A DNA stretch of 64,000 bases from Streptomyces sp. NBC_01231 (GTDB lineage Bacteria > Actinomycetota > Actinomycetes > Streptomycetales > Streptomycetaceae): positions 7,998,001-8,062,000 of the forward strand of contig CP108521.1 in assembly GCA_035999765.1 (NCBI GenBank), in the 5' to 3' direction. How positions within the stretch are numbered: the stretch's first letter is position 1; each line of letters begins with the position of its first letter. Made by a program: the position numbers and the translations under genes. This document shows positions 1-64,000 of this stretch, piece by piece. The notes beneath the pieces were generated by a model. The model was not told the origin of the DNA. It saw nothing but the letters and a program-made list of their open reading frames with translations, and did no database searches.

Positions 1-733
1 CCGGGTAACCGGCCTCGGCACAGCCCTCGCCCCAAGAAGTGATCCCTGCCAGGACGCCTCCGATGAGGAAGGGGCCGCCGCTGTCGCCCTGGCAGGTGTC
101 GACGCCACCGGAGGTGTATCCGGCGCAGACCATGTCGCTCGCGATGAAGTCGGAGCCGTAGGAGCTCGCACAGCTGGTGTTGGAGACCGTCGGCACGGTC
201 GCGGTGCGCAGCTGGTTGGAGGAGCTGCCGTTCGCGGAGGTGGTGCCCCAGCCCACGATGCGGGCGGTGGTGCCGGCCGCGTAGATGCTGGTCTGGGAGG
301 AGGAGACGTACGACGCCGTGGTGTAGGGCATCGACGTCGACAGCGTCAGCACGGCCACGTCGTCGCCGTTGGTGGCGTCCGTGTAACTGGGGTGGACCCA
401 GATCTTGCTGACTCTGCTGACCGTGCCGTTGGTGCCGTTGAGGTAGGTGCGGCCACCCACCACGCGGACGCTGCTGGTGGTTTCGCCGACCATGCAGTGC
501 GCCGCGGTGACGACCTTGGTGGGCGAGACCAGGGTGCCGCCGCAGAACTGGTTCTGCGAGGCGTCCGTGATCTGCATCATGAACGGGTAGGCGGTCGTGG
601 TGGTCGTCGTACCGCCCACGATGGGCTGGGGAGCGGCGACGGCGGCGGGGGAGCCGATCAGCGCGGTCGTGGCGGCGGCAGCGGTGGCCGCCAGGACAGC
701 GGCGGTCTTCTTGGCGCGGTCGAGCCCGAACAT
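1..733 (-). CDS. Secreted trypsin-like serine protease (S1 family), 3' end beyond window
   Basis: Exported protease that would cleave proteins outside the cell, probably after Arg/Lys as trypsins do. Read on the minus strand, the protein has a positively charged signal peptide rich in Ala (about the first 35 residues, ending near AVAAPQP), then the mature start IVGG. The catalytic triad is present: His in TAAHC, Asp in GDDVAVL and Ser in GDSGGP. Cysteine spacing is typical of the family. About 244 codons are visible; streptomycete trypsins are near 260 residues, so only the last few are missing at the window edge. ATG at 733 has AGGAG just upstream; an in-frame ATG at 745 is the alternative. 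It lies next to a LAL regulator gene that reads in the same direction toward it. Confidence 0.93.
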   Translation of the reverse strand, partial: MFGLDRAKKTAAVLAATAAAATTALIGSPAAVAAPQPIVGGTTTTTTAYPFMMQITDASQNQFCGGTLVSPTKVVTAAHCMVGETTSSVRVVGGRTYLNGTNGTVSRVSKIWVHPSYTDATNGDDVAVLTLSTSMPYTTASYVSSSQTSIYAAGTTARIVGWGTTSANGSSSNQLRTATVPTVSNTSCASSYGSDFIASDMVCAGYTSGGVDTCQGDSGGPFLIGGVLAGITSWGEGCAEAGYP

Positions 734-867
734 GAGTCTCCTCATTGGGGGTTGCCGGTGGGGGTCGCGCGGGTGGGGGTGGTGCACGGGGGTCTCGGGA
801 CCGACCCCCGTATGACCGGGCGAGCGGCACGTCCCTCACGCTAGAACCCGGAAGTTCCCCTTCCCAA

Positions 868-883
868 TGAGGGAACCCCCTAG
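868..883. promoter_or_regulatory. Imperfect dyad upstream of the trypsin gene
   Basis: On the minus strand this reads CTAGGGGGTTCCCTCA, an imperfect dyad about 125 bp upstream of the trypsin start, next to the perfect palindrome CCCCTAGGGG (877-886). It resembles the CTxGGG...CCC layout bound by some LuxR-type regulators of streptomycetes. Assignment to a protein is inference. Confidence 0.35.
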
Positions 884-981
884 GGGAGTTGGGCAGGGAA
901 AACCCTCGGTCGGCCCTGTCCGAACCCCCGCGTGGGACGCCGAAACATCCCGGAAACCCGCTGGCTCACGTGCTCACGTGC

Positions 982-3792
982 TCACGTCGTACGGCGGCCC
1001 GCCGCCAGTCTGACGATGTCCACCCGCGACCGGATCCCGAGCTTGCGGTAGACCCGGGTCAACGTCGCCTCCACCGTCTTGACGCTGATGAACAGCCGCC
1101 CGGCTATCTCCCGGTTGGTGGCGCCCTCCATGACCAGCGCGGCGACCTGACGCTCCATCGCGGCCAGTCCGTCCAGCGCGTCGAGCGCGGGCGCGGGGAC
1201 CACGGCCGGTTCGGCCGGCGGCGGCACCGTGGCGGCCTCCACCTGCCGCAGCCAGGGCAGCGCCCGGCAGCGCCGGAACAGCCGCGCCGCCTCGTCGTAC
1301 GACGTCGGTCCCGGCCGCCGGGTGCGCAGCGCGGCCAGTGCGAACGCGGCCCGCGCCTCCTCCAGGCCGTAGCCCAGCTTGGCGAGCCGGTCCTGCGCCG
1401 AGGTCAACTGCCCGAGGGCGGCCTCGTGTTGTCCGCGGGCCGCCCGCACCAGTGCCTCCGCGCGGTCCAGTACGGCGAGCACGCACTCGCGGCGCAGCCG
1501 CAACGCGTGCTCGCGGGTCACGGTGATGAGGTCCTGCGCCTCGGCGAGTTCACCGGTGCGGACGAGGGATTCGGCGAGGTCGCCGTGCCAGCGTCCGCGC
1601 GCCGGGTCGGTGATGCCGAGCCCGAGCTCCAACTCCCGTACCCGGCGCAGCGACCGGGCCGCTCCCGGGGCGTCCCCGGCCACCAGCTGGGCGTGACCGA
1701 GGGCGGCCAGGGCCCGCGAGACGTACATCTGGTCGCCGTCCACCTCGGCATGGTCCGCGGCCTCCCGGGCCAGCGCGAGCGCCCGGTCGACGTCCCCGCC
1801 GGCCGCCTCCGCGAACGAGGTGAGCAGCGCGGAGGCCACCTCGCCGATGCCGGAGTCACGGGCCAGCCGCAGGCTCTCCCGGGCCAGGTCGAGGGCCCGG
1901 CCGCAGTGCCCTGAGCGCAGTTCCGTCTCCGCGACCAGCCGCAGGAAGTGCACCTCGCTCTCGACCATGCCGCGCCGGCGCACCTCGCGCAGCAGCGCGG
2001 TCACGGTGGTGCGGGCCTCGGCCAGCTGGTCGCTCATCAGCAGCCACCGGAACCGGGTCAGCCCCGGCCCGTTGTGATGACACGCCACCTGCGGGTCCTG
2101 GGGTTCCCTGAGCGCCCGGTTGATGGTCGTGGGGGCGTCGGGATGGCCCATCAGGGTCTCCGTCTGGGCCTGGAAGGCGAGGGCCAGCAGTTCGGTGCGC
2201 CGGTCACCGGCCCGCGCGGCCAGCTCGGCCGCGTGCGCTGCCTGCTCCCGTCCCTCCGCGAAGTCGCCCTGGACGACCAGGCCACGCCAGGCCAGCTGGT
2301 AGTGGACCAGGGCGAGCAGCCGCGGGTCGTCGCCCGCGTCGGCCAGCGCCTGCGGGAAGACGGCGTCGACGTCCCCGAGGGCCTGCCCGGCGGACTCGAT
2401 GACCACCATCCAGGCCCGAACCCGGTCCGCGGGCACGGTCGCCCGGGTCAGCACCTCCCCGGCGATGTCCCGCGCCAGGTCCACCTCACCGGCGGTGATC
2501 GCGTCCTCCGCGGCCTGCAACCGCCGCTCGTCCGGCCCCGGCACGGTGTCGGCCGGGGTGTGCCGGGCCGCCAGCAGCCCCAGCGACGCGGCCACCGAGG
2601 GGGCACCGCGGTCCCGGGCCTGGGTGGCGGCCTCGGCGAGCCTGGCCGCCACCTCCGGGTCGGTTCCGGTGGTCGCCAGCGCCAGATGCCGGGCCCGCTC
2701 GATGGGATCGGAGGCCGCCGTGGACAGCGCGCCGTGCGCGGCCCGCCGCTCCTGCGCGGGGGCCTCCGCGTACAGCGCCGCCGAGATCAGCGGATGCGCG
2801 AACCGTACGGCGGGCCCCTCCGGCTCCGTCGCCAGCAGCCCGAGGGCCGCCGCCTGCGCGGTCTCCGCCTCGGCGTTGTCCCGGCCGGCCGCGTGCAACA
2901 GCGCCAGCGTGGGGCGGGCGCCCGCGCTGGCCACCAGCAGGGTGCGACGGGCCTCGTCGGAGAGCATCTCCAGCCGGTTGAGCACCAGGGCCCGCAGCGA
3001 GGTGGGTACGTGCAGGGGCTCGCCGGGCCGGGGCGGGGTCGGGTTCTCGGCCAGCGCCCGGCCCAGTTCCAGTGCGAACAGCGGGTTGCCGCCGCTGGTG
3101 CGGTGGATGTCCCGGGCGGTGGAGCGCGGCAGACCGGTGTAGCCGCGGTGGACCAGCAGCTCGGACACCTGGGTGCGGGAGAGCGGGTTGAGCCGGATCG
3201 CCAGACTGTCCGGGGGCAACGCGCGTAGATGCCGGTCGTACTCCTGTCCCTCCGTCCGCACCGCGCACAGCAGCTGGACGGGGGTGTCGCCGAGGCGGCG
3301 GGCGGCGAAGCCGAGGAGCTCCGCGCTGGCCGGATCCAGCCACTGGAGGTCGTCCGCGACGACCAGGACGGGGCCCTCGGCGGCGAGTGCGCGCAGCACG
3401 GACAGTACGGCCAGACGCAGGGCCAGCCCGTCGCGCTGGAGGGTGGACTCGCCGCGGCCGGTGAGCGCCGACTCCAGGGCGGTGCGCTGGGCGGCGGGCA
3501 GCCGGCCGGACACCTTGTCGACGACCAGGCCGAGGAGGTCGGCCAGAGCCAGGAAGGGGAGATGGGATTCCGACTCGGTGGCGGAGCAGCGCAGGACGGT
3601 GCCGGCCGTGCCGGTGTATTCGGCCGCCAAACTCCGCAGGACCGTCGATTTCCCTATTCCGGCCGGGCCGTGGAGCAGCACGCTGCCGCCGCGGACGAGC
3701 TGCTCACGCGCGGTGGTGAACAGCTCCTCCCTGCCGATCAGCAGGTCGGGGCGGCATCGGGCAGGCTCCTTGAAGTCCCGTCGCACGGTCAC
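982..3792 (-). CDS. LAL-type LuxR family transcriptional regulator with AAA ATPase domain
   Basis: Large ATP-binding transcription activator of the LAL/MalT class. N-terminal AAA domain: Walker A GPAGIGKST at about residues 42-50 and Walker B VLVVADDLQWLD near residue 145. The middle of the protein is a long helical TPR-like region. A LuxR HTH occupies the last 65 residues (AAMERQVAALVMEGATNREI, then SVKTVEATL). Length 936 residues is normal for LALs. The ATG at 3792 gives a complete ATPase N-terminus. It is transcribed toward the trypsin gene with about 240 bp between, so it may control that gene; this is inference. Long open frames on the opposite strand are GC-bias shadows. Confidence 0.93.
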   Translation of the reverse strand: MTVRRDFKEPARCRPDLLIGREELFTTAREQLVRGGSVLLHGPAGIGKSTVLRSLAAEYTGTAGTVLRCSATESESHLPFLALADLLGLVVDKVSGRLPAAQRTALESALTGRGESTLQRDGLALRLAVLSVLRALAAEGPVLVVADDLQWLDPASAELLGFAARRLGDTPVQLLCAVRTEGQEYDRHLRALPPDSLAIRLNPLSRTQVSELLVHRGYTGLPRSTARDIHRTSGGNPLFALELGRALAENPTPPRPGEPLHVPTSLRALVLNRLEMLSDEARRTLLVASAGARPTLALLHAAGRDNAEAETAQAAALGLLATEPEGPAVRFAHPLISAALYAEAPAQERRAAHGALSTAASDPIERARHLALATTGTDPEVAARLAEAATQARDRGAPSVAASLGLLAARHTPADTVPGPDERRLQAAEDAITAGEVDLARDIAGEVLTRATVPADRVRAWMVVIESAGQALGDVDAVFPQALADAGDDPRLLALVHYQLAWRGLVVQGDFAEGREQAAHAAELAARAGDRRTELLALAFQAQTETLMGHPDAPTTINRALREPQDPQVACHHNGPGLTRFRWLLMSDQLAEARTTVTALLREVRRRGMVESEVHFLRLVAETELRSGHCGRALDLARESLRLARDSGIGEVASALLTSFAEAAGGDVDRALALAREAADHAEVDGDQMYVSRALAALGHAQLVAGDAPGAARSLRRVRELELGLGITDPARGRWHGDLAESLVRTGELAEAQDLITVTREHALRLRRECVLAVLDRAEALVRAARGQHEAALGQLTSAQDRLAKLGYGLEEARAAFALAALRTRRPGPTSYDEAARLFRRCRALPWLRQVEAATVPPPAEPAVVPAPALDALDGLAAMERQVAALVMEGATNREIAGRLFISVKTVEATLTRVYRKLGIRSRVDIVRLAAGRRTT

Positions 3793-3957
3793 CGCTCCCC
3801 TCCGTGTGTCGTGTCCGGGCCAATGTTAGGCAACGGACAATGGAATTCGGCCGAAACGCGGTGGTGAGGGAAATAACAACGTGATGGCTGAGAGAAATGC
3901 GGAGCTGTCACACATGAACAACCCGCCGACGGATCCGGGGCGCCGTCTCCCGCCCGC

Positions 3958-4794
3958 CTACGGCAACCACCCGGCCCGACGTGCGGCGACGACCGCCTCG
4001 CCGCGGGTCCGCGCCCCGAGCTTCCGCATGGCCGAGCGGAGATACGCCTTGACCGTCTCGGCGGTCACCCCCAGCCGTTCGGCGGCCATGGCGTTCGTCG
4101 CCCCGGCCGCGACGCACGCCAGCACATCCACCTCACGAGGTGCGGGCCCCGCCCCTTCGGCCGGTCGGGTCCCCGCGATCAGCAGCCCACAGGCGTCCAG
4201 CAACTCCGTCCGCAACGCGGGGTCCGTGATCCGCGGGGCAAGGGCCCGCAGCGCCGCGTGCGCCTCCCGGACCTGCTCCCAGGCGGCCCCCTCCCGAGCG
4301 GCCGGGGCCGGCTCGGCGCGCGCGGCGATCACCAGGTCCCGCGCCTCGTCCGCGACGACCAGCGCCTGCTCCACGTCCCGCGCGGCGTCCACGGCCGCGC
4401 CGAGCGTGCGGTCACCGAGCGGCCGGGCGTCGCGCAGGGCACCGTAGAGCACACCGCGCACCCGGCGTCGTACCACGACGGGCACCGCCAGCACCGAGCG
4501 CAGGCCCTCGGCGGCGACGGCGGTGTCGTACTCGTGGCTGATCTGCTCCGAGCAGGAGTAGTCCGTCACCGCGCACGGACGGCCCAGCGCCACCGCCCGG
4601 CCGCCCAGGCCGTTGCCCGAGGTCACCGTGAGCGCGCTGAGGGCGGGGGTGGCCGTGCCGTTCAGTTCGCTGATGCGCATCTGGCGGCGGCCGGACTCCA
4701 CCAGGCCGCCGAAGGCCACCGGGAGGCCGGTCGTACGCCGCAGCCGCACCAGCGCACCGCGGATCTCCGCCGACTGCGACACCTCTGCTGTCAC
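3958..4794 (-). CDS. GAF-domain LuxR-type transcriptional regulator
   Basis: Putative one-component regulator, 278 residues. The N-terminal two thirds resemble a GAF sensor fold (GLPVAFGGLV, then GLRSVLAVPVVVRRRVRGVL). The last 65 residues form a LuxR/GerE HTH (REVDVLACVAAGATNAMAAE, then TAETVKAYLRSAMRKLG). GTG at 4794 is chosen because it follows a purine-rich GAAGGGGCGAG site; a GTG at 4782 is possible. It is divergent from the acyl-CoA ligase pair (intergenic 4795-4908), so it is probably their regulator. Open frame continues far upstream, but that part is antisense to the ligase gene. Confidence 0.88.
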   Translation of the reverse strand: MTAEVSQSAEIRGALVRLRRTTGLPVAFGGLVESGRRQMRISELNGTATPALSALTVTSGNGLGGRAVALGRPCAVTDYSCSEQISHEYDTAVAAEGLRSVLAVPVVVRRRVRGVLYGALRDARPLGDRTLGAAVDAARDVEQALVVADEARDLVIAARAEPAPAAREGAAWEQVREAHAALRALAPRITDPALRTELLDACGLLIAGTRPAEGAGPAPREVDVLACVAAGATNAMAAERLGVTAETVKAYLRSAMRKLGARTRGEAVVAARRAGWLP

Positions 4795-4908
4795 CTGCTC
4801 GCCCCTTCGCTGAGGCACACACCCCCGTTCGGGGGTAGTGAGACCTGCACCACGGATTACACGATGGCAGAGAGCCGCCCGGCAATGGTCCGGCACCCAG
4901 GAGGACAG

Positions 4909-6579
4909 ATGACATCGGCCACGGAGCTGTTCCGCAGCGCGCGGGACTTCCTGCTGGAACACCGCGAGGACTACGCCACGGCGTACGAGGGCTTCGCCTG
5001 GCCCCGCCCCCGGTACTTCAACTGGGCGCTCGACTGGTTCGACGAGATCGCGGACGGAAACGACCGGACCGCGCTGCACATCGTCGAGGAGGACGGCTCC
5101 GAGATCCGCCTCTCCTTCGCCGAGCTGTCCGAGCGGTCCGACCGGGTCGCGAACCTGCTGCGCGAGCGCGGGGTCGGTGCCGAGGACCGGATCCTGGTCA
5201 TGCTGGGCAACCAGGTCGAGCTGTGGGAGACGGCGCTCGCCGCCATGAAGCTGCGGGCCGTCGTCATCCCGGCGACCCCGCTGCTCGGCCCCGCCGACCT
5301 GTGCGACCGGGTCGAGCGCGGGAACGTGCGTCACGTCCTCGTGCGGGCCGAGGACGCCGACAAGTTCGACGACGTGCCCGGCGACTACACGCGCACCGCC
5401 GTCGGCGGCGTGCCGGAGGGCTGGCAGCCGTACGAGGACGCCTACGCCTCCTCCGCCGAGTTCCTGCCCGACGGGCCGACCCTCGCCGACGACCCCCTGA
5501 TGCTCTACTTCACCTCCGGTACGACGGCCCGCCCCAAGCTCGTCGAGCACACCCACACCTCGTACCCGGTCGGGCACCTGGCGACCATGTACTGGATCGG
5601 CCTGAAGCCCGGCGACGTGCACCTGAACATCTCCTCGCCCGGCTGGGCCAAGCACGCCTGGTCGAACCTGTTCGCGCCGTGGAACGCGGAGGCGACCGTG
5701 TTCATCCACAACTACACGCGCTTCGACCCGGCCCGGCTGATGGCGGAGATGGACCGCGCCGGCGTGACCACGTTCTGCGCCCCGCCGACCGTGTGGCGCA
5801 TGCTCATCCAGGCCGACCTGACCCAGCTGCGCACCCCGCCCCGCGAGATCGTCGCGGCCGGCGAGCCCCTCAACCCCGAGGTCATCGAGCGGGTCCGCCG
5901 GACCTGGGACGTGACCGTACGGGACGGCTTCGGGCAGACGGAGACGGCGGTCCAGGTCTCCAACAGCCCCGGCCAGCCCCTCAAGACCGGCTCCATGGGC
6001 CGGCCCAGTCCCGGCTACCGCGTCGAGATCCTCGACCCGGTCTCGGGAGCCCCCGGCGCGACGGAGGGCGAGATCGCGCTCGACCTGTCCGCGCGGCCGG
6101 TCGGTCTGATGACCGGCTACCACGGCGACGCCGACCTCACGACGGAGGCGATGGCCGGCGGCTACTACCGCACCGGGGACATCGGCGCGCGGGACGCCGA
6201 GGGCTACATCACCTACGTGGGCCGCGCCGACGACGTCTTCAAGGCATCCGACTACAAGATCAGCCCCTTCGAGCTGGAGAGCGTGCTCCTGGAACACGAG
6301 GCGGTGGCGGAGGCGGCCGTCGTGCCCGCGCCGGACGAGCTGCGGCTCGCCGTCCCGAAGGCCTACGTGGTGCTGGCGGAGGGCTGGGAGCCCGGCCCCG
6401 ACACCGCGAAAGTGCTGTTCGAGCACTCCCGACAGGCGTTGGCACCCTACAAGCGTGTGCGCCGCCTGGAGTTCGCGCCCCTGCCCAAGACCGTCTCCGG
6501 CAAGATCCGCCGCATCGAACTGCGCGAGGCCACGGCCGCGGGTTCGGACGCCGAGTACCGCGAGGAGGACTTCCGGTGA
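4909..6579 (+). CDS. AMP-dependent acyl-CoA synthetase/ligase
   Basis: ANL-superfamily ligase that activates a carboxylic acid as acyl-AMP and transfers it to CoA. 556 residues, resembling medium-chain/ACSM-type acetyl- and acyl-CoA synthetases. Motifs: the ATP-binding loop [12 protein letters not shown] near residue 200, GFGQTET (A5), YYRTGDIG (A7), [10 protein letters not shown] (A8), and [10 protein letters not shown] with its catalytic Lys near residue 530 (A10). ATG at 4909 has AGGAGGA three bases upstream. The stop overlaps the GTG of the next ligase (GTGA), so the two are translationally coupled. The substrate cannot be read from sequence. Confidence 0.92.
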
Positions 6580-8282
6580 GCGGAAACCAAACGCACTCGC
6601 GCTCGCAGGGAACGAGCGGACCGCCGCGCGAGGGCGCGGCCGGCGGAGTGTCGTACCCCCACAAGCCCGACGGACTGTCGTACACCCACGGGACCGGTGA
6701 CACCGCGCTGCTCGGTGACACCATCGGCGCCAACCTGGACCGGGCGGTCGCGGCCTGGCCGGAGCGCGAGGCCCTCGTCGACGTGCCGTCCGGGCGGCGC
6801 TGGACGTACGCCCGATTCGCCGCGGACGCCGACCGGTTGGCGTCCGCGCTGCTGGCGAGCGGGGTCGTCAAGGGCGACCGGGTGGGAATCTGGGCGGTCA
6901 ACTGCCCCGAGTGGGTGCTCGTCCAGTACGCCACCGCCCGCATCGGCGCGATCATGGTGAACATCAACCCGGCCTACCGCACCCACGAGGTCGAGTACGT
7001 CCTCCAGCAGGCCGGCATCTCCCTGCTCTTCGCCTCCCTCAGCCACAAGAGCAGCGACTACCGGGCGATGGTCGACCAAGTCCGGGGCAGATGCCCGCAG
7101 TTGCGGGAAGTGGCGTACTTCGGTGACCCCAGCTGGGAGGCGCTGATCGGCCGCGCGACCCCCGAGGCCCGGTACGAGGACCTGTCCTGCGACGACCCGA
7201 TCAACATCCAGTACACCTCGGGCACCACCGGCTTCCCCAAGGGTGCCACCCTCTCCCACCACAACATCCTCAACAACGGTTATTTCGTCGGGGAGTTGGT
7301 CGGGTACTCCGAACAGGACCGGATCTGCGTCCCGGTGCCCTTCTACCACTGCTTCGGCATGGTGATGGGCAACCTGGCCGCGACCTCGCACGGCGCCTGC
7401 ATGGTCATCCCCGCCCCCTCCTTCGACCCCGCGGCCACCCTGCGCGCGGTCCAGCAGGAGAGCTGCACCTCCCTGTACGGCGTCCCCACCATGTTCATCG
7501 CGGAGTTGAACCTCCCCGACTTCGCCACGTACGACCTCTCCTCGCTGCGCACCGGCATCATGGCCGGCTCGCCCTGCCCGGTGGAGGTGATGAAACGGGT
7601 GGTCGCCGAGATGCACATGGCGGAGGTCTCCATCTGCTACGGCATGACGGAGACGTCCCCGGTGTCCCTGCAGACGCGGCGGGACGACGACCTGGAGCAC
7701 CGCACGGCCACGGTCGGCCGCGTCCTGCCGCACGTCGAGGTCAAGGTCGTCGACCCGGCCGGAGTCACCCAACCACGCGGCACCGCAGGGGAGTTGTGCA
7801 CCCGCGGCTACAGCGTGATGCTCGGCTACTGGAGCGAGCCCGAGAAGACCGCCGAGGCCGTCGACCCGGGCCGCTGGATGCACACCGGAGACCTCGCGAT
7901 GATGCGCGAGGACGGGTACGTCGAGATCGTCGGCCGGATCAAGGACATGATCATCCGGGGCGGCGAGAACATCTACCCGCGCGAGATCGAGGAGTTCCTC
8001 TACGCCCATCCGAGGATCGCGGACGTCCAGGTCGTCGGCGTACCGCACGAACGCTACGGCGAGGAGGTCCTCGCCTGCGTCATCCCGCGCGACCCGGCCG
8101 ACCCCCTCACCCTGGAGGAGCTGCGGGCCTTCTGCGAGGGGAAGTTGGCGCACTACAAAATCCCCAGCCGGCTCCAGATCCTCGACTCCTTCCCCATGAC
8201 GGTGTCCGGGAAGGTGCGGAAGGTGGAGCTGCGGGAGAAGTGGGCCGGGGAGACGTACGGCGGCGGGGGGCACGCCGGCTAG
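6576..8282 (+). CDS. Fatty-acyl-CoA ligase (FadD-like AMP-binding protein)
   Basis: Second ANL ligase, 568 residues. It carries [13 protein letters not shown] near residue 210, [32 protein letters not shown] and SGKVRKVEL near the C-terminus. The hinge and the GGENIYP signature are typical of fatty-acid/acyl-CoA ligases. GTG at 6576 overlaps the upstream stop by four bases and sits behind GAGGAGGAC, so this start is well supported. It is cotranscribed with the previous ligase. Its stop overlaps the convergent GNAT stop on a CTAG palindrome (8279-8282). Confidence 0.92.
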
Positions 8283-8782
8283 TCGCGGCGCATGCAGACC
8301 CTCGGCCACCGGTCGAGGCCGATGCTCGCCTCGTGGGTGCGGATCTCCCGTAGTCCAGGGGTGAGTTGGTCCTCGTCCAGGACGCGGAAGCCGAGGCGCG
8401 TGTAGTAGGGCGCGTTCCACGGCACCGTCGTGAAGGTGGTGAGGGTGAGACCGGTCAGGCCCTCCTCGCGTGCGCGGTCGGCGACGTGTGCGAGAAGGGT
8501 CCGGCCCACACCCCGGCGGGCGGCCCCGGGGTGCACCGACACCTGCTCCACATGGAAGGCGCCGTCCACGGGTTCGCCCATCAGATAGGCGACGGGACGG
8601 CCCGCGTCGTGGGCGGCCACCCACAGGTGTCCCGCCCTCCGGTACCGCTCCAGCACCTCCGGGGCGGGCGGCTCGTCCTCCGCGATCTCCGCCATGCCCA
8701 GTTCGCGGAAGGGGGCGCCGGCGGCGCGCTCGATGTCCTGGAGCAGCGGGAGCTCTCCGGCGGTGGCGGAACGGATGCGCAT
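8279..8782 (-). CDS. GNAT family N-acetyltransferase
   Basis: Acetyl-CoA-dependent N-acetyltransferase of 167 residues; the substrate is unknown. The GNAT core is clear: [20 protein letters not shown], with the acetyl-CoA pyrophosphate loop R-x-G-V-G-R, then LTLTTF and [12 protein letters not shown] near the C-terminus. ATG at 8782 (MRIRSA) begins the fold directly; the open frame extends upstream only through antisense sequence. Convergent with the FadD-like gene, sharing four bases. It follows the zinc-ribbon gene at 8833 on the same strand with about 50 bp between. Confidence 0.88.
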
Positions 8783-8832
8783 CCGTCGAGTCTCGGGTAC
8801 GCCGAGGCGCCGCGCGAGCGATATGTCAGGGC

Positions 8833-9531
8833 TCAGGTCCCCGTGGTGTCGAGCTCGTCGGCGGGACTGTTGACCGGCTGCGGAACCCCGGTGGGGTTCA
8901 GCACGAACAGGGGGACGCCCAGACCGTCGGCGCGTGCACGGGCGTCGTCCGCGTACCCGGCGAGGGAGAAGTAGACGCAGTGCGAGGACTCCGTCATGGC
9001 CGTCAGCCACAGGCATTCCACGTCCCGCACGGAGGCCGGCCGCACGGCCGGGTCGACCTGGGCCAGCAGGCCGCGCGCGGCGATGCCGATACCGGAGGGC
9101 GGCCGCTGGTCGGCGCGGCGGATGTCCCGGTAGCCGAGCCGGCGCAGATAGAGGGCGGTCGCCGTGACCGCGTCCCGGGCGGAACGGATCGTCACGGACT
9201 GGAAGGGCCGCCGCGGTGCCGGAGTGGCTTCGGGGGCCGAGTCCGGGGGCGCCTCGGCGGGCGCCCCGGTCACCGTGACCCGCAGCACCGTCCCGCACGG
9301 ACAGCCCAGCTCCGGACACGGCCACTGGTCGCTGCGCCCGCAGGATGCGCAGCGCACGGTGATCCACTCCTCCTCCCAGGCGCGGTGGGTGACGGCGGTG
9401 GCCGTCCCGCGCCGGTCGAGGCGGGGGCTGACGGGCGCGCCGCACGCGCACGGATACGACGGTGCCGCGTAGAGATGCTCGCGCCGACAGGCCGGGCAGC
9501 GCACCGGAACGCTCTCGGACATGGCCCACAT
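8833..9531 (-). CDS. Uncharacterized zinc-ribbon protein with degenerate restriction-endonuclease-like C-terminus
   Basis: I do not recognise a named family. The N-terminal half has paired cysteine motifs (CPACRREH, CACG, CASCGRSDQWPCPELGCPCG), which fits two zinc ribbons. The C-terminal half reads like an Mrr/REase-like core (ARDAVTATALYLRRLGYRDI, then SGIGIAARGLLAQVD, then VYFSLAGYADDARARADGLG). The expected catalytic D and (E/Q)xK are replaced (GIGIA, AQVD), so it would be inactive. 232 residues from ATG 9531; the in-frame ATG at 9522 is an alternative. Upstream of the GNAT gene and probably cotranscribed. Divergent from gcl. The fold assignment is inference. Confidence 0.75.
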   Translation of the reverse strand: MWAMSESVPVRCPACRREHLYAAPSYPCACGAPVSPRLDRRGTATAVTHRAWEEEWITVRCASCGRSDQWPCPELGCPCGTVLRVTVTGAPAEAPPDSAPEATPAPRRPFQSVTIRSARDAVTATALYLRRLGYRDIRRADQRPPSGIGIAARGLLAQVDPAVRPASVRDVECLWLTAMTESSHCVYFSLAGYADDARARADGLGVPLFVLNPTGVPQPVNSPADELDTTGT

Positions 9532-9594
9532 CGTCCTCCAGGAAGCCCCCGCTTGTCCGTCTCTTGACTGCCTTCACCCACCCACTTACATTAA

Positions 9595-9630
9595 TTCCAG
9601 ATCGTAGAATTTATTTTCCATCATACGGAA
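9595..9630 (+). promoter_or_regulatory. Tandem 15-bp IclR/AllR-like operators upstream of gcl
   Basis: Two inverted repeats of form TTCC-N7-(G/A)GAA: TTCCAGATCGTAGAA (9595-9609) and TTCCATCATACGGAA (9616-9630), with starts 21 bp apart, 58 bp before gcl. The same pair, with the same spacing, precedes hyi at 14514-14549. In S. coelicolor the IclR-type repressor AllR is known to control gcl and hyi; that this is its site here is inference. Confidence 0.75.
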
Positions 9631-9687
9631 GTGCTCGCCGCGGGGCGCGACGGGAGTGCGAATCCGCCAGCCGAAGCAGGAGTACTG

Positions 9688-11472
<1,785 letters not shown>

Positions 11473-11510
11473 CAGCCGACAGCCGAAGTCGACAGTCACC
11501 TCACGAGGGG

Positions 11511-11540
11511 GGGGCGGCCCACTGCGGGGAGGGCCGCCCC
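11511..11540. terminator. Bidirectional hairpin after gcl
   Basis: GGGGCGGCCC (11511-11520) pairs perfectly with GGGCCGCCCC (11531-11540) around a 10-nt loop, between the convergent ends of gcl and the next gene. There is no T-run, as is usual in streptomycetes. Confidence 0.8.
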
Positions 11541-11552
11541 TGCGGTGTGCCC

Positions 11553-12125
11553 TCAGTCCGAGACACCGCCGCAGGAGTACGGCGAACGCTCGGAGTGCTT
11601 CAGAAGCCCCTTGTCCGCCACCTCCGCGCGGGCGGTCAGGCCGGCCCGCAGGGCGAAGCGTGCCGCGAGGACGGTGAGGGCGGGATCGCCGTGCAGGGCC
11701 ACCGCCATCAGGATGCCGTCCGTGGACAGGCCGTGCCGGCCGGAGGGGAGCGGGTGGTCGGCGTACAGGGTGTCGAGCGCGCGCCGGGCCGCGCGGGTCC
11801 GGCGCGGCGGAAGGGTACGCAGCAGGCCGGCGGACAGGAGGCCGGCGCGGAGGTCGTCCAGTGCCCGACGTACGCTCATCCGGTCGAGCAACTCGGCTAC
11901 TCCGGCGGGCTGTTGAAGGGCCGTGAGTACCGCCTCGTACAGCGGGGGCAGGGCCTGCCCCGTGCCCCCGGGCTCCCCCGAGACCCGTACCGTGCCCGGT
12001 CGGCCGGCATCGGCGGCCCCCAGCAGATGCAGGGCCAGCACGGCGACCGTGACGGCGGCGCGGGGACCGCCCCGCAGCAGCGCGACCTCGTACGGCTTCA
12101 GCCGGACCGTCGTACCGCTGTCCAT
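11553..12125 (-). CDS. TIGR04222-like uncharacterized protein
   Basis: 190 residues, unknown function. The N-terminal YEVALLRGGPRAAVTVAVLAL and the Cys/Gly-containing C-terminus (SPYSCGGVSD) match my memory of the actinobacterial TIGR04222 family. Members usually carry a membrane segment; none is obvious here beyond a moderately hydrophobic stretch. ATG at 12125 is chosen for the GGGGGAG directly upstream; an in-frame start at 12140 is less likely. Convergent with gcl. Confidence 0.65.
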   Translation of the reverse strand: MDSGTTVRLKPYEVALLRGGPRAAVTVAVLALHLLGAADAGRPGTVRVSGEPGGTGQALPPLYEAVLTALQQPAGVAELLDRMSVRRALDDLRAGLLSAGLLRTLPPRRTRAARRALDTLYADHPLPSGRHGLSTDGILMAVALHGDPALTVLAARFALRAGLTARAEVADKGLLKHSERSPYSCGGVSD

Positions 12126-12281
12126 GGCTCCCCCTGGCACGGGGTCCGCCGCCCCCGTGCCGGCGGGCCCCGCGTCACCAGAATGTGCCCGCGCCCGGGG
12201 GCAGTTGAAGCCTCCGGGCGCGGGTTCAGAGGTTGATTTGAGGGTTCCGTAGTCGGCGTACGACCGCTGTGGTAGCCGAAC

Positions 12282-12524
12282 TCAGCGCTCGTGGTGCTCG
12301 GACAGTCCCGGCCACTCGTCGGGGCCGCCGCCCTGCCACTCGACGATGTCGCTCTCCTCGACCTCGACCTGGTCCAGATCGGCGAGCCGTAGAAGCTCGA
12401 CGACGTCGTCCAGGTGCGAGGCGACGCCGAGGTTCTCGGCGTCCGCGGTGACCCGCCGGGAGCCGTCCAGGGCCGGGGCGTGGACCACGATGTGCGGGTG
12501 CTGTGCCGGGTGCGCTGGTGCCAT
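12282..12524 (-). CDS. Small hypothetical protein
   Basis: 80 residues, acidic in its second half (HLDDVVELLRLADLDQVEVE), no recognised domain. Codon positions look coding. It lies between the TIGR04222-like gene and the reductase gene on the same strand. No function proposed. Confidence 0.55.
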   Translation of the reverse strand: MAPAHPAQHPHIVVHAPALDGSRRVTADAENLGVASHLDDVVELLRLADLDQVEVEESDIVEWQGGGPDEWPGLSEHHER

Positions 12525-12691
12525 GCCTTCAGACTCCTGCGGAAGGGGCGTTCCCGCACCCCGACGTACCGGGACGCAACAGGGAGCCGCCGATCACACG
12601 TGTGCCGCAGTGGATTCCGGGCGGCGTCGACGCCTGGGCGCGACAGGACAGATGTCAGCGCCGATGCCGCCCGGAGTTCGGGAGGGCGGGG

Positions 12692-13585
12692 TCAGATGCG
12701 GGCGCCGGACAGGCGCTCCACGGCCCGCAGGAGCGCCGAGTGGTCGAGGCCGCCGTCGCCCTGCGTCCGCAGGCTCGCGACCAGCTGGGCGACCACGGCG
12801 CCGACGGGGAGGGCCGCGCCGACGGTGCGGGCGGCGTCGGTGACGATGCCCATGTCCTTGTGGTGCAGGTCGATACGGAAGCCTGGCTTGAAATCGCGGT
12901 TCAGGAAGTTGTCCTTCTTGCGCGTCAGAACCGTGGAACCGGCCAGCCCGCCGTTCAGGACGTCCAGGGCCGCTTTCAGGTCCACGCCCGACTTCTCCAG
13001 GAACACCACGGCCTCGGCGCACGCCTGGATGTTCACGGCGACGATCAGCTGGTTGGCGGCCTTCACGGTCTGGCCCGAGCCGTGCGGACCGCACAACACG
13101 ACGGTCCTGCCGAGCGCCTCGAAGATCGGCTCGGCCGCGTCGAAGTCGGCCTGCTCGCCGCCGACCATGATGGACAGCACGGCCTCGATCGCACCGGCCT
13201 CACCGCCGGACACGGGAGCGTCCAGGACGCGGATGCCCTTCGCCCGTGCCGCTTTCGCCAGGTCGACGGAGGTCTGCGGGGTGATCGACGACATGTCGAT
13301 CAGCAGCGCGCCGGAGCGCGCGTGCTCCAGGATGCCGTCGGGTCCGTACGCGATGGCCTCGACCTGCGGGGAGGCGGGCACCATCGTGATCACCACGTCG
13401 GCGTCGCGCACGGCGTCGGCGATGGAGCCGGCCGGGGTGCCGCCGGCGGCGGCCAGTCGGTCGAGCTTGTCCTGTTCCAGGGTGAAGCCGGTGACGTCGT
13501 AACCCGCCTTGATCAGGTTCTCGGACATGGGGGAGCCCATGATGCCGAGGCCTATCCAGGCGATCTTGGGAAGGTTCGCGGTCAT
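12692..13585 (-). CDS. glxR: 2-hydroxy-3-oxopropionate (tartronate semialdehyde) reductase
   Basis: NAD(P)H-dependent reductase that turns tartronate semialdehyde, the Gcl product, into D-glycerate. 297 residues, beta-hydroxyacid dehydrogenase family. Rossmann motif WIGLGIMGSPM (about residues 10-20), substrate motif DAPVSGGEAGA near residue 122, and the catalytic Lys in GQTVKAANQL (Lys175). ATG at 13585 is preceded by GAGAGG; the open frame starts slightly upstream at 13612 but without a site. It lies 44 bp downstream of hyi, so hyi-glxR is probably an operon under the hyi operators. The symbol is by homology; garR is an equivalent name. Confidence 0.93.
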   Translation of the reverse strand: MTANLPKIAWIGLGIMGSPMSENLIKAGYDVTGFTLEQDKLDRLAAAGGTPAGSIADAVRDADVVITMVPASPQVEAIAYGPDGILEHARSGALLIDMSSITPQTSVDLAKAARAKGIRVLDAPVSGGEAGAIEAVLSIMVGGEQADFDAAEPIFEALGRTVVLCGPHGSGQTVKAANQLIVAVNIQACAEAVVFLEKSGVDLKAALDVLNGGLAGSTVLTRKKDNFLNRDFKPGFRIDLHHKDMGIVTDAARTVGAALPVGAVVAQLVASLRTQGDGGLDHSALLRAVERLSGARI

Positions 13586-13629
13586 GTGGAGACCTCTCTG
13601 CCTGCTTCGCAATGTCTGTGGCGTGGCGC

Positions 13630-14487
13630 TCAGCGGGCGGCTCGGGCCTCGGCGGGCAGCCAGTCGAACGCCGCCGAACTCGGTCGGTCACCCGGCTTGT
13701 ACTCCAGGCCGACCCGGCCCGAGTAACCGGCCTTCCCGAGGCGGCCGAGGAGGTCTTCCAGGGGGAGTGAGCCGGTGCCCGGCGCTCCGCGCCCGGGGTT
13801 GTCGGCGATCTGCACATGGCCGGTCTTCGCCGCGTACCGCTCGATCACCGACGGCAGGTCCTCGCCGTTCATCGACAGGTGGTACAGGTCCATCAGGAAG
13901 CGCGCGTTGCCGAGCCCCGTAGCCGCGTTGACCTTGTCGACGATCTCCACGGCCGCGGGTGCGCTCACCAGCGGGTACAGCGGCGACTCGGGTTTGTTGA
14001 GGGCCTCGATCAGCAGGATCGCGCCGATGGTGCTCGCCGCCCGGGCCGCGAGCACCAGGTTCTCCAGCGCGAGCGCGTCCTGCTGGTCCGGGTCCACGCC
14101 GTCGACACGGTTGCCGTACAGGGCGTTGAGCGCCTCGCAGCCCAGCGACTCGGCGAACTCGGCGGCCACGTCGATGTTGGCCCGGAACCGCTCCGACTCC
14201 GCGCCGGGGATCGACAGGGCGCCCCGGTCCGGCCCGGGCAGCTGCCCGGCGTAGAAGTTCAGGCCCGTGAGCCGCACGCTCGCGTCCTTGATCGCCCTCT
14301 TCAGGGCGTCCAGCTCGGACCGCTCGGGGACGGGAGAGTCGACCCAGGGCCACCACAGCTCGACCGCGGTGAAGCCGGCCGCCGCGGCGGCCGCGGGACG
14401 CTCCAGGAGCGGGAGTTCCGTGAAGAGGATCGACAGGTTGACGTTGAAGCGCTGCGCTGCGGCTGTGCTCGATTCGAAGCTTGGCAT
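13630..14487 (-). CDS. hyi: Hydroxypyruvate isomerase
   Basis: TIM-barrel isomerase that interconverts hydroxypyruvate and tartronate semialdehyde. 285 residues. The family pattern is clear: FNVNLSILFTELPLLERPAA, AGFTAVELWWPW, LIEALNKPE (metal/catalytic Glu), FLMDLYHLSMNGEDL, HVQIADNPGRGAPGTG and VGLEYKPG. ATG at 14487 follows AGGAGG at some distance (about 17 nt, with GGGGAG nearer). First gene of the hyi-glxR unit, with the tandem operator pair 27-62 bp upstream. Confidence 0.95.
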   Translation of the reverse strand: MPSFESSTAAAQRFNVNLSILFTELPLLERPAAAAAAGFTAVELWWPWVDSPVPERSELDALKRAIKDASVRLTGLNFYAGQLPGPDRGALSIPGAESERFRANIDVAAEFAESLGCEALNALYGNRVDGVDPDQQDALALENLVLAARAASTIGAILLIEALNKPESPLYPLVSAPAAVEIVDKVNAATGLGNARFLMDLYHLSMNGEDLPSVIERYAAKTGHVQIADNPGRGAPGTGSLPLEDLLGRLGKAGYSGRVGLEYKPGDRPSSAAFDWLPAEARAAR

Positions 14488-14513
14488 CGGCTCGGCGCTC
14501 CCCTCCTGAGTAA

Positions 14514-14549
14514 TTCCGTATTGTGAAAGTTAATTTCTGCTCAATGGAA
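14514..14549 (-). promoter_or_regulatory. Tandem 15-bp IclR/AllR-like operators upstream of hyi
   Basis: On the minus strand: TTCCATTGAGCAGAA (14549-14535) and TTTCACAATACGGAA (14528-14514), with starts 21 bp apart. Organisation, spacing and the inner ATACGGAA match the gcl pair at 9595-9630. The 33 bases spanning both pairs align without gaps. Confidence 0.75.
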
Positions 14550-15082
14550 GATTGCCGCTCTGCGTAAGAGCTTGTCAAGAGGGCTCGGGCGGAAAGCGCT
14601 ACCGCGCGTTAGGTTGAGCGCGTGCGATTGCGAGTGGAGTGCTGCGGCGTGGCTGTGACCTGCGTGGACGCGGGCTGAACTACTTTGACCTGCGGAAACG
14701 CCTCTCGTTGGTTCTCGTCGTTTCGCAGCGTTTTTCGGGGGCGTGTGCCCCGGATGTGCCCTCGGGAAGGGGGTCTGCGGACGGAGAGGCATGGGCCCTC
14801 GTACAGGTCTCTCACATGCCGGACCACCCAACAGGGCGCCTGCTGCTCGGCGGCTACACCCGAGGAGATCTCGCTCGTCGCCTTCTACTTGGGGATGTCG
14901 GCATTCCGGAACCGGCGTGTGGCTCGCTCGTTCATTGGAGCGGTGCGAAGCCACTCCTTTTACTCATGATGAGCGAACGCGACGTGTGAGCCGGTCTGAT
15001 GTCGCTGGCATCGGGGATCCGCGACCTTAGCTGACGTGGGCCATCGCGGGACACGCTAGAAGAGGGAGCCAGAAGGGAGTGG
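14550..15082. other. No gene recognised
   Basis: About 530 bp between the hyi promoter and the tRNA remnant. Short open frames occur on both strands but none has a family match, a good start site or convincing codon bias. Confidence 0.5.
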
Positions 15083-15124
15083 GTGCTTAGAAGGCACGTG
15101 CTCTATCCACTGAGCTACGGGGGC
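15083..15124 (-). pseudogene. Truncated tRNA-Arg (anticodon TCT), 5' part only
   Basis: Minus strand from 15124: a 7-nt acceptor strand GCCCCCG, D-arm GCTCAGTGGATAGAGC, then the anticodon arm GTGC-CTTCTAA-GCAC with anticodon TCT. At tRNA position 43 the sequence diverges (C instead of the paired G); there is no variable loop, T-arm (no GGTTCGAATCC) or acceptor 3' strand. It is a remnant, possibly one edge of an integration or deletion. Confidence 0.85.
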
Positions 15125-15334
15125 TGACCTGCGAAAACGCGGCTTCCTTGCGCTGTCCCCCAAGGTGCGGGGGACACATGGGGGAATCGTAGATCCCTGG
15201 TGGCCGGGGGACGCGAGCGCTCTCCGACCGGGCCGTACGTAGGATCTCACACCATCTTCACGCCTTCGAAGCCCCTCGCGGAAACAAACCTGCACCTGAT
15301 CGGCGTTGGTGATCACCGAGCCGAGGAGGGGAAG

Positions 15335-16222
15335 GTGTCGGGCCTGAAGCTGTTCCACACGACGAATGACGGCGCGACCGAGGTCGCGCCGCGTCTTGCT
15401 GAGGTTGAGGCGGATGTGCAGGACCTCATCGAGGCGCACATGGAGACGATGCTGGGGGTGCGGTTCCTGGCGAGCGAGTACGTCATCGACTGCGTTGACG
15501 GCGGGCGGATCGACTCACTGGGAGTCGACGAGAATTTCGCACCCGTGGTGGTCGAGTACAAGCGCGGCACTGATCCAGGGGTGATTCACCAGGGTCTCTA
15601 CTACATGGCGTGGCTCATGGCCCACAAGGACGCCTTCCGGAATCTGGTCCGCGACCGACTCGGGGCGCCGGCCGCGTCCCAGATCCTGTGGAGCGCACCC
15701 CGGCTGATCTGTGTCGCCGGCGACTTCCCCCGCTACGACGCGCACGCCATGCGTGAGCACCGGCGATCGATCGACCTGGTCCGCTACCGGTACTTCGGCA
15801 ACGACCTCATCGGCCTTGAGACCGTGGCCTCCGTCAGCGGGCATTCGGCCGCCAGGCGGGTCCGTCGGGGCGCGGCCGGGGCGAAGCCTGCCCGTAGGCA
15901 GGGCGGAGCCCTTGCGGAGCTGGCTGAGGCTGCCGACGAGGTGCTGCTCGGCCTTGGGGACGGCATCACCCGGGTCCAGCGCAAGCAGTACGCGGCGTAC
16001 CAGCGGCTGCGGAACTTCGCCTGCGTCTGCCCGCCGCAGCAGACCAAGCTCCTCGTCTACCTCAAGGCCGACCCGAAGGCGGTCGACATCGTGCCCGGCT
16101 TCACTCGGGACGTGACGGGGCTCGGCCACCACGGCACGGGTGACCTGGAGGTGCAGCTGCGTACGGAGCGGGACCTGGAGCGGGCCCAGGACCTGTTCCG
16201 TCTCAGCTACGCCGCGGCGTAG
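15335..16222 (+). CDS. NucS-like nuclease fold plus DUF5655 protein
   Basis: 295 residues. The N-terminal half resembles the endonuclease NucS/PD-(D/E)xK core: GGRIDSLGVDENFAPVVVEYKRG, where Asp60, Glu74 and Lys76 could form the metal site. The C-terminal half matches DUF5655 as I remember it (KQYAAYQRLRNFACVCPP, KLLVYLKADPK, GFTRDVTGLGHHGTGDLEVQ). GTG at 15335 has GAGGAGGGG five bases upstream and is preferred over the ATG at 15200. It stands alone next to the tRNA remnant. The biological role is unknown; DNA repair or defence is inference from the fold. Confidence 0.8.
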   Translation: MSGLKLFHTTNDGATEVAPRLAEVEADVQDLIEAHMETMLGVRFLASEYVIDCVDGGRIDSLGVDENFAPVVVEYKRGTDPGVIHQGLYYMAWLMAHKDAFRNLVRDRLGAPAASQILWSAPRLICVAGDFPRYDAHAMREHRRSIDLVRYRYFGNDLIGLETVASVSGHSAARRVRRGAAGAKPARRQGGALAELAEAADEVLLGLGDGITRVQRKQYAAYQRLRNFACVCPPQQTKLLVYLKADPKAVDIVPGFTRDVTGLGHHGTGDLEVQLRTERDLERAQDLFRLSYAAA

Positions 16223-16431
16223 GGATCGCTCGCTGGCGCGTTGGCCCGAGCGGAGTGTGGAGTTGTGAGTCCTTGTGATGGTGCCTTTCGACGCGACGTG
16301 CAGGGATGGCGGTGGACCACCAATAGTGCGGCGGATCCCCGGTTTCGCTAACCGGGGATCCCGTGCTATGTATCGCCCTGCCCGTGGTGCCGTTGCGGAA
16401 TCTCTTAGGCTGACGACGAGAGACTGTCGAC

Positions 16432-16474
16432 GGTCACGTAATTCCCCAGGGGCTGTGGTCACGTAATTCCCCAG
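16432..16474 (+). repeat. Left-end internal repeats of the IS21 element
   Basis: Two identical 18-mers GGTCACGTAATTCCCCAG at 16432-16449 and 16457-16474, 25 bp apart, just inside the left end. They correspond to the multiple transposase-binding repeats known at IS21-family ends. Confidence 0.85.
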
Positions 16475-16493
16475 CCCCTTGGGGCGGCTTCGG

Positions 16494-17255
16494 TTACTTG
16501 GTCGGAGGCTGGGCGGGTCCCTTCGGCCGCTTGTTGGGCCGGTAGCTGGGGCCGTTCATGATGACCTGGTGACTGGAGTTGATCAGTCGGTCAAGGAGGG
16601 ACTCGGCGACGACCGGGTTGGGGAAAAGGGGATACCAGTCGCTGGGCGCCCTGTTGCTGGTGATGATCAGGGACCTGCCCTGCCGCTCGGAGACGAGTTC
16701 GTAGAGGTCATCGGCCTGGGATGCGGACAGCTGGCGCATGGCGAAGTCGTCGAGGATGAGCAGGTCGGGGCGGATGAGCTCGCGAATGCGCTTGTCCCAG
16801 GTGCGGTCCGCGTGGCCGCCGGCGAGCTCGGCGAGGATGCGGCTGGTCTTGGTGAAGCGGACGTTGGCGCCCTGGCGGACGGCCTGGTGGCCGAGGGCCT
16901 GGGCGACGTGTGTCTTCCCGACGCCGACGGGCCCGAACAGAATCACGGACTCGCCGGAGTGGAGCCAGCGCAGGGCCGCGAGGTCGCGGATCTGGGCGGC
17001 GGGCAGCTTCGGGGAGGCGCTGAAGTCGAAGCCCTCCAGGGTGGCCTGCTGCTCGAACTTGGCCTTGCGAAGGCGGCGTTCGAGCGCGACGCTCTCGCGG
17101 CGGGTGATCTCGTCCTGGCAGAGGACCTGGAGGAAGTCGAGGTGTCCGAGTTCCCCCTTCTGGGCCTGGGTGAGGCGGGCGTCGAGGGTTTCGAGCATCC
17201 CGGACAGCCGCAGAACCTTGAGAGAGTCGCGCAGGGCGGTGGTCATCACGCTCAT
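16494..17255 (-). CDS. istB: IS21 family helper ATPase IstB
   Basis: AAA+ ATPase that assists IstA in target choice and strand transfer. 253 residues. N-terminal helical domain (LRLSGMLETLDARLTQAQKG), Walker A FGPVGVGKTHVA near residue 130, Walker B LLILDDFAMRQ, sensor SLIITSNRAPSDW, and the C-terminal DRLINSSHQVIMNGPSYRP. The start ATG overlaps the istA stop (ATGA), the usual IS21 arrangement. It appears intact. Confidence 0.95.
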   Translation of the reverse strand: MSVMTTALRDSLKVLRLSGMLETLDARLTQAQKGELGHLDFLQVLCQDEITRRESVALERRLRKAKFEQQATLEGFDFSASPKLPAAQIRDLAALRWLHSGESVILFGPVGVGKTHVAQALGHQAVRQGANVRFTKTSRILAELAGGHADRTWDKRIRELIRPDLLILDDFAMRQLSASQADDLYELVSERQGRSLIITSNRAPSDWYPLFPNPVVAESLLDRLINSSHQVIMNGPSYRPNKRPKGPAQPPTK

Positions 17256-18868
17256 CGGGCGGCCTCCTCGGTGTCATCGTGGCCCTGGTCGTCGTGGACG
17301 CTGCCGGGGATCTGGCTGGGGACGGTGGCCGCGAACAGGCCCTCGGGTCCGTGCAGGAAGGCCGCCGCCCCGGCGTCGCCGGTCTCGGGCTCCGGGTCGG
17401 TCTCGGTGCCGGCGACCAGGATGCCCTTGACGGTGCGGTAGGACGGGTCGCCGACCGCGATCGCCTTGCGGCAGGCGGCCTCCAAGCGTGTGTCGCCGTA
17501 CTTCTTCCGCAGACCGAGCACCCCCTGGGCGGCCCGGAGCCGGTAGAGGGCGTTGACCTCCAGGAGCTGGTCGATCACCTCCCGGCAGGCGTCCCCGACC
17601 TGGGAGGCTTGGCCACGGCACCAGATCGGGGTGCGCATCTGGAAGGCGATCTTCTCGGGTGGGTAGTCGTTCTTGTCGGTGCGTTTGCCCTGCTCCAGGG
17701 CGGTGTGGGTCTTGACCAGCTCGCCTTCGTGGAAGACCTGCACCGTGACAGCGGTGGAGCGGACATCGACGCGGCGGCCGATCAGCTTCCAGGGCACCGA
17801 GTAGAGGGTGCGGCCGACCTTGATGTGGATGTCCGGGCCGACCGTCGCCTTCGACCATCTGGCCAGCACGAACGGCTCGGACGGCAGCGGAAGCAGGGTC
17901 TCGGCCTCCACCGCCTCGAACACCGACAGTGGCTTCGCGCCGTCCAGTGGGCGGCACTGCCGCTGACCTGCGACATTCCTCGCCCAGAGCAGGGCCTCGG
18001 CCTGCATGTGCTCCAGGGAGGTGAACGTCCGCCCGCTCCAGAACGAGTCACGGACATAGGGCATGGGCCGCTCGACCCGCGGTTTGTCCTTCGGCTTCGA
18101 AGCTCGAGCCGGGTCCACCAACGTGCCGTAGTAGGTGGCGAGTTCGGCGTACGACTTGTTGATCTGCGGGTCGTAGAGGTCTGGCTTGTCCACCCCGGTC
18201 TTCAGGTTGTCCGGCACCAGACGCCGTGGGACACCGCCGAAGAAGCGGAAGGCTTCCGTGTGCGCGAGCTTCCAGGCGTGTTGGTCCATGTGCGCCACTG
18301 GGCGGACGAACATGTGCCGCGAGGCGGGCAGCACCATCACGAACGCCCAGATCCGGTGCCGTTTCCCGGTGGCCGGGTTGATCCACTGTCCCAGGAAGCC
18401 GTAGTCGATCTGGGCCTCCGAGCCGGGCTCGGCGTCCTCCCGCAGCACCGTGACCTTGGAACGGGCCGCTTCGTCGGGGAGGTTCTCGTGGACCCAGCGG
18501 CGGAACGTCGACAGCGACACCTTCAACTTGCCCTCGTCCCGCAGCCGTTGGTGGATCGTGGTGACCGTCGTCGTCTCCAGCAGGCTCTTGACGTACTCGC
18601 GGTGCGGCTCGATCTCTGCCCACCGCACCTGGTTCAGCCTCCGGCTGGCCAGCTCCGGGAACCAGCTCTTGAGCAACTTGGCCCAGTCCGCCTCGCTCAT
18701 GGGCGGCCCGCCCGGGGTGATCCCGGCCGCCTCCGCCGGCGCCAGGTACTTCCTGACTGTCTTGCGGTCCACCCCCAACGAGGCGGACACCTGACTCTTG
18801 GACCGGCCCGCGGACCAGTGCACGTAGATCTCGACAATGTCGACCACGGTGAACGTTCTCCTTGCCAT
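17252..18868 (-). CDS. istA: IS21 family transposase IstA
   Basis: DDE transposase of 538 residues. N-terminal HTH (VEIYVHWSAGRSKSQVSASL, then VDRKTVRKYL); catalytic core with Asp in AQIDYGFLGQW, Asp in LVPDNLKTGV and Glu in KDKPRVERPM; beta-barrel C-terminal domain (GRTLYSVPWKLIGRRVDV). ATG at 18868 begins MARRTFTVVDI, the natural start, although the frame is open 340 bp further. It overlaps istB and looks complete, so the element may still be active. Confidence 0.95.
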   Translation of the reverse strand: MARRTFTVVDIVEIYVHWSAGRSKSQVSASLGVDRKTVRKYLAPAEAAGITPGGPPMSEADWAKLLKSWFPELASRRLNQVRWAEIEPHREYVKSLLETTTVTTIHQRLRDEGKLKVSLSTFRRWVHENLPDEAARSKVTVLREDAEPGSEAQIDYGFLGQWINPATGKRHRIWAFVMVLPASRHMFVRPVAHMDQHAWKLAHTEAFRFFGGVPRRLVPDNLKTGVDKPDLYDPQINKSYAELATYYGTLVDPARASKPKDKPRVERPMPYVRDSFWSGRTFTSLEHMQAEALLWARNVAGQRQCRPLDGAKPLSVFEAVEAETLLPLPSEPFVLARWSKATVGPDIHIKVGRTLYSVPWKLIGRRVDVRSTAVTVQVFHEGELVKTHTALEQGKRTDKNDYPPEKIAFQMRTPIWCRGQASQVGDACREVIDQLLEVNALYRLRAAQGVLGLRKKYGDTRLEAACRKAIAVGDPSYRTVKGILVAGTETDPEPETGDAGAAAFLHGPEGLFAATVPSQIPGSVHDDQGHDDTEEAAR

Positions 18869-19082
18869 CCGGTGCGTCCGTCGACCTCTCGGCTCGCAGG
18901 TCAAAGGACCGCGATGGCTCCGAGAGGCCAGGACCCTCAACCCGGGCACCGGCATGCCCATGGGGAACACGACCGATTCACAAGGAAGACCTAATAGATC
19001 CCCAAACCACCTGAAACAGGTAATATCGGAGACCGTCCTTGCGGCCCTGAGACCGGCTGCAGCGGTTGAATATCGCGAGCCG

Positions 19083-19526
19083 TCAGGCTGACGGCAGGGC
19101 CGCCGGCAACCTGTCCGCCGCCCCGGCAACCGCGCGGTGCAAGGGGACCGCGAAGGCAACGACGAACAGGCCGAAGACAGTGATGGGCAACAGCCAGAGC
19201 AACTGCACGGGGTCATCCCTCAGCCAGTGCCGGTTGCCCCACCAGTTTGCGCCGACGTCCAACACCATTACGGCACTTGCCAGCCAGATCCCTTCCCGCC
19301 GCACAAGGCCCACCAGCACGGCAGCCAACGGATCGAGGATCACCAAACTGACGAAGAACACCTGCACAGAGACCTGAGGAAACGACGCATAGGCGTGGAT
19401 GCCGCCACGGACCAGATCTGCGATGTGAGAACCCGTGCCCTCAGCGAAACCGATCAAGTACACAGCGAGAACCCATCTCGCCCACAACGGCTGTGCGCCC
19501 CACCGTTCCCGCAGCTCAAACCCCAC
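19083..19526 (-). CDS. Small integral membrane protein, IS21 passenger
   Basis: 147 residues with about four hydrophobic segments (WARWVLAVYLIGFAEG; VFFVSLVILDPLAAVLVGLV; IWLASAVMVLDVGANW; LLWLLPITVFGLFVVAFAV). I do not recognise the family. It lies inside the IS21 element, between istA and the right-end repeats, on the same strand, with 214 bp to the istA start. ATG at 19526 has no strong ribosome site. Passenger genes are unusual for IS21 elements. Confidence 0.65.
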   Translation of the reverse strand: MGFELRERWGAQPLWARWVLAVYLIGFAEGTGSHIADLVRGGIHAYASFPQVSVQVFFVSLVILDPLAAVLVGLVRREGIWLASAVMVLDVGANWWGNRHWLRDDPVQLLWLLPITVFGLFVVAFAVPLHRAVAGAADRLPAALPSA

Positions 19527-19634
19527 CGTGTCACCCTAGACGAGCGCCCGAGCCTCCGCGGAAGAGATGGCAGCCTCAGCGTGATCAACGGCCCCCAGCA
19601 CGCGGTCAGCAGCACCATTGACGGTCAGCGCCCC

Positions 19635-19715
19635 GGTGGGGAATCGTGACCGCGGGGGTGGGGAATTGCATGACGCTGATCATGCAGATCGTGGGGAATT
19701 TTCTGACCGCCGACA
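19635..19715 (-). repeat. Right-end internal repeats of the IS21 element
   Basis: Three related blocks containing GGGGAAT(C/T), near 19638, 19660 and 19693, the outermost running into the terminal inverted repeat that ends at 19715. They mirror the AATTCCCC blocks of the left end. Confidence 0.75.
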
Positions 19716-19763
19716 GCCCGGCACGGTCAGTCAATGCGGATCCCCGGCGGCGAAGGAAGACAC

Positions 19764-20345
19764 GTGGCGAACGAGCTCAAGTACGGCGACAAGATCCACC
19801 TGCAGAACGGGTATGACGACTTCAAGGGCGGCTACCTCGACACCATCAACAACCACGCCTCGGCAGGGCTCAAGTACTACGTGGCCACCGCGGACTCGCC
19901 CGCCCGTGACACGTCGGGCACGGGCACGTGGGAGGTCATCTCCGCCTCGGGCAAGCCGGCAGGCGATCCGGTCGTGAGCGGGGACCTGGTCCACCTGCGC
20001 AACCTCTACTCCGGCCACGGCGGCTACCTGGACGTCGCCAACCACGCCACCGCCGACCAGAAGAAGGGCGGTGCCAAGTACGACGTGGCTACCGCGGAGG
20101 CCAAGGACCGTGCCCTGGGCAGCGGCCAGTGGCGGATCTTCGCCCGGACCTCCACACCCGGCGACCAGAACGTCCGGGTGGGGGACGTCGTCCATCTGTG
20201 GAACACCTACGACGGCAACGGCGGCTTCCTGGAGACCAACCAGGTCGCCGGGGCCACCAAGAAGGGCGACAAGCTCGACGTCTGCACCAACGCCTACTTC
20301 AACCGCGCTGACAACGTCGCAGACTGGAAGATCCACAAGGCGTAA
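19764..20345 (+). CDS. Three-repeat beta-trefoil-like protein
   Basis: 193 residues built from three homologous repeats of about 60 residues, each opening G-D-x-(I/V)-H-L-x-N, then GGYLD or GGFLE, then a YDVATA-like strand and W-(E/R/K)-(V/I). Repeat starts: YGDKIHLQN, SGDLVHLRN, VGDVVHLWN. The threefold pattern suggests a beta-trefoil, a fold common in lectins. No signal peptide, so it would be cytoplasmic. GTG at 19764 has AAGGAAG four bases upstream. The gene begins 50 bp beyond the IS21 right end and is followed by a strong hairpin. Ligand unknown. Confidence 0.78.
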   Translation: MANELKYGDKIHLQNGYDDFKGGYLDTINNHASAGLKYYVATADSPARDTSGTGTWEVISASGKPAGDPVVSGDLVHLRNLYSGHGGYLDVANHATADQKKGGAKYDVATAEAKDRALGSGQWRIFARTSTPGDQNVRVGDVVHLWNTYDGNGGFLETNQVAGATKKGDKLDVCTNAYFNRADNVADWKIHKA

Positions 20346-20361
20346 CCCGTTCCCGCAGCTC

Positions 20362-20396
20362 CTGGGTTCCGGCCGCTACCAGCGGTCGGAACCCAG
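20362..20396 (+). terminator. Long hairpin after the beta-trefoil-like gene
   Basis: 15-bp stem CTGGGTTCCGGCCGC / GCGGTCGGAACCCAG, with one G-T pair and a five-base loop TACCA, 17 bp after the stop. Confidence 0.85.
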
Positions 20397-20958
20397 TCGC
20401 TTTACGGCGCACCTTCTCGCCACGCAAAGCTCTGGCAGGGCGGTGACATCTGCGCCAACCTCTTATCTCTGCCCCGCGTCGAGTTGCACGATCTTCTGGT
20501 GGGCACCTCAAGCGACCCGTCAGGACTTTGACATTTGCGCGCCGCTCAGAGTGGCTCTCAGTTCTTCGCTGATATGCCGATGTTCCACTCGCCCAGATTC
20601 TTCGAAACCTGGCAGGAGCTGCTCGTTCAAACCGTTGGGTGGCCGCCCCACCCCTTCGACGGCCACCACTGCACGCCACCACACAGAGAAGCACAAGAAG
20701 TGAACACATGGACTTGACAGGGAATTGTGCTCGTGCGAGCACTGCACGCGGCTGTCCGGTTCGCCGGCGATGGCATGGGTCGGGTTCCACAGGGACGCCC
20801 TGAAGTGGATGGGTCCTGCAGGAGAGCCAACTTACTTCTCCACTTGGCCGACGCTTCACCGAGGATCCTGCCAGCGCTGCCGCACACAGCTCACCTCCGT
20901 CGCCGACGGCTTGGACATGATCATGGTGACGATCTTCAGCCTCACCCGCAGCGCCGAA
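20397..20958. other. No gene recognised
   Basis: About 560 bp, lower in GC than its neighbours, with only short open frames that match nothing I know. Confidence 0.5.
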
Positions 20959-21354
20959 CTAGCTGTTGCGGGCCAGGACGTTGGTGACAGGGGAGTCGTT
21001 CTCTGAATGGTCTGCGCGCTCGCGGGCGTCGACGATTTCATCCCAGTGCTCGGCAGTCCACGCGTAGACGTTCAGGAGGACGGTGAGGAGGCTTTGCCCG
21101 AGTGGGGTGAGGCGGTAGCCAGCGAAGTCCGTGTCGGCGTCGCGGGTGACAAATCCGTCGCGGTCGAGTGACCGCAGTGCTCGGGTGAGCTCCTTCGGGC
21201 TCGTCCTTGGCAGCGCCCTGCGCAGCTCGCTGAACGGCTGAGCCCCCTCGCCGAGCAGGCGCATGATCAAGGGTGCCCACTTGTTCTGCATCCGAATCGG
21301 CAGCATCGAAGAGGGACAAAGTTCGTCAAACGTCTCAGGTGAGAGCGGGCTCAT
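20959..21354 (-). CDS. HxlR family transcriptional regulator
   Basis: 131-residue winged-helix repressor/activator. Typical HxlR features: an N-terminal Cys (FDELCPSSML), KWAPLIMRLLGEGAQPFSEL (HTH), SPKELTRALRSLDRDGFVTR (recognition helix and wing), and YRLTPLGQSLLTVL. ATG at 21354 is chosen because upstream starts run into the shared promoter. Divergent from the NmrA-like gene, which it very likely controls. Many HxlR proteins sense quinones or electrophiles; the signal here is unknown. Confidence 0.88.
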   Translation of the reverse strand: MSPLSPETFDELCPSSMLPIRMQNKWAPLIMRLLGEGAQPFSELRRALPRTSPKELTRALRSLDRDGFVTRDADTDFAGYRLTPLGQSLLTVLLNVYAWTAEHWDEIVDARERADHSENDSPVTNVLARNS

Positions 21355-21366
21355 AGTCCAAGGGTA

Positions 21367-21384
21367 GGTACCCAATCGGTAACC
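21367..21384. promoter_or_regulatory. Dyad in the HxlR/NmrA divergent promoter
   Basis: GGTACCCAATCGGTAACC, arms GGTACC/GGTAACC, lies between the two divergent starts and is a candidate HxlR operator. Confidence 0.5.
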
Positions 21385-21408
21385 GGAGGTTCGCCTAGCG
21401 TCGAGCCC

Positions 21409-22041
21409 ATGATGACGATGGTGATCTTCGGGGCAGGCGGGAAGACCGGCAGCAGCACAGTGGCCGAGGCGGCCTCACGAGGTCACCGCGTGACCCCCTT
21501 GAGAAGTGCGGACGCGGACATCACCGACCCGCAAGCGGTGGCACGTGCCGCATCAGGTCACGCTGTCGCGATCGCCGCCGTGGCGCCCGCCGGGGCTGAC
21601 CCGGAAGACTTCTTCCGCGCCGCGGCACACGGCCTGGTGGCCGGGCTGCAGGAGGCGGGAGTCACCCGGCTGGTCTGGGTGAGCATCGCCTCGCTGCTGC
21701 CTGATGCCTCAGGGGTCCAGCCCGTCGACACCGACAGCTTTCCGGCGGAGTACCGACCGTTCTCGCTGGGGCACCGCACCGCGCTGCGGACGTTCAAGGC
21801 ATCTGGTCTGCAGTGGACAGCGGTGAGCCCCGCGGGAGACTTCGCCCCGCACGGAGCGCCCGCCGTCGGATACGCCCTCACCGAGGTCGGCGACCTGACC
21901 AGTCGAATCACCCATGCTGACCATGCCCGGGCGCTCGTCGACGTGGCTGAGCAATCCCGCTTGCGCGGAGTGCATCTCGGTGTGTCCTCCCAGTCTCCCG
22001 GCGCGGCGGGATCCATCGCCGGCAGGGCGGACCGTCGGTGA
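21409..22041 (+). CDS. NmrA-like NAD(P)-binding oxidoreductase, C-terminus altered by IS481
   Basis: Atypical short-chain dehydrogenase of the NmrA/YwnB type, 210 residues. Rossmann motif VIFGAGGKTGSSTV at residues 5-18; LVWVSIASLLPDASG and LQWTAVSPAGDFAPHG follow; the natural C-terminus would be near GVHLGV. The last 20 residues (SSQSPGAAGSIAGRADRR) look like read-through into the neighbouring insertion sequence, whose transposase GTG overlaps this stop. Divergent from the HxlR gene. The enzymatic core is intact, so activity is possible. Substrate unknown. Confidence 0.82.
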   Translation: MMTMVIFGAGGKTGSSTVAEAASRGHRVTPLRSADADITDPQAVARAASGHAVAIAAVAPAGADPEDFFRAAAHGLVAGLQEAGVTRLVWVSIASLLPDASGVQPVDTDSFPAEYRPFSLGHRTALRTFKASGLQWTAVSPAGDFAPHGAPAVGYALTEVGDLTSRITHADHARALVDVAEQSRLRGVHLGVSSQSPGAAGSIAGRADRR

Positions 22042-23040
22042 CCCATCGCAACGCGCCTCTGTCGCCCGAGGGCCGCCGCCGTCTGATCGAACGCTGCGCG
22101 AATCGGCCGATCGCCCACGTGGCAGCCGAGATGGGGATCTCGCGGGCGTACGCCTCCAAGTGGGTGAACCGCTATCGCCGCCACGGTGAGCTCGGCTTGC
22201 TGGACCGTTCCTCAACACCCAAGCAACAGCCTATGGCGACGGCCACCGATGTGATCGCCCGCATCGAAGAGCTTCGCCGCAGCCACAAGTGGTCGGCCGC
22301 CCGGATCGCGTTCGAGCTCCAGGCAGAGGGCATAGCCATCAGTCGACGAACGGTGTCACGGCATTTGAACGCGCTGGGGCTGAACCGCCGCAAGTTCATC
22401 GACCCCAGCGGCGACACCAATCGGCAGCCGCGCCAGATCATCGCGCGCCGGCCCGGGGCACATGGTCCACGTCGACGTGAAGAAGGTCGGTCGTATCCCT
22501 CACGGTGGCGGTTGGCGCTCGCACGGACGAGGAAGCGAGCAGGCAAAGGCTGTCGGGCGCCGCAAGAAGCGAACGGAACGTGGTGGCTACGTCTATCTCC
22601 ACTCCGCTGTCGACGGGTTCAGCCGCCTCGCGTACACAGAAGCATTGCCGGACGAGAAGGCCGTCACTGCTGTCGCGTTTCTTCACAGGGCACGAGCCTG
22701 GTTCGCGGCCCACGGCATCGCCCGGATCGAACGCATCGTGACCGACAACGGCAGCTGCTATCGCGCGGACACGTTCGCGCGCTCACTCCTCGGCTCACGA
22801 CATCAACGGATCACGCCCTATACGCCGCGCCACAACGGCAAGGTGGAACGCTACAACCGGATCCTCGCCGAGGAGTTCCTCTACGCCCACTCCTGGACCT
22901 CCGAAGATCAGCGACGCGGAGCCCTCGCCGTCTGGAACATCCACCACAACTACCACCGGCCCCACAGCGGAGCAGCCAGCCAGCCGCCGCCCACTCGACT
23001 ACCCCAGAGCGTCACCAACGTCCTGGCCTCGTACAGCTAG
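22038..23040 (+). pseudogene. IS481 family transposase, single frameshift
   Basis: Starts MTHRNAPLSPEGRRRLIERC with an HTH (HVAAEMGISRAYASKWVNRY), then changes frame. The second frame, from about 22462, carries the DDE core: Asp in MVHVDVKKVGRIP, Asp in IVTDNGSCYRA, and Glu in HNGKVERYNRILAEEF. The break falls in a run of four G (22455-22458) where three would restore PGHMVHVDV. Either a real one-base insertion or a sequencing error. The initiating GTG overlaps the stop of the upstream oxidoreductase. I could not define the element's terminal repeats. Confidence 0.88.
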
Positions 23041-23066
23041 GGGTCGAAGGAGTGACCGGTCAAGTG

Positions 23067-23639
23067 ATGTTCGATGGTCACGTGGTGACGCTGCTCAATG
23101 CGGCCGTCTCCCTCGTGAATAGGCTGACCGACGGCACCCGACAGGGCCGCCCGTACACCGCTCCGCACGGGGATCAACTCCCGCAAGCGGTCCACGAGGC
23201 ACTGCCGCTCTCATCGCAGCGCTCCATGGTCGAGCCAGACCACGCCGCCCATCTCGCGCACACCGCCCAGCAGATGCGGTCGGTGTTCGAGGCCGTCGAC
23301 AGTGGCCATATTGATCGGGCGGCCCAACTGGTGAACGTCCTACTGCTCGCCGCCGGCGCGCGCCCCCAGCTCGATCGCGTAGACGGCGAGCCCTGGCAAG
23401 TCCACTTCCACGGTTCCGACGACAGCCTCTCCGTGGGCTGGAGTGCCGGATGCGCCACCGCCCTCGCCCTGGCGATCGGCAGTAACCTCGCCGGACGCCT
23501 CGGAGTCTGCACAGCCCCGCACTGCGACCGCGTGTACGTGGACGCTTCCCGCAACGCGGTCCGCCACTTCTGCTCCACGGCCTGCCGAAGCCGCGTCAAG
23601 GCGGCGGCCTTCAGGGCGCGCAAAGTGTCCCAGCATTGA
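23067..23639 (+). CDS. CGNR zinc-finger (ABATE domain) protein, probable regulator
   Basis: 190 residues. N-terminal ABATE-like region (HVVTLLNAAVSLVNRLTDG, typical family opening) and C-terminal CGNR-type zinc finger with C-x4-C...C-x3-C (CTAPHCDRVYVDASRNAVRH, then FCSTACRSRVKAAAFRARK). Such proteins are presumed transcription factors. ATG 23067 is chosen by family start; GAAGGAG lies 14 bp before it and a GTG at 23064 is the alternative. Located 26 bp after the IS481 transposase, so its own promoter may have been replaced. Confidence 0.85.
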   Translation: MFDGHVVTLLNAAVSLVNRLTDGTRQGRPYTAPHGDQLPQAVHEALPLSSQRSMVEPDHAAHLAHTAQQMRSVFEAVDSGHIDRAAQLVNVLLLAAGARPQLDRVDGEPWQVHFHGSDDSLSVGWSAGCATALALAIGSNLAGRLGVCTAPHCDRVYVDASRNAVRHFCSTACRSRVKAAAFRARKVSQH

Positions 23640-23733
23640 GTGTCCCTCGGCTCCGGTGCCAGGTAGTCGACACTCCCGCCGTCGTTCGGACCGCCACCTC
23701 CCGCCCCCCGGCTGCCCCTCCGCGGGGAATCGT

Positions 23734-24560
23734 TTACGCGCGCTCCGAAGCGGTCGTGCGGCGAGACGCTCCCCCCTTCGCGTCGTCCGCCGATGAGGAG
23801 CCCTCTGCATGCTCCGGCGTTGCCCTCTCTCCGAGCCTCTGCGCCCCCAACCGGCCGACGCGCGCACCGAGACCGGTGCTGGACCCCCTGCCCCGGCGCC
23901 CGTGGACACGCGGGTCGTCGGTGACGTCGTACCGCTTCACATACGCCCCCAGGAACGCCTGGAGCGTGGCGACCGCCGGGATGGCGATCAGTGCGCCGAC
24001 GGCGCCGAGCAGCGCGGTACCGACGATGACCGAGCCGAAGGCGATCGCGGGGTGGATGTCGACGGTCTTGGCGGTCAGTTTGGGCTGCAGCAGGTAGTTC
24101 TCGAACTGCTGGTAGATCACGACGAAGATCAGCACCCACAGCGCGTACCAGGGATCGACCGTGAAGGCGATCAGCATGGGCAGGGCGCCTGCGAGGTAGG
24201 TGCCGATGGTGGGGATGAAGGCGAGACCAGGCCCACCCAGACGGCGAGCACGGGCGCGTACGGAACGCTCAGGGCCTCCAGCAGGACGTAGTGCGCCACT
24301 CCGGAGATGAGCGCCATCAAGCCGCGCGAGTATATGTAGCCGCCGGTCTTGTTCACGGCGATCTCCCACGCGCGCAGCACCTCGGCCTGCCGGGCAGGCG
24401 GCAATATGGAGCACAGGGCGCGGCGCAGGCGCGGGCCGTCGGCGGCGAAGTAGAACGAGAACAGCGTGATCGTCAGCAGCTGGAAAAGTCCGCCGAAAAC
24501 CCGTGCGGAGACGCCCAGGAATCCGGTGGCGCCGTTCTGGACGTACAGCCGGTCTGGCCT
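23734..24560 (-). pseudogene. AI-2E family transporter (PerM/YdiK type) fragment with frameshift
   Basis: C-terminal two thirds of a polytopic transporter: GGYIYSRGLMALISGVAHYV, IPTIGTYLAGALPMLIAFTV, FENYLLQPKLTAKTVDIHP, GTALLGAVGALIAIPAVATL. The 5' end is missing upstream of about 24560. A one-base loss near 24220 (GAAGGCGAG where the other copy has GAACTGCGAG) breaks the frame at VGLVSQFIP. A near-identical partial copy sits at 63428-64000, same orientation. Not functional as read. Confidence 0.88.
23893..24407. repeat. Direct repeat copy 1 (AI-2E transporter segment)
   Basis: About 515 bp near-identical to 63485-64000 (offset 39592, one base shorter). Same orientation. Similarity continues to the window edge, so the full repeat is longer. 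Confidence 0.9.
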
Positions 24561-24707
24561 GCTTTGAGGCCTCTGACCTTGTCGTATGGTCCGGCGAGGG
24601 CCATTTTCTCTGGGGATGGGCTTCCCCTTCTGCCTGGGAGTTCCCGGGAGTTCCTGTGGATGTGTGCACTCGTTGTGCACTGGGACGGTTCGTCGGATCG
24701 ATTGCCG

Positions 24708-25304
24708 ATGTCCACGTGGAGGGCACAGAAGGCGGAGGACGCCTTCGAGCTGTGCCGGGCGGTGGTGAGTCTGATGGGTGATGCGGCGGGACCCGAGGAC
24801 GGAGCCGTTCGGAGCGGGGGCTTCGAACTCGACGAGTTGATTCGGCACTTGTGTGCCCTCGTGGTTGCCGGCGTCGCTGCGTACGCCTCGTATGTGCATC
24901 AGCGGGAGTTCGCTTTGCAGGGCGGGGCGGATGCGGTCAGTTCTGCGTTGTGGCCGCTGTCGGTGGATGGACTGCTGCTTCTTGCGACGGTGGGGCTGCT
25001 GAAGCCCTCTCAGTTCCGCACGTGCCGGGCCCGGGGCGCGATCTGGGCGGCGTTCCCTGTGGGGATTGCGGTGTCATTGGCGGCGAATATCGCGGCTGCG
25101 CCTGCGTTGGAGCGGAGGCCGGTGCTGGTGGAGGGCCGGCCCCCGGTCCCTCTGCTGCTCTCGATGGAACTCCTTGCGCACCGAACATCTTGCGAGTCAG
25201 CGCCATCATGGCCATGCCCTCACGTGCAAGCGACCTCATCACCGCGAGGAGGTCGCCCACCGGTACCGGATGTCATGCGGGCCGGGAGTCCCAGAATCGG
25301 TTGA
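24708..25304 (+). CDS. DUF2637 (SpdB-like) protein, 3' end rearranged
   Basis: Membrane protein related to DUF2637/Spd proteins of streptomycete conjugative elements. Conserved part: IRHLCALVVAGVAAYASYVH, ALWPLSVDGLLLLATVGLL, AAFPVGIAVSLAANIAAAP, LLLSMELLAHR. After about 25180 the reading frame no longer looks coding and the stop at 25304 lies inside the convergent hydrolase gene. ATG at 24708 is a reasonable start; 24560-24707 is untranslated leader or junction sequence. Probably a plasmid or ICE remnant. Confidence 0.62.
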   Translation: MSTWRAQKAEDAFELCRAVVSLMGDAAGPEDGAVRSGGFELDELIRHLCALVVAGVAAYASYVHQREFALQGGADAVSSALWPLSVDGLLLLATVGLLKPSQFRTCRARGAIWAAFPVGIAVSLAANIAAAPALERRPVLVEGRPPVPLLLSMELLAHRTSCESAPSWPCPHVQATSSPRGGRPPVPDVMRAGSPRIG

Positions 25305-26019
25305 GTACCTCCGCGCCCCGATCAGGATCCTGGAGCATCCAGTAGTGGGTGAGGTTGTCCAGTTCCGCTGTCTGTGCTCCGGTTCGCGTGGCCATATCCA
25401 GGTCCATCGCGGGCTGCGCCATCGGATCGCCGGTTGGGATCAGGACGAGCCCCGGCGCGGAGGCGGGGTGGTCGAAGTCCTTGCCCCAGTCGGTGTAGAA
25501 GTTGGGCCAGGCCGAGCGGTAGAGCGTCAGGATGGCTTTGCTCATCTCTTCGTCGTGGGCGGTGTCGACCTCTGCCGCCAGTTCGGCGCTCATCCCCCGG
25601 GGGCGGAGGAAGTCGCCGAAGCTGGGGCTGCCGGGGGTCTGGGTGCGCAGCGACGCGAGCAGTTCCTCGCCCTCCGGGGTCTTCTGGAAGAGGGTGGCCG
25701 CCTCGTGCCACTGATAGTCGGGGTGCCAGCCGTGTGCGACGTCGGACACCCAGCTGCGTACCGGAACGTCGTAGGCGGAGACGATCCGCATCACCAGATG
25801 CGCACCCCAGTCGTGGCCCACGAGATCGACGGGCTCACCGAGGGCGCGCAGCTCGTTCGCCAGCCAGCCGGCGTACGCCTCCTTGCCGTCCAGGTGGGCC
25901 GGGCGAGGGCTGCCGAATCCGGGCAGCCGCAGGGCCGTGGTGGGGCGGTCGATCCGTACCCGGAGGTCGTCCCAGACGGAGGGTGTCTCCGGTACTCCAT
26001 GGATGAACACAACGGTCAT
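25273..26019 (-). CDS. Alpha/beta-hydrolase (haloalkane-dehalogenase-like)
   Basis: 248-residue hydrolase. HGVPETPSVWDDL is the oxyanion loop; the nucleophile elbow is GHDWGAH with Asp70, as in haloalkane dehalogenases and epoxide hydrolases rather than Ser esterases. The catalytic His would be in DNLTHYWMLQDP near the C-terminus. ATG at 26019 follows AGGAG with a five-base spacer. Divergent from a TetR gene with a perfect dyad between them, so it is likely repressed by that TetR. Confidence 0.88.
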   Translation of the reverse strand: MTVVFIHGVPETPSVWDDLRVRIDRPTTALRLPGFGSPRPAHLDGKEAYAGWLANELRALGEPVDLVGHDWGAHLVMRIVSAYDVPVRSWVSDVAHGWHPDYQWHEAATLFQKTPEGEELLASLRTQTPGSPSFGDFLRPRGMSAELAAEVDTAHDEEMSKAILTLYRSAWPNFYTDWGKDFDHPASAPGLVLIPTGDPMAQPAMDLDMATRTGAQTAELDNLTHYWMLQDPDRGAEVLNRFWDSRPA

Positions 26020-26035
26020 GACCGCTCCTGACACA

Positions 26036-26090
26036 GTGAAGTGGATTGGTTATCCACTTCACCGTAGCACCCACCTGATAGGTTATCCAC
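26036..26090. promoter_or_regulatory. TetR operator region between hydrolase and tetR
   Basis: Perfect 11-bp inverted repeat GTGAAGTGGAT / ATCCACTTCAC (26036-26046, 26052-26062). A second copy of GGTTATCCAC, present at 26048-26057, recurs at 26081-26090, 33 bp further. Confidence 0.75.
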
Positions 26091-26112
26091 ATAGGTGTGC
26101 GAAGGAGGGATC

Positions 26113-26655
26113 ATGAGGTCGGATGCCGCACGCAACAGGCAGAGGATCTTCGATGAGGCTCGCGGCGCCGTCATCGGCGGGGAGACTGCGCTCACCCTCA
26201 ACGAGCTCGCGCGCAGGGCGGGCGTGGGGGTCGGGACGGTCTATCGGGTCTTCCCCACGCAGCGGGCCATGCGGGAGTCCGTCCTGGAAGAGGCGGTCCG
26301 AGAGCTCATCGATGCCGCGACCGTAGCCGACGGATATCCCGATCCCGCCAAGGCACTCATTGACTTCCTCCGCACGGCACTCCTGACCGCCCTGGCGCGA
26401 CCGGGCCTCACCGACGTTCTGATCACCGGGTCCGACGAGACGGACTCTCTGCACCGGGCCAAGGGGGAGCTTGTCGAAGTCACCTCCCACCTGCTCGCAC
26501 GCATCCGCCCTGCCCCTGCCCTCACCGGCGAAAACCTGCTCAAGCTCCTGTGCGGCCTGATCCACGCCGTCAGCGAGCACCCGGCCGAGCGGCAGGGGGC
26601 CGCGATCGACAACTACCTCGACATCCTCCGGGCCGGCCTCGCACCCACCCTCTGA
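26113..26655 (+). CDS. TetR/AcrR family regulator
   Basis: 180 residues. N-terminal HTH: RQRIFDEARGAVI, TLNELARRAGVGVGTVYRVF, then a C-terminal all-helical ligand domain (LEEAVRELIDA through YLDILRAGLAPTL). ATG at 26113 has AAGGAGG five bases upstream. Divergent from the hydrolase, with a strong dyad and a repeated half-site in the 93-bp gap. Probably autoregulated and repressing the hydrolase. Confidence 0.92.
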   Translation: MRSDAARNRQRIFDEARGAVIGGETALTLNELARRAGVGVGTVYRVFPTQRAMRESVLEEAVRELIDAATVADGYPDPAKALIDFLRTALLTALARPGLTDVLITGSDETDSLHRAKGELVEVTSHLLARIRPAPALTGENLLKLLCGLIHAVSEHPAERQGAAIDNYLDILRAGLAPTL

Positions 26656-26938
26656 CGACCGGGTCTCTGGGTGCGGGCTGGGCCCGAACTCGGACGTTGG
26701 GCCGGAGGCCGCATCGTGCCGCTCGTCGTGCAGCCCTCCTTGATGTGGACGCGAAGGCGCTTCGGAGCACGGCTGGCTTATCGGATGCCCGCCAGTCGCC
26801 GGTTGCCGCTCGGGCGCATGGACCGTTGGCACGCGCGCACGAGCGGGGAGGATGGCGACTGTTCGTGAACACTGGCCAGCGCGACGTCAGATGTGAGAGC
26901 CCGCTGCCGTGTCGCGTTCGTCCGAAACCGTGTCGCGG

Positions 26939-27391
26939 TCAGGCGTCTTCGCCGATCCTTTCGATCAGCTCGATGGCCGGCCCATGGGCCAGACCGTCCA
27001 AGTACACGAAGCGTGTCCGGCCTGCGATCGATGCCTCGAAGGTGACCGGAGCCCCTTCTCCCGTCGCTCGCAGCGATTCGAGGTGCTGGTCGATGCTTCC
27101 CACCACGTAGGCGAGGTGGTGGACGCCTTCGCCGTGGAGGTCGAGGAACTCCGTGTACGGTGAGCGGCCATCGAGCGGCTGGATCAGTTCGATCTCCGAA
27201 GATCCCGTCCTGATGAAGCCGTAGCGGGCAGAGGAGCCGACCTCTTCCCCGTGAAGTTTGGCCGTGGGAAATTCCAGATCCGTTATCTGCTCTGTGTTGA
27301 CCCCCCACCGTTTCTCGTAGTCGGCGACGGCACGGTCGAAGTCTTCCACGATGATGCCGACGTGAAGGAGAGGCGGAAGGCTGATGGGCAC
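26939..27391 (-). CDS. VOC family (glyoxalase/dioxygenase-like) protein
   Basis: 150 residues with the vicinal-oxygen-chelate fold: HVGIIVEDFDRAVADYEKRW at the start of the first module and HHLAYVVGSIDQHLESL at the start of the second. Candidate metal ligands: the His near the N-terminus, Glu in EIELIQP, His in GVHHLAYVV and Glu in AIELIER. GTG at 27391 follows AAGGGAGA by six bases; upstream open frame is not coding. Reaction unknown. Confidence 0.85.
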   Translation of the reverse strand: MPISLPPLLHVGIIVEDFDRAVADYEKRWGVNTEQITDLEFPTAKLHGEEVGSSARYGFIRTGSSEIELIQPLDGRSPYTEFLDLHGEGVHHLAYVVGSIDQHLESLRATGEGAPVTFEASIAGRTRFVYLDGLAHGPAIELIERIGEDA

Positions 27392-27516
27392 GGGGGTCTC
27401 CCTTGGTTTGTTGAACTGAGCTGTTTCCGGCCTGTCGTTCGCGCTGGTCGGTGGGCTTTCGGTGGCGGGACGGCGGGGCTGGGCTGTGCCGCCTGGCACC
27501 TGTGGTGACGCTGGGC

Positions 27517-27556
27517 CCGCGGGGCCCCGCCCACCGGCCTGGCCGGGGCCCCGCGG
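27517..27556 (-). terminator. Strong hairpin after the CocE gene
   Basis: 13-bp perfect GC stem CCGCGGGGCCCCG / CGGGGCCCCGCGG around a 14-nt loop, about 85 bp downstream of the CocE stop and upstream of the VOC gene. Confidence 0.75.
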
Positions 27557-27640
27557 CATGGTCGTCGGCCGCGCTGCGTGGGGGAACTGTGCTCCGCCCT
27601 GCGAGCCAACGCGACGAGGATGTCCAGCGGTGTGGCGTCC

Positions 27641-29401
27641 TCAGCGCCGCGCACGGGCCTGGGGCACCGAGAACGTGGCTGGGCCGGGCTTCAGTTTCGC
27701 CGCGTTGATCTGCATGAAGGTGTCGAGCCACGGCGCTCGGTCGCCACCGGTGGCGATGTCTTCAGCCGGGTTGTCCAGGGACAGATGGAGACGGGCGTTA
27801 CTGATCCGGATCTTTTGCTTGGAGGGGGTGTCGAGCCAATCGCCGGTGCGCACCGAGCCGATCTCCACGGCGAGGCGGTGGCCGGCCCGCAGGGTCCAGT
27901 CGGTCGACTTCAGGCCGATGTCCAGCCGGTCCCGGTCCAGCCGGGAGACTCGCTCGTCGAATGCGACAGCGTTGCCGTCCTCGTCCACGTCATACAGCTT
28001 GACCATCACGTTGCCCTCACCCTTGGCCGTCATGGTGACCCGGGGCGTGCCGGTGACCCGGGTGGCCGTCTCAAGAGGTCCGGACCAGACGAGGAAGCTC
28101 CCAGCGTCACGACCGGATTCCTGTTCCGGGGGTGTCGGCTGCGAACCCGCTCCGCTGTCCACGTACGAGCCATTGCCGAGACGGAGGTTCGCGGAGCGGT
28201 TCGCTGTGGGCCAGGACTTCTCCGCGCGCCAGTTGCCGAGGTTGTCCTGGACGGCGTAGTTCGGGAACTGGATCTTCGGGTCGATGCCCTTGAGGTGTTC
28301 GTCGAAGAAGGACAGTGTCTCCTTGAACCAGTTCGCGCGGCCCATCGCGAGCTTCCCGTCCTGCGTGCGCTCATTGCCGCGTACGTGGTCCCAGGGGCCG
28401 ACCCAGGCCCGTTGGGGGCCGCGGTGATTGTCGAGGAACTCCTCCATCCCCACGGGCAGGGTGTTGGTCTCGGCGGTGCCTTGAGTGAAGAGAAGCGGAG
28501 TGGCGGTGTCCTTCGCCTTCCTGGCCGGGCTGCGGTCCTTCCAGTACGGGTCGTCCGGATCACCGATGGAGGGGCCGAAGGAGTTGAGCACCAGGCACTC
28601 GGGGTGCTTCTTCTCGTACGCGGCATTGGTCCGGTACCGCTTGTCCTCGTCCGGCAACTGGGGCAGGCCCGCTATGCGGTTGTAGCTGGTGGGCAGCTGG
28701 ACGCTGTTCGGACGCGGCACGCCGTTGGAATGGAGCTGCTGATACAGATCCCAGATGGGCTCCTGGGCGACGACGGCTTTCAGCGCGTCGTGTTTCACGT
28801 TGTTGCCGAGGAGACCGGTGTAGGCGTCGAGGGACTTTCCGTACATTCCCACCGCTCCGGTGGACCAGGGCTGTTTCGCGCTCCAGTCGATCGCGGCCTT
28901 GACGTCGGCCTGGTCTCCTGGCCCGCCGAGGTCGAGACATCCGGTGGAGCCGCCGAAGCCACGGGTGTCCACCATGACGAAGGCGTACCCCTTGTCGAAC
29001 AGGTCGGTCCCCTCCAGGAGGTCCTGAAAGCGCTCCGAGGGGCCGGCGTGCTCCTCCTCGACCTCCATCGCCCCCGAGTGGCCGAAGTACGCGCCGGCCG
29101 ACAAGATGACAGGCACCTTCGCGCCCGCGGGGAGCTTCTCCGGAAGCAGAACATCGGCGTGCAGCTTGGTCGTGGAGCCGTCCGAGGAGGGGAAGTAGTG
29201 CTGGGTCCAGCGCGCCCCTTCCGGCACCCGCTCGTTCTCCTCGTGCGTGATCGAATCGGTAGCAGTGGCGACGGTCGTCCTCCCGGTTCGGCCGCCGTCG
29301 GTTTCCTGGTCCGGCGCGGCGACGGCGGCCCCTATGAGGCCGCAGGTCAGAGCGCAGGCCGTGAGCAGGGCTGCGGCGGTGGCGGCTGGTCGTTTCCTCA
29401 T
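27641..29401 (-). CDS. Secreted CocE/NonD family hydrolase (S15 X-Pro dipeptidyl-peptidase-like)
   Basis: 586 residues with a signal peptide (MRKRPAATAAALLTACALTC, hydrophobic to AVAAPDQ). S15 core: DVLLPEKLP, YAFVMVDTRGFGGSTGCLD, ADVKAAIDWSAKQPWSTG, nucleophile Ser190 in YGKSLDAYTG, and His in VGPWDHVRGNE. The acid usually near PLLFTQGTAETNTLP is Glu, not Asp, here. The C-terminal jelly-roll (FLVWSGPLETATRVTGTP to GSVRTGDWLD) is complete. ATG at 29401 has GGAG six bases upstream. Operator pair A1 lies 107 bp upstream. Divergent from the paralogous TetR at 29658. A decayed relative occurs at 55.7-56.2 kb. Confidence 0.9.
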   Translation of the reverse strand: MRKRPAATAAALLTACALTCGLIGAAVAAPDQETDGGRTGRTTVATATDSITHEENERVPEGARWTQHYFPSSDGSTTKLHADVLLPEKLPAGAKVPVILSAGAYFGHSGAMEVEEEHAGPSERFQDLLEGTDLFDKGYAFVMVDTRGFGGSTGCLDLGGPGDQADVKAAIDWSAKQPWSTGAVGMYGKSLDAYTGLLGNNVKHDALKAVVAQEPIWDLYQQLHSNGVPRPNSVQLPTSYNRIAGLPQLPDEDKRYRTNAAYEKKHPECLVLNSFGPSIGDPDDPYWKDRSPARKAKDTATPLLFTQGTAETNTLPVGMEEFLDNHRGPQRAWVGPWDHVRGNERTQDGKLAMGRANWFKETLSFFDEHLKGIDPKIQFPNYAVQDNLGNWRAEKSWPTANRSANLRLGNGSYVDSGAGSQPTPPEQESGRDAGSFLVWSGPLETATRVTGTPRVTMTAKGEGNVMVKLYDVDEDGNAVAFDERVSRLDRDRLDIGLKSTDWTLRAGHRLAVEIGSVRTGDWLDTPSKQKIRISNARLHLSLDNPAEDIATGGDRAPWLDTFMQINAAKLKPGPATFSVPQARARR

Positions 29402-29508
29402 GCGGTACTCCGGAGCTCGGGTAGGGGTGGGCTCGGAAGGGGATCACTCGCTGCGCAGGTCGGCCTTGCACAGCGAGCGGCAAAGGCCACCGCGCGGCGG
29501 GACCTTTC

Positions 29509-29539
29509 TGTCACTTAGTGACAGTGTCACTAAGTGACA
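29509..29539. promoter_or_regulatory. Operator pair A1 (TGTCACTTAGTGACA type)
   Basis: Two palindromes one base apart: TGTCACTTAGTGACA (29509-29523) and TGTCACTAAGTGACA (29525-29539), starts 16 bp apart. The first is part of a perfect 17-bp palindrome. Upstream of the CocE gene. The same architecture recurs at 58857-58887. Confidence 0.85.
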
Positions 29540-29599
29540 GGTATTGCAAGTGGATGCGCTTGAGTCCGGATCGAGGCGTGCGCACTGGCTGGCGTGCGG

Positions 29600-29632
29600 C
29601 GTCACTTAATGTCAATATGGCACTGAGTGAGC
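29600..29632 (+). promoter_or_regulatory. Operator pair A2 upstream of TetR1
   Basis: CGTCACTTAATGTCA (29600-29614), three bases, then TGGCACTGAGTGAGC (29618-29632): degenerate forms of the A1 palindrome, starts 18 bp apart, ending 25 bp before the TetR start. It closely matches pair B at 41610-41642. Confidence 0.7.
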
Positions 29633-29657
29633 GTGATGGTGAAAGGGTGGCGAAAAG

Positions 29658-30374
29658 ATGGCCGACGACGTGGTATCGACCGAACGCAGCCGTGGCGGGA
29701 TGAGTGAGCAGCGCCGCCGTCGTGTGCGTCTGGAGATCTCGCGGGAGGCGGCACGCCTGTTCTGGGCGCAGGGCGTCGACGGCACGAGCGGTGACCAGAT
29801 CGCCGAGGCGGTGGGCCTGTCGACCCGCACCATCTGGCGTCACTTCCGTAGCAAGGAGAGCTGCGCGGAGCCGATCGTTGCGCAGAGCGTGGAGTGGGAA
29901 CTGGCCACTCTGCGCAGTTGGCCGCTGCACCGCTCTTTGGAGGAGCACTTCGCCACGGAGGCGAAACGGTTGGTCAGCGAGATCAGCCCTTCGGAGCAGG
30001 CCGATGCCGGGCTGGGCGTCAAGATGATTCGATTGGCCGAGACCGAACCGGCCCTGCGCACGGCCTGGCTGATGGCCTGCGACCAGGTGGAACACGAACT
30101 GGCCGCGGTCATCGCGACTCGCCTCGGACTCAAGCTCGACGACCTACAGGTACGTCTGCACGCCGCGGCCGCCGCGGCCGCCCTGCGAGTCATCAACGAG
30201 TACGTCGGAGCCGGCCTTCTGGACGGCACCGATCCGCGGAAGCTCGGTGACGAGAGTTTCGCCTTCATTGCGGACGCTGTCCGCACGGCCACCGGGGGCG
30301 CCGTGGGCGACCCGGTCCAGGTCGACGAGGCGCCCGCCGCGCCGGACGAGGGCGCCGCCGATCGACAGGAGTAA
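29658..30374 (+). CDS. TetR family regulator TetR1, paralog of the one at 42590
   Basis: 238 residues. HTH region: RVRLEISREAARLFWAQGVD, SGDQIAEAVGLSTRTIWRHF, RSKESCAEPI. The stretch GLSTRTIWRHFRSKESCAEP is identical to the TetR at 42590-43243, and the ligand domains are also related (TAWLMACDQVEHELAAVIAT). The 15-residue N-terminal leader before MSEQRRRR is poorly conserved; ATG 29700 is an alternative start. Divergent from the secreted CocE hydrolase, with two operator pairs in the gap, so it is the best candidate repressor for these palindromes. Confidence 0.92.
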   Translation: MADDVVSTERSRGGMSEQRRRRVRLEISREAARLFWAQGVDGTSGDQIAEAVGLSTRTIWRHFRSKESCAEPIVAQSVEWELATLRSWPLHRSLEEHFATEAKRLVSEISPSEQADAGLGVKMIRLAETEPALRTAWLMACDQVEHELAAVIATRLGLKLDDLQVRLHAAAAAAALRVINEYVGAGLLDGTDPRKLGDESFAFIADAVRTATGGAVGDPVQVDEAPAAPDEGAADRQE

Positions 30375-30699
30375 GCGGTGCACCCTGAGCGGCACACTCC
30401 GATGGGCTCAGCCACGGAGGCAGGAGGGGACAAGGCCGCTGCTGCACGTACTGTGTACGCCGCTCAACCGCCGATCTCCCAGGGCAAGACAACGCCGTAG
30501 CGCCCATATGAACTCTGTGGCCCAGGGCGCTATTTCGGACAGTCCGACGAAGACCCCGGCTCTCCATCCCGGATACAGCGGCCGGTGGCGCCTGACCCTG
30601 CCCGGCGCCCTGGACCCGGGGAGCGTTTCTCCCTTGGCGACGAACAGGACCTTCGGCAAGCCCACCGTCCCAGTTCAGAGGCGTTCCCCGGCTATCTGA
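30375..30699. other. No gene recognised
   Basis: 325 bp between the convergent TetR1 and BBE-oxidoreductase genes; no convincing reading frame and no clear terminator hairpin seen. Confidence 0.5.
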
Positions 30700-32256
30700 T
30701 CACCCGTCGGACGGCCCCCTTGGTGAAAGCCCGAGGCCAACGTGGCCAATGTCCGACGACCCGATGCCGTTCTCCGGCGGGACCGCCGGCACCCCCGGAT
30801 GCTCCGGTTTCACGCCTGACACGGGCCTGGAACCGGCGTCGGCACTCCCGCTGGGGAGCGGCGTGGCGGCGAAGACGGAGTCCGGGTCGACCGCAGACTT
30901 CACGGCGAGCAAACGCTCGGTGTTCGGCCCGTAGGACTCCGCGACCTGGTCGGGAGTCTCCGGCCCCAGGAAGTTCACGTAGCCACCCGGCAACGAGAAC
31001 GGCTCAAGCGCCGTGTGCAACGCTTCCAGCCAGCGCAGGTGCGGGGACCTACCATCGCCGGCTCCTGCGTTGCCCTTGCTTTCGCCCTCCCACAATGAGA
31101 TCAGCTCGACCATCAGGTGCGGTTCGCGTCGGCCGAAAGCCGTCGAGCCGAGGGGCAGACGGGCGGCGGCACCATGGAACTGATGCCACACGATCGCTGA
31201 GAACGGTGAGGTGAACTCCTGGGCAGCCCGGTCCAGGACGGTCGCGATGGAGCCGGAGATGCTCTGGACGGTGCGCGTGCGAATCGCGCCCATCCGCCCG
31301 GGTGGGAACATGGTGTCCGTCGCGGCCAACGCCGCGGAACGGGCGACCGGTCCAATCTCGGCCAGCACGGGTGTACCGAGTCTGGCCAGGGCACGCACCG
31401 GCCCGTTCTCGGCGTTCCCCACCTCGATGTCCCCCGACCAGGTCGGCGCGACGTACACCGTCGGCTTCCCGTCCGGGCCGGGAAGGAACCCCACGTCCAC
31501 CGTCAGCTCATCCGGACAGTCCTGAAGGATCCCACCGAGGTCGGCGAGAACGTCGGCGCTCTGGACGATCGGGTACAAGATGGTGCCCGACACGACTGTC
31601 GGCACGGGGTGCAGACGGATCCGCGCCGAGGTCACGACACCGAAGTTGCCGCCGCCGCCCCGCAACGCCCAGAAGAGGTCCGGATGATGGTCGGCGTCGG
31701 TGTGCACTCGTGAACCGTCGGCCAGGACGACTTCGGCACCGAGCAGGTTGTCGGCCGCGAGCCCGAACTGCCCGATCAGGGGGCCGTATCCGCCGCCGAG
31801 CGTGAGGCCGACCATGCCGACTGCGCCCGCCGTTCCGGTGACCGCTGTCAGCCCCGCCCGCTCGGCAGCGGATACGACGTCGGACGAGAGCGCCCCGCCA
31901 CCTACCGTCGCGAAACGGCGGCCGATGTCGACCTGAACCTCCCGCATGTCAGTCAGATCGAGAACCAGTCCGCCGGGACGGAACGCCCGCCCCCAGAAGT
32001 CATGCCCCCCGCCGCGTACCGAGATCGGCACCCCATGGTTGCGAGACGCGCGTATCGCGGCCTGCACGTCAGCGGTGGTCGCGCACCGCACGACGACAGC
32101 AGGACGGACATCGACCGCTGCGTTGAACAACGCCACTGCTTTTGCGTACTCCGGCCCGTTGGTGAGCACACGGCCCGGAGGGATTGTGGACCGCAGCTCA
32201 GCCAGCAAGGCAGTGCTGACTGCGTAGGGGGCATCTGCATGGGCATGGGACTGCAT
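30700..32256 (-). CDS. FAD-linked oxidoreductase, berberine-bridge-enzyme (BBE) family
   Basis: 518 residues. PCMH-type FAD-binding domain: VVVRCATTADVQAAIRASRN, ISVRGGGHDFWGRA (His for covalent FAD), ATVGGGALSSDV, GLTLGGGYGPLIGQFGLAAD, DLFWALRGGGGNFGVVTS. The Cys that makes the second covalent FAD bond in many BBE proteins is not obvious (TGTAGAVGMVG). The BBE C-terminal segment YGPNTERLLAVKSAVDPDSV is present, but a roughly 45-residue Gly/Pro-rich tail follows FAATPLPSG and may be read-through into non-native sequence. ATG 32256 is chosen for GGAG six bases upstream. Substrate unknown. Confidence 0.9.
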   Translation of the reverse strand: MQSHAHADAPYAVSTALLAELRSTIPPGRVLTNGPEYAKAVALFNAAVDVRPAVVVRCATTADVQAAIRASRNHGVPISVRGGGHDFWGRAFRPGGLVLDLTDMREVQVDIGRRFATVGGGALSSDVVSAAERAGLTAVTGTAGAVGMVGLTLGGGYGPLIGQFGLAADNLLGAEVVLADGSRVHTDADHHPDLFWALRGGGGNFGVVTSARIRLHPVPTVVSGTILYPIVQSADVLADLGGILQDCPDELTVDVGFLPGPDGKPTVYVAPTWSGDIEVGNAENGPVRALARLGTPVLAEIGPVARSAALAATDTMFPPGRMGAIRTRTVQSISGSIATVLDRAAQEFTSPFSAIVWHQFHGAAARLPLGSTAFGRREPHLMVELISLWEGESKGNAGAGDGRSPHLRWLEALHTALEPFSLPGGYVNFLGPETPDQVAESYGPNTERLLAVKSAVDPDSVFAATPLPSGSADAGSRPVSGVKPEHPGVPAVPPENGIGSSDIGHVGLGLSPRGPSDG

Positions 32257-32332
32257 TGTCACTCCTGCGTGTCGCTCACGGGTGCGGCCGTCGACGGCGA
32301 CGTCGACGGCATGGAGCCGGAGACCGGCGCGG

Positions 32333-33094
32333 TCAACGAAGTTCGGAAGCGTTCCGCCCCGGTTGGAGCTGGGTGGACTCGTCCGCGATCACGTGGGTCC
32401 GGTGCAGAACGTCGAGCTGCGCCGGGTTGTACAGCTCACGCAGGACCGTCTCCATGGTCTCTCGAACGAATTTCTCCCCCCTCGGGGCGTCCGTGTACAG
32501 GTCGGGCAGGTCCGGGTGGTCCTGCCGCAGCCGGCGCAGGTAGGGCACCATCCGCTCCACGAGGTCTTGGCGGATGTGCTCGCCTGCGTCGGCGGGCAGT
32601 TCGCCGAACTCCCGATTGATCGGGTGAGCAGGCAGATTGCGCACCAGTGCACCGTAGGCTTGCAGCTGCTCGCCGTTCATCAATCGGGTCATGACCAGCA
32701 GGAACGAGCGGTCGGTCTCGGACAGCACCGTTGCTTCGCCGGGCGTGAGTTCCGTTGGCAGGTCGGCCGGGGCACGCAGGTCGATCAGTGCCGCGAGTTC
32801 GAGCCGGGCCCGCTGCAGCCGCTCGATGGTCGCGGCCAGCTCCGCGTCGAGCGTGCGCAGTGCCTGCCCGGGGTGCTCACCCTCGTCCACCGTCTCCGCG
32901 ATCTGGTTCAGCGAGAACCCGAGATCGACCAGACGCTTGACCCGCAGCAGGCGGACCAGGTGTGGCACGCCGTACTGCTTGTAGCCGTTGGCGCGACGCT
33001 CGGGCTCCGCCAGCAGCCCGACCTCGTGGTAGTGCCGTACCGCCCGCAGGCTGGTGCCGGCCAGCTCGGCGATCTCCCGAGTACTCCAGCTCAT
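32333..33094 (-). CDS. MerR family transcriptional regulator
   Basis: 253 residues. N-terminal MerR winged helix (TREIAELAGTSLRAVRHYHE, GLLAEPERRANGYKQYG, VRLLRVKRLVDLGFSL), coiled coil (ALRTLDAELAATIERLQRAR) and a long C-terminal effector domain. No metal-binding Cys, so probably a multidrug/organic-ligand type. ATG at 33094 starts MSWSTREIAEL; upstream frame is not coding. Last gene of the amidase-HIT-merR set, with a dyad of MerR type at its own promoter and another before the amidase. Confidence 0.92.
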   Translation of the reverse strand: MSWSTREIAELAGTSLRAVRHYHEVGLLAEPERRANGYKQYGVPHLVRLLRVKRLVDLGFSLNQIAETVDEGEHPGQALRTLDAELAATIERLQRARLELAALIDLRAPADLPTELTPGEATVLSETDRSFLLVMTRLMNGEQLQAYGALVRNLPAHPINREFGELPADAGEHIRQDLVERMVPYLRRLRQDHPDLPDLYTDAPRGEKFVRETMETVLRELYNPAQLDVLHRTHVIADESTQLQPGRNASELR

Positions 33095-33111
33095 GGTTCT
33101 CACCCAACACG

Positions 33112-33126
33112 GTGCCGCTACGGCAC
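33112..33126 (-). promoter_or_regulatory. MerR-type dyad at the merR promoter
   Basis: GTGCCG-CTA-CGGCAC (33112-33126), preceded on the minus strand by TTGACT, i.e. a dyad placed between -35 and -10, typical of MerR regulators. The same dyad occurs at 35280-35294. Confidence 0.75.
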
Positions 33127-33153
33127 AGTCAAGTCCTGTCTCTGACTGCGGGG

Positions 33154-33579
33154 TCAAAAGTCCCGTGCCTGTTCATAACCGAGTTCCAGCAGGGCGGCAC
33201 GGAGCTTTGCCGCTGCTTCAGCCAAAGCTGACTGATCCTCCTCCTGCTTGGCCTTGCTGAAATCAAAGTCGGACATGTCCCAGACCGGCGCGACGTGTAT
33301 ATGCAAATGCGGCACCTCAAAGCCTGCGATGACGAGGCCGGCACGCGGAGCGTTCCAAGCCCGCTGCACCCCTTGCCCCACGGCCTGGGCCACCTCGAAG
33401 CAACGCGCCAGTAGGGTCCCGTCAGCGTCCGTCCACCGGTCGACCTCACGCCGCGGCACAACAAGAGTGTGGCCAGGCCGCAACGGAGCGATGGATAGAA
33501 AAGCGACGATTTCCGGATCCTGCCAGACGAAGTGTCCGGGCAGCTCGCCGACGATAATGCGTGAGAATACAGTGGTCAT
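33154..33579 (-). CDS. HIT family nucleotide-binding protein
   Basis: 141 residues. Histidine triad HLHIHV (His91, His93, His95) and the upstream strand SIAPLRPGHTLVVPRREV define the family of nucleotide hydrolases/transferases. ATG at 33579 (MTTVFSRIIVGELPGHFVWQ) matches the usual family opening. It lies between the amidase (23 bp) and merR (59 bp), on the same strand. The exact substrate is unknown. Confidence 0.93.
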   Translation of the reverse strand: MTTVFSRIIVGELPGHFVWQDPEIVAFLSIAPLRPGHTLVVPRREVDRWTDADGTLLARCFEVAQAVGQGVQRAWNAPRAGLVIAGFEVPHLHIHVAPVWDMSDFDFSKAKQEEDQSALAEAAAKLRAALLELGYEQARDF

Positions 33580-33602
33580 ACGTGAAATTGTCCTCAGAGA
33601 CG

Positions 33603-35108
33603 TCAGGCCGCGGACGGCGAATCGGGCAACGACGGCCAGAGATGCGCCCACGGCCGCGCCCGCTCCAACTGCGCGGCCAGTGCCAGCAGCTCCGGCTCCG
33701 AACCCGGGCGCCCGACGAACTGGATTCCGAGCGGCAGCCCACTCGACATCCGGTAGAGCGGCACCGACGACGCCGGGCGCCCGGTCACGTTCGCCAGCTG
33801 AGTGAAGGGCGCGGGCTCAAGGTTCGCGACGGCCAGTTTCTCGACGAGGTTCATCCGCCCCAGCACACCGCCGATCCTGGCAGCCAGCAGCCCCCGTGCG
33901 GCGAGCCGGACCGGCAAGGCGAGATCGAACTCGCCGATCGGCCACGCCGGCCGGGCCATGGTCGGAGTGAGCAGCATGTCGTAGCGCTCGTGGAACGCGG
34001 CCAACGCCCGGGTGTGCTGGTGCCAGCGGGACTGCGTGGCCAGATACTCCGGCGCCGAAAGGCTCCGGCCGATCGCAGCCATCATCCGGGTCTCGATCTC
34101 GAAGTCGTCCTCGCCGCAGCCGGTGGACTCCCGTGCGGCCGTGACCTCGGCGGCGACCATCGCGAACCAGGCCGTGAGGAAGTCGGTGGCCAGGCGCTGC
34201 CCGTCGATGGCCGGGGCGGACTCCTCCACGACGTGTCCGAGTCCGGTGAGCAACTCCCCCGCATCCCGAACCAAGGCGGCGACCTGCGGATCAACCGGTC
34301 CGCCAAGCGGGGACTCCGTGCTCAGCCCGATCCGCAGCGGGCGTGGATCGTCGACGACGGCCTCGGCGTACGGACGCTCCGCCGGAGCCGCCCGGTACGG
34401 GTCCTCCGGTGCGGAGCCGGCCAGGACGTCGAGCATCGCGGCGGAGTCACGGACCGTGCGCGACAGCACGCCCTGCACTGCGGCGCCATGGAAGACCTCG
34501 TCGACCTCCGGCCCGGACGGGACGACGCCCCGCCCCGGCTTGAGCCCGAACAGCCCGCAGGCCGCAGCCGGAATCCGGATGGAGCCCCCGCCATCGTTCC
34601 CGCCCGCGACCGGGACGACTCCGGCCGCGACGGCCGCCGCGGACCCGCCGGAGCTGCCACCGGGCGTCCGCGACGGATCCCAGGGGTTGCGGGTCGGGCC
34701 CCCCGCGACCGGCTCGGTTATCGCGCGAGCACCGAACTCGGGGGTCGCGGTCCGGCCGAACACGACCAGACCGGCGTCGAGCCAACGCTGTACCACCGTG
34801 GACGTCTCCGGGCGCGGGAAGCGCGCCAGCGATCGATTCCCGCTGCCCGTCGGAACCCCGGCGAGGTGCTGGCCCAAGTCTTTGATCAGGAACGGGACGC
34901 CGGCGAACGGGCCCGCCAGCGGACTGCGAGCGCGGGCACGGGCATCGTCGTCGAGTCGGTGGCGGATCGCGTTGATCGTCGGCTCGACGGCGTCGGCACG
35001 GGCAATCGCCGCCTCAAGCACTTCAACCGGGCTCACCGCCCCGGACTTCACCAGCTCGGCCAGCCCGACGGCATCGTGCTCCCGGTACTCATCCCAAGTG
35101 ATGCCCAT
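33603..35108 (-). CDS. Amidase signature family amidohydrolase
   Basis: 501 residues. The Ser-cisSer-Lys triad is visible: Lys76 in FLIKDLGQ, Ser152/153 in PGGSSGGSAAAV, Ser176 in GGNDGGGSIRIP. Hydrolyses an amide (R-CO-NH2 or a linear amide); which one cannot be told. C-terminal motif GLPLGIQFVGRPGSEPELL is standard. ATG at 35108 has GGGAG ahead. First gene of amidase-HIT-merR; the upstream dyad at 35280 suggests MerR control. The + strand carries a 561-codon open frame here, which is a shadow. Confidence 0.93.
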   Translation of the reverse strand: MGITWDEYREHDAVGLAELVKSGAVSPVEVLEAAIARADAVEPTINAIRHRLDDDARARARSPLAGPFAGVPFLIKDLGQHLAGVPTGSGNRSLARFPRPETSTVVQRWLDAGLVVFGRTATPEFGARAITEPVAGGPTRNPWDPSRTPGGSSGGSAAAVAAGVVPVAGGNDGGGSIRIPAAACGLFGLKPGRGVVPSGPEVDEVFHGAAVQGVLSRTVRDSAAMLDVLAGSAPEDPYRAAPAERPYAEAVVDDPRPLRIGLSTESPLGGPVDPQVAALVRDAGELLTGLGHVVEESAPAIDGQRLATDFLTAWFAMVAAEVTAARESTGCGEDDFEIETRMMAAIGRSLSAPEYLATQSRWHQHTRALAAFHERYDMLLTPTMARPAWPIGEFDLALPVRLAARGLLAARIGGVLGRMNLVEKLAVANLEPAPFTQLANVTGRPASSVPLYRMSSGLPLGIQFVGRPGSEPELLALAAQLERARPWAHLWPSLPDSPSAA

Positions 35109-35279
35109 ACGAGTGCTCCCATCAGAGCGATAAGGTGCCCGGTCCGCGGCACGTCCAACGTCACGACGCCTCGGCCATCGGCGTCTCGGCCACGACCCCG
35201 CGCAGGTCTCGGCCGACCGGTCACGACCGCGTCAGACACTGCGTAGCGATGTTGATCAGCCCCAATCTGAGTCAACACT

Positions 35280-35294
35280 GTGCCGCGACGGCAC
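35280..35294 (-). promoter_or_regulatory. MerR-type dyad upstream of the amidase
   Basis: GTGCCG-CGA-CGGCAC, with TTGAGT immediately upstream on the minus strand, 172 bp before the amidase start. Only the three central bases differ from the merR promoter dyad. Confidence 0.72.
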
Positions 35295-35855
35295 ACTCAA
35301 GCTCATGGATAGCGGGATCACACCACGCCGAGTTCTGGGCGCAGCACCGGACGCGGGCACGCGATGAAGCTCACCTGACCGGAGGCAAAAGGGGTGTCCG
35401 GCTACCGGGCAGGCGTAGGCCCGTCGCCTTCTTGCTATGCCGGGTTGACGCCGTCAGTGGGCTGCGGCTGACGCGCCCCGTTTCGCGCGCTCTGGCCTTC
35501 CCGGCCCCGACCTGGCGCCTGACCCTCACCGTCGTCCGCGACGTACTCGCGCAGGTCCTCGGACATCGGCGTCCGACGACCCGCACCCGCGCAACCTCGA
35601 CGGCCGCGACCTCTACGGAAAGTCGGCGGCGAACTGAGCGAGACGGCTGGCGCGGGACAGGTCAACAGCTTCGGGGGCCTCTTCCTCTGCTCTGAGGAGC
35701 GTGGCGACCGCTTCGGTGCGCAGGCCGGCCTGCTTCTCGCTGATGGTCCGTGGTGAAGAGGTGGGCGCGGCGCTCGCGTGGGAGGCCGGCGAGGGCGGCA
35801 CCGGGGATGCCCTCCGCGACTCATGTCGAAAGCGGACTGCCCTATCGGCGCAGCG
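35295..35855. other. No gene recognised
   Basis: About 560 bp. Several overlapping open frames on both strands, none matching a family; one minus-strand stretch (TISEKQAGLRTEAVATLLRA) looks protein-like but I cannot place it. Probably gene debris. Confidence 0.45.
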
Positions 35856-36212
35856 TCAACTCGCCACGCTCGTAGATCCATCCCCACTGAGGAGGGTGCG
35901 CAGCCGGCGAGCTACGTCGGTGGTGCTGTGCCCGTCCCACACGGGCGCCGTCTCTACCTCGGGTACGTCACCGAACAACGACCAGCTATTGGCTCGGTAG
36001 TGATTGCTGACCTGCCCCGTGGGGAGCTGGGCCATGACTATGAACCAGCCGCCCCCGAAGCATGGTTCACCGTCGTGGTGCTTCCATGAGCGGACGACGG
36101 GGTACCCGGCGGCCAGCCACGCCCGGACTGCGTGTGCGTGGTAGAGCAGCCTGAATTCGTACATCTCGTCGAAGGTGTGGAACCCGTCGGAGATGCTGCC
36201 GGTGTCGGTCAT
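35856..36212 (-). CDS. Phage/plasmid-type hypothetical protein (WDGH motif)
   Basis: 118 residues: DGFHTFDEMYEFRLLYHAHA, WKHHDGEPCFGGGWFIVMAQ, VWDGHSTTDVARRLRTLL. This DGFHTFDE...WDGH(S/T)xxDV pattern is common in small actinophage and plasmid proteins of unknown function. ATG at 36212; no strong ribosome site. Isolated. A GC hairpin (AGCCCGCG/CGCGGGCT) lies just upstream. Confidence 0.68.
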   Translation of the reverse strand: MTDTGSISDGFHTFDEMYEFRLLYHAHAVRAWLAAGYPVVRSWKHHDGEPCFGGGWFIVMAQLPTGQVSNHYRANSWSLFGDVPEVETAPVWDGHSTTDVARRLRTLLSGDGSTSVAS

Positions 36213-36809
36213 TACTGGCTCCAGATTGTGTAGAGCCCGCGGCGCGGGCTTCGCCGCTAACACGCGGCGGGTCTTGCCCACATTGCCGGGCACCTCGGCA
36301 GCCTGGCCGGGCTGAAATGGTCAGCCCGAAAACGTAACTCAGGCCAGACTTCGTTGCAAGCGTTGTCTGCCGAGAGCCGCTCGAGTGAGGACCCGGGATA
36401 GCGGCGGCAGACTCAGGGACCGCTCGCAGATCGGCTTCTTGTGTACTGCACTCACAGCAGGGACGCCGACATCGTTGGCCCCGGCGCCGACAAAGTGTCC
36501 GCAGTGATGGCGGAGGGGCAGCCGCTCATCCGAGGGGCCAACAGTCCTCTGGCCCGCCTCAGGAGCCTGTTGGTTCGTGCGCCGCAATCCATGCCGCTGA
36601 GCAAGGACAACTGTGCCTGGGCCGAACGTGTCGCGCTGGCCGTAGAATCGACCCTTTCCGGGTCGCAGGAACGTGTCGCCGCTGTCGGCGCAACGCAGGT
36701 CCCGATCCGCCGAGCCCGCGTGACGACGGCGAGGCTCGACAAGGCCGCCAACCGCAGCCCCGTCGATCGAGGTGGTGAACTGGCGCAAGACGTAAAGGAT
36801 GTGTTGGTG
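36213..36809. other. No gene recognised
   Basis: About 600 bp upstream of the GrpB gene. Its frame is open through most of this stretch but the translation resembles nothing and I regard it as non-coding. Confidence 0.45.
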
Positions 36810-37370
36810 ATGAACAGCAGCAAGCCTCGTCGGCCGGACGTCACGACGGTCGAGATCATCGGTGGTCCAGAAGCGCTCGAGGTCGGCCTTGGCAGCTATG
36901 ACGCCCGGTGGGCGGAGGTCTACCTGCATCACCGGCGTCGGATCCTTGACGCGTTGGCGGCAGTGGACGTCGATGTCGAGCACATTGGATCGACTTCGGT
37001 TCCAGGCCTTGCCGCCAAACCGATTGTTGACATCGTCGTCGCGGTGGCCGACATCACAGCAGAGGAGGACTACCTCGACGGGCTGTTGGCCGCAGGTTAC
37101 GAACTGCGGGTTCGCGAGCCAGGACATCGGCTCGTGCGTACGCCGACTCGCGACGTTCACGTGCACGTATATGAACGAGGGGACGCAGCGGTGCACGAGT
37201 ACCTTCTCTTCCGTGACCACTTGCGCACCAATGCAGACGATCGCGCCCTGTACGAGAGTGTCAAACGAGCTCTGCTCAGCCAGCAGTGGAACGACATGAA
37301 CGACTACGCCGACGCCAAGAACGACGTCATCTTCGCGATCAAGACTCGAGCCAGGGCAACTCGCCAATGA
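36810..37370 (+). CDS. GrpB (UPF0157) family protein
   Basis: 186 residues. Typical nucleotidyltransferase-like core of the GrpB/UPF0157 family: SYDARWAEVYLHHRRRILDA, VEHIGSTSVPGLAAKPIVDI, HVHVYERGDAAVHEYLLFRD, LRTNADDRALYESVKRALL. Some GrpB-family members are associated with nucleotide metabolism, but the role is unsettled. ATG 36810 is chosen; GTG at 36801 nearer AAGGA is possible. Followed at 37506 by a decayed transposase. Confidence 0.88.
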   Translation: MNSSKPRRPDVTTVEIIGGPEALEVGLGSYDARWAEVYLHHRRRILDALAAVDVDVEHIGSTSVPGLAAKPIVDIVVAVADITAEEDYLDGLLAAGYELRVREPGHRLVRTPTRDVHVHVYERGDAAVHEYLLFRDHLRTNADDRALYESVKRALLSQQWNDMNDYADAKNDVIFAIKTRARATRQ

Positions 37371-37505
37371 CACGGGATGGTGTCACGGGTTTGTGATCTG
37401 TGAATCTGTTCGACTGGCGACGGCCTACCGGTGGTTTGTTGACGGCGGGTTCGAGCGGGAGCAGGCCGTGAGTGGAGGCGTCAACTACGGTCTGGGGAGC
37501 CCGAG

Positions 37506-38950
37506 ATGACGAAGCGGCTGCCGTGTCCGCCTGCACCGGGTCCGCTGGAAGCGTACGCCGTCCTTTTCGATGATCTCTTCGGGACGCTGGCGCAGCGGCG
37601 GGGCTTTCGCGAGTTCCTGGCCGGGCTGTTGTTGCCGCGGGACCGCAACAAGACACTGACATGCCTGGCCGGCACGGAGCCCGTCGTGGGTGCCCAGCAT
37701 GCGGCGGTGCAGCGCCTGCACTTCTTCCTGTCCGAGTCAACCTGGGACGGCGGGCAGATCAATGCCCGCCGCCTGCAGTTGTTGCTGGCCGACCCGGCCA
37801 CGGCACCGCATGACGGCGGGGTGCGGGTAATCGACGATTCCGGGGATCGCAAGGACGGCGGCCCGACCGCCCATGTGGGCAAGCAGTACCTCGGCTCGGT
37901 CGGGAAGATCGACCGCGGCGTGGTCGCGGTGACCACCTGCTGGGCCGACGAACGCCTCTACTACCCGCTGCATGCCGTGCCCTACACCCCCGCCCACCAC
38001 TTTCACTCACGGGAAGAATGACCCGGCCTTCCGCACCAAGTTGCAGATCGGGGCCACCCTGGCCAACGCGGCGACGACAGCGGGCGTCAAGTTCCGTGCG
38101 GTCGTCGCCGACTGCGCCTACGGCGACCACAACACCTTCCGCGCTGAACTGTCCGACGCCCGCCTGCCGTTCGTGATGGCCCTCAAACGCGGCCACGGTG
38201 CCTGGCAGTACAAGGACGCCTTCCGGCCCGTCGATGCCGCTCGCGAGCTGGCCTGGTATGGCCCTGAACAGAGCGGCGACTGGCAGCCTGTGACCCGCAC
38301 CTTCCGCAACGGACGCACCACGACCTGGTGGGCCGCCGACGCCCGGCTGGGCTGGTGGGGACCCGACGGCGTGATCCGGCTCGTGGTGGCCACCACCGAC
38401 CCGGCCACCCTGCCCGAGACGTCCACCTGGTACCTGGCCACCAACCTGCCCCGGCCCGGATCACCCGCGCGGCACACAGCCGCCACCCGGCCGCCGATCT
38501 CACCGAAGTGGTACGGCTCTACGGCCTGCGGCACTGGGTCGAGCAGAGCTACAAACAAGTCAAGGACGAACTCGGCTGGGCCGACTTCCAGGTCCGCTCC
38601 GACACCGCGATCCGCCGCCACCAGACCCTCGTGAACTGTGCGTTCAGCTTCTGCTGGAACACCTGGTTCACCCCCAACCCACCCACCCCCGCCCACTCCG
38701 GTCGGCCCACCACCCGAGCCTGACGCGCCGCCAGGACGGGCAGAGAGGGGGAGAAACCGGGTCCCAGCAGCCCCGAACGGCCTGCTGGCCCCAGGCCATC
38801 CGAGCCGTCCGTGGCTGGCTGATGCCCTGGGCCACACTGCAACGCTACTGGCGGGCCTGGACGACCAAGCCCCCGCCCACAGCACTACAGGAACTGATCA
38901 ACACCGTCGGCACCGGCAGACCCCTGGACCTCTACATCCCGACCTTACAA
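37506..38950 (+). pseudogene. IS701-family transposase, several frameshifts
   Basis: Frame 1 (37506-38021): FDDLFGTLAQRRGFREFLAG, GVRVIDDSGDRKDGGPTAHV, VGKQYLGSVGKIDRGVVAVT. Frame 2 (to about 38460): FRAVVADCAYGDHNTFRAEL, FVMALKRGHGAW. Frame 3: LYGLRHWVEQSYKQVKDELG, then another shift to WPQAIRAVRGWLMPWATLQR, ending near DLYIPT. At least three breaks (near 38005, 38460, 38725), so the transposase is dead. The DDE residues are spread over the frames. Confidence 0.88.
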
Positions 38951-38999
38951 ACCACCGCTAGTACTACCAGTCAGAAATCGTTGCCTGAGCTGGTTCTTC

Positions 39000-39124
39000 T
39001 TCGGTAGTGGCAGCGGCGGGCTGCGGCTTGGTGTCGTCTGCGCCAGAGGGACCAGTTCAGGGCGTGTGTAACGGGTCCGAGGCGGGGTGTGGGGCGGGGC
39101 AGCAGAGCGTCCAGGAGTCGGCTG
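39000..39124 (-). repeat. 3'-end remnant of an IS701-type element (copy R1)
   Basis: Matches 40198-40310 almost exactly from TTCGGTAGTGGCAGC to CCAGGAGTCGGC, except for an 11-12 base tandem insertion (TGTGGGGCGGGG). It contains only the transposase C-terminal end and element terminus. With the second copy it brackets the thioesterase gene. Confidence 0.82.
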
Positions 39125-39226
39125 GATCGAGTCCCAGAATCGGAGCATTACTCCGCAGGCGCGGATCGGGCCCAGTGGCGCCGCAATGCCGGGATGAACC
39201 TGGGCCTGTCCCCGAGAGGACTGTGG

Positions 39227-40078
39227 TCAGTCCGCCGTCGGGGCCGCCTTCAGGGCTTCGGAGGTCAGTTCGCCGCGTGGGCCGACGGCGTCGGCCACGC
39301 TCAGGCAGGTGCTGTCGTGGAAGATACCGAGTTCGTAGTGCACGGAGTCGGCGTCGACGGAGCGGACCGTTAGCCCGATCTCGTAGTCGCCCGGGTAGGT
39401 CACCTCACCGAGATACTGGATCTGGTATGACGAAGGGGGCAGATCTGGCACCGAGCCCGCGCCACTTGTCCCAATCGAGTGCGAGGTGAAGGTGGCGACG
39501 GCCTCGTCGTACCAAGTGGTCAATGCGATGAAGTTGACGTGCTGGTTGGAGTCGACGTCACCGATCCGGGAACGCAGCGTGGCCCAATGCGAGTAGTGGG
39601 CACGTTGCAGGCGTTCAGGGCGTGGACGGGCAGCTGCCGACGTAGCTGTCTCCGGTAGCTGCATCTCGTCGAGATCGGCGATCAGCTCGTCCGGAAGCTG
39701 GAGGGGCCCCGAGTTGTCGGCCAGCACGACGGTGGCGTCGCCACCGCCCACATGCTTGCCGTCGACCATGATCGCCTGTTCGAAGGTGAATGAGGAGTGC
39801 CCGATCCGGCGAACGCCGGTGTGCACTTGCACGTGGGTACCGGTCGGGCCGGCCGGAGCAAGCCGGTTGACCCGTTGGCCGACGAGCAAGATCTGGTACG
39901 TCCCGAAACCACCCTTACCAATGAGGCGTTCGAAGCGGTGCAGCCGCAGCCGGATCCGGGCGTCTTCCAGCCAGCGCGCCATGCCGATTGTGCTTGCCGA
40001 GCCGTTCCGACCAAGATCGGCCTGTCGCACCCGGACATCGATCTGGATACCGAGCCTCTGGCCGTCAGAAGTGTTCAT
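39227..40078 (-). CDS. Double-hotdog acyl-CoA/acyl-ACP thioesterase-like protein
   Basis: 283 residues with two hotdog domains: domain 1 from VRQADLGRNGSASTIGMARW (residues about 16-35) to VVLADNSGPLQLP; domain 2 from RIGDVDSNQHVNFIALTTWYDEA to HDSTCLSVADAVGPRG. The domain-2 D-x-N-x-H-V-N motif is the active-site loop of 4-hydroxybenzoyl-CoA-type thioesterases. Probably hydrolyses acyl thioesters; substrate unknown. Start ATG 40078 has a weak ribosome site. Bracketed by two IS701 3' remnants, suggesting it moved with them. Confidence 0.82.
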   Translation of the reverse strand: MNTSDGQRLGIQIDVRVRQADLGRNGSASTIGMARWLEDARIRLRLHRFERLIGKGGFGTYQILLVGQRVNRLAPAGPTGTHVQVHTGVRRIGHSSFTFEQAIMVDGKHVGGGDATVVLADNSGPLQLPDELIADLDEMQLPETATSAAARPRPERLQRAHYSHWATLRSRIGDVDSNQHVNFIALTTWYDEAVATFTSHSIGTSGAGSVPDLPPSSYQIQYLGEVTYPGDYEIGLTVRSVDADSVHYELGIFHDSTCLSVADAVGPRGELTSEALKAAPTAD

Positions 40079-40197
40079 GCATGATCACCCTAGAGCAGCG
40101 TCAACTTCGCTGCCAGGTCGGACAGGACATACCACACGACCAGGTCCAGTTGCTCCAAGCCGCACCGCGACTGTGCGCAGCGCCGACGATCTTGCCT

Positions 40198-41060
40198 TTT
40201 CGGTAGTGGCAGCGGCGGGCTGCGGCTTGGTGTCGTCTGCGCCAGAGGGACCAGTTCAGGGCGTGTGTAACGGGTCCGAGGCGGGGCAGCAGAGCGTCCA
40301 GGAGTCGGCGGACTTCTGCCGGGGTGAAGTGAATGGTGCTGATGGGGTCGTTTCTGCGGCTCCCCTTTCAGTGGTCGGGGCTGCGACAGCGGCCAGGAAC
40401 GTGTGGGCGAGCACGGCCAGGGTGATGTGCCGGTACCAGCCCGGGTAGCGGCGGATTTCGTACTCGTCGAGGCCGTATTCGTCCTTCGCTGCCTGGAAGG
40501 CTTCCTCGAGCGCCCAGCGCACCCCGGCGATCCTGACCAGTTCGGGGATAAGGGTGCTGTTCGGTGGGACGGTCCCGTCAAAGACATCGATCACCGGCAG
40601 ACGGGCTGCTGCCCAGTCGTCGGTACGCGGGCCTTTTGGCACCGTCGCCGCAGGAACGTCGTTCCCCTGCCTTGTCGGGAGCGCCGGCGATGGCCTGGCC
40701 GATACGGCCGAAGGGAACGTGCAGTTGCTGGGACTTCAACACGGCCAGGACGTAGCCGACACCGGCTTCCTCCAGGGTGCGGCGCATGGGCCATTCCTGT
40801 CCGTAGGCGCAGTCGCCCGTCGCCCGGGCGACGGGGAGTGGCGAAGCAAGAGACCGCAGGATCATCGCGCGGGCCATTTCTCCCTTGGTCGCGAAGCCAC
40901 GACTGTCAGGGACTTTCGCCGCCCGGTACCGGTCCGCCTCCGCAGTCCAGGACCTGGGCAGCTAAAGCTTCCGGTCCACCAGAGCCCTTTCTCCTGAGGA
41001 GGCATACGCGACGAAGCTCCCGATCTGGTAGGACACCGGCTCGCGGTAATGATCGTGAGC
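40198..41060 (-). pseudogene. IS701-family transposase remnant (copy R2), frameshifted
   Basis: Pieces in different frames from 5' to 3' (minus strand): SYQIGSFVAYASSGERALVD, then FATKGEMARAM, then GDCAYGQEWPMRRTLEEAGV, GYVLAVLKSQQLHVPFGRIG, then RLPVIDVFDGTVPPNSTLIP, RWALEEAFQAAKDEYGLDEY and PGWYRHITLAVLAHTFLAAV. This is an IS701-type transposase of a different subgroup from the one at 37.5 kb. It is 5' truncated and has several frame breaks. Its 3' end is duplicated at 39000-39124. Confidence 0.85.
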
Positions 41061-41609
41061 CGCGACGGGGCCGGTCTCACCCGGAGAGGGTGTGCGGGTC
41101 AGCTTCGACGCCGTCGAGGGCTCGCGTGAGCGGAGCGGCATCGGGGGTTCGAGCCATCGGACCACTCCTCCCTGATTCAGGCGATGCCGACATCGCCTGG
41201 TCTGCCCACGTGTGAAAAGCACGGCGAAATCCGGCTCTCCCACACAGAGATCACCGAGCTGATCGCCCCGCGCACCGACGCCCTGCCAGGAGGGCTTCGG
41301 ACAGCGAGCGGCGGAGTGTGGCTGCACCGTGGCAGGCCCATCAGCCACGGCTCGAACGCCACGCATCCGACCGCGAGCTGGTCGCCGCGCCGGAGCCGGT
41401 CAACCTGAGGTTTGGTTCGGCGGCATCGCGCTGTTCGATCCGTTCACCACCGCGCGATGCGGGACACCTCCCGAGGGTCCGATCAGCATCAACGCCGTGA
41501 TCGCCGCACCGTCGTACGGACCCTGATCGCCACGTGATGACGGGCGACTCGCTGAGCGGGGGTTTCGCCGAGGCGTGACTCAGGTCACGTTGCGCGAGGT
41601 GGCTTCGTT
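41061..41609. other. No gene recognised
   Basis: About 550 bp between the transposase remnant and operator pair B. Short open frames only. Confidence 0.45.
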
Positions 41610-41642
41610 CGCCACTTGATGTCAAGATGTCACTTAGTGACG
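41610..41642 (+). promoter_or_regulatory. Operator pair B upstream of the DUF3159 gene
   Basis: CGCCACTTGATGTCA (41610-41624), three bases AGA, TGTCACTTAGTGACG (41628-41642). Starts 18 bp apart, as in A2, and ending 41 bp before the DUF3159 start. Confidence 0.82.
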
Positions 41643-41683
41643 CTTAATTTGCCCCCAAGACGAACCCGGAAGAGCTGATCACC

Positions 41684-42361
41684 ATGCAGACCACCAGTCC
41701 CCAGGAGGCGGCGATCGACATGCAGGCGGCAGACCAACGGACGAAGAAGTCGGCGCTCGAACAGGCGGGCGGCACCAAGGGGGTCATCTACTCGGCGCTG
41801 CCCGCCGTGGTGTTCGTCGTCGCCAACAACGCCAGGGGACTCAAGGTGGGCGTCCTCGCCGCCCTGCTCGTCGCCTTGGGCATCGCGGTGCAGCGGCTGA
41901 TGCGCAAGGAGTCGATCCAGCCCGCGCTCGGCGGCATGTTCGGCGTGGCGATCGCCGCCGGCATCTCCTGGTACACGGGATCCGCCAAGGACTTCTTCCT
42001 CATCGGCATCTGGCTGAGCCTGGTCGGCGCCGTCACCTTCGTCCTCTCCGTGGTGCTGCGCTGGCCCCTGGCCGGCCTGATCTGGAACTCGACGACCGGC
42101 AAGGGAACCGTCTGGCGGGTCGACAAGCGTTCGCGGTTCTACTACGACATCGCCACCCTGGTGCTGGCCGCCATCTTCGGCGCCCGGTTCGCCGTCCAGC
42201 AGTACCTCTACCAGGCCGACGAGGTCGGCTCCCTGGGCTTCGCCAAGATCGCCATGGGCTACCCGCTCCTCGCCGTCGGCTTCCTGGTCGTCGCCTGGGC
42301 CGCCCGGGCTTCCGACAAGCGACTGAAGGCCGTAGGGCTGCTGCCCGCCAAGCGCAGCTAA
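41684..42361 (+). CDS. DUF3159 membrane protein
   Basis: 225 residues with about six membrane segments (VIYSALPAVVFVVANNARGL; VGVLAALLVALGIAVQRL; ALGGMFGVAIAAGISW; DFFLIGIWLSLVGAVTFVLS; ATLVLAAIFGARFAVQ; YPLLAVGFLVVAWAA). The pattern GG-x-KG-V-x-(S/T)-x-LP at the N-terminus and SAKDFFL in the middle match DUF3159 of actinobacteria. Function unknown. ATG 41684 with GGAAGAG upstream. Under operator pair B; a strong hairpin separates it from the TetR2 gene. Confidence 0.85.
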   Translation: MQTTSPQEAAIDMQAADQRTKKSALEQAGGTKGVIYSALPAVVFVVANNARGLKVGVLAALLVALGIAVQRLMRKESIQPALGGMFGVAIAAGISWYTGSAKDFFLIGIWLSLVGAVTFVLSVVLRWPLAGLIWNSTTGKGTVWRVDKRSRFYYDIATLVLAAIFGARFAVQQYLYQADEVGSLGFAKIAMGYPLLAVGFLVVAWAARASDKRLKAVGLLPAKRS

Positions 42362-42386
42362 CCGACGCCCTCCCCGCTCCCCGTCC

Positions 42387-42418
42387 GTGCCGGACGGGCC
42401 CCACGGCCCGTCCGGCAC
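42387..42418 (+). terminator. Perfect 14-bp hairpin after the DUF3159 gene
   Basis: GTGCCGGACGGGCC / GGCCCGTCCGGCAC with loop CCAC, 26 bp after the stop. Confidence 0.88.
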
Positions 42419-42589
42419 ACGCGTCCGCACCGCGGAGCGACCACGGCCGATTTGGGCGTCGTCTCTTGTGGGGTTGCCGACCTCCGCACCGCCGCTGCGA
42501 GCACACGGCCGGGCACTTCCAGGCCCTTCGCCGGCATAGCCGCAGCTGAACGACGTCTTTGTCCCACGGCCGAATGACGAGGTGACCCC

Positions 42590-43243
42590 ATGCAGGTGAG
42601 CAATCGCGTCGGACCTGGGATGAGCGAGCAGCGGGGCTGCCGGATCCGGTTGGAGATCTCTCGGGAGGCGTCGCGTCTCTTCTGGGAGCAGGGCGTTGCC
42701 GCGACCAGCGGTGACCAGATCGGCGAAGCAGTGGGCCTGTCGACGCGTACCATCTGGCGGCACTTCCGGAGCAAGGAGAGCTGCGCCGAACCGATCATCT
42801 TGCATGGCGTCGCGTGGGAGATGGCCGCCCTGCGCCGCTGGAAACCCGAACTCTCCCTCGATGACCATCTCGCCGATGAGATGAGCAGGCATGGCCGCGA
42901 CGCCGACAGGGCGGAGCGCGCCGACGACGCGCTCGCGATGAAGATGATCGCGCTCAGCAGCAGGGAGCCCGCGCTCCGCACGGTCTGGCTGATGGCCTGT
43001 GACCAGGTAGAACGTGAGCTGGCCGGGAGCATCGCCGACCGACTTGACCTGCCGGCCGAGGACATCAGGGTGCAGGTGCACGCGGCGGCTGCCTCGGGCG
43101 CCCTACGAGTCGTCAACGAGGAGATCGGCGACGCCCTGCTCGGCGGTGCCGACGTGCGCCAGTTCGCACATGCGCACCAGCTCCTGGCCCAGGCGATCCG
43201 CAGTGCCACGGGAGGCGCCGTGGGGGACGCGGCTACGACCTGA
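42590..43243 (+). CDS. TetR family regulator TetR2, paralog of TetR1
   Basis: 217 residues, collinear with TetR1 at 29658 throughout: RIRLEISREASRLFWEQGVA, SGDQIGEAVGLSTRTIWRHF, RSKESCAEPI in the DNA-binding part; TVWLMACDQVERELAGSIAD and the C-terminal IRSATGGAVGD in the ligand part. The recognition-helix region is identical to TetR1, so both should read the same operator. ATG at 42590 has GAGGTGA upstream. No operator pair was found in its own upstream 200 bp. Between the DUF3159 gene and an MFS exporter. Confidence 0.92.
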   Translation: MQVSNRVGPGMSEQRGCRIRLEISREASRLFWEQGVAATSGDQIGEAVGLSTRTIWRHFRSKESCAEPIILHGVAWEMAALRRWKPELSLDDHLADEMSRHGRDADRAERADDALAMKMIALSSREPALRTVWLMACDQVERELAGSIADRLDLPAEDIRVQVHAAAASGALRVVNEEIGDALLGGADVRQFAHAHQLLAQAIRSATGGAVGDAATT

Positions 43244-43480
43244 GATCCGTACGCGACGACCCCGTCAGGTCGCACAAACACCGGCATTGAGTGTCCCGTT
43301 CGGCATGCGCCTGAGCGGGCTGCCCGCGCTGTTCGCCGTGTGTGACACAGGCCGGGTGGCAGGTCGATCCACCGGCGCCGGATCGGATACCGCCCGTTCC
43401 CGATCCCTCGAAGCATTCCCGTCAGGTGGCGCTCCGTACCCAGTGTGTACGCCACCTGCTGTCCTTGATTGGAAGACTCA

Positions 43481-45265
43481 GTGACTACCGACTATTCCCC
43501 TGCGACGAAGCCGGAAGCGGTGACGATGCCGCCCCGGCAGGTGCTTCAGACGGTTTCCGGGCTGGTGGCCGGTTTGTTCGTCGCCATCCTCGCCGGAACC
43601 GTGGTGGCCAACGCGCTGCCCCGGATCACCGCCGAGTTGGGGGCGAGCCAATCCTCGTACACCTGGGTGATCATCGCGGAGCTGCTGGCCATGACGGCCA
43701 CCGTTCCGTTGTGGGGCAAGCTGTCCGACCTCTACAGCAAGAAGCTGCTCCTTCAGATGTCGCTGGGCATGTTCGTGGTCGGCTCGCTCGTGGCCGGGTT
43801 CTCCCAGGGTGTCGGCATGCTGATCTTCAGCCGGGTGGTGCAGGGCGTGGGGGCCGGCGGACTCACGGCACTGACGCAGGTCGTGATGGCGGCCGTCATC
43901 CCCCCGCGGAAGCTGGGCAGGTACTCCGGCGTCTTCGGCGCCGTCTTCTCCGGCGCAACCGTGGCCGGCCCGCTGATCGGTGGCCTCCTGGTGGACACCT
44001 CCTGGCTCGGGTGGCGGTGGTGCTTCTTCATTGGTGTGCCCTTCGCGCTCCTTGCCATCGCGCTGCTGCAGCGCACACTGGACCTTCCGCACGTCCGCCG
44101 CGACGTGAAGATCGACTGGCTCGGTGCCTTCCTGATCGTCGCCGGTGTCAGCGCGCTGCTCATCTGGGTCTCGATGGCGGGCAGCACGTTCGACTGGTTC
44201 TCCTGGCAGGCGGCCGCCCTGGTCGGTGGCGGCACGCTGCTGCTGGCGGCGGCCGTCCGGGTCGAGTCCCGGGCCACCCAGCCGATCATCCCGCTGAGCA
44301 TCTTCCGTAACCGCACCGTGGCGCTGACCAGCCTGGCCTCCCTGCTGGTCGGTGTCGGCCTCTTCGGCGGCACCGTCTTCCTCTCGCAGTTCTTCCAGGT
44401 GGCCATGGGCAAGTCGCCCACGACCGCCGGTCTGATGAGTCTGCCGCTGATCCTGGGATCGCTCGCCGCCTCCACGTTCGCCGGACACCGGGTCAGCGCG
44501 ACCGGCAGGTGGAAGCGGTACCTCGTGGCAGGCACCGTCCTCATGACCGCCGGCCTCGCCCTGCTGGCCACCATCGGATCCCACACGCCCTTCGTTCTGC
44601 TGAGCGTCTACATGGCCGTCCTGGGGACCGGCGTCGGCATGCTGATGCAGAACCTGGTCCTCGCCGCGCAGAACGACGTGCCCGCCGACACTCTGGGCAG
44701 CGCGACCTCCGTCCTGTCCTTCTCGCGCAGCATGGGCGGGACCGTGGGCACCAGCGTCCTGGGGGCGGTCCTCGCCCACCGCGTCGCCACCGAACTTGCC
44801 GACAGCCGCGCGCCGGCAGGTGACACGCCGGGAGGCGGAGCCGGGCACGGTGTCCCCGACGCGACGACCCTGCCCGCCCCGGTGCGTGCGCTCGTGGAGA
44901 ACGCCTACGGCATCGCCACCGCAGAGCTCTTCTTCTGGGCCACCCCGTTCGCCCTGCTGGCACTGATCGCCGTCCTGTTCATCGAAGAGAAGCCACTCAA
45001 GACGACCACCAGCACGGAGCGACTCGCCGAGGAGAGCGCCCTCGCCGCCGGCGGCCGCGCCCTCCCGACCCCCACCGACACACCCCGTGCCGACCTCGCC
45101 GAGGCGTCGACCAGAGGCAGTGGAGGGTGCCTAGGCGCCACCCGCCTGCTTGGCCGGCGACCGTCGCGACGCGTCGGGTCGCCCGTGATCGCGACGAGGT
45201 CGACCAGCGAGCCGGAGCCGCAGTGTCGAGTGTCAGGTCGACGCAGTGCGGAGCGAGAGCGGTGA
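43481..45265 (+). CDS. MFS exporter, DHA2 (14-TM) family, with non-native C-terminal tail
   Basis: 594 residues. DHA2 drug:H+ antiporter pattern: LFVAILAGTVVANALPRITA (motif D1), WVIIAELLAMTATVPLWGKL and SDLYSKKLLLQ (motif A), IFSRVVQGVGAGGLTALTQV, GAVFSGATVAGPLIGGLLVD (motif C), followed by about nine more membrane segments to LLALIAVLFIEEKPL. GTG 43481 (GGAAGA upstream) is preferred to TTG 43469. The last 40-50 residues (Ser/Arg rich) are antisense to an oxidoreductase remnant, so the natural C-terminus was probably lost. Likely regulated by the upstream TetR2, by position. Confidence 0.9.
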   Translation: MTTDYSPATKPEAVTMPPRQVLQTVSGLVAGLFVAILAGTVVANALPRITAELGASQSSYTWVIIAELLAMTATVPLWGKLSDLYSKKLLLQMSLGMFVVGSLVAGFSQGVGMLIFSRVVQGVGAGGLTALTQVVMAAVIPPRKLGRYSGVFGAVFSGATVAGPLIGGLLVDTSWLGWRWCFFIGVPFALLAIALLQRTLDLPHVRRDVKIDWLGAFLIVAGVSALLIWVSMAGSTFDWFSWQAAALVGGGTLLLAAAVRVESRATQPIIPLSIFRNRTVALTSLASLLVGVGLFGGTVFLSQFFQVAMGKSPTTAGLMSLPLILGSLAASTFAGHRVSATGRWKRYLVAGTVLMTAGLALLATIGSHTPFVLLSVYMAVLGTGVGMLMQNLVLAAQNDVPADTLGSATSVLSFSRSMGGTVGTSVLGAVLAHRVATELADSRAPAGDTPGGGAGHGVPDATTLPAPVRALVENAYGIATAELFFWATPFALLALIAVLFIEEKPLKTTTSTERLAEESALAAGGRALPTPTDTPRADLAEASTRGSGGCLGATRLLGRRPSRRVGSPVIATRSTSEPEPQCRVSGRRSAERER

Positions 45266-45420
45266 GGCGCTGTGCTAGACCGGGGCCGTAGGTGGTGGGA
45301 ACGGCGCCGAGAGAGGTGGGGAGTGGTTGCGTTCACTGGCTGTCCCGATCACGGTGGCACCTTGTGCTGCCGCGATCTCGACTGCCGCGCTCCCCACGCC
45401 TCCCTCGACGACCTCGACGA
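45165..45420 (-). pseudogene. Zinc-binding/quinone oxidoreductase remnant
   Basis: Minus-strand fragments in shifting frames: GGVGSAAVEIAAAQGATVIG, TASERNH, then LGAVPTTYGPGLAQRLTALA, then GSLVDLVAITGDPT. These are consecutive pieces of the NADPH-binding half of a quinone-oxidoreductase-like (MDR) enzyme. It is truncated at both ends and overlaps the 3' end of the MFS gene on the opposite strand. Confidence 0.7.
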
Positions 45421-45435
45421 CCTCGACGAGGAGGG

Positions 45436-45815
45436 TGCGCCCCGCAGGTCCAGGTCGCGCAGTCGGTTTAGGCCGCGACGCACGAGGATGCGGTGGCCGG
45501 CGCCACGGTGGCGGCGTGCAGCCGCTCAAGTTCTGCGGCGAGCCGGGCAGGCCCGTACTTGGTCTGCCGCCGCAGCGCTTCCACCAGGTCGGCGATGCCC
45601 TCGTTGGTGCGCGTAGGGCTGGCAGACGGTCGGGAGGAGTGGCCGAGCAGGCCGTCCTCGCCGTGTGTCCGCCATCGGGCATACCACTTCGCCAGGCAGC
45701 GACGCGAGATCTCGGCTTCCGCCGCGATGTGCGCGATGGGGCGCCCAGCGTCGACACGTAGGCGCAACCGGAGACGCCCTTCCGGGGTGAGGGGCGCGTT
45801 CGCGTGCACAGTCAT
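45436..45815 (-). pseudogene. IS481 family transposase N-terminal fragment
   Basis: Begins MTVHANAPLTPEGRLRLRLR with HTH IAHIAAEAEISRRCLAKWYA, RWRTHGEDGLLGHSSRPSAS, TKYGPARLAAELERLH; a frameshift near 45490 leads to HRILVRRGLNRLRDLDL, where it ends. The catalytic domain is absent. It differs from the IS481 copy at 22 kb. Confidence 0.82.
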
Positions 45816-45949
45816 GACCCACCGTGTGCCGCAGCTCGTGCTGCGGCACGCGGGCCTTCGTTCGTATCGAGCAGGATCATCGAGCAGCCCCGGAGTGGGA
45901 CGGGCACGACGCGATCGGGCATCCAGACCTTGGACGTGCCCGCCTGGGA

Positions 45950-47122
45950 TCAGGCCCCGGACAGCGCCTCCGTCGGGGGCAGCCGGGACGCCCGTACGGC
46001 GGGGTACAGGCCGGCCAGGGCCCCGATGGCGAGGGTGGCGAGCAGGCCGCCCGCCATCGCCCAGGCCGGGACGACCGCCGGCCAGCCCTGCGCGACGGCG
46101 TACGCGGTGGTGACGCCCACCCCGATGACGACTCCGGCGATCCCGCCGAGTCCTGCCAACAGCTGGGATTCCACGAGGAATTGGGTGCGGATGTCGCCTC
46201 GCCGTGCGCCGAGGGCCCGGCGCAGGCCGATCTCGGCGCGGCGTTCCAGGACGGAGATGACCATGGTGTTGGCCACGCCGACCCCGCCGACAAGGAGCGC
46301 AACGCCGCCGAGGCCGAGCATCAGGCCCGTGAAGGCTTTGTCGGTGGCGCCCTTGGCGGCGAGGGCGTCCGAGGGGCGGCTGATGGTCACTTCGGTGGGA
46401 GCCTCGGGGTTGACGGTGGCGGCAAGGACGTCGCGTACGGACGTGACCGCGCTGTCTGCGGTGCGGACGTAGATTGTCGTGGGGTGTCCGTCGAAGTCCA
46501 GGTACCGCTTGGCGGCGTCCCAGCCGACGAGCGCGCTGTCGTTCAGCTCGGGTGCCAGGAGCGCCTCGTCGAGGATGCCGACCACGCTGAACCACTGACC
46601 GCCGAGCCAGACCCGCATGTCCGGGCCGACTTCCCCGATACCCAGGCGGTCGGCGGCGCCGCTGCCGAGTACGACGGCCGGGTAATTGGCGGTGGCGGCG
46701 TTGAGCCAGTTGCCGCGGGCGAGAGAGCCGCCGACGGTGTCCAGGAGGTCGAGGCGGGCGGCCTTGACGTTGATGCTGCCGGTCTCGGCGGCCGGGATGT
46801 GGTCGTTGCGATAGACGTACGCCGTCACTCTGCCGGTGCCGGTTGCGGACTCGACCGGGGCGATCCGGCCCGCCATGTCGACGGAACGCTCGGGGAGTTT
46901 GGCCTCGCCGCCGGTGAAGGTCCGGCCGGGGGACGCGGTGAGGAGGTTGGAGCCCAGGCGGTCGAGAGTGCGCTGCAGTTCGGCGTGGCTGGAGGTGGAG
47001 ATGCCCACCACGCCGATCATCGCCGCGATGCCGATGGCGATGCCGAGCGCGGAGAGGAAGACCCGCAGCGGGCGGGCGCGCAGCCCGGAGGCGCCGACGC
47101 GTACGACGTCGCGGGTGCTCAT
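45950..47122 (-). CDS. MacB-like ABC transporter permease
   Basis: 390 residues. One N-terminal membrane segment (PLRVFLSALGIAIGIAAMIG), a large extracytoplasmic MacB_PCD domain (ELQRTLDRLGSNLLTASPGR onward) and a C-terminal FtsX block with three segments (GLGGVALLVGGVGVANTMVI, RRALGARRGDIRTQFLVESQ, LATLAIGALAGLYPAVRA). ATG 47122 has GAAGG nine bases upstream; GTG 47140 overlapping the ATPase gene is an alternative. Last gene of the lipoprotein-adaptor-ATPase-permease operon. Confidence 0.92.
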   Translation of the reverse strand: MSTRDVVRVGASGLRARPLRVFLSALGIAIGIAAMIGVVGISTSSHAELQRTLDRLGSNLLTASPGRTFTGGEAKLPERSVDMAGRIAPVESATGTGRVTAYVYRNDHIPAAETGSINVKAARLDLLDTVGGSLARGNWLNAATANYPAVVLGSGAADRLGIGEVGPDMRVWLGGQWFSVVGILDEALLAPELNDSALVGWDAAKRYLDFDGHPTTIYVRTADSAVTSVRDVLAATVNPEAPTEVTISRPSDALAAKGATDKAFTGLMLGLGGVALLVGGVGVANTMVISVLERRAEIGLRRALGARRGDIRTQFLVESQLLAGLGGIAGVVIGVGVTTAYAVAQGWPAVVPAWAMAGGLLATLAIGALAGLYPAVRASRLPPTEALSGA

Positions 47123-47133
47123 GCGGGAGACCT

Positions 47134-47847
47134 TCAGCACGCGGACACCGCCTGAACGTCGCCCTGGGCGTTCTGGGCGGAGTCGTGCACGATGCGCCCG
47201 TCGCGAACGTGGACCTGGCGGGGCAGCGAGGCCGCGATCTCCCGGTCATGGGTGATGATCACGACGGTGGTGCCGTCGGCGTTCAGGGCGCGCAGCAGGT
47301 TCATCACGGTGGTGCCGGAGTGGGAGTCCAGGGCGCCGGTCGGCTCGTCCGCGAGGAGCAGGCTCGGCCCGCCGACCAGGGCGCGGGCGATCGCGACGCG
47401 CTGCTTCTCCCCGCCGGACAGCTCGTGCGGCCGGTGGTACACCCGGTGGCCCAGGCCGACCCGCTCCAGGGCGTTGCGGGCCGCGCGGCGGCGTTCCGCG
47501 AGCGGGATGCCCGCGTACAGCAGGCCCTCGGCGACGTTGTCGAGGGCCCGTACGCCCGCGGTGAGGTGGAAGTGCTGGAAGACGAAGCCGATGCTGAGCG
47601 CGCGCAGCGCGGACAGCTCCCGGTCGCCCAGGCCGGCGATGTCGTGGCCGTCGACGGTGACGGTGCCGCTGCTGGGCCGGTCCAGGCTGCCGATCATGTT
47701 GAGCAGGGTCGACTTGCCCGACCCGGAGGGCCCGACGACGGCGACCAGCTCGCCGCGGCGGATGTCGAGCGAGACGCCGTCGAGGGCGGTGACGCCGCCG
47801 GCGTACGAGCGGGTGATGTGGTCGAGGCGTACGACGTTGTGGTTCAT
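47134..47847 (-). CDS. MacB/LolD-type ABC transporter ATP-binding protein
   Basis: 237 residues. Walker [10 protein letters not shown] near residue 40, Q-loop FVFQHFHL, signature [15 protein letters not shown], Walker [13 protein letters not shown], switch His in VIITHD. Energises the permease encoded downstream. Its ATG overlaps the adaptor stop by four bases (ATGA). Confidence 0.96.
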
Positions 47848-49061
47848 CGCGGCACCCCGACCTTGTCGCCCGCCTTCAGTCCGGCGCCGGTGATCTCGAC
47901 CCGGCCGTTCGCGAACATGCCCGTCTCCACCGCGACCGTGCTGCTGACGGAGCCCTTGACGACCTGGACGCCGTAGCCGCCCTCCGACAGCGCGAGGAGC
48001 GCGGAGATGGGCACGGCCAGCACGTTCTTCTTCTCCGCGGAGGTGATCTCCACATCGACGGGCGCGCCGTCGTAGCTGCCGAGCTTTCCCCTGTCCTTCT
48101 TGTCGATCCGGACGGTGACCTTGATGACGGTCTTGCCGTCGCCCTCTCCCGGAGCGCCGTCCCCGCCTTCGGTGCTGGCGACCTTGCCGACGGAGGTGAT
48201 GGTCCCGGCCGCGTGTGCACCGTCGGGCAGGACGACGGTGACCTTGTCGCCACGGCGGACGAGTTTCTGCTTCTTCGCGTCGAGGTCGATGGCGACAACC
48301 CGGCTGGTGCCGGTGTACGTCAGCACGGGTGAGCCGGGCTGGAGTATCTGGCCCTTCTTCACCTCCTGGCCGGTGACGCGTATCTCACCGTCGGCAACGA
48401 CCAGGTCCGCGGGCCTGACCGTGCCCGTCTGTGGCACTCCGAGGTGCTTCTGCCAGCGCTTGACGGCGGCCGCGGTCTGGTCGGAGTACTCCTCGTCGGC
48501 GGTGAAGCCGGTGTAGCCGAGGGCGGCCAGGGCCCGTTCCACCTCGGCGACGTCGGGGCCTTTCGTGCCGGCGCGCAGTTCGCGGTAGAGAGGTGTGTCG
48601 CCGTGGATGAGGGGGATGGGCCGACCGTCGGCCTTGAGCGCGTTCTGGCCCTGCTTGATGGTGGCACCGAGCTTCGGCAGCCAGATCACGGTACCCGACG
48701 CGCCGCTGGTCAGGGGCTGCTTGTCGCCGTAGCCGAGGCTGCCGGTGACGGTGTCCTGCTGGGCGAGGTCGGAGCGGGTCACCAGTGCGGTCGCCGGCGG
48801 CAGACCGCTGCCCTTTTCGGACTTCTCGCCGTTGCCGCCGCCGAAGCCGTACGCCGCCACGCCGGCCCCGCTGAGGACGACCGCGAGGGCGATCAGCGCG
48901 GCGGTGGTGCGGGCGCGGCGGCGACGCGGTGGGGCGTACCGCGGGCCGTCTGGTGACCTGCCCGCCGAGGCCCCTGACGGATCCTTTGCCGGGTCTGCAT
49001 GAGGGGGAAACCGGTGCATCCGGGTCGTCTCGTCGCCGGTGGATTCGGGTGTGTGCGTCAT
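47844..49061 (-). CDS. Periplasmic-adaptor-like (HlyD/RND type) protein with peptidoglycan-binding domain
   Basis: 405 residues. Cytoplasmic N-terminus, one membrane segment ([20 protein letters not shown] at about residue 50-70), then an adaptor: [20 protein letters not shown] (biotinyl-lipoyl-like half), a PG_binding_1 insert ([33 protein letters not shown]), and the second half ([40 protein letters not shown]). Couples the ABC pump to the cell wall or substrate delivery. ATG 49061 chosen; a GTG at 49079 overlapping the lipoprotein stop (GTGA) is a real alternative. Confidence 0.9.
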
Positions 49062-49075
49062 GTCGGTCTCGCCTG

Positions 49076-49588
49076 TCACCGCTGGGCCGCGGGGTTGACG
49101 TCCTTGCACTTCTCGGCGGCCGCCTGCAGCTTGTCCATGTTCGCGTCCTGGTCGAGCGGCATGCCGCCTGTCTCCGGGTCGGGATCCGGGGCGTCATAGC
49201 CGTTGGCCCGCAGGCACTTGACGTATTCGCGCGCCTGCTCAAGCTGCTTTGCGTCAGGTTTCGGTGCCTGCTGCATGTCCTGCGCGGTGGGCGCGAACTC
49301 CTTGCACGCCGCGAGCGCGGCCTGCACCTCCTCCGGCGACGCCGTCTGCGTGGGCGCGTCCTCGCCGGCCTTCCCGCTCCCCGGCGCCACGCCCCGCTCG
49401 GCCAGGCAGGCGTTGTACTTCTTGCTCTTCTCCGCGGGCGTGAGCTGCTGCCCGCCTCCCTTCTTGTCGCCGCCGGCCGACGCGACGTCGTCGTTCCCGC
49501 CGGTGCCGCCCCCGCAGGCGGCCAGGCTCAGGCTCAGCAGCGGTATGGCTGCCAGCAGCCCCCAGTTGGTGCGCGAAATGGTACGCAT
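49076..49588 (-). CDS. Cys-lipid-anchored small lipoprotein of the efflux operon
   Basis: 170 residues. Lipoprotein signal with lipobox LSLAAC-GGG (Cys about residue 25), then two similar segments containing Cys pairs: KYNACLAERG...AALAACKEFAP and YVKCLRANGYDAPDP...EKCKDV. Paired Cys may form disulfides. First gene of the operon, divergent from the response regulator. Similar small lipoproteins often precede MacB-like pumps in streptomycetes. Function unknown. Confidence 0.85.
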   Translation of the reverse strand: MRTISRTNWGLLAAIPLLSLSLAACGGGTGGNDDVASAGGDKKGGGQQLTPAEKSKKYNACLAERGVAPGSGKAGEDAPTQTASPEEVQAALAACKEFAPTAQDMQQAPKPDAKQLEQAREYVKCLRANGYDAPDPDPETGGMPLDQDANMDKLQAAAEKCKDVNPAAQR

Positions 49589-49663
49589 GCGCTCGGCAGT
49601 CCCTTCTGTGCCGGGTCTCTCCCGGCGTCGGGGACCAGTAGAGGCGGGGCCCGGTATCCCCTC

Positions 49664-49692
49664 CGTAACCGCAGGCGGTTACGTCCTGGTTA
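49664..49692. promoter_or_regulatory. Palindrome and direct repeats in the divergent promoter
   Basis: 20-bp perfect palindrome CGTAACCGC-AG-GCGGTTACG (49664-49683) plus GGTTA repeated 11 bp apart (49677, 49688), a spacing typical of OmpR-family binding. Lies between the lipoprotein operon and the response regulator. Confidence 0.7.
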
Positions 49693-49718
49693 TCCCGGCC
49701 TCTGGCACTCTGGGGATC

Positions 49719-50375
49719 ATGAGAGTGCTGATCGCCGAGGACGAGCGGATGCTGGCCGACGCCGTCGCCGAGGGGCTGCGTGAGGAGGCGTTCGCCGTCG
49801 ACGTCGTGCACGACGGGGATTCCGCTCTGGAACGCCTTGCCGTGAACGACTACGACGTGCTCCTCCTGGACCGCGATCTGCCCGTCGTACACGGCGACGA
49901 GGTGTGCCGGGCCGTCGTCGAATCCGGCGACCGCACCCGCGTCCTCATGGTCACCGCCGCCTCCGATGTGCCCTCCCGCATCGAGGGCCTCGCCATCGGA
50001 GCCGACGACTACCTCACCAAACCCTTCGCCTTCGAGGAACTCGTCGCCCGCGTCCACGCCCTGGCCCGCCGCGCCCAGCCCGCGGGCCCGCCCACCTACG
50101 AACGGGCCGGCCTGCGGGTGGAGACGGCCCGCCGCGAGGTCTACCGCGACGGCCACTACGTATCCCTCGCACGCAAGGAATTCGCCGTCCTGCTGGAACT
50201 ACTGCGGGCGGACGGCGCGGTCGTCTCGGCCGAGGAACTCCTGGAGCGGGCCTGGGACGAGCACATCGATCCGTTCACCAACGTCGTCCGCGTGACCGTG
50301 ATGAAACTACGCAAGAAACTCGGGCCGCCGCAGGTCATCCAGACCGTCCCGGGCTCGGGGTACCAGATCCCATGA
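49719..50375 (+). CDS. OmpR-family response regulator
   Basis: 218 residues. Receiver domain with phosphoacceptor Asp51 (LLLDRDLP), acidic pair in IAEDE, Thr in MVTAA and Lys in TKPF. C-terminal winged helix (SLARKEFAVLLELLRADGAV, NVVRVTVMKLRKKLG, IQTVPGSGYQI). ATG at 49719; the open frame upstream is not coding. Overlaps the kinase by four bases. Divergent from and probably regulating the lipoprotein-ABC operon. Confidence 0.95.
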   Translation: MRVLIAEDERMLADAVAEGLREEAFAVDVVHDGDSALERLAVNDYDVLLLDRDLPVVHGDEVCRAVVESGDRTRVLMVTAASDVPSRIEGLAIGADDYLTKPFAFEELVARVHALARRAQPAGPPTYERAGLRVETARREVYRDGHYVSLARKEFAVLLELLRADGAVVSAEELLERAWDEHIDPFTNVVRVTVMKLRKKLGPPQVIQTVPGSGYQIP

Positions 50376-51568
50376 AGCTCACCTCGCGGCTGCAGCGTCT
50401 CCCCATCCGCGTCCGGCTCACGCTCCTGTACGGCGCCCTGTTCATGGCCTGCGGCGTGATCCTGCTCGGCGTGACCTATCTGCTGCTCGACGCGGGACTG
50501 ACCGACCGGTTCGACGGCGTGGCCCTGCAGATCACCAAGGAGGGCGGGATCGCCCCGGTACCCGAAGCGTCCACCCACAACCTCCCGTCGGAGCCCGCCG
50601 CCGGACTGGCCGGCAGTCCCGAGCTACGCGAACTCCAGGACCGCTACCGGGCCGCGACCCTGCAGTCCCTGCTCCGCCAAGGCGCCCTCGCCCTGGGCGT
50701 GCTCACCGTCGTGGCCACGCTGTTCGGCTACCTGATGGCCGGCCGCGTGCTGCGTCCCCTCAACCGCATCTCCCAGACCGCGCGCCGCATCACCTCCCGC
50801 GGCGACCTCAGTGAGCGGCTGGCCTTCACCGGCCCCCGCGACGAGGTCACCCAGCTCGCCGACACCTTCGACTCGATGATGGGACGCCTGGAGAAGTCCT
50901 TCCAGGACCAGCAGCGCTTCATCGCGGACGCCTCCCACGAACTGCGCACGCCCCTCGCCATCAACCGGACCCTCATCGAGGTGGCCCTGCGCCGCAAGAC
51001 CGCAACCGAAGACACCAAACGCCTCGGCACCTCACTGCTCGCCGTCAACGAACGCAACGAAAGACTGATCAACGGCCTCCTCGCGCTGGCCAAGGGCGAG
51101 ACAGAGGTCGCCAACCGGACACCCGTGGACCTCACCGAACTCGCCCGTCACACCGCCGAGTTGCACCAGTCACAGGCAGCCGAAGCAGGTATCGGCCTCC
51201 GGCTCGACACCAGGCCCGCCACCACCTCGGGCAACGCCGTGATGCTGGAGCGCATCATCCACAACCTGCTTGAGAACGCCATCCGCTATAACGAACCGAA
51301 CGGCTGGGTCCGCCTCACCACCCGCACCACCCCGCACGGCGCCGCAACCCTCACGGTCGAGAACACCGGCCCCGTGGTCGCCTGCCAGGACATCGAGGCG
51401 CTGTTCCAGCCTTTCCGTCGCCTGGGAGCGGACCGCACCGACTCCGAGCGGGGCTCGGGCCTCGGCCTGGCGATCGTACGAGCCATCGCGCGCTCCCACG
51501 ACGGCGATGTGACCGCGGCCCCCCGGGAACGCGGCGGGCTCATGGTCACCACCACCCTCCCAGGGTGA
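50372..51568 (+). CDS. Sensor histidine kinase
   Basis: 398 residues. First TM VRLTLLYGALFMACGVILLG (about 14-33), short extracytoplasmic loop (about 40-100), second TM LALGVLTVVATLFGYLMAG, HAMP (RVLRPLNRISQTARRI), phosphoacceptor His189 in ADASHELRTPL, N-box HNLLENAIRYN, G-box GSGLGLAIVRAI. The organisation is like CutS and other small streptomycete kinases. ATG overlaps the response-regulator stop (ATGA). Confidence 0.95.
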   Translation: MKLTSRLQRLPIRVRLTLLYGALFMACGVILLGVTYLLLDAGLTDRFDGVALQITKEGGIAPVPEASTHNLPSEPAAGLAGSPELRELQDRYRAATLQSLLRQGALALGVLTVVATLFGYLMAGRVLRPLNRISQTARRITSRGDLSERLAFTGPRDEVTQLADTFDSMMGRLEKSFQDQQRFIADASHELRTPLAINRTLIEVALRRKTATEDTKRLGTSLLAVNERNERLINGLLALAKGETEVANRTPVDLTELARHTAELHQSQAAEAGIGLRLDTRPATTSGNAVMLERIIHNLLENAIRYNEPNGWVRLTTRTTPHGAATLTVENTGPVVACQDIEALFQPFRRLGADRTDSERGSGLGLAIVRAIARSHDGDVTAAPRERGGLMVTTTLPG

Positions 51569-51714
51569 GAGGCCCCTGCGCGAAGGGCTCTTCCTCCGGT
51601 GCCTCGGGCGCACCCCGACGAGCTCAAGTGCTTTGCCCTGCGCCGGAGTCGGGTGAGCCGGGACGTACAGGTACCAGACACCACGCCATCAACCTCATGA
51701 GATGGCACCCCCTG

Positions 51715-52156
51715 GACGAATAAGTCCGATGTATTCAGTGATCGAATGTGACCAGCGACCGCGTGCTCGGGGCGCCGGTCTTGTGGTTGCGCCAGATGGC
51801 GGCGGCTATGGCGAGGATGCGCTGGGCGACACGGACGGCGACACCCTCGAAGGCCCGTCCGCCGTGCTGTTCCGGGTCCAACTGCCCCTCGAGGGTGTCG
51901 TTCACGGACTCGATCGGCTGCCGCACCGACTTGAGCAGGCCCTCGCCCTTGCGCTTCTTCTCCCGCTTGAACGAGGGCCGCGGCAGTTCGGCCCCACGCA
52001 TGACCAGGTCGTTCTCGAACTCCTTGGCGGCGAAGCCCTTGTCCGCGATGATCAGCGGTCCGGGCCGGTCGGCGACCAGGTCTTCATCGACGTCGAGCGT
52101 GGCCTGGAGCACTTCGCGTTCGTCGAGTTTCGGGTTCGCCAACGCCCACAGGATCG
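51715..52156 (-). pseudogene. IS982 family transposase 3' remnant, copy 1
   Basis: Minus-strand C-terminal part of an IS982 transposase: ILWALANPKLDEREVLQATL, IIADKGFAAKEFENDLVMRG, LKSVRQPIESVNDTLEGQLD, HGGRAFEGVAVRVAQRILAI, ending SLVTFDH. The N-terminal half is missing. The element end GACGAATAAGTCCGATG is at 51715. About 50 bp more IS982-like coding sequence extends beyond the repeat toward 52205. Inverted with respect to 55243-55684. Confidence 0.88.
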
Positions 52157-52268
52157 GCATCCCGGTCGGCGTGCGTCCGGCGCGCAAGACCGGAGGAGCT
52201 GCGAGGAGACGGCGGTTCAAGGAGTGGACGGGGGCTCGGCGACGATGGTCGTCGAGCCCCTGTCGGTC

Positions 52269-52766
52269 TCAGTGGAAGACCCGCTCCACGAACGCGTCGA
52301 GGTTGTCGCGCAGGCGCTCGATCTGCTGCTCGACAGTGAGGGACTCCTCCATGCGCCCGCCCGGTGCAGCCTTCTTCCTGCCCCGTACGTACAGCGAGCA
52401 GTCCAGGTCGGCGCAGATGTAGAGGCCCACCGAGTTGCCTTGGCGGCCGGCCGGGCCTGCCTTGGGGGCGGTCATGAGGGAGACGCCGCTGCCGGGATGG
52501 GTGGTCAGGCACAGCGAGCACAGGCTGCGGCGCAGGAAGCCGCGGTTGCCGGAAGGGGAGCGCAGGGACAGGCCGACGAGTTCATCGGCGCGTTCGACGA
52601 CGAGGTACTTGCGATCGGGCGCGGACAGATCGAACCAGCCCAGGAAGTCCAGGTCGTCCCAGTGGTCGAGGTCCGCCAGGTTCTTGGGCAGGGGGAGGCG
52701 TTTGGCCTCGCCCTTCGAGCAGTTGACGAACGAGGTGCGGATGTCGTGCTCGGTCAGGGGTTTCAT
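52269..52766 (-). CDS. FBP-domain (FusB-like treble-clef zinc finger) protein
   Basis: 165 residues. N-terminal helical part (MKPLTEHDIRTSFVNCSKGE) and a C-terminal four-Cys zinc finger (Cys83, Cys86, Cys118, Cys123: SLCSLCLTTH and YICADLDCSLYV). Matches FBP domains, the family of FusB, which binds elongation factor G on the ribosome and in staphylococci confers fusidic-acid resistance. Whether it does so here is unknown. ATG 52766 has AAGGA seven bases upstream. It lies 53 bp after the MFS exporter and is probably cotranscribed with it. Confidence 0.88.
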   Translation of the reverse strand: MKPLTEHDIRTSFVNCSKGEAKRLPLPKNLADLDHWDDLDFLGWFDLSAPDRKYLVVERADELVGLSLRSPSGNRGFLRRSLCSLCLTTHPGSGVSLMTAPKAGPAGRQGNSVGLYICADLDCSLYVRGRKKAAPGGRMEESLTVEQQIERLRDNLDAFVERVFH

Positions 52767-52819
52767 GGAGGATCCTTCGAGGGGTGAGGTGGACGGTGGC
52801 GGGACACGACCCCGGCTCG

Positions 52820-54379
52820 CTAGGCCGGTGCGTCGTTTCCGGCGTGCTTCGGCGTCTTGTGCCGTACGGTGAGGCCCGCTACCAGGGCGGCGAGCAGCAG
52901 GACGCCCGCCGAGCACCAGTAGGCGACGGAGAAGCCGTGCACCATGCCTTCGTTGAGGGTCGCGCCGCCGTCGGCCGGATCGTGCACGTGGGAGTGGACG
53001 TAACGGCTGGTGGCGCCGGTGGCGATGGTGTTGAGCAGTACGGTGCCCAGCGAAGCGCCCATCTGCTGAACGGTGTTGAGGACAGCCGAGGCCACACCGG
53101 CGTCCTGCGCGGGCACGCCGGCGGTGGCCGTCGCGTAGACCGGCATGAAGGTCAGGCCCATGCCCAGGCCGAGCAGCAGCAGGGCGGGCAGCACGTGCGA
53201 GAGGTACTGCGCATGCACGGTCAGGCTGCTGAGCAGCACCATGCCGGCGGCGGCCAGCACCATGCCGGACGACATCAAGGTGCGCGGCGCCGTGCGTGGC
53301 AGCAGGCGGGCCGCGATCTGGGTCGCGCCGATGACGATGCCGGCTGAAATCGGCACGAAGGCCAGGCCCGTCCGCACCGGCGGGTAGCCGAGGACGACCT
53401 GCAGGTAGTACGTCAGGAACAGGAAGACGCCGAACATGCCGATGGTGGCCAAGCCCATCGTCGCGAGCGATCCGGCCCGGACACGGTCCTTGACGATGCG
53501 CAGCGGCAGCAGCGGGCTCGCCGCGCGGCTCTGCCACCACACGAAGGCGGCGAGCAAGATCACGCCGGCCACGAGCAGCGTGAGCACCGACGGGCTGGTC
53601 CAGCCGCGAGGTTCGGCCTCGCTGAAGCCGTACACGAGGGCGACGAGCCCGACGCAGCCCAGCAGCGCGCCCGGCACGTCCAGGTGCCCGCCCCGGCGGC
53701 CGGAGCGGTCGCGCAGGAAGGCCGGTGCACCGAGCAGGGCGGCCAGCGCGATGGGCACGTTGACGTACAGGGACCAGCGCCAGTTCAGGTACTCGGTCAG
53801 CAGACCGCCCACGATCAGCCCGACCGCGCTGCCGCCGCCGGCCAGCGCACCGTAGACCCCGAACGCCCTGGCCCGCTCCTTGGGGTCGGTGAACGTCGTC
53901 GTCAGCAGCGACAGGGCCGAGGGCGCCAGGACCGCCGCGAACGCACCTTGCAGGGCCCGCGCCGCGAACAGCATCCCGGGACCGGCCGCCGCGCCGCCCA
54001 GCGCGGAGGCCGCGGCGAACCCGGCCAGGCCGATGACGAAGGTGCGCTTGCGGCCCACCAGATCGGCGATCCGGCCGCCGAGCAGCAGCAGCCCGCCGAA
54101 GGCCAGCGTGTAGGCGGTGATCACCCACTGCCGGTCGGCGTCCGACATGCCGAGAGCGTGCTGGGCGGAGGGCAGCGCGATGTTCACGATGGTGCCGTCA
54201 AGGATCACCATCAGCTGGGCGAGGGCGATGACGGCCAGCGCCCACCAGCGCTTCGGATCCGGTGCCGGTTCCGGATCCGGTGCGGGAGTCGCGGCGGGAA
54301 CCTCGCGGTCCGGGGAACGGTCGGTGGCCGTGGAAGGGGTGGAAGGGAGGGATTCCCCTCCGGGATGTTTCTTGCTCAT
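52820..54379 (-). CDS. MFS exporter, DHA2/EmrB-QacA family
   Basis: 519 residues. Proline-rich N-terminal cytoplasmic stretch, then 14 membrane segments with DHA2 motifs: ALAQLMVILDGTIVNIALPS (D1), TAYTLAFGGLLLLGGRIADL and VGRKRTFVIG (A), AARALQGAFAAVLAPSALSL, GALAGGGSAVGLIVGGLLTE (C). Ends at AGNDAPA. ATG 54379 is assumed; ATG 54394 is possible and neither has a strong ribosome site. A leader peptide and hairpins precede it on the same strand, suggesting antibiotic-responsive attenuation. Cotranscribed with the FBP gene. Confidence 0.9.
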   Translation of the reverse strand: MSKKHPGGESLPSTPSTATDRSPDREVPAATPAPDPEPAPDPKRWWALAVIALAQLMVILDGTIVNIALPSAQHALGMSDADRQWVITAYTLAFGGLLLLGGRIADLVGRKRTFVIGLAGFAAASALGGAAAGPGMLFAARALQGAFAAVLAPSALSLLTTTFTDPKERARAFGVYGALAGGGSAVGLIVGGLLTEYLNWRWSLYVNVPIALAALLGAPAFLRDRSGRRGGHLDVPGALLGCVGLVALVYGFSEAEPRGWTSPSVLTLLVAGVILLAAFVWWQSRAASPLLPLRIVKDRVRAGSLATMGLATIGMFGVFLFLTYYLQVVLGYPPVRTGLAFVPISAGIVIGATQIAARLLPRTAPRTLMSSGMVLAAAGMVLLSSLTVHAQYLSHVLPALLLLGLGMGLTFMPVYATATAGVPAQDAGVASAVLNTVQQMGASLGTVLLNTIATGATSRYVHSHVHDPADGGATLNEGMVHGFSVAYWCSAGVLLLAALVAGLTVRHKTPKHAGNDAPA

Positions 54380-54600
54380 GGCGATTGCGCACATTTCGTG
54401 TCGAAGTGCTGTCGAGACAGCCGGCCAGGGACGGTCGCAGTGGGGACGACGGGCCGGTGTACGCAGCACGGGGACACGGCATGGCGATGGGGCAGCGGGA
54501 ACCGCGGACAGCACCCGGGGCCTGCCTCACCAGCTGCGTGTCACTCACGCCGGCGCTCTTGCTGGTCGTGAGGCGGAGAGTGCCGAGATCACGGTGACCA

Positions 54601-54625
54601 GCAAAAGAAGGGCCCGTCTTCGGGC
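54601..54625 (-). terminator. Terminator-like hairpin in the MFS leader
   Basis: Minus strand: GCCCG-AAGA-CGGGC (54625-54612) followed by CCTTCTTTTGC (54611-54601). A GC stem with a T-rich tail is rare in this GC-rich genome. Lies between the leader peptide and the exporter gene. Confidence 0.7.
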
Positions 54626-54682
54626 ACGCGCCCCCGCAGGCCGCGCGGCGACGAACCGGGCAGGCCAGGACATCTCGTGACG

Positions 54683-54703
54683 CGGCATCTCAGGAAGATG
54701 CCG
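54683..54703 (-). promoter_or_regulatory. Second hairpin in the MFS leader
   Basis: CGGCATCT / AGATGCCG, 8-bp perfect stem with loop CAGGA (as read on the + strand), 28 bp after the leader peptide stop and upstream of the terminator-like hairpin. Confidence 0.55.
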
Positions 54704-54730
54704 AAGACAAGAAACAAGAAGGGGGAAGAG

Positions 54731-54805
54731 TTACCGCGCGCCGCAGAGGAGGGAGGGCACACGGCCGGAGGCAACTATGGCCGCAACGCATTCAGCACGG
54801 TCCAT
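54731..54805 (-). CDS. Candidate 24-residue leader peptide upstream of the MFS exporter
   Basis: ATG 54805 to TAA 54731 on the minus strand, behind a near-ideal AAGGAGG with an 8-base spacer. Peptide begins MDRAECVAAIV and ends LLCGAR. Too short to be a known protein. Its good ribosome site, position 350 nt before the exporter, and the two hairpins downstream fit a translated attenuator in which a stalled ribosome changes RNA folding. No homolog known to me. Confidence 0.6.
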   Translation of the reverse strand: MDRAECVAAIVASGRVPSLLCGAR

Positions 54806-54935
54806 GTCTCTCGCCTCCTTCCGGGCAGGGCACGCGGTGCGTGTCGACGCCGAGCGCGTCGAGCGGGGCGGCAGAGAACCTGCCGCGCGGAATTCCGAAC
54901 AGCTTATCTCATCGATGCCACCGCGCCGACCGGAA

Positions 54936-55242
54936 TTACCGACCGCCCGCGCGCACACGCGCCAGGCATGGGTGATTGCTTGAGGGTGGAAGTCCCTGGG
55001 GGAAGATGTGGCGCCAACCCCGAGCCGGGAGTACGGGCGGGAGGCCGTTGACGATGTCTGACAGCTGCTGGTGCAGCCCCGACACGTATGCGGCCTGGCC
55101 GCCGCGGGGCTTGATGTCCAGCACGACCCAGGTGCCGAGTAGTCCTGCTGCTCTCGCTCGACCAGAGCGCGGCGTTCCTCTGGGGCGACGTCGTCAGACA
55201 GGACGTCGACGACCTCGGCGTCAGCTTCCGTGGGCTCGGGAG
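54936..55242 (-). pseudogene. Unrecognised gene fragment cut by the IS982 remnant
   Basis: Two adjoining frames on the minus strand read like one protein: EADAEVVDVLSDDVAPEERR, ALVEREQQDYS, then after a shift near 55135 VLDIKPRGGQAAYVSGLHQQ, LSDIVNGLPPVLPARGW. I cannot name the family. The 5' end stops at the IS982 junction (55243). Confidence 0.45.
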
Positions 55243-55684
55243 CGATCCTGTGGGCGCTGGCGAACCCGAAACTCGACGAACGCGAAGTGCTCCAGGCCAC
55301 GCTCGACGTCGATGAAGACCTGGTCGCCGACCGGCCCGGACCGCTGATCATCGCGGACAAGGGCTTCGCCGCCAAGGAGTTCGAGAACGACCTGGTCATG
55401 CGTGGGGCCGAACTGCCGCGGCCCTCGTTCAAGCGGGAGAAGAAGCGCAAGGGCGAGGGCCTGCTCAAGTCGGTGCGGCAGCCGATCGAGTCCGTGAACG
55501 ACACCCTCAAGGGGCAGTTGGACCTGGAACAGCACGGCGGACGGGCCTTCGAGGGTGTCGCCGTCCGTGTCGCCCAGCGCATCCTCGCCATAGCCGCCGC
55601 CATCTGGCGCAACCACAAGACCGGCGCCCCGAGCACGCGGTCGCTGGTCACATTCGATCACTGAATACATCGGACTTATTCGTC
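55243..55684 (+). pseudogene. IS982 family transposase 3' remnant, copy 2
   Basis: Plus-strand copy of 51715-52156, 442 bp and nearly identical, with the same missing N-terminal half: ILWALANPKLDEREVLQATL to SLVTFDH, then the element end at 55684. It abuts the CocE remnant, which is interrupted just beyond its NSW codons. Confidence 0.88.
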
Positions 55685-55688
55685 TAGT

Positions 55689-56170
55689 TCCACGAGTTGA
55701 GCGCCGGGCACTCCGTGTGCCGCTTCTCCTGGTCGGCCTAGCCTGGCAGCGCTTGTCGCCATCCGGCGCCTGCCGGAGGTACGAAGATGTTTGTACGCGT
55801 CGAACGACTTGCCGTTCATGTCCACTGCGCCTGTGGGACCACGACTGCTTCGCGCTCCAGTTGATCGCGGCCTTCACATCGGCCTGCTCGCCGGGTTCGC
55901 CGAAGTCGGGACAGCCGGTGGAACGGCCGAACCCGCGCGTATAAACCATCACGAAGGCGTAGCCCTGCCCTTGTCGAACAGGTCGGTGCCCCTCATGAAG
56001 TTCTGGAAGCGCTTGGGCGGACCGGTGCGCTCCCAGCCTTCGGGCCCGAGCTCCCCGGAGTACCCCAGTACGAGAGTGCGAGCTCGTCGACAGGCTGACC
56101 GACGCTTTCTTGCCGTTGGGCAGCTCTACCGGAAGCAGGATGTCGGGGACCCCGCGCCCGACGCGGTTGC
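55689..56170 (-). pseudogene. CocE/NonD hydrolase remnant related to 27641-29401
   Basis: Fragments in several frames, in the order of the intact gene: DILLPVELPNGKKASV, YSGELGPEGWERTGPPKRFQ, NFMRGTDLFDKG, GYAFVMVYTRGFGRSTGCPD, GEQADVKAAINWSAKQSW, then EKRHTECPALNSWN at the IS982 junction. The signal peptide, most of the core and all of the C-terminal half are missing. It is not simply a recent duplicate: residues differ at many sites. Confidence 0.82.
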
Positions 56171-56319
56171 GACCGTGCTGGCCAGCGGGCGAACGGGCCC
56201 CACCCAGAGCCTGCGGCCCGAACGGCAGGAGACGGACCGGGCTGTTGGTGAGACAACGGGGAGCGGCCACCCTGCGCAGCGCGCCAGGGTGGCCGCCTCT
56301 TCTGCGGCTTGCGAAGCGG

Positions 56320-56574
56320 TCAGCGCACCCAGACGGTGTACTCGGCGCGACCACCCGGACCGTCGCACCACACCTCGTCATACCCGTTGTGCTGGGCGTT
56401 CGGCAGCTCCTCAGCCTCGCACTGCCTCTTCGAGTCATACGTCATACCGCCAGCCACGTGCCAGCCGCTGCCGGGTGGGGGGACGGCGACTGCGCTGGTG
56501 GCGGTCAGCGGGACTGCTATCGCTGCGGCGCCGACGGCGAGGCCGACGGTGATGCGGGAACGCCACGACTTCAT
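56320..56574 (-). CDS. Small secreted protein
   Basis: 84 residues. Signal peptide SWRSRITVGLAVGAAAIAVP, cleavage near AVAVPPPG, leaving a mature domain of about 50 residues with two Cys (KRQCEAEE, EVWCDG) and an aromatic C-terminus (YTVWVR). Family unknown. ATG 56574 has AGAAGGAG at ideal distance. Operator pair C lies 106-138 bp upstream, so it probably belongs to the TetR1/TetR2 regulon. The CocE remnant lies immediately downstream. Confidence 0.8.
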   Translation of the reverse strand: MKSWRSRITVGLAVGAAAIAVPLTATSAVAVPPPGSGWHVAGGMTYDSKRQCEAEELPNAQHNGYDEVWCDGPGGRAEYTVWVR

Positions 56575-56679
56575 GAGCTCTCCTTCTGTTGGCTGCACTG
56601 TCCCTAGGTAAAGCACCCGGGATCCGTGCGTGGTGCCTCTGCGGCTTGCAGCGTGTCTTGATCCACGCCACCCACGAAA

Positions 56680-56712
56680 TGACACTAAGCGCCAGTTTGG
56701 CATTTAGTGACT
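56680..56712 (-). promoter_or_regulatory. Operator pair C upstream of the small secreted protein
   Basis: Minus strand: AGTCACTAAATGCCA (56712-56698), three bases, TGGCGCTTAGTGTCA (56694-56680). Starts 18 bp apart, same layout as A2 and B. Confidence 0.72.
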
Positions 56713-56939
56713 TCAATGGCCATCCTCGGTGGAGTGGCCTGAGTCACAGCAGAGTGTCTACGCTGAGGTCGTGGCAGCAGACCTTGACCGCACTCGAGAG
56801 AGTCCACGGGCCACAAGGAGGCGGTAAGGGTTGGTAGGTGATCTGCCGTCACCTGAACGGATGGGGCACCCCAGCCGGTCGCTCGCTCGGCTGAACACCG
56901 TGAGCAAGGACTGCTCGATGCGCGGGTCTGTCCAACGTG

Positions 56940-57310
56940 CAGTTCATGGTGCAGGGCCTCGCCGCCGCCTGCGAACTGCAGGGCGGTCTCCAGTGGGAAG
57001 CGACCTACGACGGGCTGCGGGTCGCCGAGGCCAAGGGCAACGGCGGTGGTCGCGATCGGCTATCCGGGCAGGACCATCGCCGACGTGCGCCGCGTACCTC
57101 GAAGGCCGGCCACGGCTACCCAGGCCCGCGAGCACGGCATCAGCCGTGGCGCCGTGCGCACCGCTGTGGTCGACCTCATGCCCGACCACAGCGCGGCCGA
57201 CCACCAGGCCACATCTGCCACGGGCAGTCGTCACCCTCGATGCGCCGGGCAAGTTCGCCGAATTCCTCCGCGTGATCGAGCTGGACGACGCCGAGTGGGT
57301 CACTCCGCCG
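56940..57310 (+). pseudogene. Probable serine recombinase/HTH remnant
   Basis: Plus-strand pieces in different frames: ATYDGLRVAEAKGNGGGR (like the linker after a resolvase catalytic domain), TATQAREHGISRGAVRTAVV (HTH-like), AVVTLDAPGKFAEFLRVIEL. Frame changes and absence of a catalytic Ser region mark it as debris. Assignment is tentative. Confidence 0.4.
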
Positions 57311-57787
57311 CTGCTCCCGCCGTGCACTGCCAAGCCGTTTGACGGATCCCAGGGCGCCCCGACCGTCCCGGGTGCAGCGCAAGGCCCGCCGGGAGTACGA
57401 GATGGACGGTTGCGGTTCCGGTGACGTCGGCCAGACGGCCAGGAAAGCTCGCTGCGGCGTGATGGGTTCCCGCTCACCGGTGGCGAATTCGCCGGTCGCG
57501 GACGGTATTTGCGGGGTGTACGGGACGCGGTCCGGGTACGGCGGTGTTCCCTTGCAGTGTTTGTCTTGCCGTGGCGCGACTTTTTCTCCGTCGCCACTCG
57601 TCACAACGACTGTGGCGCCGGCGATGATCAACCGGAGCCCAAGGGATGGACGTGAGCTCGGCACTTGGCTCCATCAGCCACCACGCGGCGAACGCGGCAA
57701 CCAGAGTCTCCAGCGCCGGCCTTGATGTCGCTCTATTTTACTTCGGCTCGCATTCTGCGGACGTGCGCATTTTTAGGTTTGTCCTGC
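57311..57787. other. No gene recognised
   Basis: About 480 bp without a supported gene; GC drops toward 57.7 kb. Confidence 0.5.
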
Positions 57788-58441
57788 TCAGCTCCATCCG
57801 CCGCCGACAGACCGACTGGAAAGCACCGAGTTTGACAGGGCTTTGCGCAGGCCCGGTATTTCTCGATCGAATTTCTTGGCGAGTTCCTCAAGCGTATCCT
57901 TGTGTTTGCGGCGCTCGGAACGGTTCAGTACGACCCCCATGGTCGCGTCGCTCTCCAGGGCGATCACCGGCAGTGCCACTTGCGCCAGGGGCAGAGTGGA
58001 CGGGTCGGGAGTGGTGGTGACCCGCGTGCGCAATGCTTGCTGCACAGCTCGGGCCTCCTCTTCCCGCCGCAAGACAACTTTGCTCCCTCCGAGCAGACTC
58101 AAGGTGCGGCCGGTCTTCTTTTCGATAATCCCAGCAGCCGTCAGCTGGTTTTCGACCGGTTTCTCCGCCTTGTGCGCGGTGTTGTGCACCAGTGCCATCC
58201 ACTTTTTCGGCCTCGCGTGCAGCTCTTCCCACACAGAGGTAAGAAACGGATCCGTCGGTGATTGGTCTCCAAGTACGCGAACCCGGCGCCCGTCGGTCTC
58301 AGCCTGTCCCGCAAGGACTAGCTCGGTCAGGGCAGCAGCGCGCAGCCGCTGCCCGCGGAACTGCAGAAGAGTAGCCGGAAACTTGTTCTTCTTGAAGGCG
58401 TAGGCACACAGGTAGATCTGCTGCGGAAGCGTGAGATCCAT
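57788..58441 (-). CDS. GPP34 (GOLPH3/Vps74-like) family protein
   Basis: 217 residues. Opening LTLPQQIYLCAYAFKKNKFP, then LRAAALTELVLAGQAE and AAGIIEKKTGRTLSLLGGSK, and a C-terminal helical part (ALPVIALESDATMGVVLNRS) follow the GPP34 pattern. Eukaryotic members bind phosphatidylinositol-4-phosphate at the Golgi; the bacterial role is unknown, and streptomycetes have many. ATG 58441 has AAGGAG at good distance. Operator pair D lies 257 bp upstream. Confidence 0.87.
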   Translation of the reverse strand: MDLTLPQQIYLCAYAFKKNKFPATLLQFRGQRLRAAALTELVLAGQAETDGRRVRVLGDQSPTDPFLTSVWEELHARPKKWMALVHNTAHKAEKPVENQLTAAGIIEKKTGRTLSLLGGSKVVLRREEEARAVQQALRTRVTTTPDPSTLPLAQVALPVIALESDATMGVVLNRSERRKHKDTLEELAKKFDREIPGLRKALSNSVLSSRSVGGGWS

Positions 58442-58697
58442 GTGAACTCCTTGAATACGTGGCAACAGGACCAGTTCCTACTGCATGGCGCGATCTACAA
58501 CGGCCGTTGACGGCATATTGGGTTCGCCGACCTCGGCCGTCGACCTGTCGGCGTATCGCTTTTCCTGACTCGACGGGACTGCAGCCGCTCGAAGGCGCCA
58601 TGAATCCGCACCACGGTCACCCGACTCACAGCAGGAAGCTCGTGATCTTCATGGCCGTCAACTCTCCCGAAGTCCATCTTGCGCGACCTCACCATCG

Positions 58698-58730
58698 TGT
58701 CACTAACTGCAACATTGACACTTGGTGACA
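58698..58730. promoter_or_regulatory. Operator pair D
   Basis: TGTCACTAACTGCAA (58698-58712), three bases, TGACACTTGGTGACA (58716-58730); starts 18 bp apart. On the minus strand its order of stronger and weaker half-sites resembles A2. Between the GPP34 gene and the S9 peptidase gene. Confidence 0.65.
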
Positions 58731-58856
58731 GTATTGCCCACCCCTCGCGCATGTGACCTGCGCCACGAGTTCACTGCCAGTCGAGCGGTCACTCAGAGGG
58801 GTGGAGCTGCAGTCGACGGCCCACGGCGGCTGGATATGCGGCGCACTTGCCATTGC

Positions 58857-58887
58857 TGTCACTTAGTGACACTGTCATTAAGTGACA
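58857..58887 (+). promoter_or_regulatory. Operator pair E upstream of the S9 peptidase
   Basis: TGTCACTTAGTGACA (58857-58871), one base, TGTCATTAAGTGACA (58873-58887); starts 16 bp apart, like A1. Ends 116 bp before the peptidase start. Confidence 0.85.
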
Positions 58888-59003
58888 GTCTTCGATCGCT
58901 GAACGGTGACCGGCTCCAGGCTGCGGACCCACTCAGAGCCCTTGCCGACCATCATCAGGGCCTCATCACTCGCTGTCCGGGGACAGCCACAGGAAGGACC
59001 CAC

Positions 59004-60896
59004 ATGACACTGCCGAAGCCGATCAGCGTCGAGGAGCTCTTTGCCCCTCCCGTCCGTTCGAGGGCCTCCCTCTCGCCGGACGGCACCAAGATCGCGTACC
59101 TGGCTCCTTGGGGAAACCACCTGAACCTGTGGATCGAGAGTGTCGACGCGCCCGGGGACGCGCGGCGGGTCACCTCCGAGGACCGCAACCTGCTGAGCTA
59201 CCACTGGACCGACGATCCGAGGTGGCTGCTCTATACCCGTGACCAGGGAGGTGACGAGAACCGGCACCTGTACCGCGTCGATCTCGAAGACCCGGACGCA
59301 GCGGCTACCGGCCTCACCCCCTTTCCCGGCGCACGCATCATGGATCTGAAGCTGCCCGCCGGGCGGCCGGGGAAGGCGGTGTTCTCCTCGAACAGCCGGA
59401 ATCCCGCCACGTTCGACCTCTTCGAGCTGGACATCGCCACCGGTGACCTGCGGACCCTCGCAGAGAACACCGGAGGCGCTGCCACCACCCTTTTCCATGG
59501 CGGCAGCAAAGGCCCCTTCGCCAGTGACGTCACCGAACAGGGCGAGCTACGGCTCTCGCGCTGGAACGAGGCCACGCAGACGTTGTGCCACATCGCGCAG
59601 TTCGAGGGTGAGGACTATCCGCTGGGCGTCTATCCGCTGGAGGTCACCGCCGACGCCGGCGGCGTTCTCTTCGGTTCGAACCGGGGCTCGGACAGACTCC
59701 GCCTGGCCCGGCTGGATGCAGAAACCGGCGAGGAGACGGAGGTCGACTCCCACCCGCAGTACGACCTGGACACACGAGCCCGTGTCTTTCCCGCACTGCC
59801 CTCGCCGCTCATCTTCAGCCGACGTACCGGCGAGCTCATCGGAGTTCGCTACCTCGGGGAACGACTGGTGATCAACGCACTGGACCCGCACTTCGCCGAG
59901 GTCTTGGAGAACCTGAGGAATCTGTCCGATGGCGACCTGGCCCACATCTCGTCCGACGAGAGCGAGCAGCGGTGGGTCGTCAGCTTCACCCACGACCGCG
60001 ATCCCGGGGCCACATACTTCTACGACCACTCCTCGGGCGAGAGTCGCCTACTGTTCCGGCCCCTTGGCCACCTGGATCCCGAGCAGCTGGCACCGATGAC
60101 ACCGGTGACGATCACCGCTCGGGACGGTCTCGCGCTCCCCTCCCACCTGACACTGCCAATCAGGACAGAGCCGCACCAGCTGCCGTTGGTCCTGCTTGTG
60201 CACGGCGGTCCCTGGGACCGAGACAGCTGGGGGTTCAACCCTCTCGTCCAACTGCTGGCCAACCGGGGCTACGCGGTGCTTCAGGTGAACTTCCGCAGCT
60301 CCACGGGGTACGGCAAGTCGTTCATGAAGGCCGGCATCGGGGAGCTGGCCGGCAAAATGCACGACGACCTGATCGACGGTGTGAACTGGGCCATCCAGCA
60401 GGGATACGCGGACCCGGACCGGGTGGCGATCCTGGGCGGCTCCTACGGTGGCTATGCGGCACTGGTCGGAGTCACCTTCACGCCCGATGTCTTCGCCGCT
60501 GCGGTGGACATCTTCGGGGTCTCCGACCTCGCCAACTTCCTGCGCAACCAGCCGGAATTCGTCCGGCCGGCCCTTGCCGCCAACTGGTTCCGCTGGGTCG
60601 GCGACCCCGCGGATCCGCAACAGGAGGCCGACATGCTGGCCCGCTCACCGATCAGCCGGGTGGACCAGGTCCGTACACCGCTGCTCATCGCCCAGGGCGC
60701 CAACGACGCCCGGGTAGCGCAGGCAGAATCCGACAACATGGTCCAGGCTCTCCGGGCACGGGGGGTCCCCGTCGAGTACATACTCATGGCGGACGAAGGG
60801 CACTCCATCGAGAACCCGGAGAACTTGATCGCCGTGTACCACGCAGTGGAGCGCTTCTTGGACGAGCATCTCGGACACGGCCGGGACGCTACGTAG
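59004..60896 (+). CDS. Prolyl oligopeptidase family (S9) serine peptidase
   Basis: 630 residues, no signal peptide, so cytoplasmic. N-terminal beta-propeller (ASLSPDGTKIAYLAPWGNHL; LYTRDQGGDENRHLYRVDLE) and C-terminal alpha/beta-hydrolase. Triad: Ser480 in GGSYGGYA, Asp568 in GANDARV, His600 in DEGHSI. Oxyanion region LLVHGGPWDRDSWGF. Likely an acylaminoacyl- or oligopeptidase acting on short peptides. ATG 59004 has AGGAAGGAC upstream; the frame is open 280 bp further but the operators lie there. Probably controlled with the secreted S15 hydrolase by TetR1/TetR2. Confidence 0.93.
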   Translation: MTLPKPISVEELFAPPVRSRASLSPDGTKIAYLAPWGNHLNLWIESVDAPGDARRVTSEDRNLLSYHWTDDPRWLLYTRDQGGDENRHLYRVDLEDPDAAATGLTPFPGARIMDLKLPAGRPGKAVFSSNSRNPATFDLFELDIATGDLRTLAENTGGAATTLFHGGSKGPFASDVTEQGELRLSRWNEATQTLCHIAQFEGEDYPLGVYPLEVTADAGGVLFGSNRGSDRLRLARLDAETGEETEVDSHPQYDLDTRARVFPALPSPLIFSRRTGELIGVRYLGERLVINALDPHFAEVLENLRNLSDGDLAHISSDESEQRWVVSFTHDRDPGATYFYDHSSGESRLLFRPLGHLDPEQLAPMTPVTITARDGLALPSHLTLPIRTEPHQLPLVLLVHGGPWDRDSWGFNPLVQLLANRGYAVLQVNFRSSTGYGKSFMKAGIGELAGKMHDDLIDGVNWAIQQGYADPDRVAILGGSYGGYAALVGVTFTPDVFAAAVDIFGVSDLANFLRNQPEFVRPALAANWFRWVGDPADPQQEADMLARSPISRVDQVRTPLLIAQGANDARVAQAESDNMVQALRARGVPVEYILMADEGHSIENPENLIAVYHAVERFLDEHLGHGRDAT

Positions 60897-61169
60897 CCGT
60901 CGTCCGGGCCGTGGCGGCAGGCGGTCGGCGGTCGGCGGTCGGCGTAAGGAAATCCGTGAGGACCCGCAGCCCGGAGGCCGCATTCTCCGCGGCCGCCAGT
61001 AGCGGATGCTCTGTCCAGCGGCTGCGGAGGTGTTGCGGGAAGCGGCGGCGGGGAAGCGCGAGGCGCGAGCGCCTGAGGGAAACACAGCGAACCGGAACGG
61101 ATCCCGCGCAGCCTTAGCCAAGACGTGGGAAATCTACCGGAGCCTCCCTGCGCTTCGCCGGGGGGTCAC

Positions 61170-61375
61170 CCTTGATATGGCGGGGCGAGGAGGAGTTGAT
61201 CCTCGGCTCGCCTCAGCAGCGTGTGGTGCCGGCGGCGCTGCCGTCGCAGCGCGGGCGCCGTGTTCACCGTCGCCGAGATCATCCACGCCGTATGGGGTAA
61301 GGACCCTGTGACGACGGCCGTGCCTGTGCTGCGCACCCATGTCTCGCGGCTGCGCAAGATCCAGGGCGGTAGCCC
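61170..61375 (+). pseudogene. Remnant of a SARP/BTAD-type regulator (OmpR-like DNA-binding domain)
   Basis: Plus strand: GEEELILGSPQQRVV, a frame change, then VFTVAEIIHAVWGKDPVTTA, VPVLRTHVSRLRKIQGG. These are consecutive parts of the winged helix at the N-terminus of AfsR/SARP regulators. The BTAD and later domains are missing. The 270 bp before it (60897-61169) hold no recognisable gene. Confidence 0.7.
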
Positions 61376-61436
61376 TCCCGATGTACCGCACGTGTCCGGG
61401 CAGCCGATCAACTGCCCGGACATCAGCCCCGCCTCA

Positions 61437-62301
61437 ACTCACCTCAGTCGGCCCAGGCCGACACCAGCGACGGCCGCGACAGCCTCCCCGGCCCGTCCGG
61501 CTAGGCGGAGCCCGGGTTCTCGGCTGTGGCGCCGGTGGTCTCGCCCGGGTGCTGGGGCGCGACCAGGATGCGGTCTTGGGTGATGATGGGGCCGCCGCAT
61601 TCGGCGCCCTTGGGCATGGACAGGAACTGCTTCACGTGCCCCCGTTCGGCGCCGTTGAGGGGGACGGTGAAGAGGCCGTCATGGAAGCCCAGTTCGGCCC
61701 CGTTTGTGGCGATCCACAGGTTGTCGTGCTCGTCGAAGGCGGCGCTGTCCGGGCAGGAGATCGGGCTGACCTGGGACTTGTCGAAGCCGGCGAAGTACGT
61801 CGAGGGGTTCTTGGGGGCTCCGCAGACCGGCAGGAGTTTCCAGTGGAAGTTCTTCGCTGCGGCGTCGCCCCGCTGCTCCTCCAACTCCAGGATGTGGCCG
61901 TGCTTGTTGCCCTGGCGGCTGTTGGCGTCGATCACGACCTGCAGGTTGGTCGAGTACCGATAGTTCTTGCTGGACTTGGCGACACTGCGATCATGGGTGG
62001 GCGCCAGGGTGCCGTCGACGATGTATACGGCGTCCTTGCGCGGCCCGCGGGTCGGCGAGATTGCCAGCAGCGCCAGATGATGGAGGACGCGGTTGACCGC
62101 GGGCTTCGAGCCCCTGAATATCGGTGCCACCTGCTGCAACGTCAGGTTCGTGCGCCAGTACTTCGCCAGCAGCAACAGCCGGTCTTCCAGCGGCAGTCTC
62201 CAAGGTCGGCCTCGTTGAGCGTCACCACCACGACGCCGCACTAAGGCCACCAGCCTGGTGAACTGCACCTCGGTCAGACCCTGGGACAACCTCGACCTCA
62301 A
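61437..62301 (-). pseudogene. Fusion of IS5-type transposase N-terminus to PhoX phosphatase C-terminus
   Basis: Single open frame of 266 codons (62301-61501). Residues 1-130 are an IS5-type transposase: LSQGLTEVQFTRLVALVRRR, LTLQQVAPIFRGSKPAVNRV, VYIVDGTLAPTHDR, YSTNLQVVIDANSR. Near 61905 it passes in frame into the PhoX/DUF839 C-terminal region: NKHGHILELEE, SPISCPDSAAFDEHDNLWIA, FLSMPKGAECGGPI, VAPQHPGETTGA. The TAG at 61501 sits where Trp is expected (GSA-W-PDG), and the frame beyond it continues as PDGPGRLSRPSLVSAWAD to 61437. Neither half can work. Confidence 0.82.
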
Positions 62302-62315
62302 CTGACGCGCAGGAG

Positions 62316-63085
62316 CTACGCGACCTGATCAGTCGAGGAGTTATCGATCCCTGCCTCGGAGGCGATGCGCTGAAGTTCGGCACGCCATGGGTCACCGGGG
62401 ATCAGACGCGCGAAGCTCTCCATGGCGCACCACACCAGGACCATTGCGATGTACGGGGCGCGCTCGGCGGGACTGGGCCCGTCTTGCCGGTAGAGGGGCT
62501 CGTCAAGGAGCTTGACCGTGTCCTCGTCCGAGTTGTCGAAGAAGGCCTCGGCGGCCGTGAGGGTGGGGTGCGCGAGCTGCGTCTCTCCGATCCATGCGGC
62601 ATGCATCGGGGCTCCGAGCCGCTTCAGCAGCGGTGCCAGGGTGTTGAACCGGTTGGACGGATTAGCAGGGATCTCGGTCGCCTGCACGATGTCCGCGATG
62701 GTGGCGTCGTAGCTCATGCTGGCCGCGTCCGCTGCCTCGCGTAGCTTCTGCTGCCTGTACTTGAGCGCAAGGTTCATGGAGTCGACGGCGTCCGCACCGT
62801 CTTCGGCCAGCCACCTGATCTGGGCCAGGTGCTCGATGAGCGTTCGGCGGTTGGGGCCCCCTCGTGTCCCAGGCCGTGCCGGTGCAGCAGCACTACCGCG
62901 GCCGCCTGGCGGTGCACGGCGGCCAGCAGGCCCCACCCGACGTAGTACGGGCGGATGTCGCCTTCCGCAGGCGCGGCACGGGCCGCGCCCTCCGCCAGCT
63001 TGACCAGGTCTTCAAGTCCCCTGTACGCCCGCTCGTTCTCTTCCGTGACATCGTCCACGGGCCCAATAGTGCACGTTCCGCTCAT
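62316..63085 (-). pseudogene. DUF5677-like protein gene with one frameshift
   Basis: First frame from ATG 63085 (MSGTCTIGPVDDVTEENERA, YVGWGLLAAVHRQAAAVVLL) and second frame to the stop at 62316 (LIEHLAQIRWLAEDGADAVD, YRQQKLREAADAA, RFNTLAPLLKRLGAPMHAAW, YIAMVLVWCAMESFARLIPG) join near 62855 within a GGGGG-CCCC run. The helical pattern resembles DUF5677-type proteins; function unknown. Either a one-base indel in a homopolymer or a sequencing error. Confidence 0.6.
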
Positions 63086-63427
63086 CGTTGACGGTCGAAT
63101 ATCTCCTGTTTCCGTGAGTGGTCCGGGCGAGCAACGGTGGGACGGCGCCCTGACCTTCAACGTGAGAGGGCAATATAGACCCGCGCTATTGGGCTACGAA
63201 CGTCCGCCGGTGGCACCAGTCACGGGCCCGTACCGGACGCTTCTCATTCACCGCTTCACGCGGCCTCTGATCGCCAACGCCGCGAGACCAAGCAGTACCG
63301 GCTCGGAGAACCGCGAAGCCATCTCGATGTATCCGCCAGCAGTCGTCAAGTCGGTGGGGGTCAGTTGAAGGGCTTTCCCGGTGTCCGCCTCTGAGGAGTG
63401 CTCTGCCGGGGTCCGCTGTCGCGGTCT
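63086..63427. other. No gene recognised
   Basis: About 340 bp between the DUF5677-like gene and the transporter end. Confidence 0.45.
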
Positions 63428-64000
63428 TCAGTCTTCTGTTCTGGCAACTGCCGGACGCGTCCCCGCGAGGCCTGAGCACCTGCTCCGGCGCCCGTGGACA
63501 CGCGGGTCGTCAGTGACGTCGTACCGCTTTACGTATGCCCCGAGAAACGCCTGGAGCGTGGCGACCGCCGGGATGGCGATCAGTGCGCCGACGGCGCCTA
63601 GCAGGGCGGTGCCGGCGATGACCGAGCCGAAGGCGATCGCGGGGTGGATGTCGACGGTCTTGGCGGTCAGTTTCGGCTGCAGCAGGTAGTTCTCGAACTG
63701 CTGGTAGATCACGACGAAGATCAGCACCCACAGCGCGTACCAGGGATCGACCGTGAAGGCGATCAGCATGGGCAGGGCGCCCGCGAGGTAGGTGCCGATG
63801 GTGGGGATGAACTGCGAGACCAGGCCCACCCAGACGGCGAGCACGGGCGCGTACGGAACGCTCAGGGCCTCCAGCAGGACGTAGTGCGCCACTCCGGAGA
63901 TGAGCGCCATCAAGCCGCGCGAGTATATGTAGCCGCCGGTCTTGTTCACGGCGATCTCCCACGCGCGCAGCACCTCGGCCTGCCGGGCAGGCGGCAATAT
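63428..64000 (-). CDS. AI-2E family transporter (PerM/YdiK type), 5' end beyond window
   Basis: C-terminal part of a polytopic membrane protein: LRAWEIAVNKTGGYIYSRGL, VGLVSQFIPTIGTYLAGALP, IYQQFENYLLQPKLTAKTVD, IAIPAVATLQAFLGAYVKRY. The frame is intact here, unlike the copy at 23.7-24.6 kb. Family members were linked to AI-2 export or ion transport; the substrate is unknown. The last 20 residues (SRCSGLAGTRPAVARTED) differ from the other copy, so the duplication ends near codon DDPRVHGRR. The gene continues upstream past 64000. Confidence 0.88.
   Translation of the reverse strand: MLPPARQAEVLRAWEIAVNKTGGYIYSRGLMALISGVAHYVLLEALSVPYAPVLAVWVGLVSQFIPTIGTYLAGALPMLIAFTVDPWYALWVLIFVVIYQQFENYLLQPKLTAKTVDIHPAIAFGSVIAGTALLGAVGALIAIPAVATLQAFLGAYVKRYDVTDDPRVHGRRSRCSGLAGTRPAVARTED
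63485..64000. repeat. Direct repeat copy 2 (AI-2E transporter segment)
   Basis: Near-identical to 23893-24407 in the same orientation, 39.6 kb apart; continues past the window edge. Confidence 0.9.

Follow-up and report, generated by a model that had tools for sequence, protein, structure and literature searches.

Six promoters in a 64,000-nucleotide stretch of Streptomyces sp. NBC_01231 (contig CP108521.1, positions 7,998,001 to 8,062,000; hereafter the window) likely form one regulon, repressed by the TetR-family protein TetR1 and probably also by its paralogue TetR2 through double operators that are fused to the promoters. Each site consists of two 15-bp palindromes with starts 16 or 18 bp apart and fits a layout in which a -35-like element keeps a fixed offset from the palindromes, on the gene side, and the arrangement is conserved beside the same gene families in other species. 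If this reading is correct, the regulon would be well bounded (six promoters in one genome) and would follow a simple sequence rule, 16 or 18 but not 17, for fusing a double operator with a core promoter. Such a spacing rule would give sharp predictions for mutants and for target finding in other species.

Palindrome pairs in the window and the host genome

The first-pass annotation had proposed six palindrome pairs, all of which we found in place, with a spacing of 16 bp in sites A1 and E and of 18 bp in A2, B, C and D. Searching both strands of the window at up to 3 mismatches recovered 10 of the 12 named 15-mers, and the 16 strand matches obtained compare with a mean of 0.41 and a largest value of 3 in 100 shuffles. 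The two missed 15-mers (starting at 29618 and 41610) are the weaker halves of A2 and B and are both covered by the pair pattern. We also searched the host genome (11,338,389 bases, one contig) with pair patterns of either spacing, again allowing up to 3 mismatches. The 18-bp pattern returned A2, B, C and D at 0–2 mismatches plus one other place at 3 mismatches (reversed control, 2), and the 16-bp pattern returned A1 and E at 0 mismatches plus three others at 3 mismatches (reversed control, 6); no further convincing pair of 16- or 18-bp spacing was found elsewhere in the 11.34 Mb. Single 15-mers are common at up to 3 mismatches (114 genome-wide versus 75 for the reversed control), while exact copies are confined to the window and only one copy elsewhere in the genome has 1 mismatch. 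The concern that the motif might be frequent and randomly placed is thus not borne out genome-wide, either for the pairs or for good single sites.

Pfam searches agreed with the gene identities assigned earlier (S15, two TetR, DUF3159, GPP34 and S9), and all six sites fit the promoter layout, each pointing at one gene. Site A1 (29509..29539, minus strand) is the probable operator and promoter of an S15/CocE-NonD family hydrolase gene (27641..29401, minus strand; 586 amino acids, with an N-terminal signal sequence judged by eye). Its -35-like hexamer TTGCAA (29544..29549, minus strand) lies 17 bp from the -10-like CACTGT (29521..29526, minus strand), which lies at the junction of the two palindromes. 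Site A2 (29600..29632, plus strand), with -35-like TGGCGT at 29590-29595 and -10-like CAATAT at 29613-29618, is the probable operator and promoter of tetR1 (29658..30374, plus strand; 238 amino acids), whose product combines a TetR_N domain with an MftR-type C-terminal domain. Site B (41610..41642, plus strand; -35-like TGGCTT at 41600-41605, -10-like CAAGAT at 41623-41628) probably plays the same part for the DUF3159 membrane protein gene (41684..42361, plus strand; 225 amino acids). The next gene, tetR2 (42590..43243, plus strand; 217 amino acids), has no composite site of its own that we could find in the window and is possibly cotranscribed with the DUF3159 gene across a 228-bp gap. An MFS transporter gene downstream of tetR2 (43526..45265, plus strand) is a possible member of the same operon, and the order DUF3159-TetR2-MFS is also retained in genomes G122 and G161.

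Site C (56680..56712, minus strand; -35-like TGGCCA at 56717-56722, -10-like CAAACT at 56694-56699) is the probable operator and promoter of the gene for a small secreted protein (56320..56574, minus strand; 84 amino acids, with a signal-like N-terminus by eye). This protein matched no Pfam family above cut-off, and a homologue search yielded no function but 16 homologues, every one with a source name coming from Streptomyces. Site D (58698..58730, minus strand; -35-like TGGGCA at 58735-58740, -10-like CAATGT at 58712-58717) precedes a gene for a GPP34-domain protein (57788..58441, minus strand; 217 amino acids counted from an internal ATG). Site E (58857..58887, plus strand; -35-like TTGCCA at 58847-58852, -10-like CACTGT at 58870-58875) precedes an S9 (prolyl-oligopeptidase family) hydrolase gene (59004..60896, plus strand; 630 amino acids, no signal sequence by eye). 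Site D had been described as lying also upstream of the GPP34 gene. That link stands, but D, with its -35-like element on the GPP34 side, is probably the operator and promoter of GPP34 itself, while E is probably that of the S9 gene.

Palindrome pairs as probable core promoters

To describe the layout beyond the window, we built a matrix from the 12 window sites, using both orientations of each 15-mer, and scanned 117 sequences, some from the same locus, at spacings of 12–30 bp. After removal of identical contexts, 141 composite sites remained, of which 107 are spaced at 18 bp, 29 at 16 bp, 5 at other spacings and none at 17 or 19 bp. We then oriented 129 sites to their gene, leaving out eight without a labeled gene, loci L115-L119 (distant TetRs) and sites with short flanks. 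Of the 129 sites, 93 have a -35-like T[TG]G on the gene side, 10–11 bases ahead of the first palindrome, and 2 have one on the mirror side, compared with a mean of 4.5 and a maximum of 9 at other upstream offsets. Thinning at 65% identity, which reduced these sites, non-independent where loci are related, from 129 to 82, left the pattern at 53 of 82 on the gene side and 2 on the mirror side (other offsets: mean 2.8, maximum 6). Among the 36 of 129 sites without T[TG]G, 23 belong to the 61 18-bp TetR sites.

A CANNNT hexamer spans the palindrome junction, 17 bp from the -35 hexamer that starts at offset -10. In this junction hexamer, positions 2 and 6 hold A and T in 94/101 sites at 18 bp, 25/25 at 16 bp and 3/3 at odd spacings, including 25 and 26 bp, and a TG stands one base ahead of it in 94/101 and 24/25 of the 18- and 16-bp sites, respectively. 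Its first base is C (99/101 at 18 bp, 25/25 at 16 bp), which differs from the T of TANNNT, the Streptomyces -10 consensus given in PMC4895711. At 18-bp spacing, -10 positions 2 and 6 would fall on the inner ends of the palindrome arms, and these ends match the consensus base 195 times out of 202, against 88 out of 202 for their outer counterparts (122/128 versus 65/128 after thinning); because both orientations of each 15-mer went into the matrix, it has no bias toward inner ends. For the 16-bp sites, T at position 6 could result merely from their near-perfect palindromes. Each pair therefore probably represents a single core promoter that incorporates its operator. We call these promoters probable rather than proven because their hexamers start with C and because a strict sigma-70 consensus scan of two regions, D/E and A1/A2, found no promoter in either.

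The same layout offers an explanation for the two spacings. The second palindrome opens with TGT (TGTCAC), such that spacings of 18 and 16 bp supply T at -10 position 6, while 17 bp would give G. As only 16 and 18 bp put T there, the -10 element would account for both spacings, and for the lack of 17, without invoking two regulators. Spacing also follows the type of gene downstream: spacings of 16, 25 or 26 bp occur at 23 of 24 S9 and S15 hydrolase promoters, with one 18-bp site before an S9 gene (L155) as the outlier, versus 4 of 105 other promoters. Those four comprise two GPP34 promoters and loci L129 and L132, which have low-scoring sites at the S15 position where S15 is broken or was not found.

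TetR proteins and their sites across genomes

TetR1 and TetR2 are 59% identical over 216 residues, and both belong to the TetR family by their TetR_N domains (43.8 and 41.4 bits, respectively; cut-off 24) and carry the MftR-type C-terminal domain TetR_C_14 (31.7 and 28.4 bits; cut-off 22.7). Both scored below the cut-offs for the MftR equivalog (NCBIfam TIGR03968; 51.8 and 45.2 bits versus 224.9) and for ScbR-type gamma-butyrolactone receptors (NCBIfam NF041196; 29.1 and 23.7 bits versus 150). Their recognition-helix regions are identical, as the first-pass annotation had stated, with the same residues from LSTRTIWRHF through SCAEPI, and because of this identity the two proteins likely share operator sites. 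Matches to TetR1 at 97–100% identity occur in named Streptomyces. The closest solved structure to TetR1 is 4cgr/5efy, named only as a putative TetR (4cgr match over residues 15-171, 72 bits), which we take to be the SCO3201 protein of Streptomyces coelicolor.

Operators reported for two related regulators have the same 15-bp architecture as the window sites. The footprinted 27-bp operator of MftR from Mycolicibacterium smegmatis, whose name the C-terminal domain of TetR1 carries, contains the 15-bp palindrome TGGCACTCGATGCCA, and binding survived single-base changes in it (PMC8728441). A 15-bp palindrome, TGGCAGATTCTGCCA, is likewise given for SCO3201 (PMC7324645). Both palindromes are of the form TGNCA-N5-TGNCA, as are the window sites. 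In contrast to the window pairs, the text passages on SCO3201 describe a single palindrome and other targets; for MftR, too, one palindrome and other target genes are described, and TetR1 falls below the MftR model cut-off. Two palindromes per promoter would also fit the pair-of-dimers operators of CprB and QacR. For CprB, two dimers bind each operator cooperatively (PMC4150764). CprB and QacR use overlapping sites, whereas in each window pair both 15-bp palindromes are complete, with starts 16 or 18 bp apart. Within the listings of one open-access library, we found no published motif or regulon matching this one, and no publication that brings DUF3159 together with a TetR.

We next compared sites and TetR genes across the genus in 199 genomes, one of them the host's own, scoring 14 first-look candidates per genome. 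A TetR1 match was present at E <= 1e-30 in 47/199 genomes and at E <= 1e-50 in 15/199, and the 18-bp composite pattern was present in 20/199, compared with 1/199 for the same pattern read backwards. Of the 15 genomes at the stricter threshold, which we count as having a close TetR1 homologue, 14 contain the 18-bp pattern (13 of 14 without the own genome), versus 6 of the remaining 184; this supports the earlier proposal of one regulon of TetR-type operators tied to these TetR genes. The exception among the 15, G081, has a weaker pair by matrix. The 16-bp pattern was found in 5/199 genomes (control, 0), and each of the five has a close TetR1 homologue. As for the six genomes with the 18-bp pattern but no such homologue, in G020, G031, G060, G086 and G154 the site adjoins a distant TetR (30-39% identical), and in G087 it adjoins one about 42% identical. 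TetRs about 30-43% identical also stand near other composite or single palindromes, and the sequences suggest a wider TetR family with the same operator architecture. The regulon probably acts in trans as well, because G021 has TetR-DUF3159 on one contig and, on another, GPP34-S15 behind an 18-bp composite site, with S15 as the second gene.

When an alignment of 22 homologues was used to scan species genomes, it yielded 75 distinct loci from the best 80 of 107 matches, mostly from Streptomyces but also from Kitasatospora, Nonomuraea, Actinomadura, Crossiella, two Chloroflexota and three cyanobacteria. Among these 75 loci (best 80 of 107), 54 have a composite site above threshold in the 320 bp before the chosen TetR gene. 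The remaining 21 have no site above threshold beside that gene, though a weaker 18-bp site was seen by eye in 13 of them; in L147, L179, L180, L183 and L191 the TetR lies directly behind a DUF3159 gene that bears a site, and in L184, L186 and L187 no composite site was found. At least one of S9, S15, DUF3159 and GPP34 occurs in the available flanks of 59 of the 75 loci (DUF3159 in 39, S9 in 30, GPP34 in 19 and S15 in 13), with S9 and S15 counted at 45% identity or more; 25 of the 75 loci span less than 20 kb. Behind the TetR of the Chloroflexota locus L198 come an Rce1-like protein, an S15 hydrolase with 58% identity to its window counterpart and a TAP-like hydrolase. An Rce1-like protein also follows the TetR in Ktedonosporobacter and, among the three cyanobacterial loci, in L195, which also has GPP34, and in L199. 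Prolyl oligopeptidases lie within about 5 kb in the cyanobacterial loci L197 and L199. In a tree rooted at the midpoint for drawing only, the Chloroflexota and cyanobacterial TetRs group with Crossiella inside the actinobacterial set, a phylum-crossing distribution consistent with transfer.

Proposed mechanism, alternatives and role

In the mechanism that we propose, the first 15-bp palindrome would occupy most of the spacer behind the -35-like T[TG]G, the palindrome junction would serve as a CANNNT -10 element preceded by TG plus one base, and the second palindrome would extend toward the start point. Dimers of TetR1, and probably of TetR2 too, would sit on each palindrome and jointly block RNA polymerase, and repression is the simplest reading because a pair of dimers would cover the DNA from the spacer through the -10 region and past it. 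Six promoters would be repressed, with autoregulation: those of S15, tetR1, DUF3159 (perhaps with tetR2), the small secreted protein, GPP34 and S9. Hydrolase promoters would use 16 bp and near-perfect palindromes, and most others 18 bp and degenerate inner arms. The repressors would be released by a ligand, for which an antimicrobial of the peptide or amide type or an acylated compound may be a candidate; long-chain acyl-CoA, named in a paper title as the ligand of MftR, is a lead only.

The first-pass annotation had instead suggested that the two spacings might reflect regulator preference; in explicit form, TetR1 or TetR2 would favor the 16-bp sites and the other protein the 18-bp sites. The window does hold two paralogues and two classes of site, but the recognition helices are identical, spacing tracks the downstream gene class and fits a -10 element, and G109 and G138 carry both spacings with a single TetR1 homologue each detected at E <= 1e-30 (14 candidates scored per genome); we therefore regard separate addresses for two regulators as improbable. 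Activation instead of repression, or both from the same sites, appears equally improbable: TetR proteins bound upstream of the -35 can activate (PMC7324645), whereas the sites here fall inside and downstream of the predicted -35/-10 region.

Two further readings fare worse. Being inverted repeats clustered in 29 kb, the pairs could in principle be a non-regulatory dispersed repeat, such as a small mobile element or terminator-like hairpins, but this is hard to reconcile with the lack of additional convincing copies at 16- or 18-bp spacing in 11.34 Mb, with flanks that vary except for a -35-like element kept at one offset and only on the gene side, and with the same TetR and gene families adjoining the sites in other genera and phyla; we give it almost no weight. 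A phage-defense island under TetR control would match clustered genes with shared sites that include peptidases and membrane proteins, yet none of the seven proteins tested matched a PADLOC model, making this very unlikely, if marginally less so than a repeat.

For the favored reading, promoter-fused repression by TetR1 and probably TetR2, the physiological role is a more speculative matter. The targets suggest a compound handled outside the cell (S15), inside it (S9) and at the membrane (DUF3159, Rce1-like, MFS), and that this would be an inducible response to a peptide- or amide-type compound is a tentative proposal that we would not yet favor over its negation. Equally tentative is a broader idea, in which a repressor, a promoter-fused double operator and varying hydrolases and membrane proteins would travel across phyla as an inducible anti-peptide/amide module. 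Its two-spacing code, set by the -10 element, would assign 16 bp to hydrolase promoters and 18 bp to those of regulators and membrane proteins, so that a single repressor could evoke two levels of response. Should the module act on one particular peptide or amide, its ligand would point to a natural challenge common to actinobacteria, Chloroflexota and cyanobacteria, and could aid the assignment of functions to DUF3159 and bacterial GPP34 proteins. The earlier suggestion of a peptide-related response remains plausible, and two genes found behind such sites bear on it: an MFS transporter behind a 16-bp site in Streptomyces spongiae and a penicillin amidase behind an 18-bp site in Crossiella.

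Unusual palindrome spacings at probable hydrolase promoters

At two probable hydrolase promoters in the genomes of relatives, the paired palindromes lie unusually far apart. The S15 site of a Streptomyces-genus genome with a related regulon (G122; locus L065, position 9553) has a spacing of 25 bp as opposed to 16 bp, and the S9 site of S. dioscori (L143, position 8771) one of 26 bp, with nine to ten bases, approximately one helical turn, added at the palindrome junction in both cases.

Composite sites beyond the labelled genes

Three further loci (L116, L117 and L119) encode distant TetRs (30–33% identical) that adjoin a short-chain dehydrogenase-like gene, its type judged by eye, and their sites combine a GTCACT-type half-site with the same 18-bp composite architecture as in the window. 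Because this architecture is common to all three loci, the double operator may be general in this TetR branch.

Two 16-bp sites (L155, 9586; L186, 14828) have no labelled gene, and the DUF4232-like frame (below the cut-off) and PGPGW membrane protein found nearby are possible additional regulon members. Locus L186 also contains an 18-bp site (11630) followed by what is apparently a decayed tetR, a frame whose TetR-like start runs into a SARP/AfsR-like protein (by eye).

Interposed genes and a hydrolase remnant

Interposed between parts of the window regulon (45950–51568) are a MacB/FtsX-type permease gene and, farther along, response regulator and histidine kinase genes, none of which has a composite site in this interval. 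Behind the small secreted protein gene, a second S15 hydrolase is present as a remnant (55836–56144, minus strand; 46% identity over 112 residues), and G122 contains a similar one (L066).
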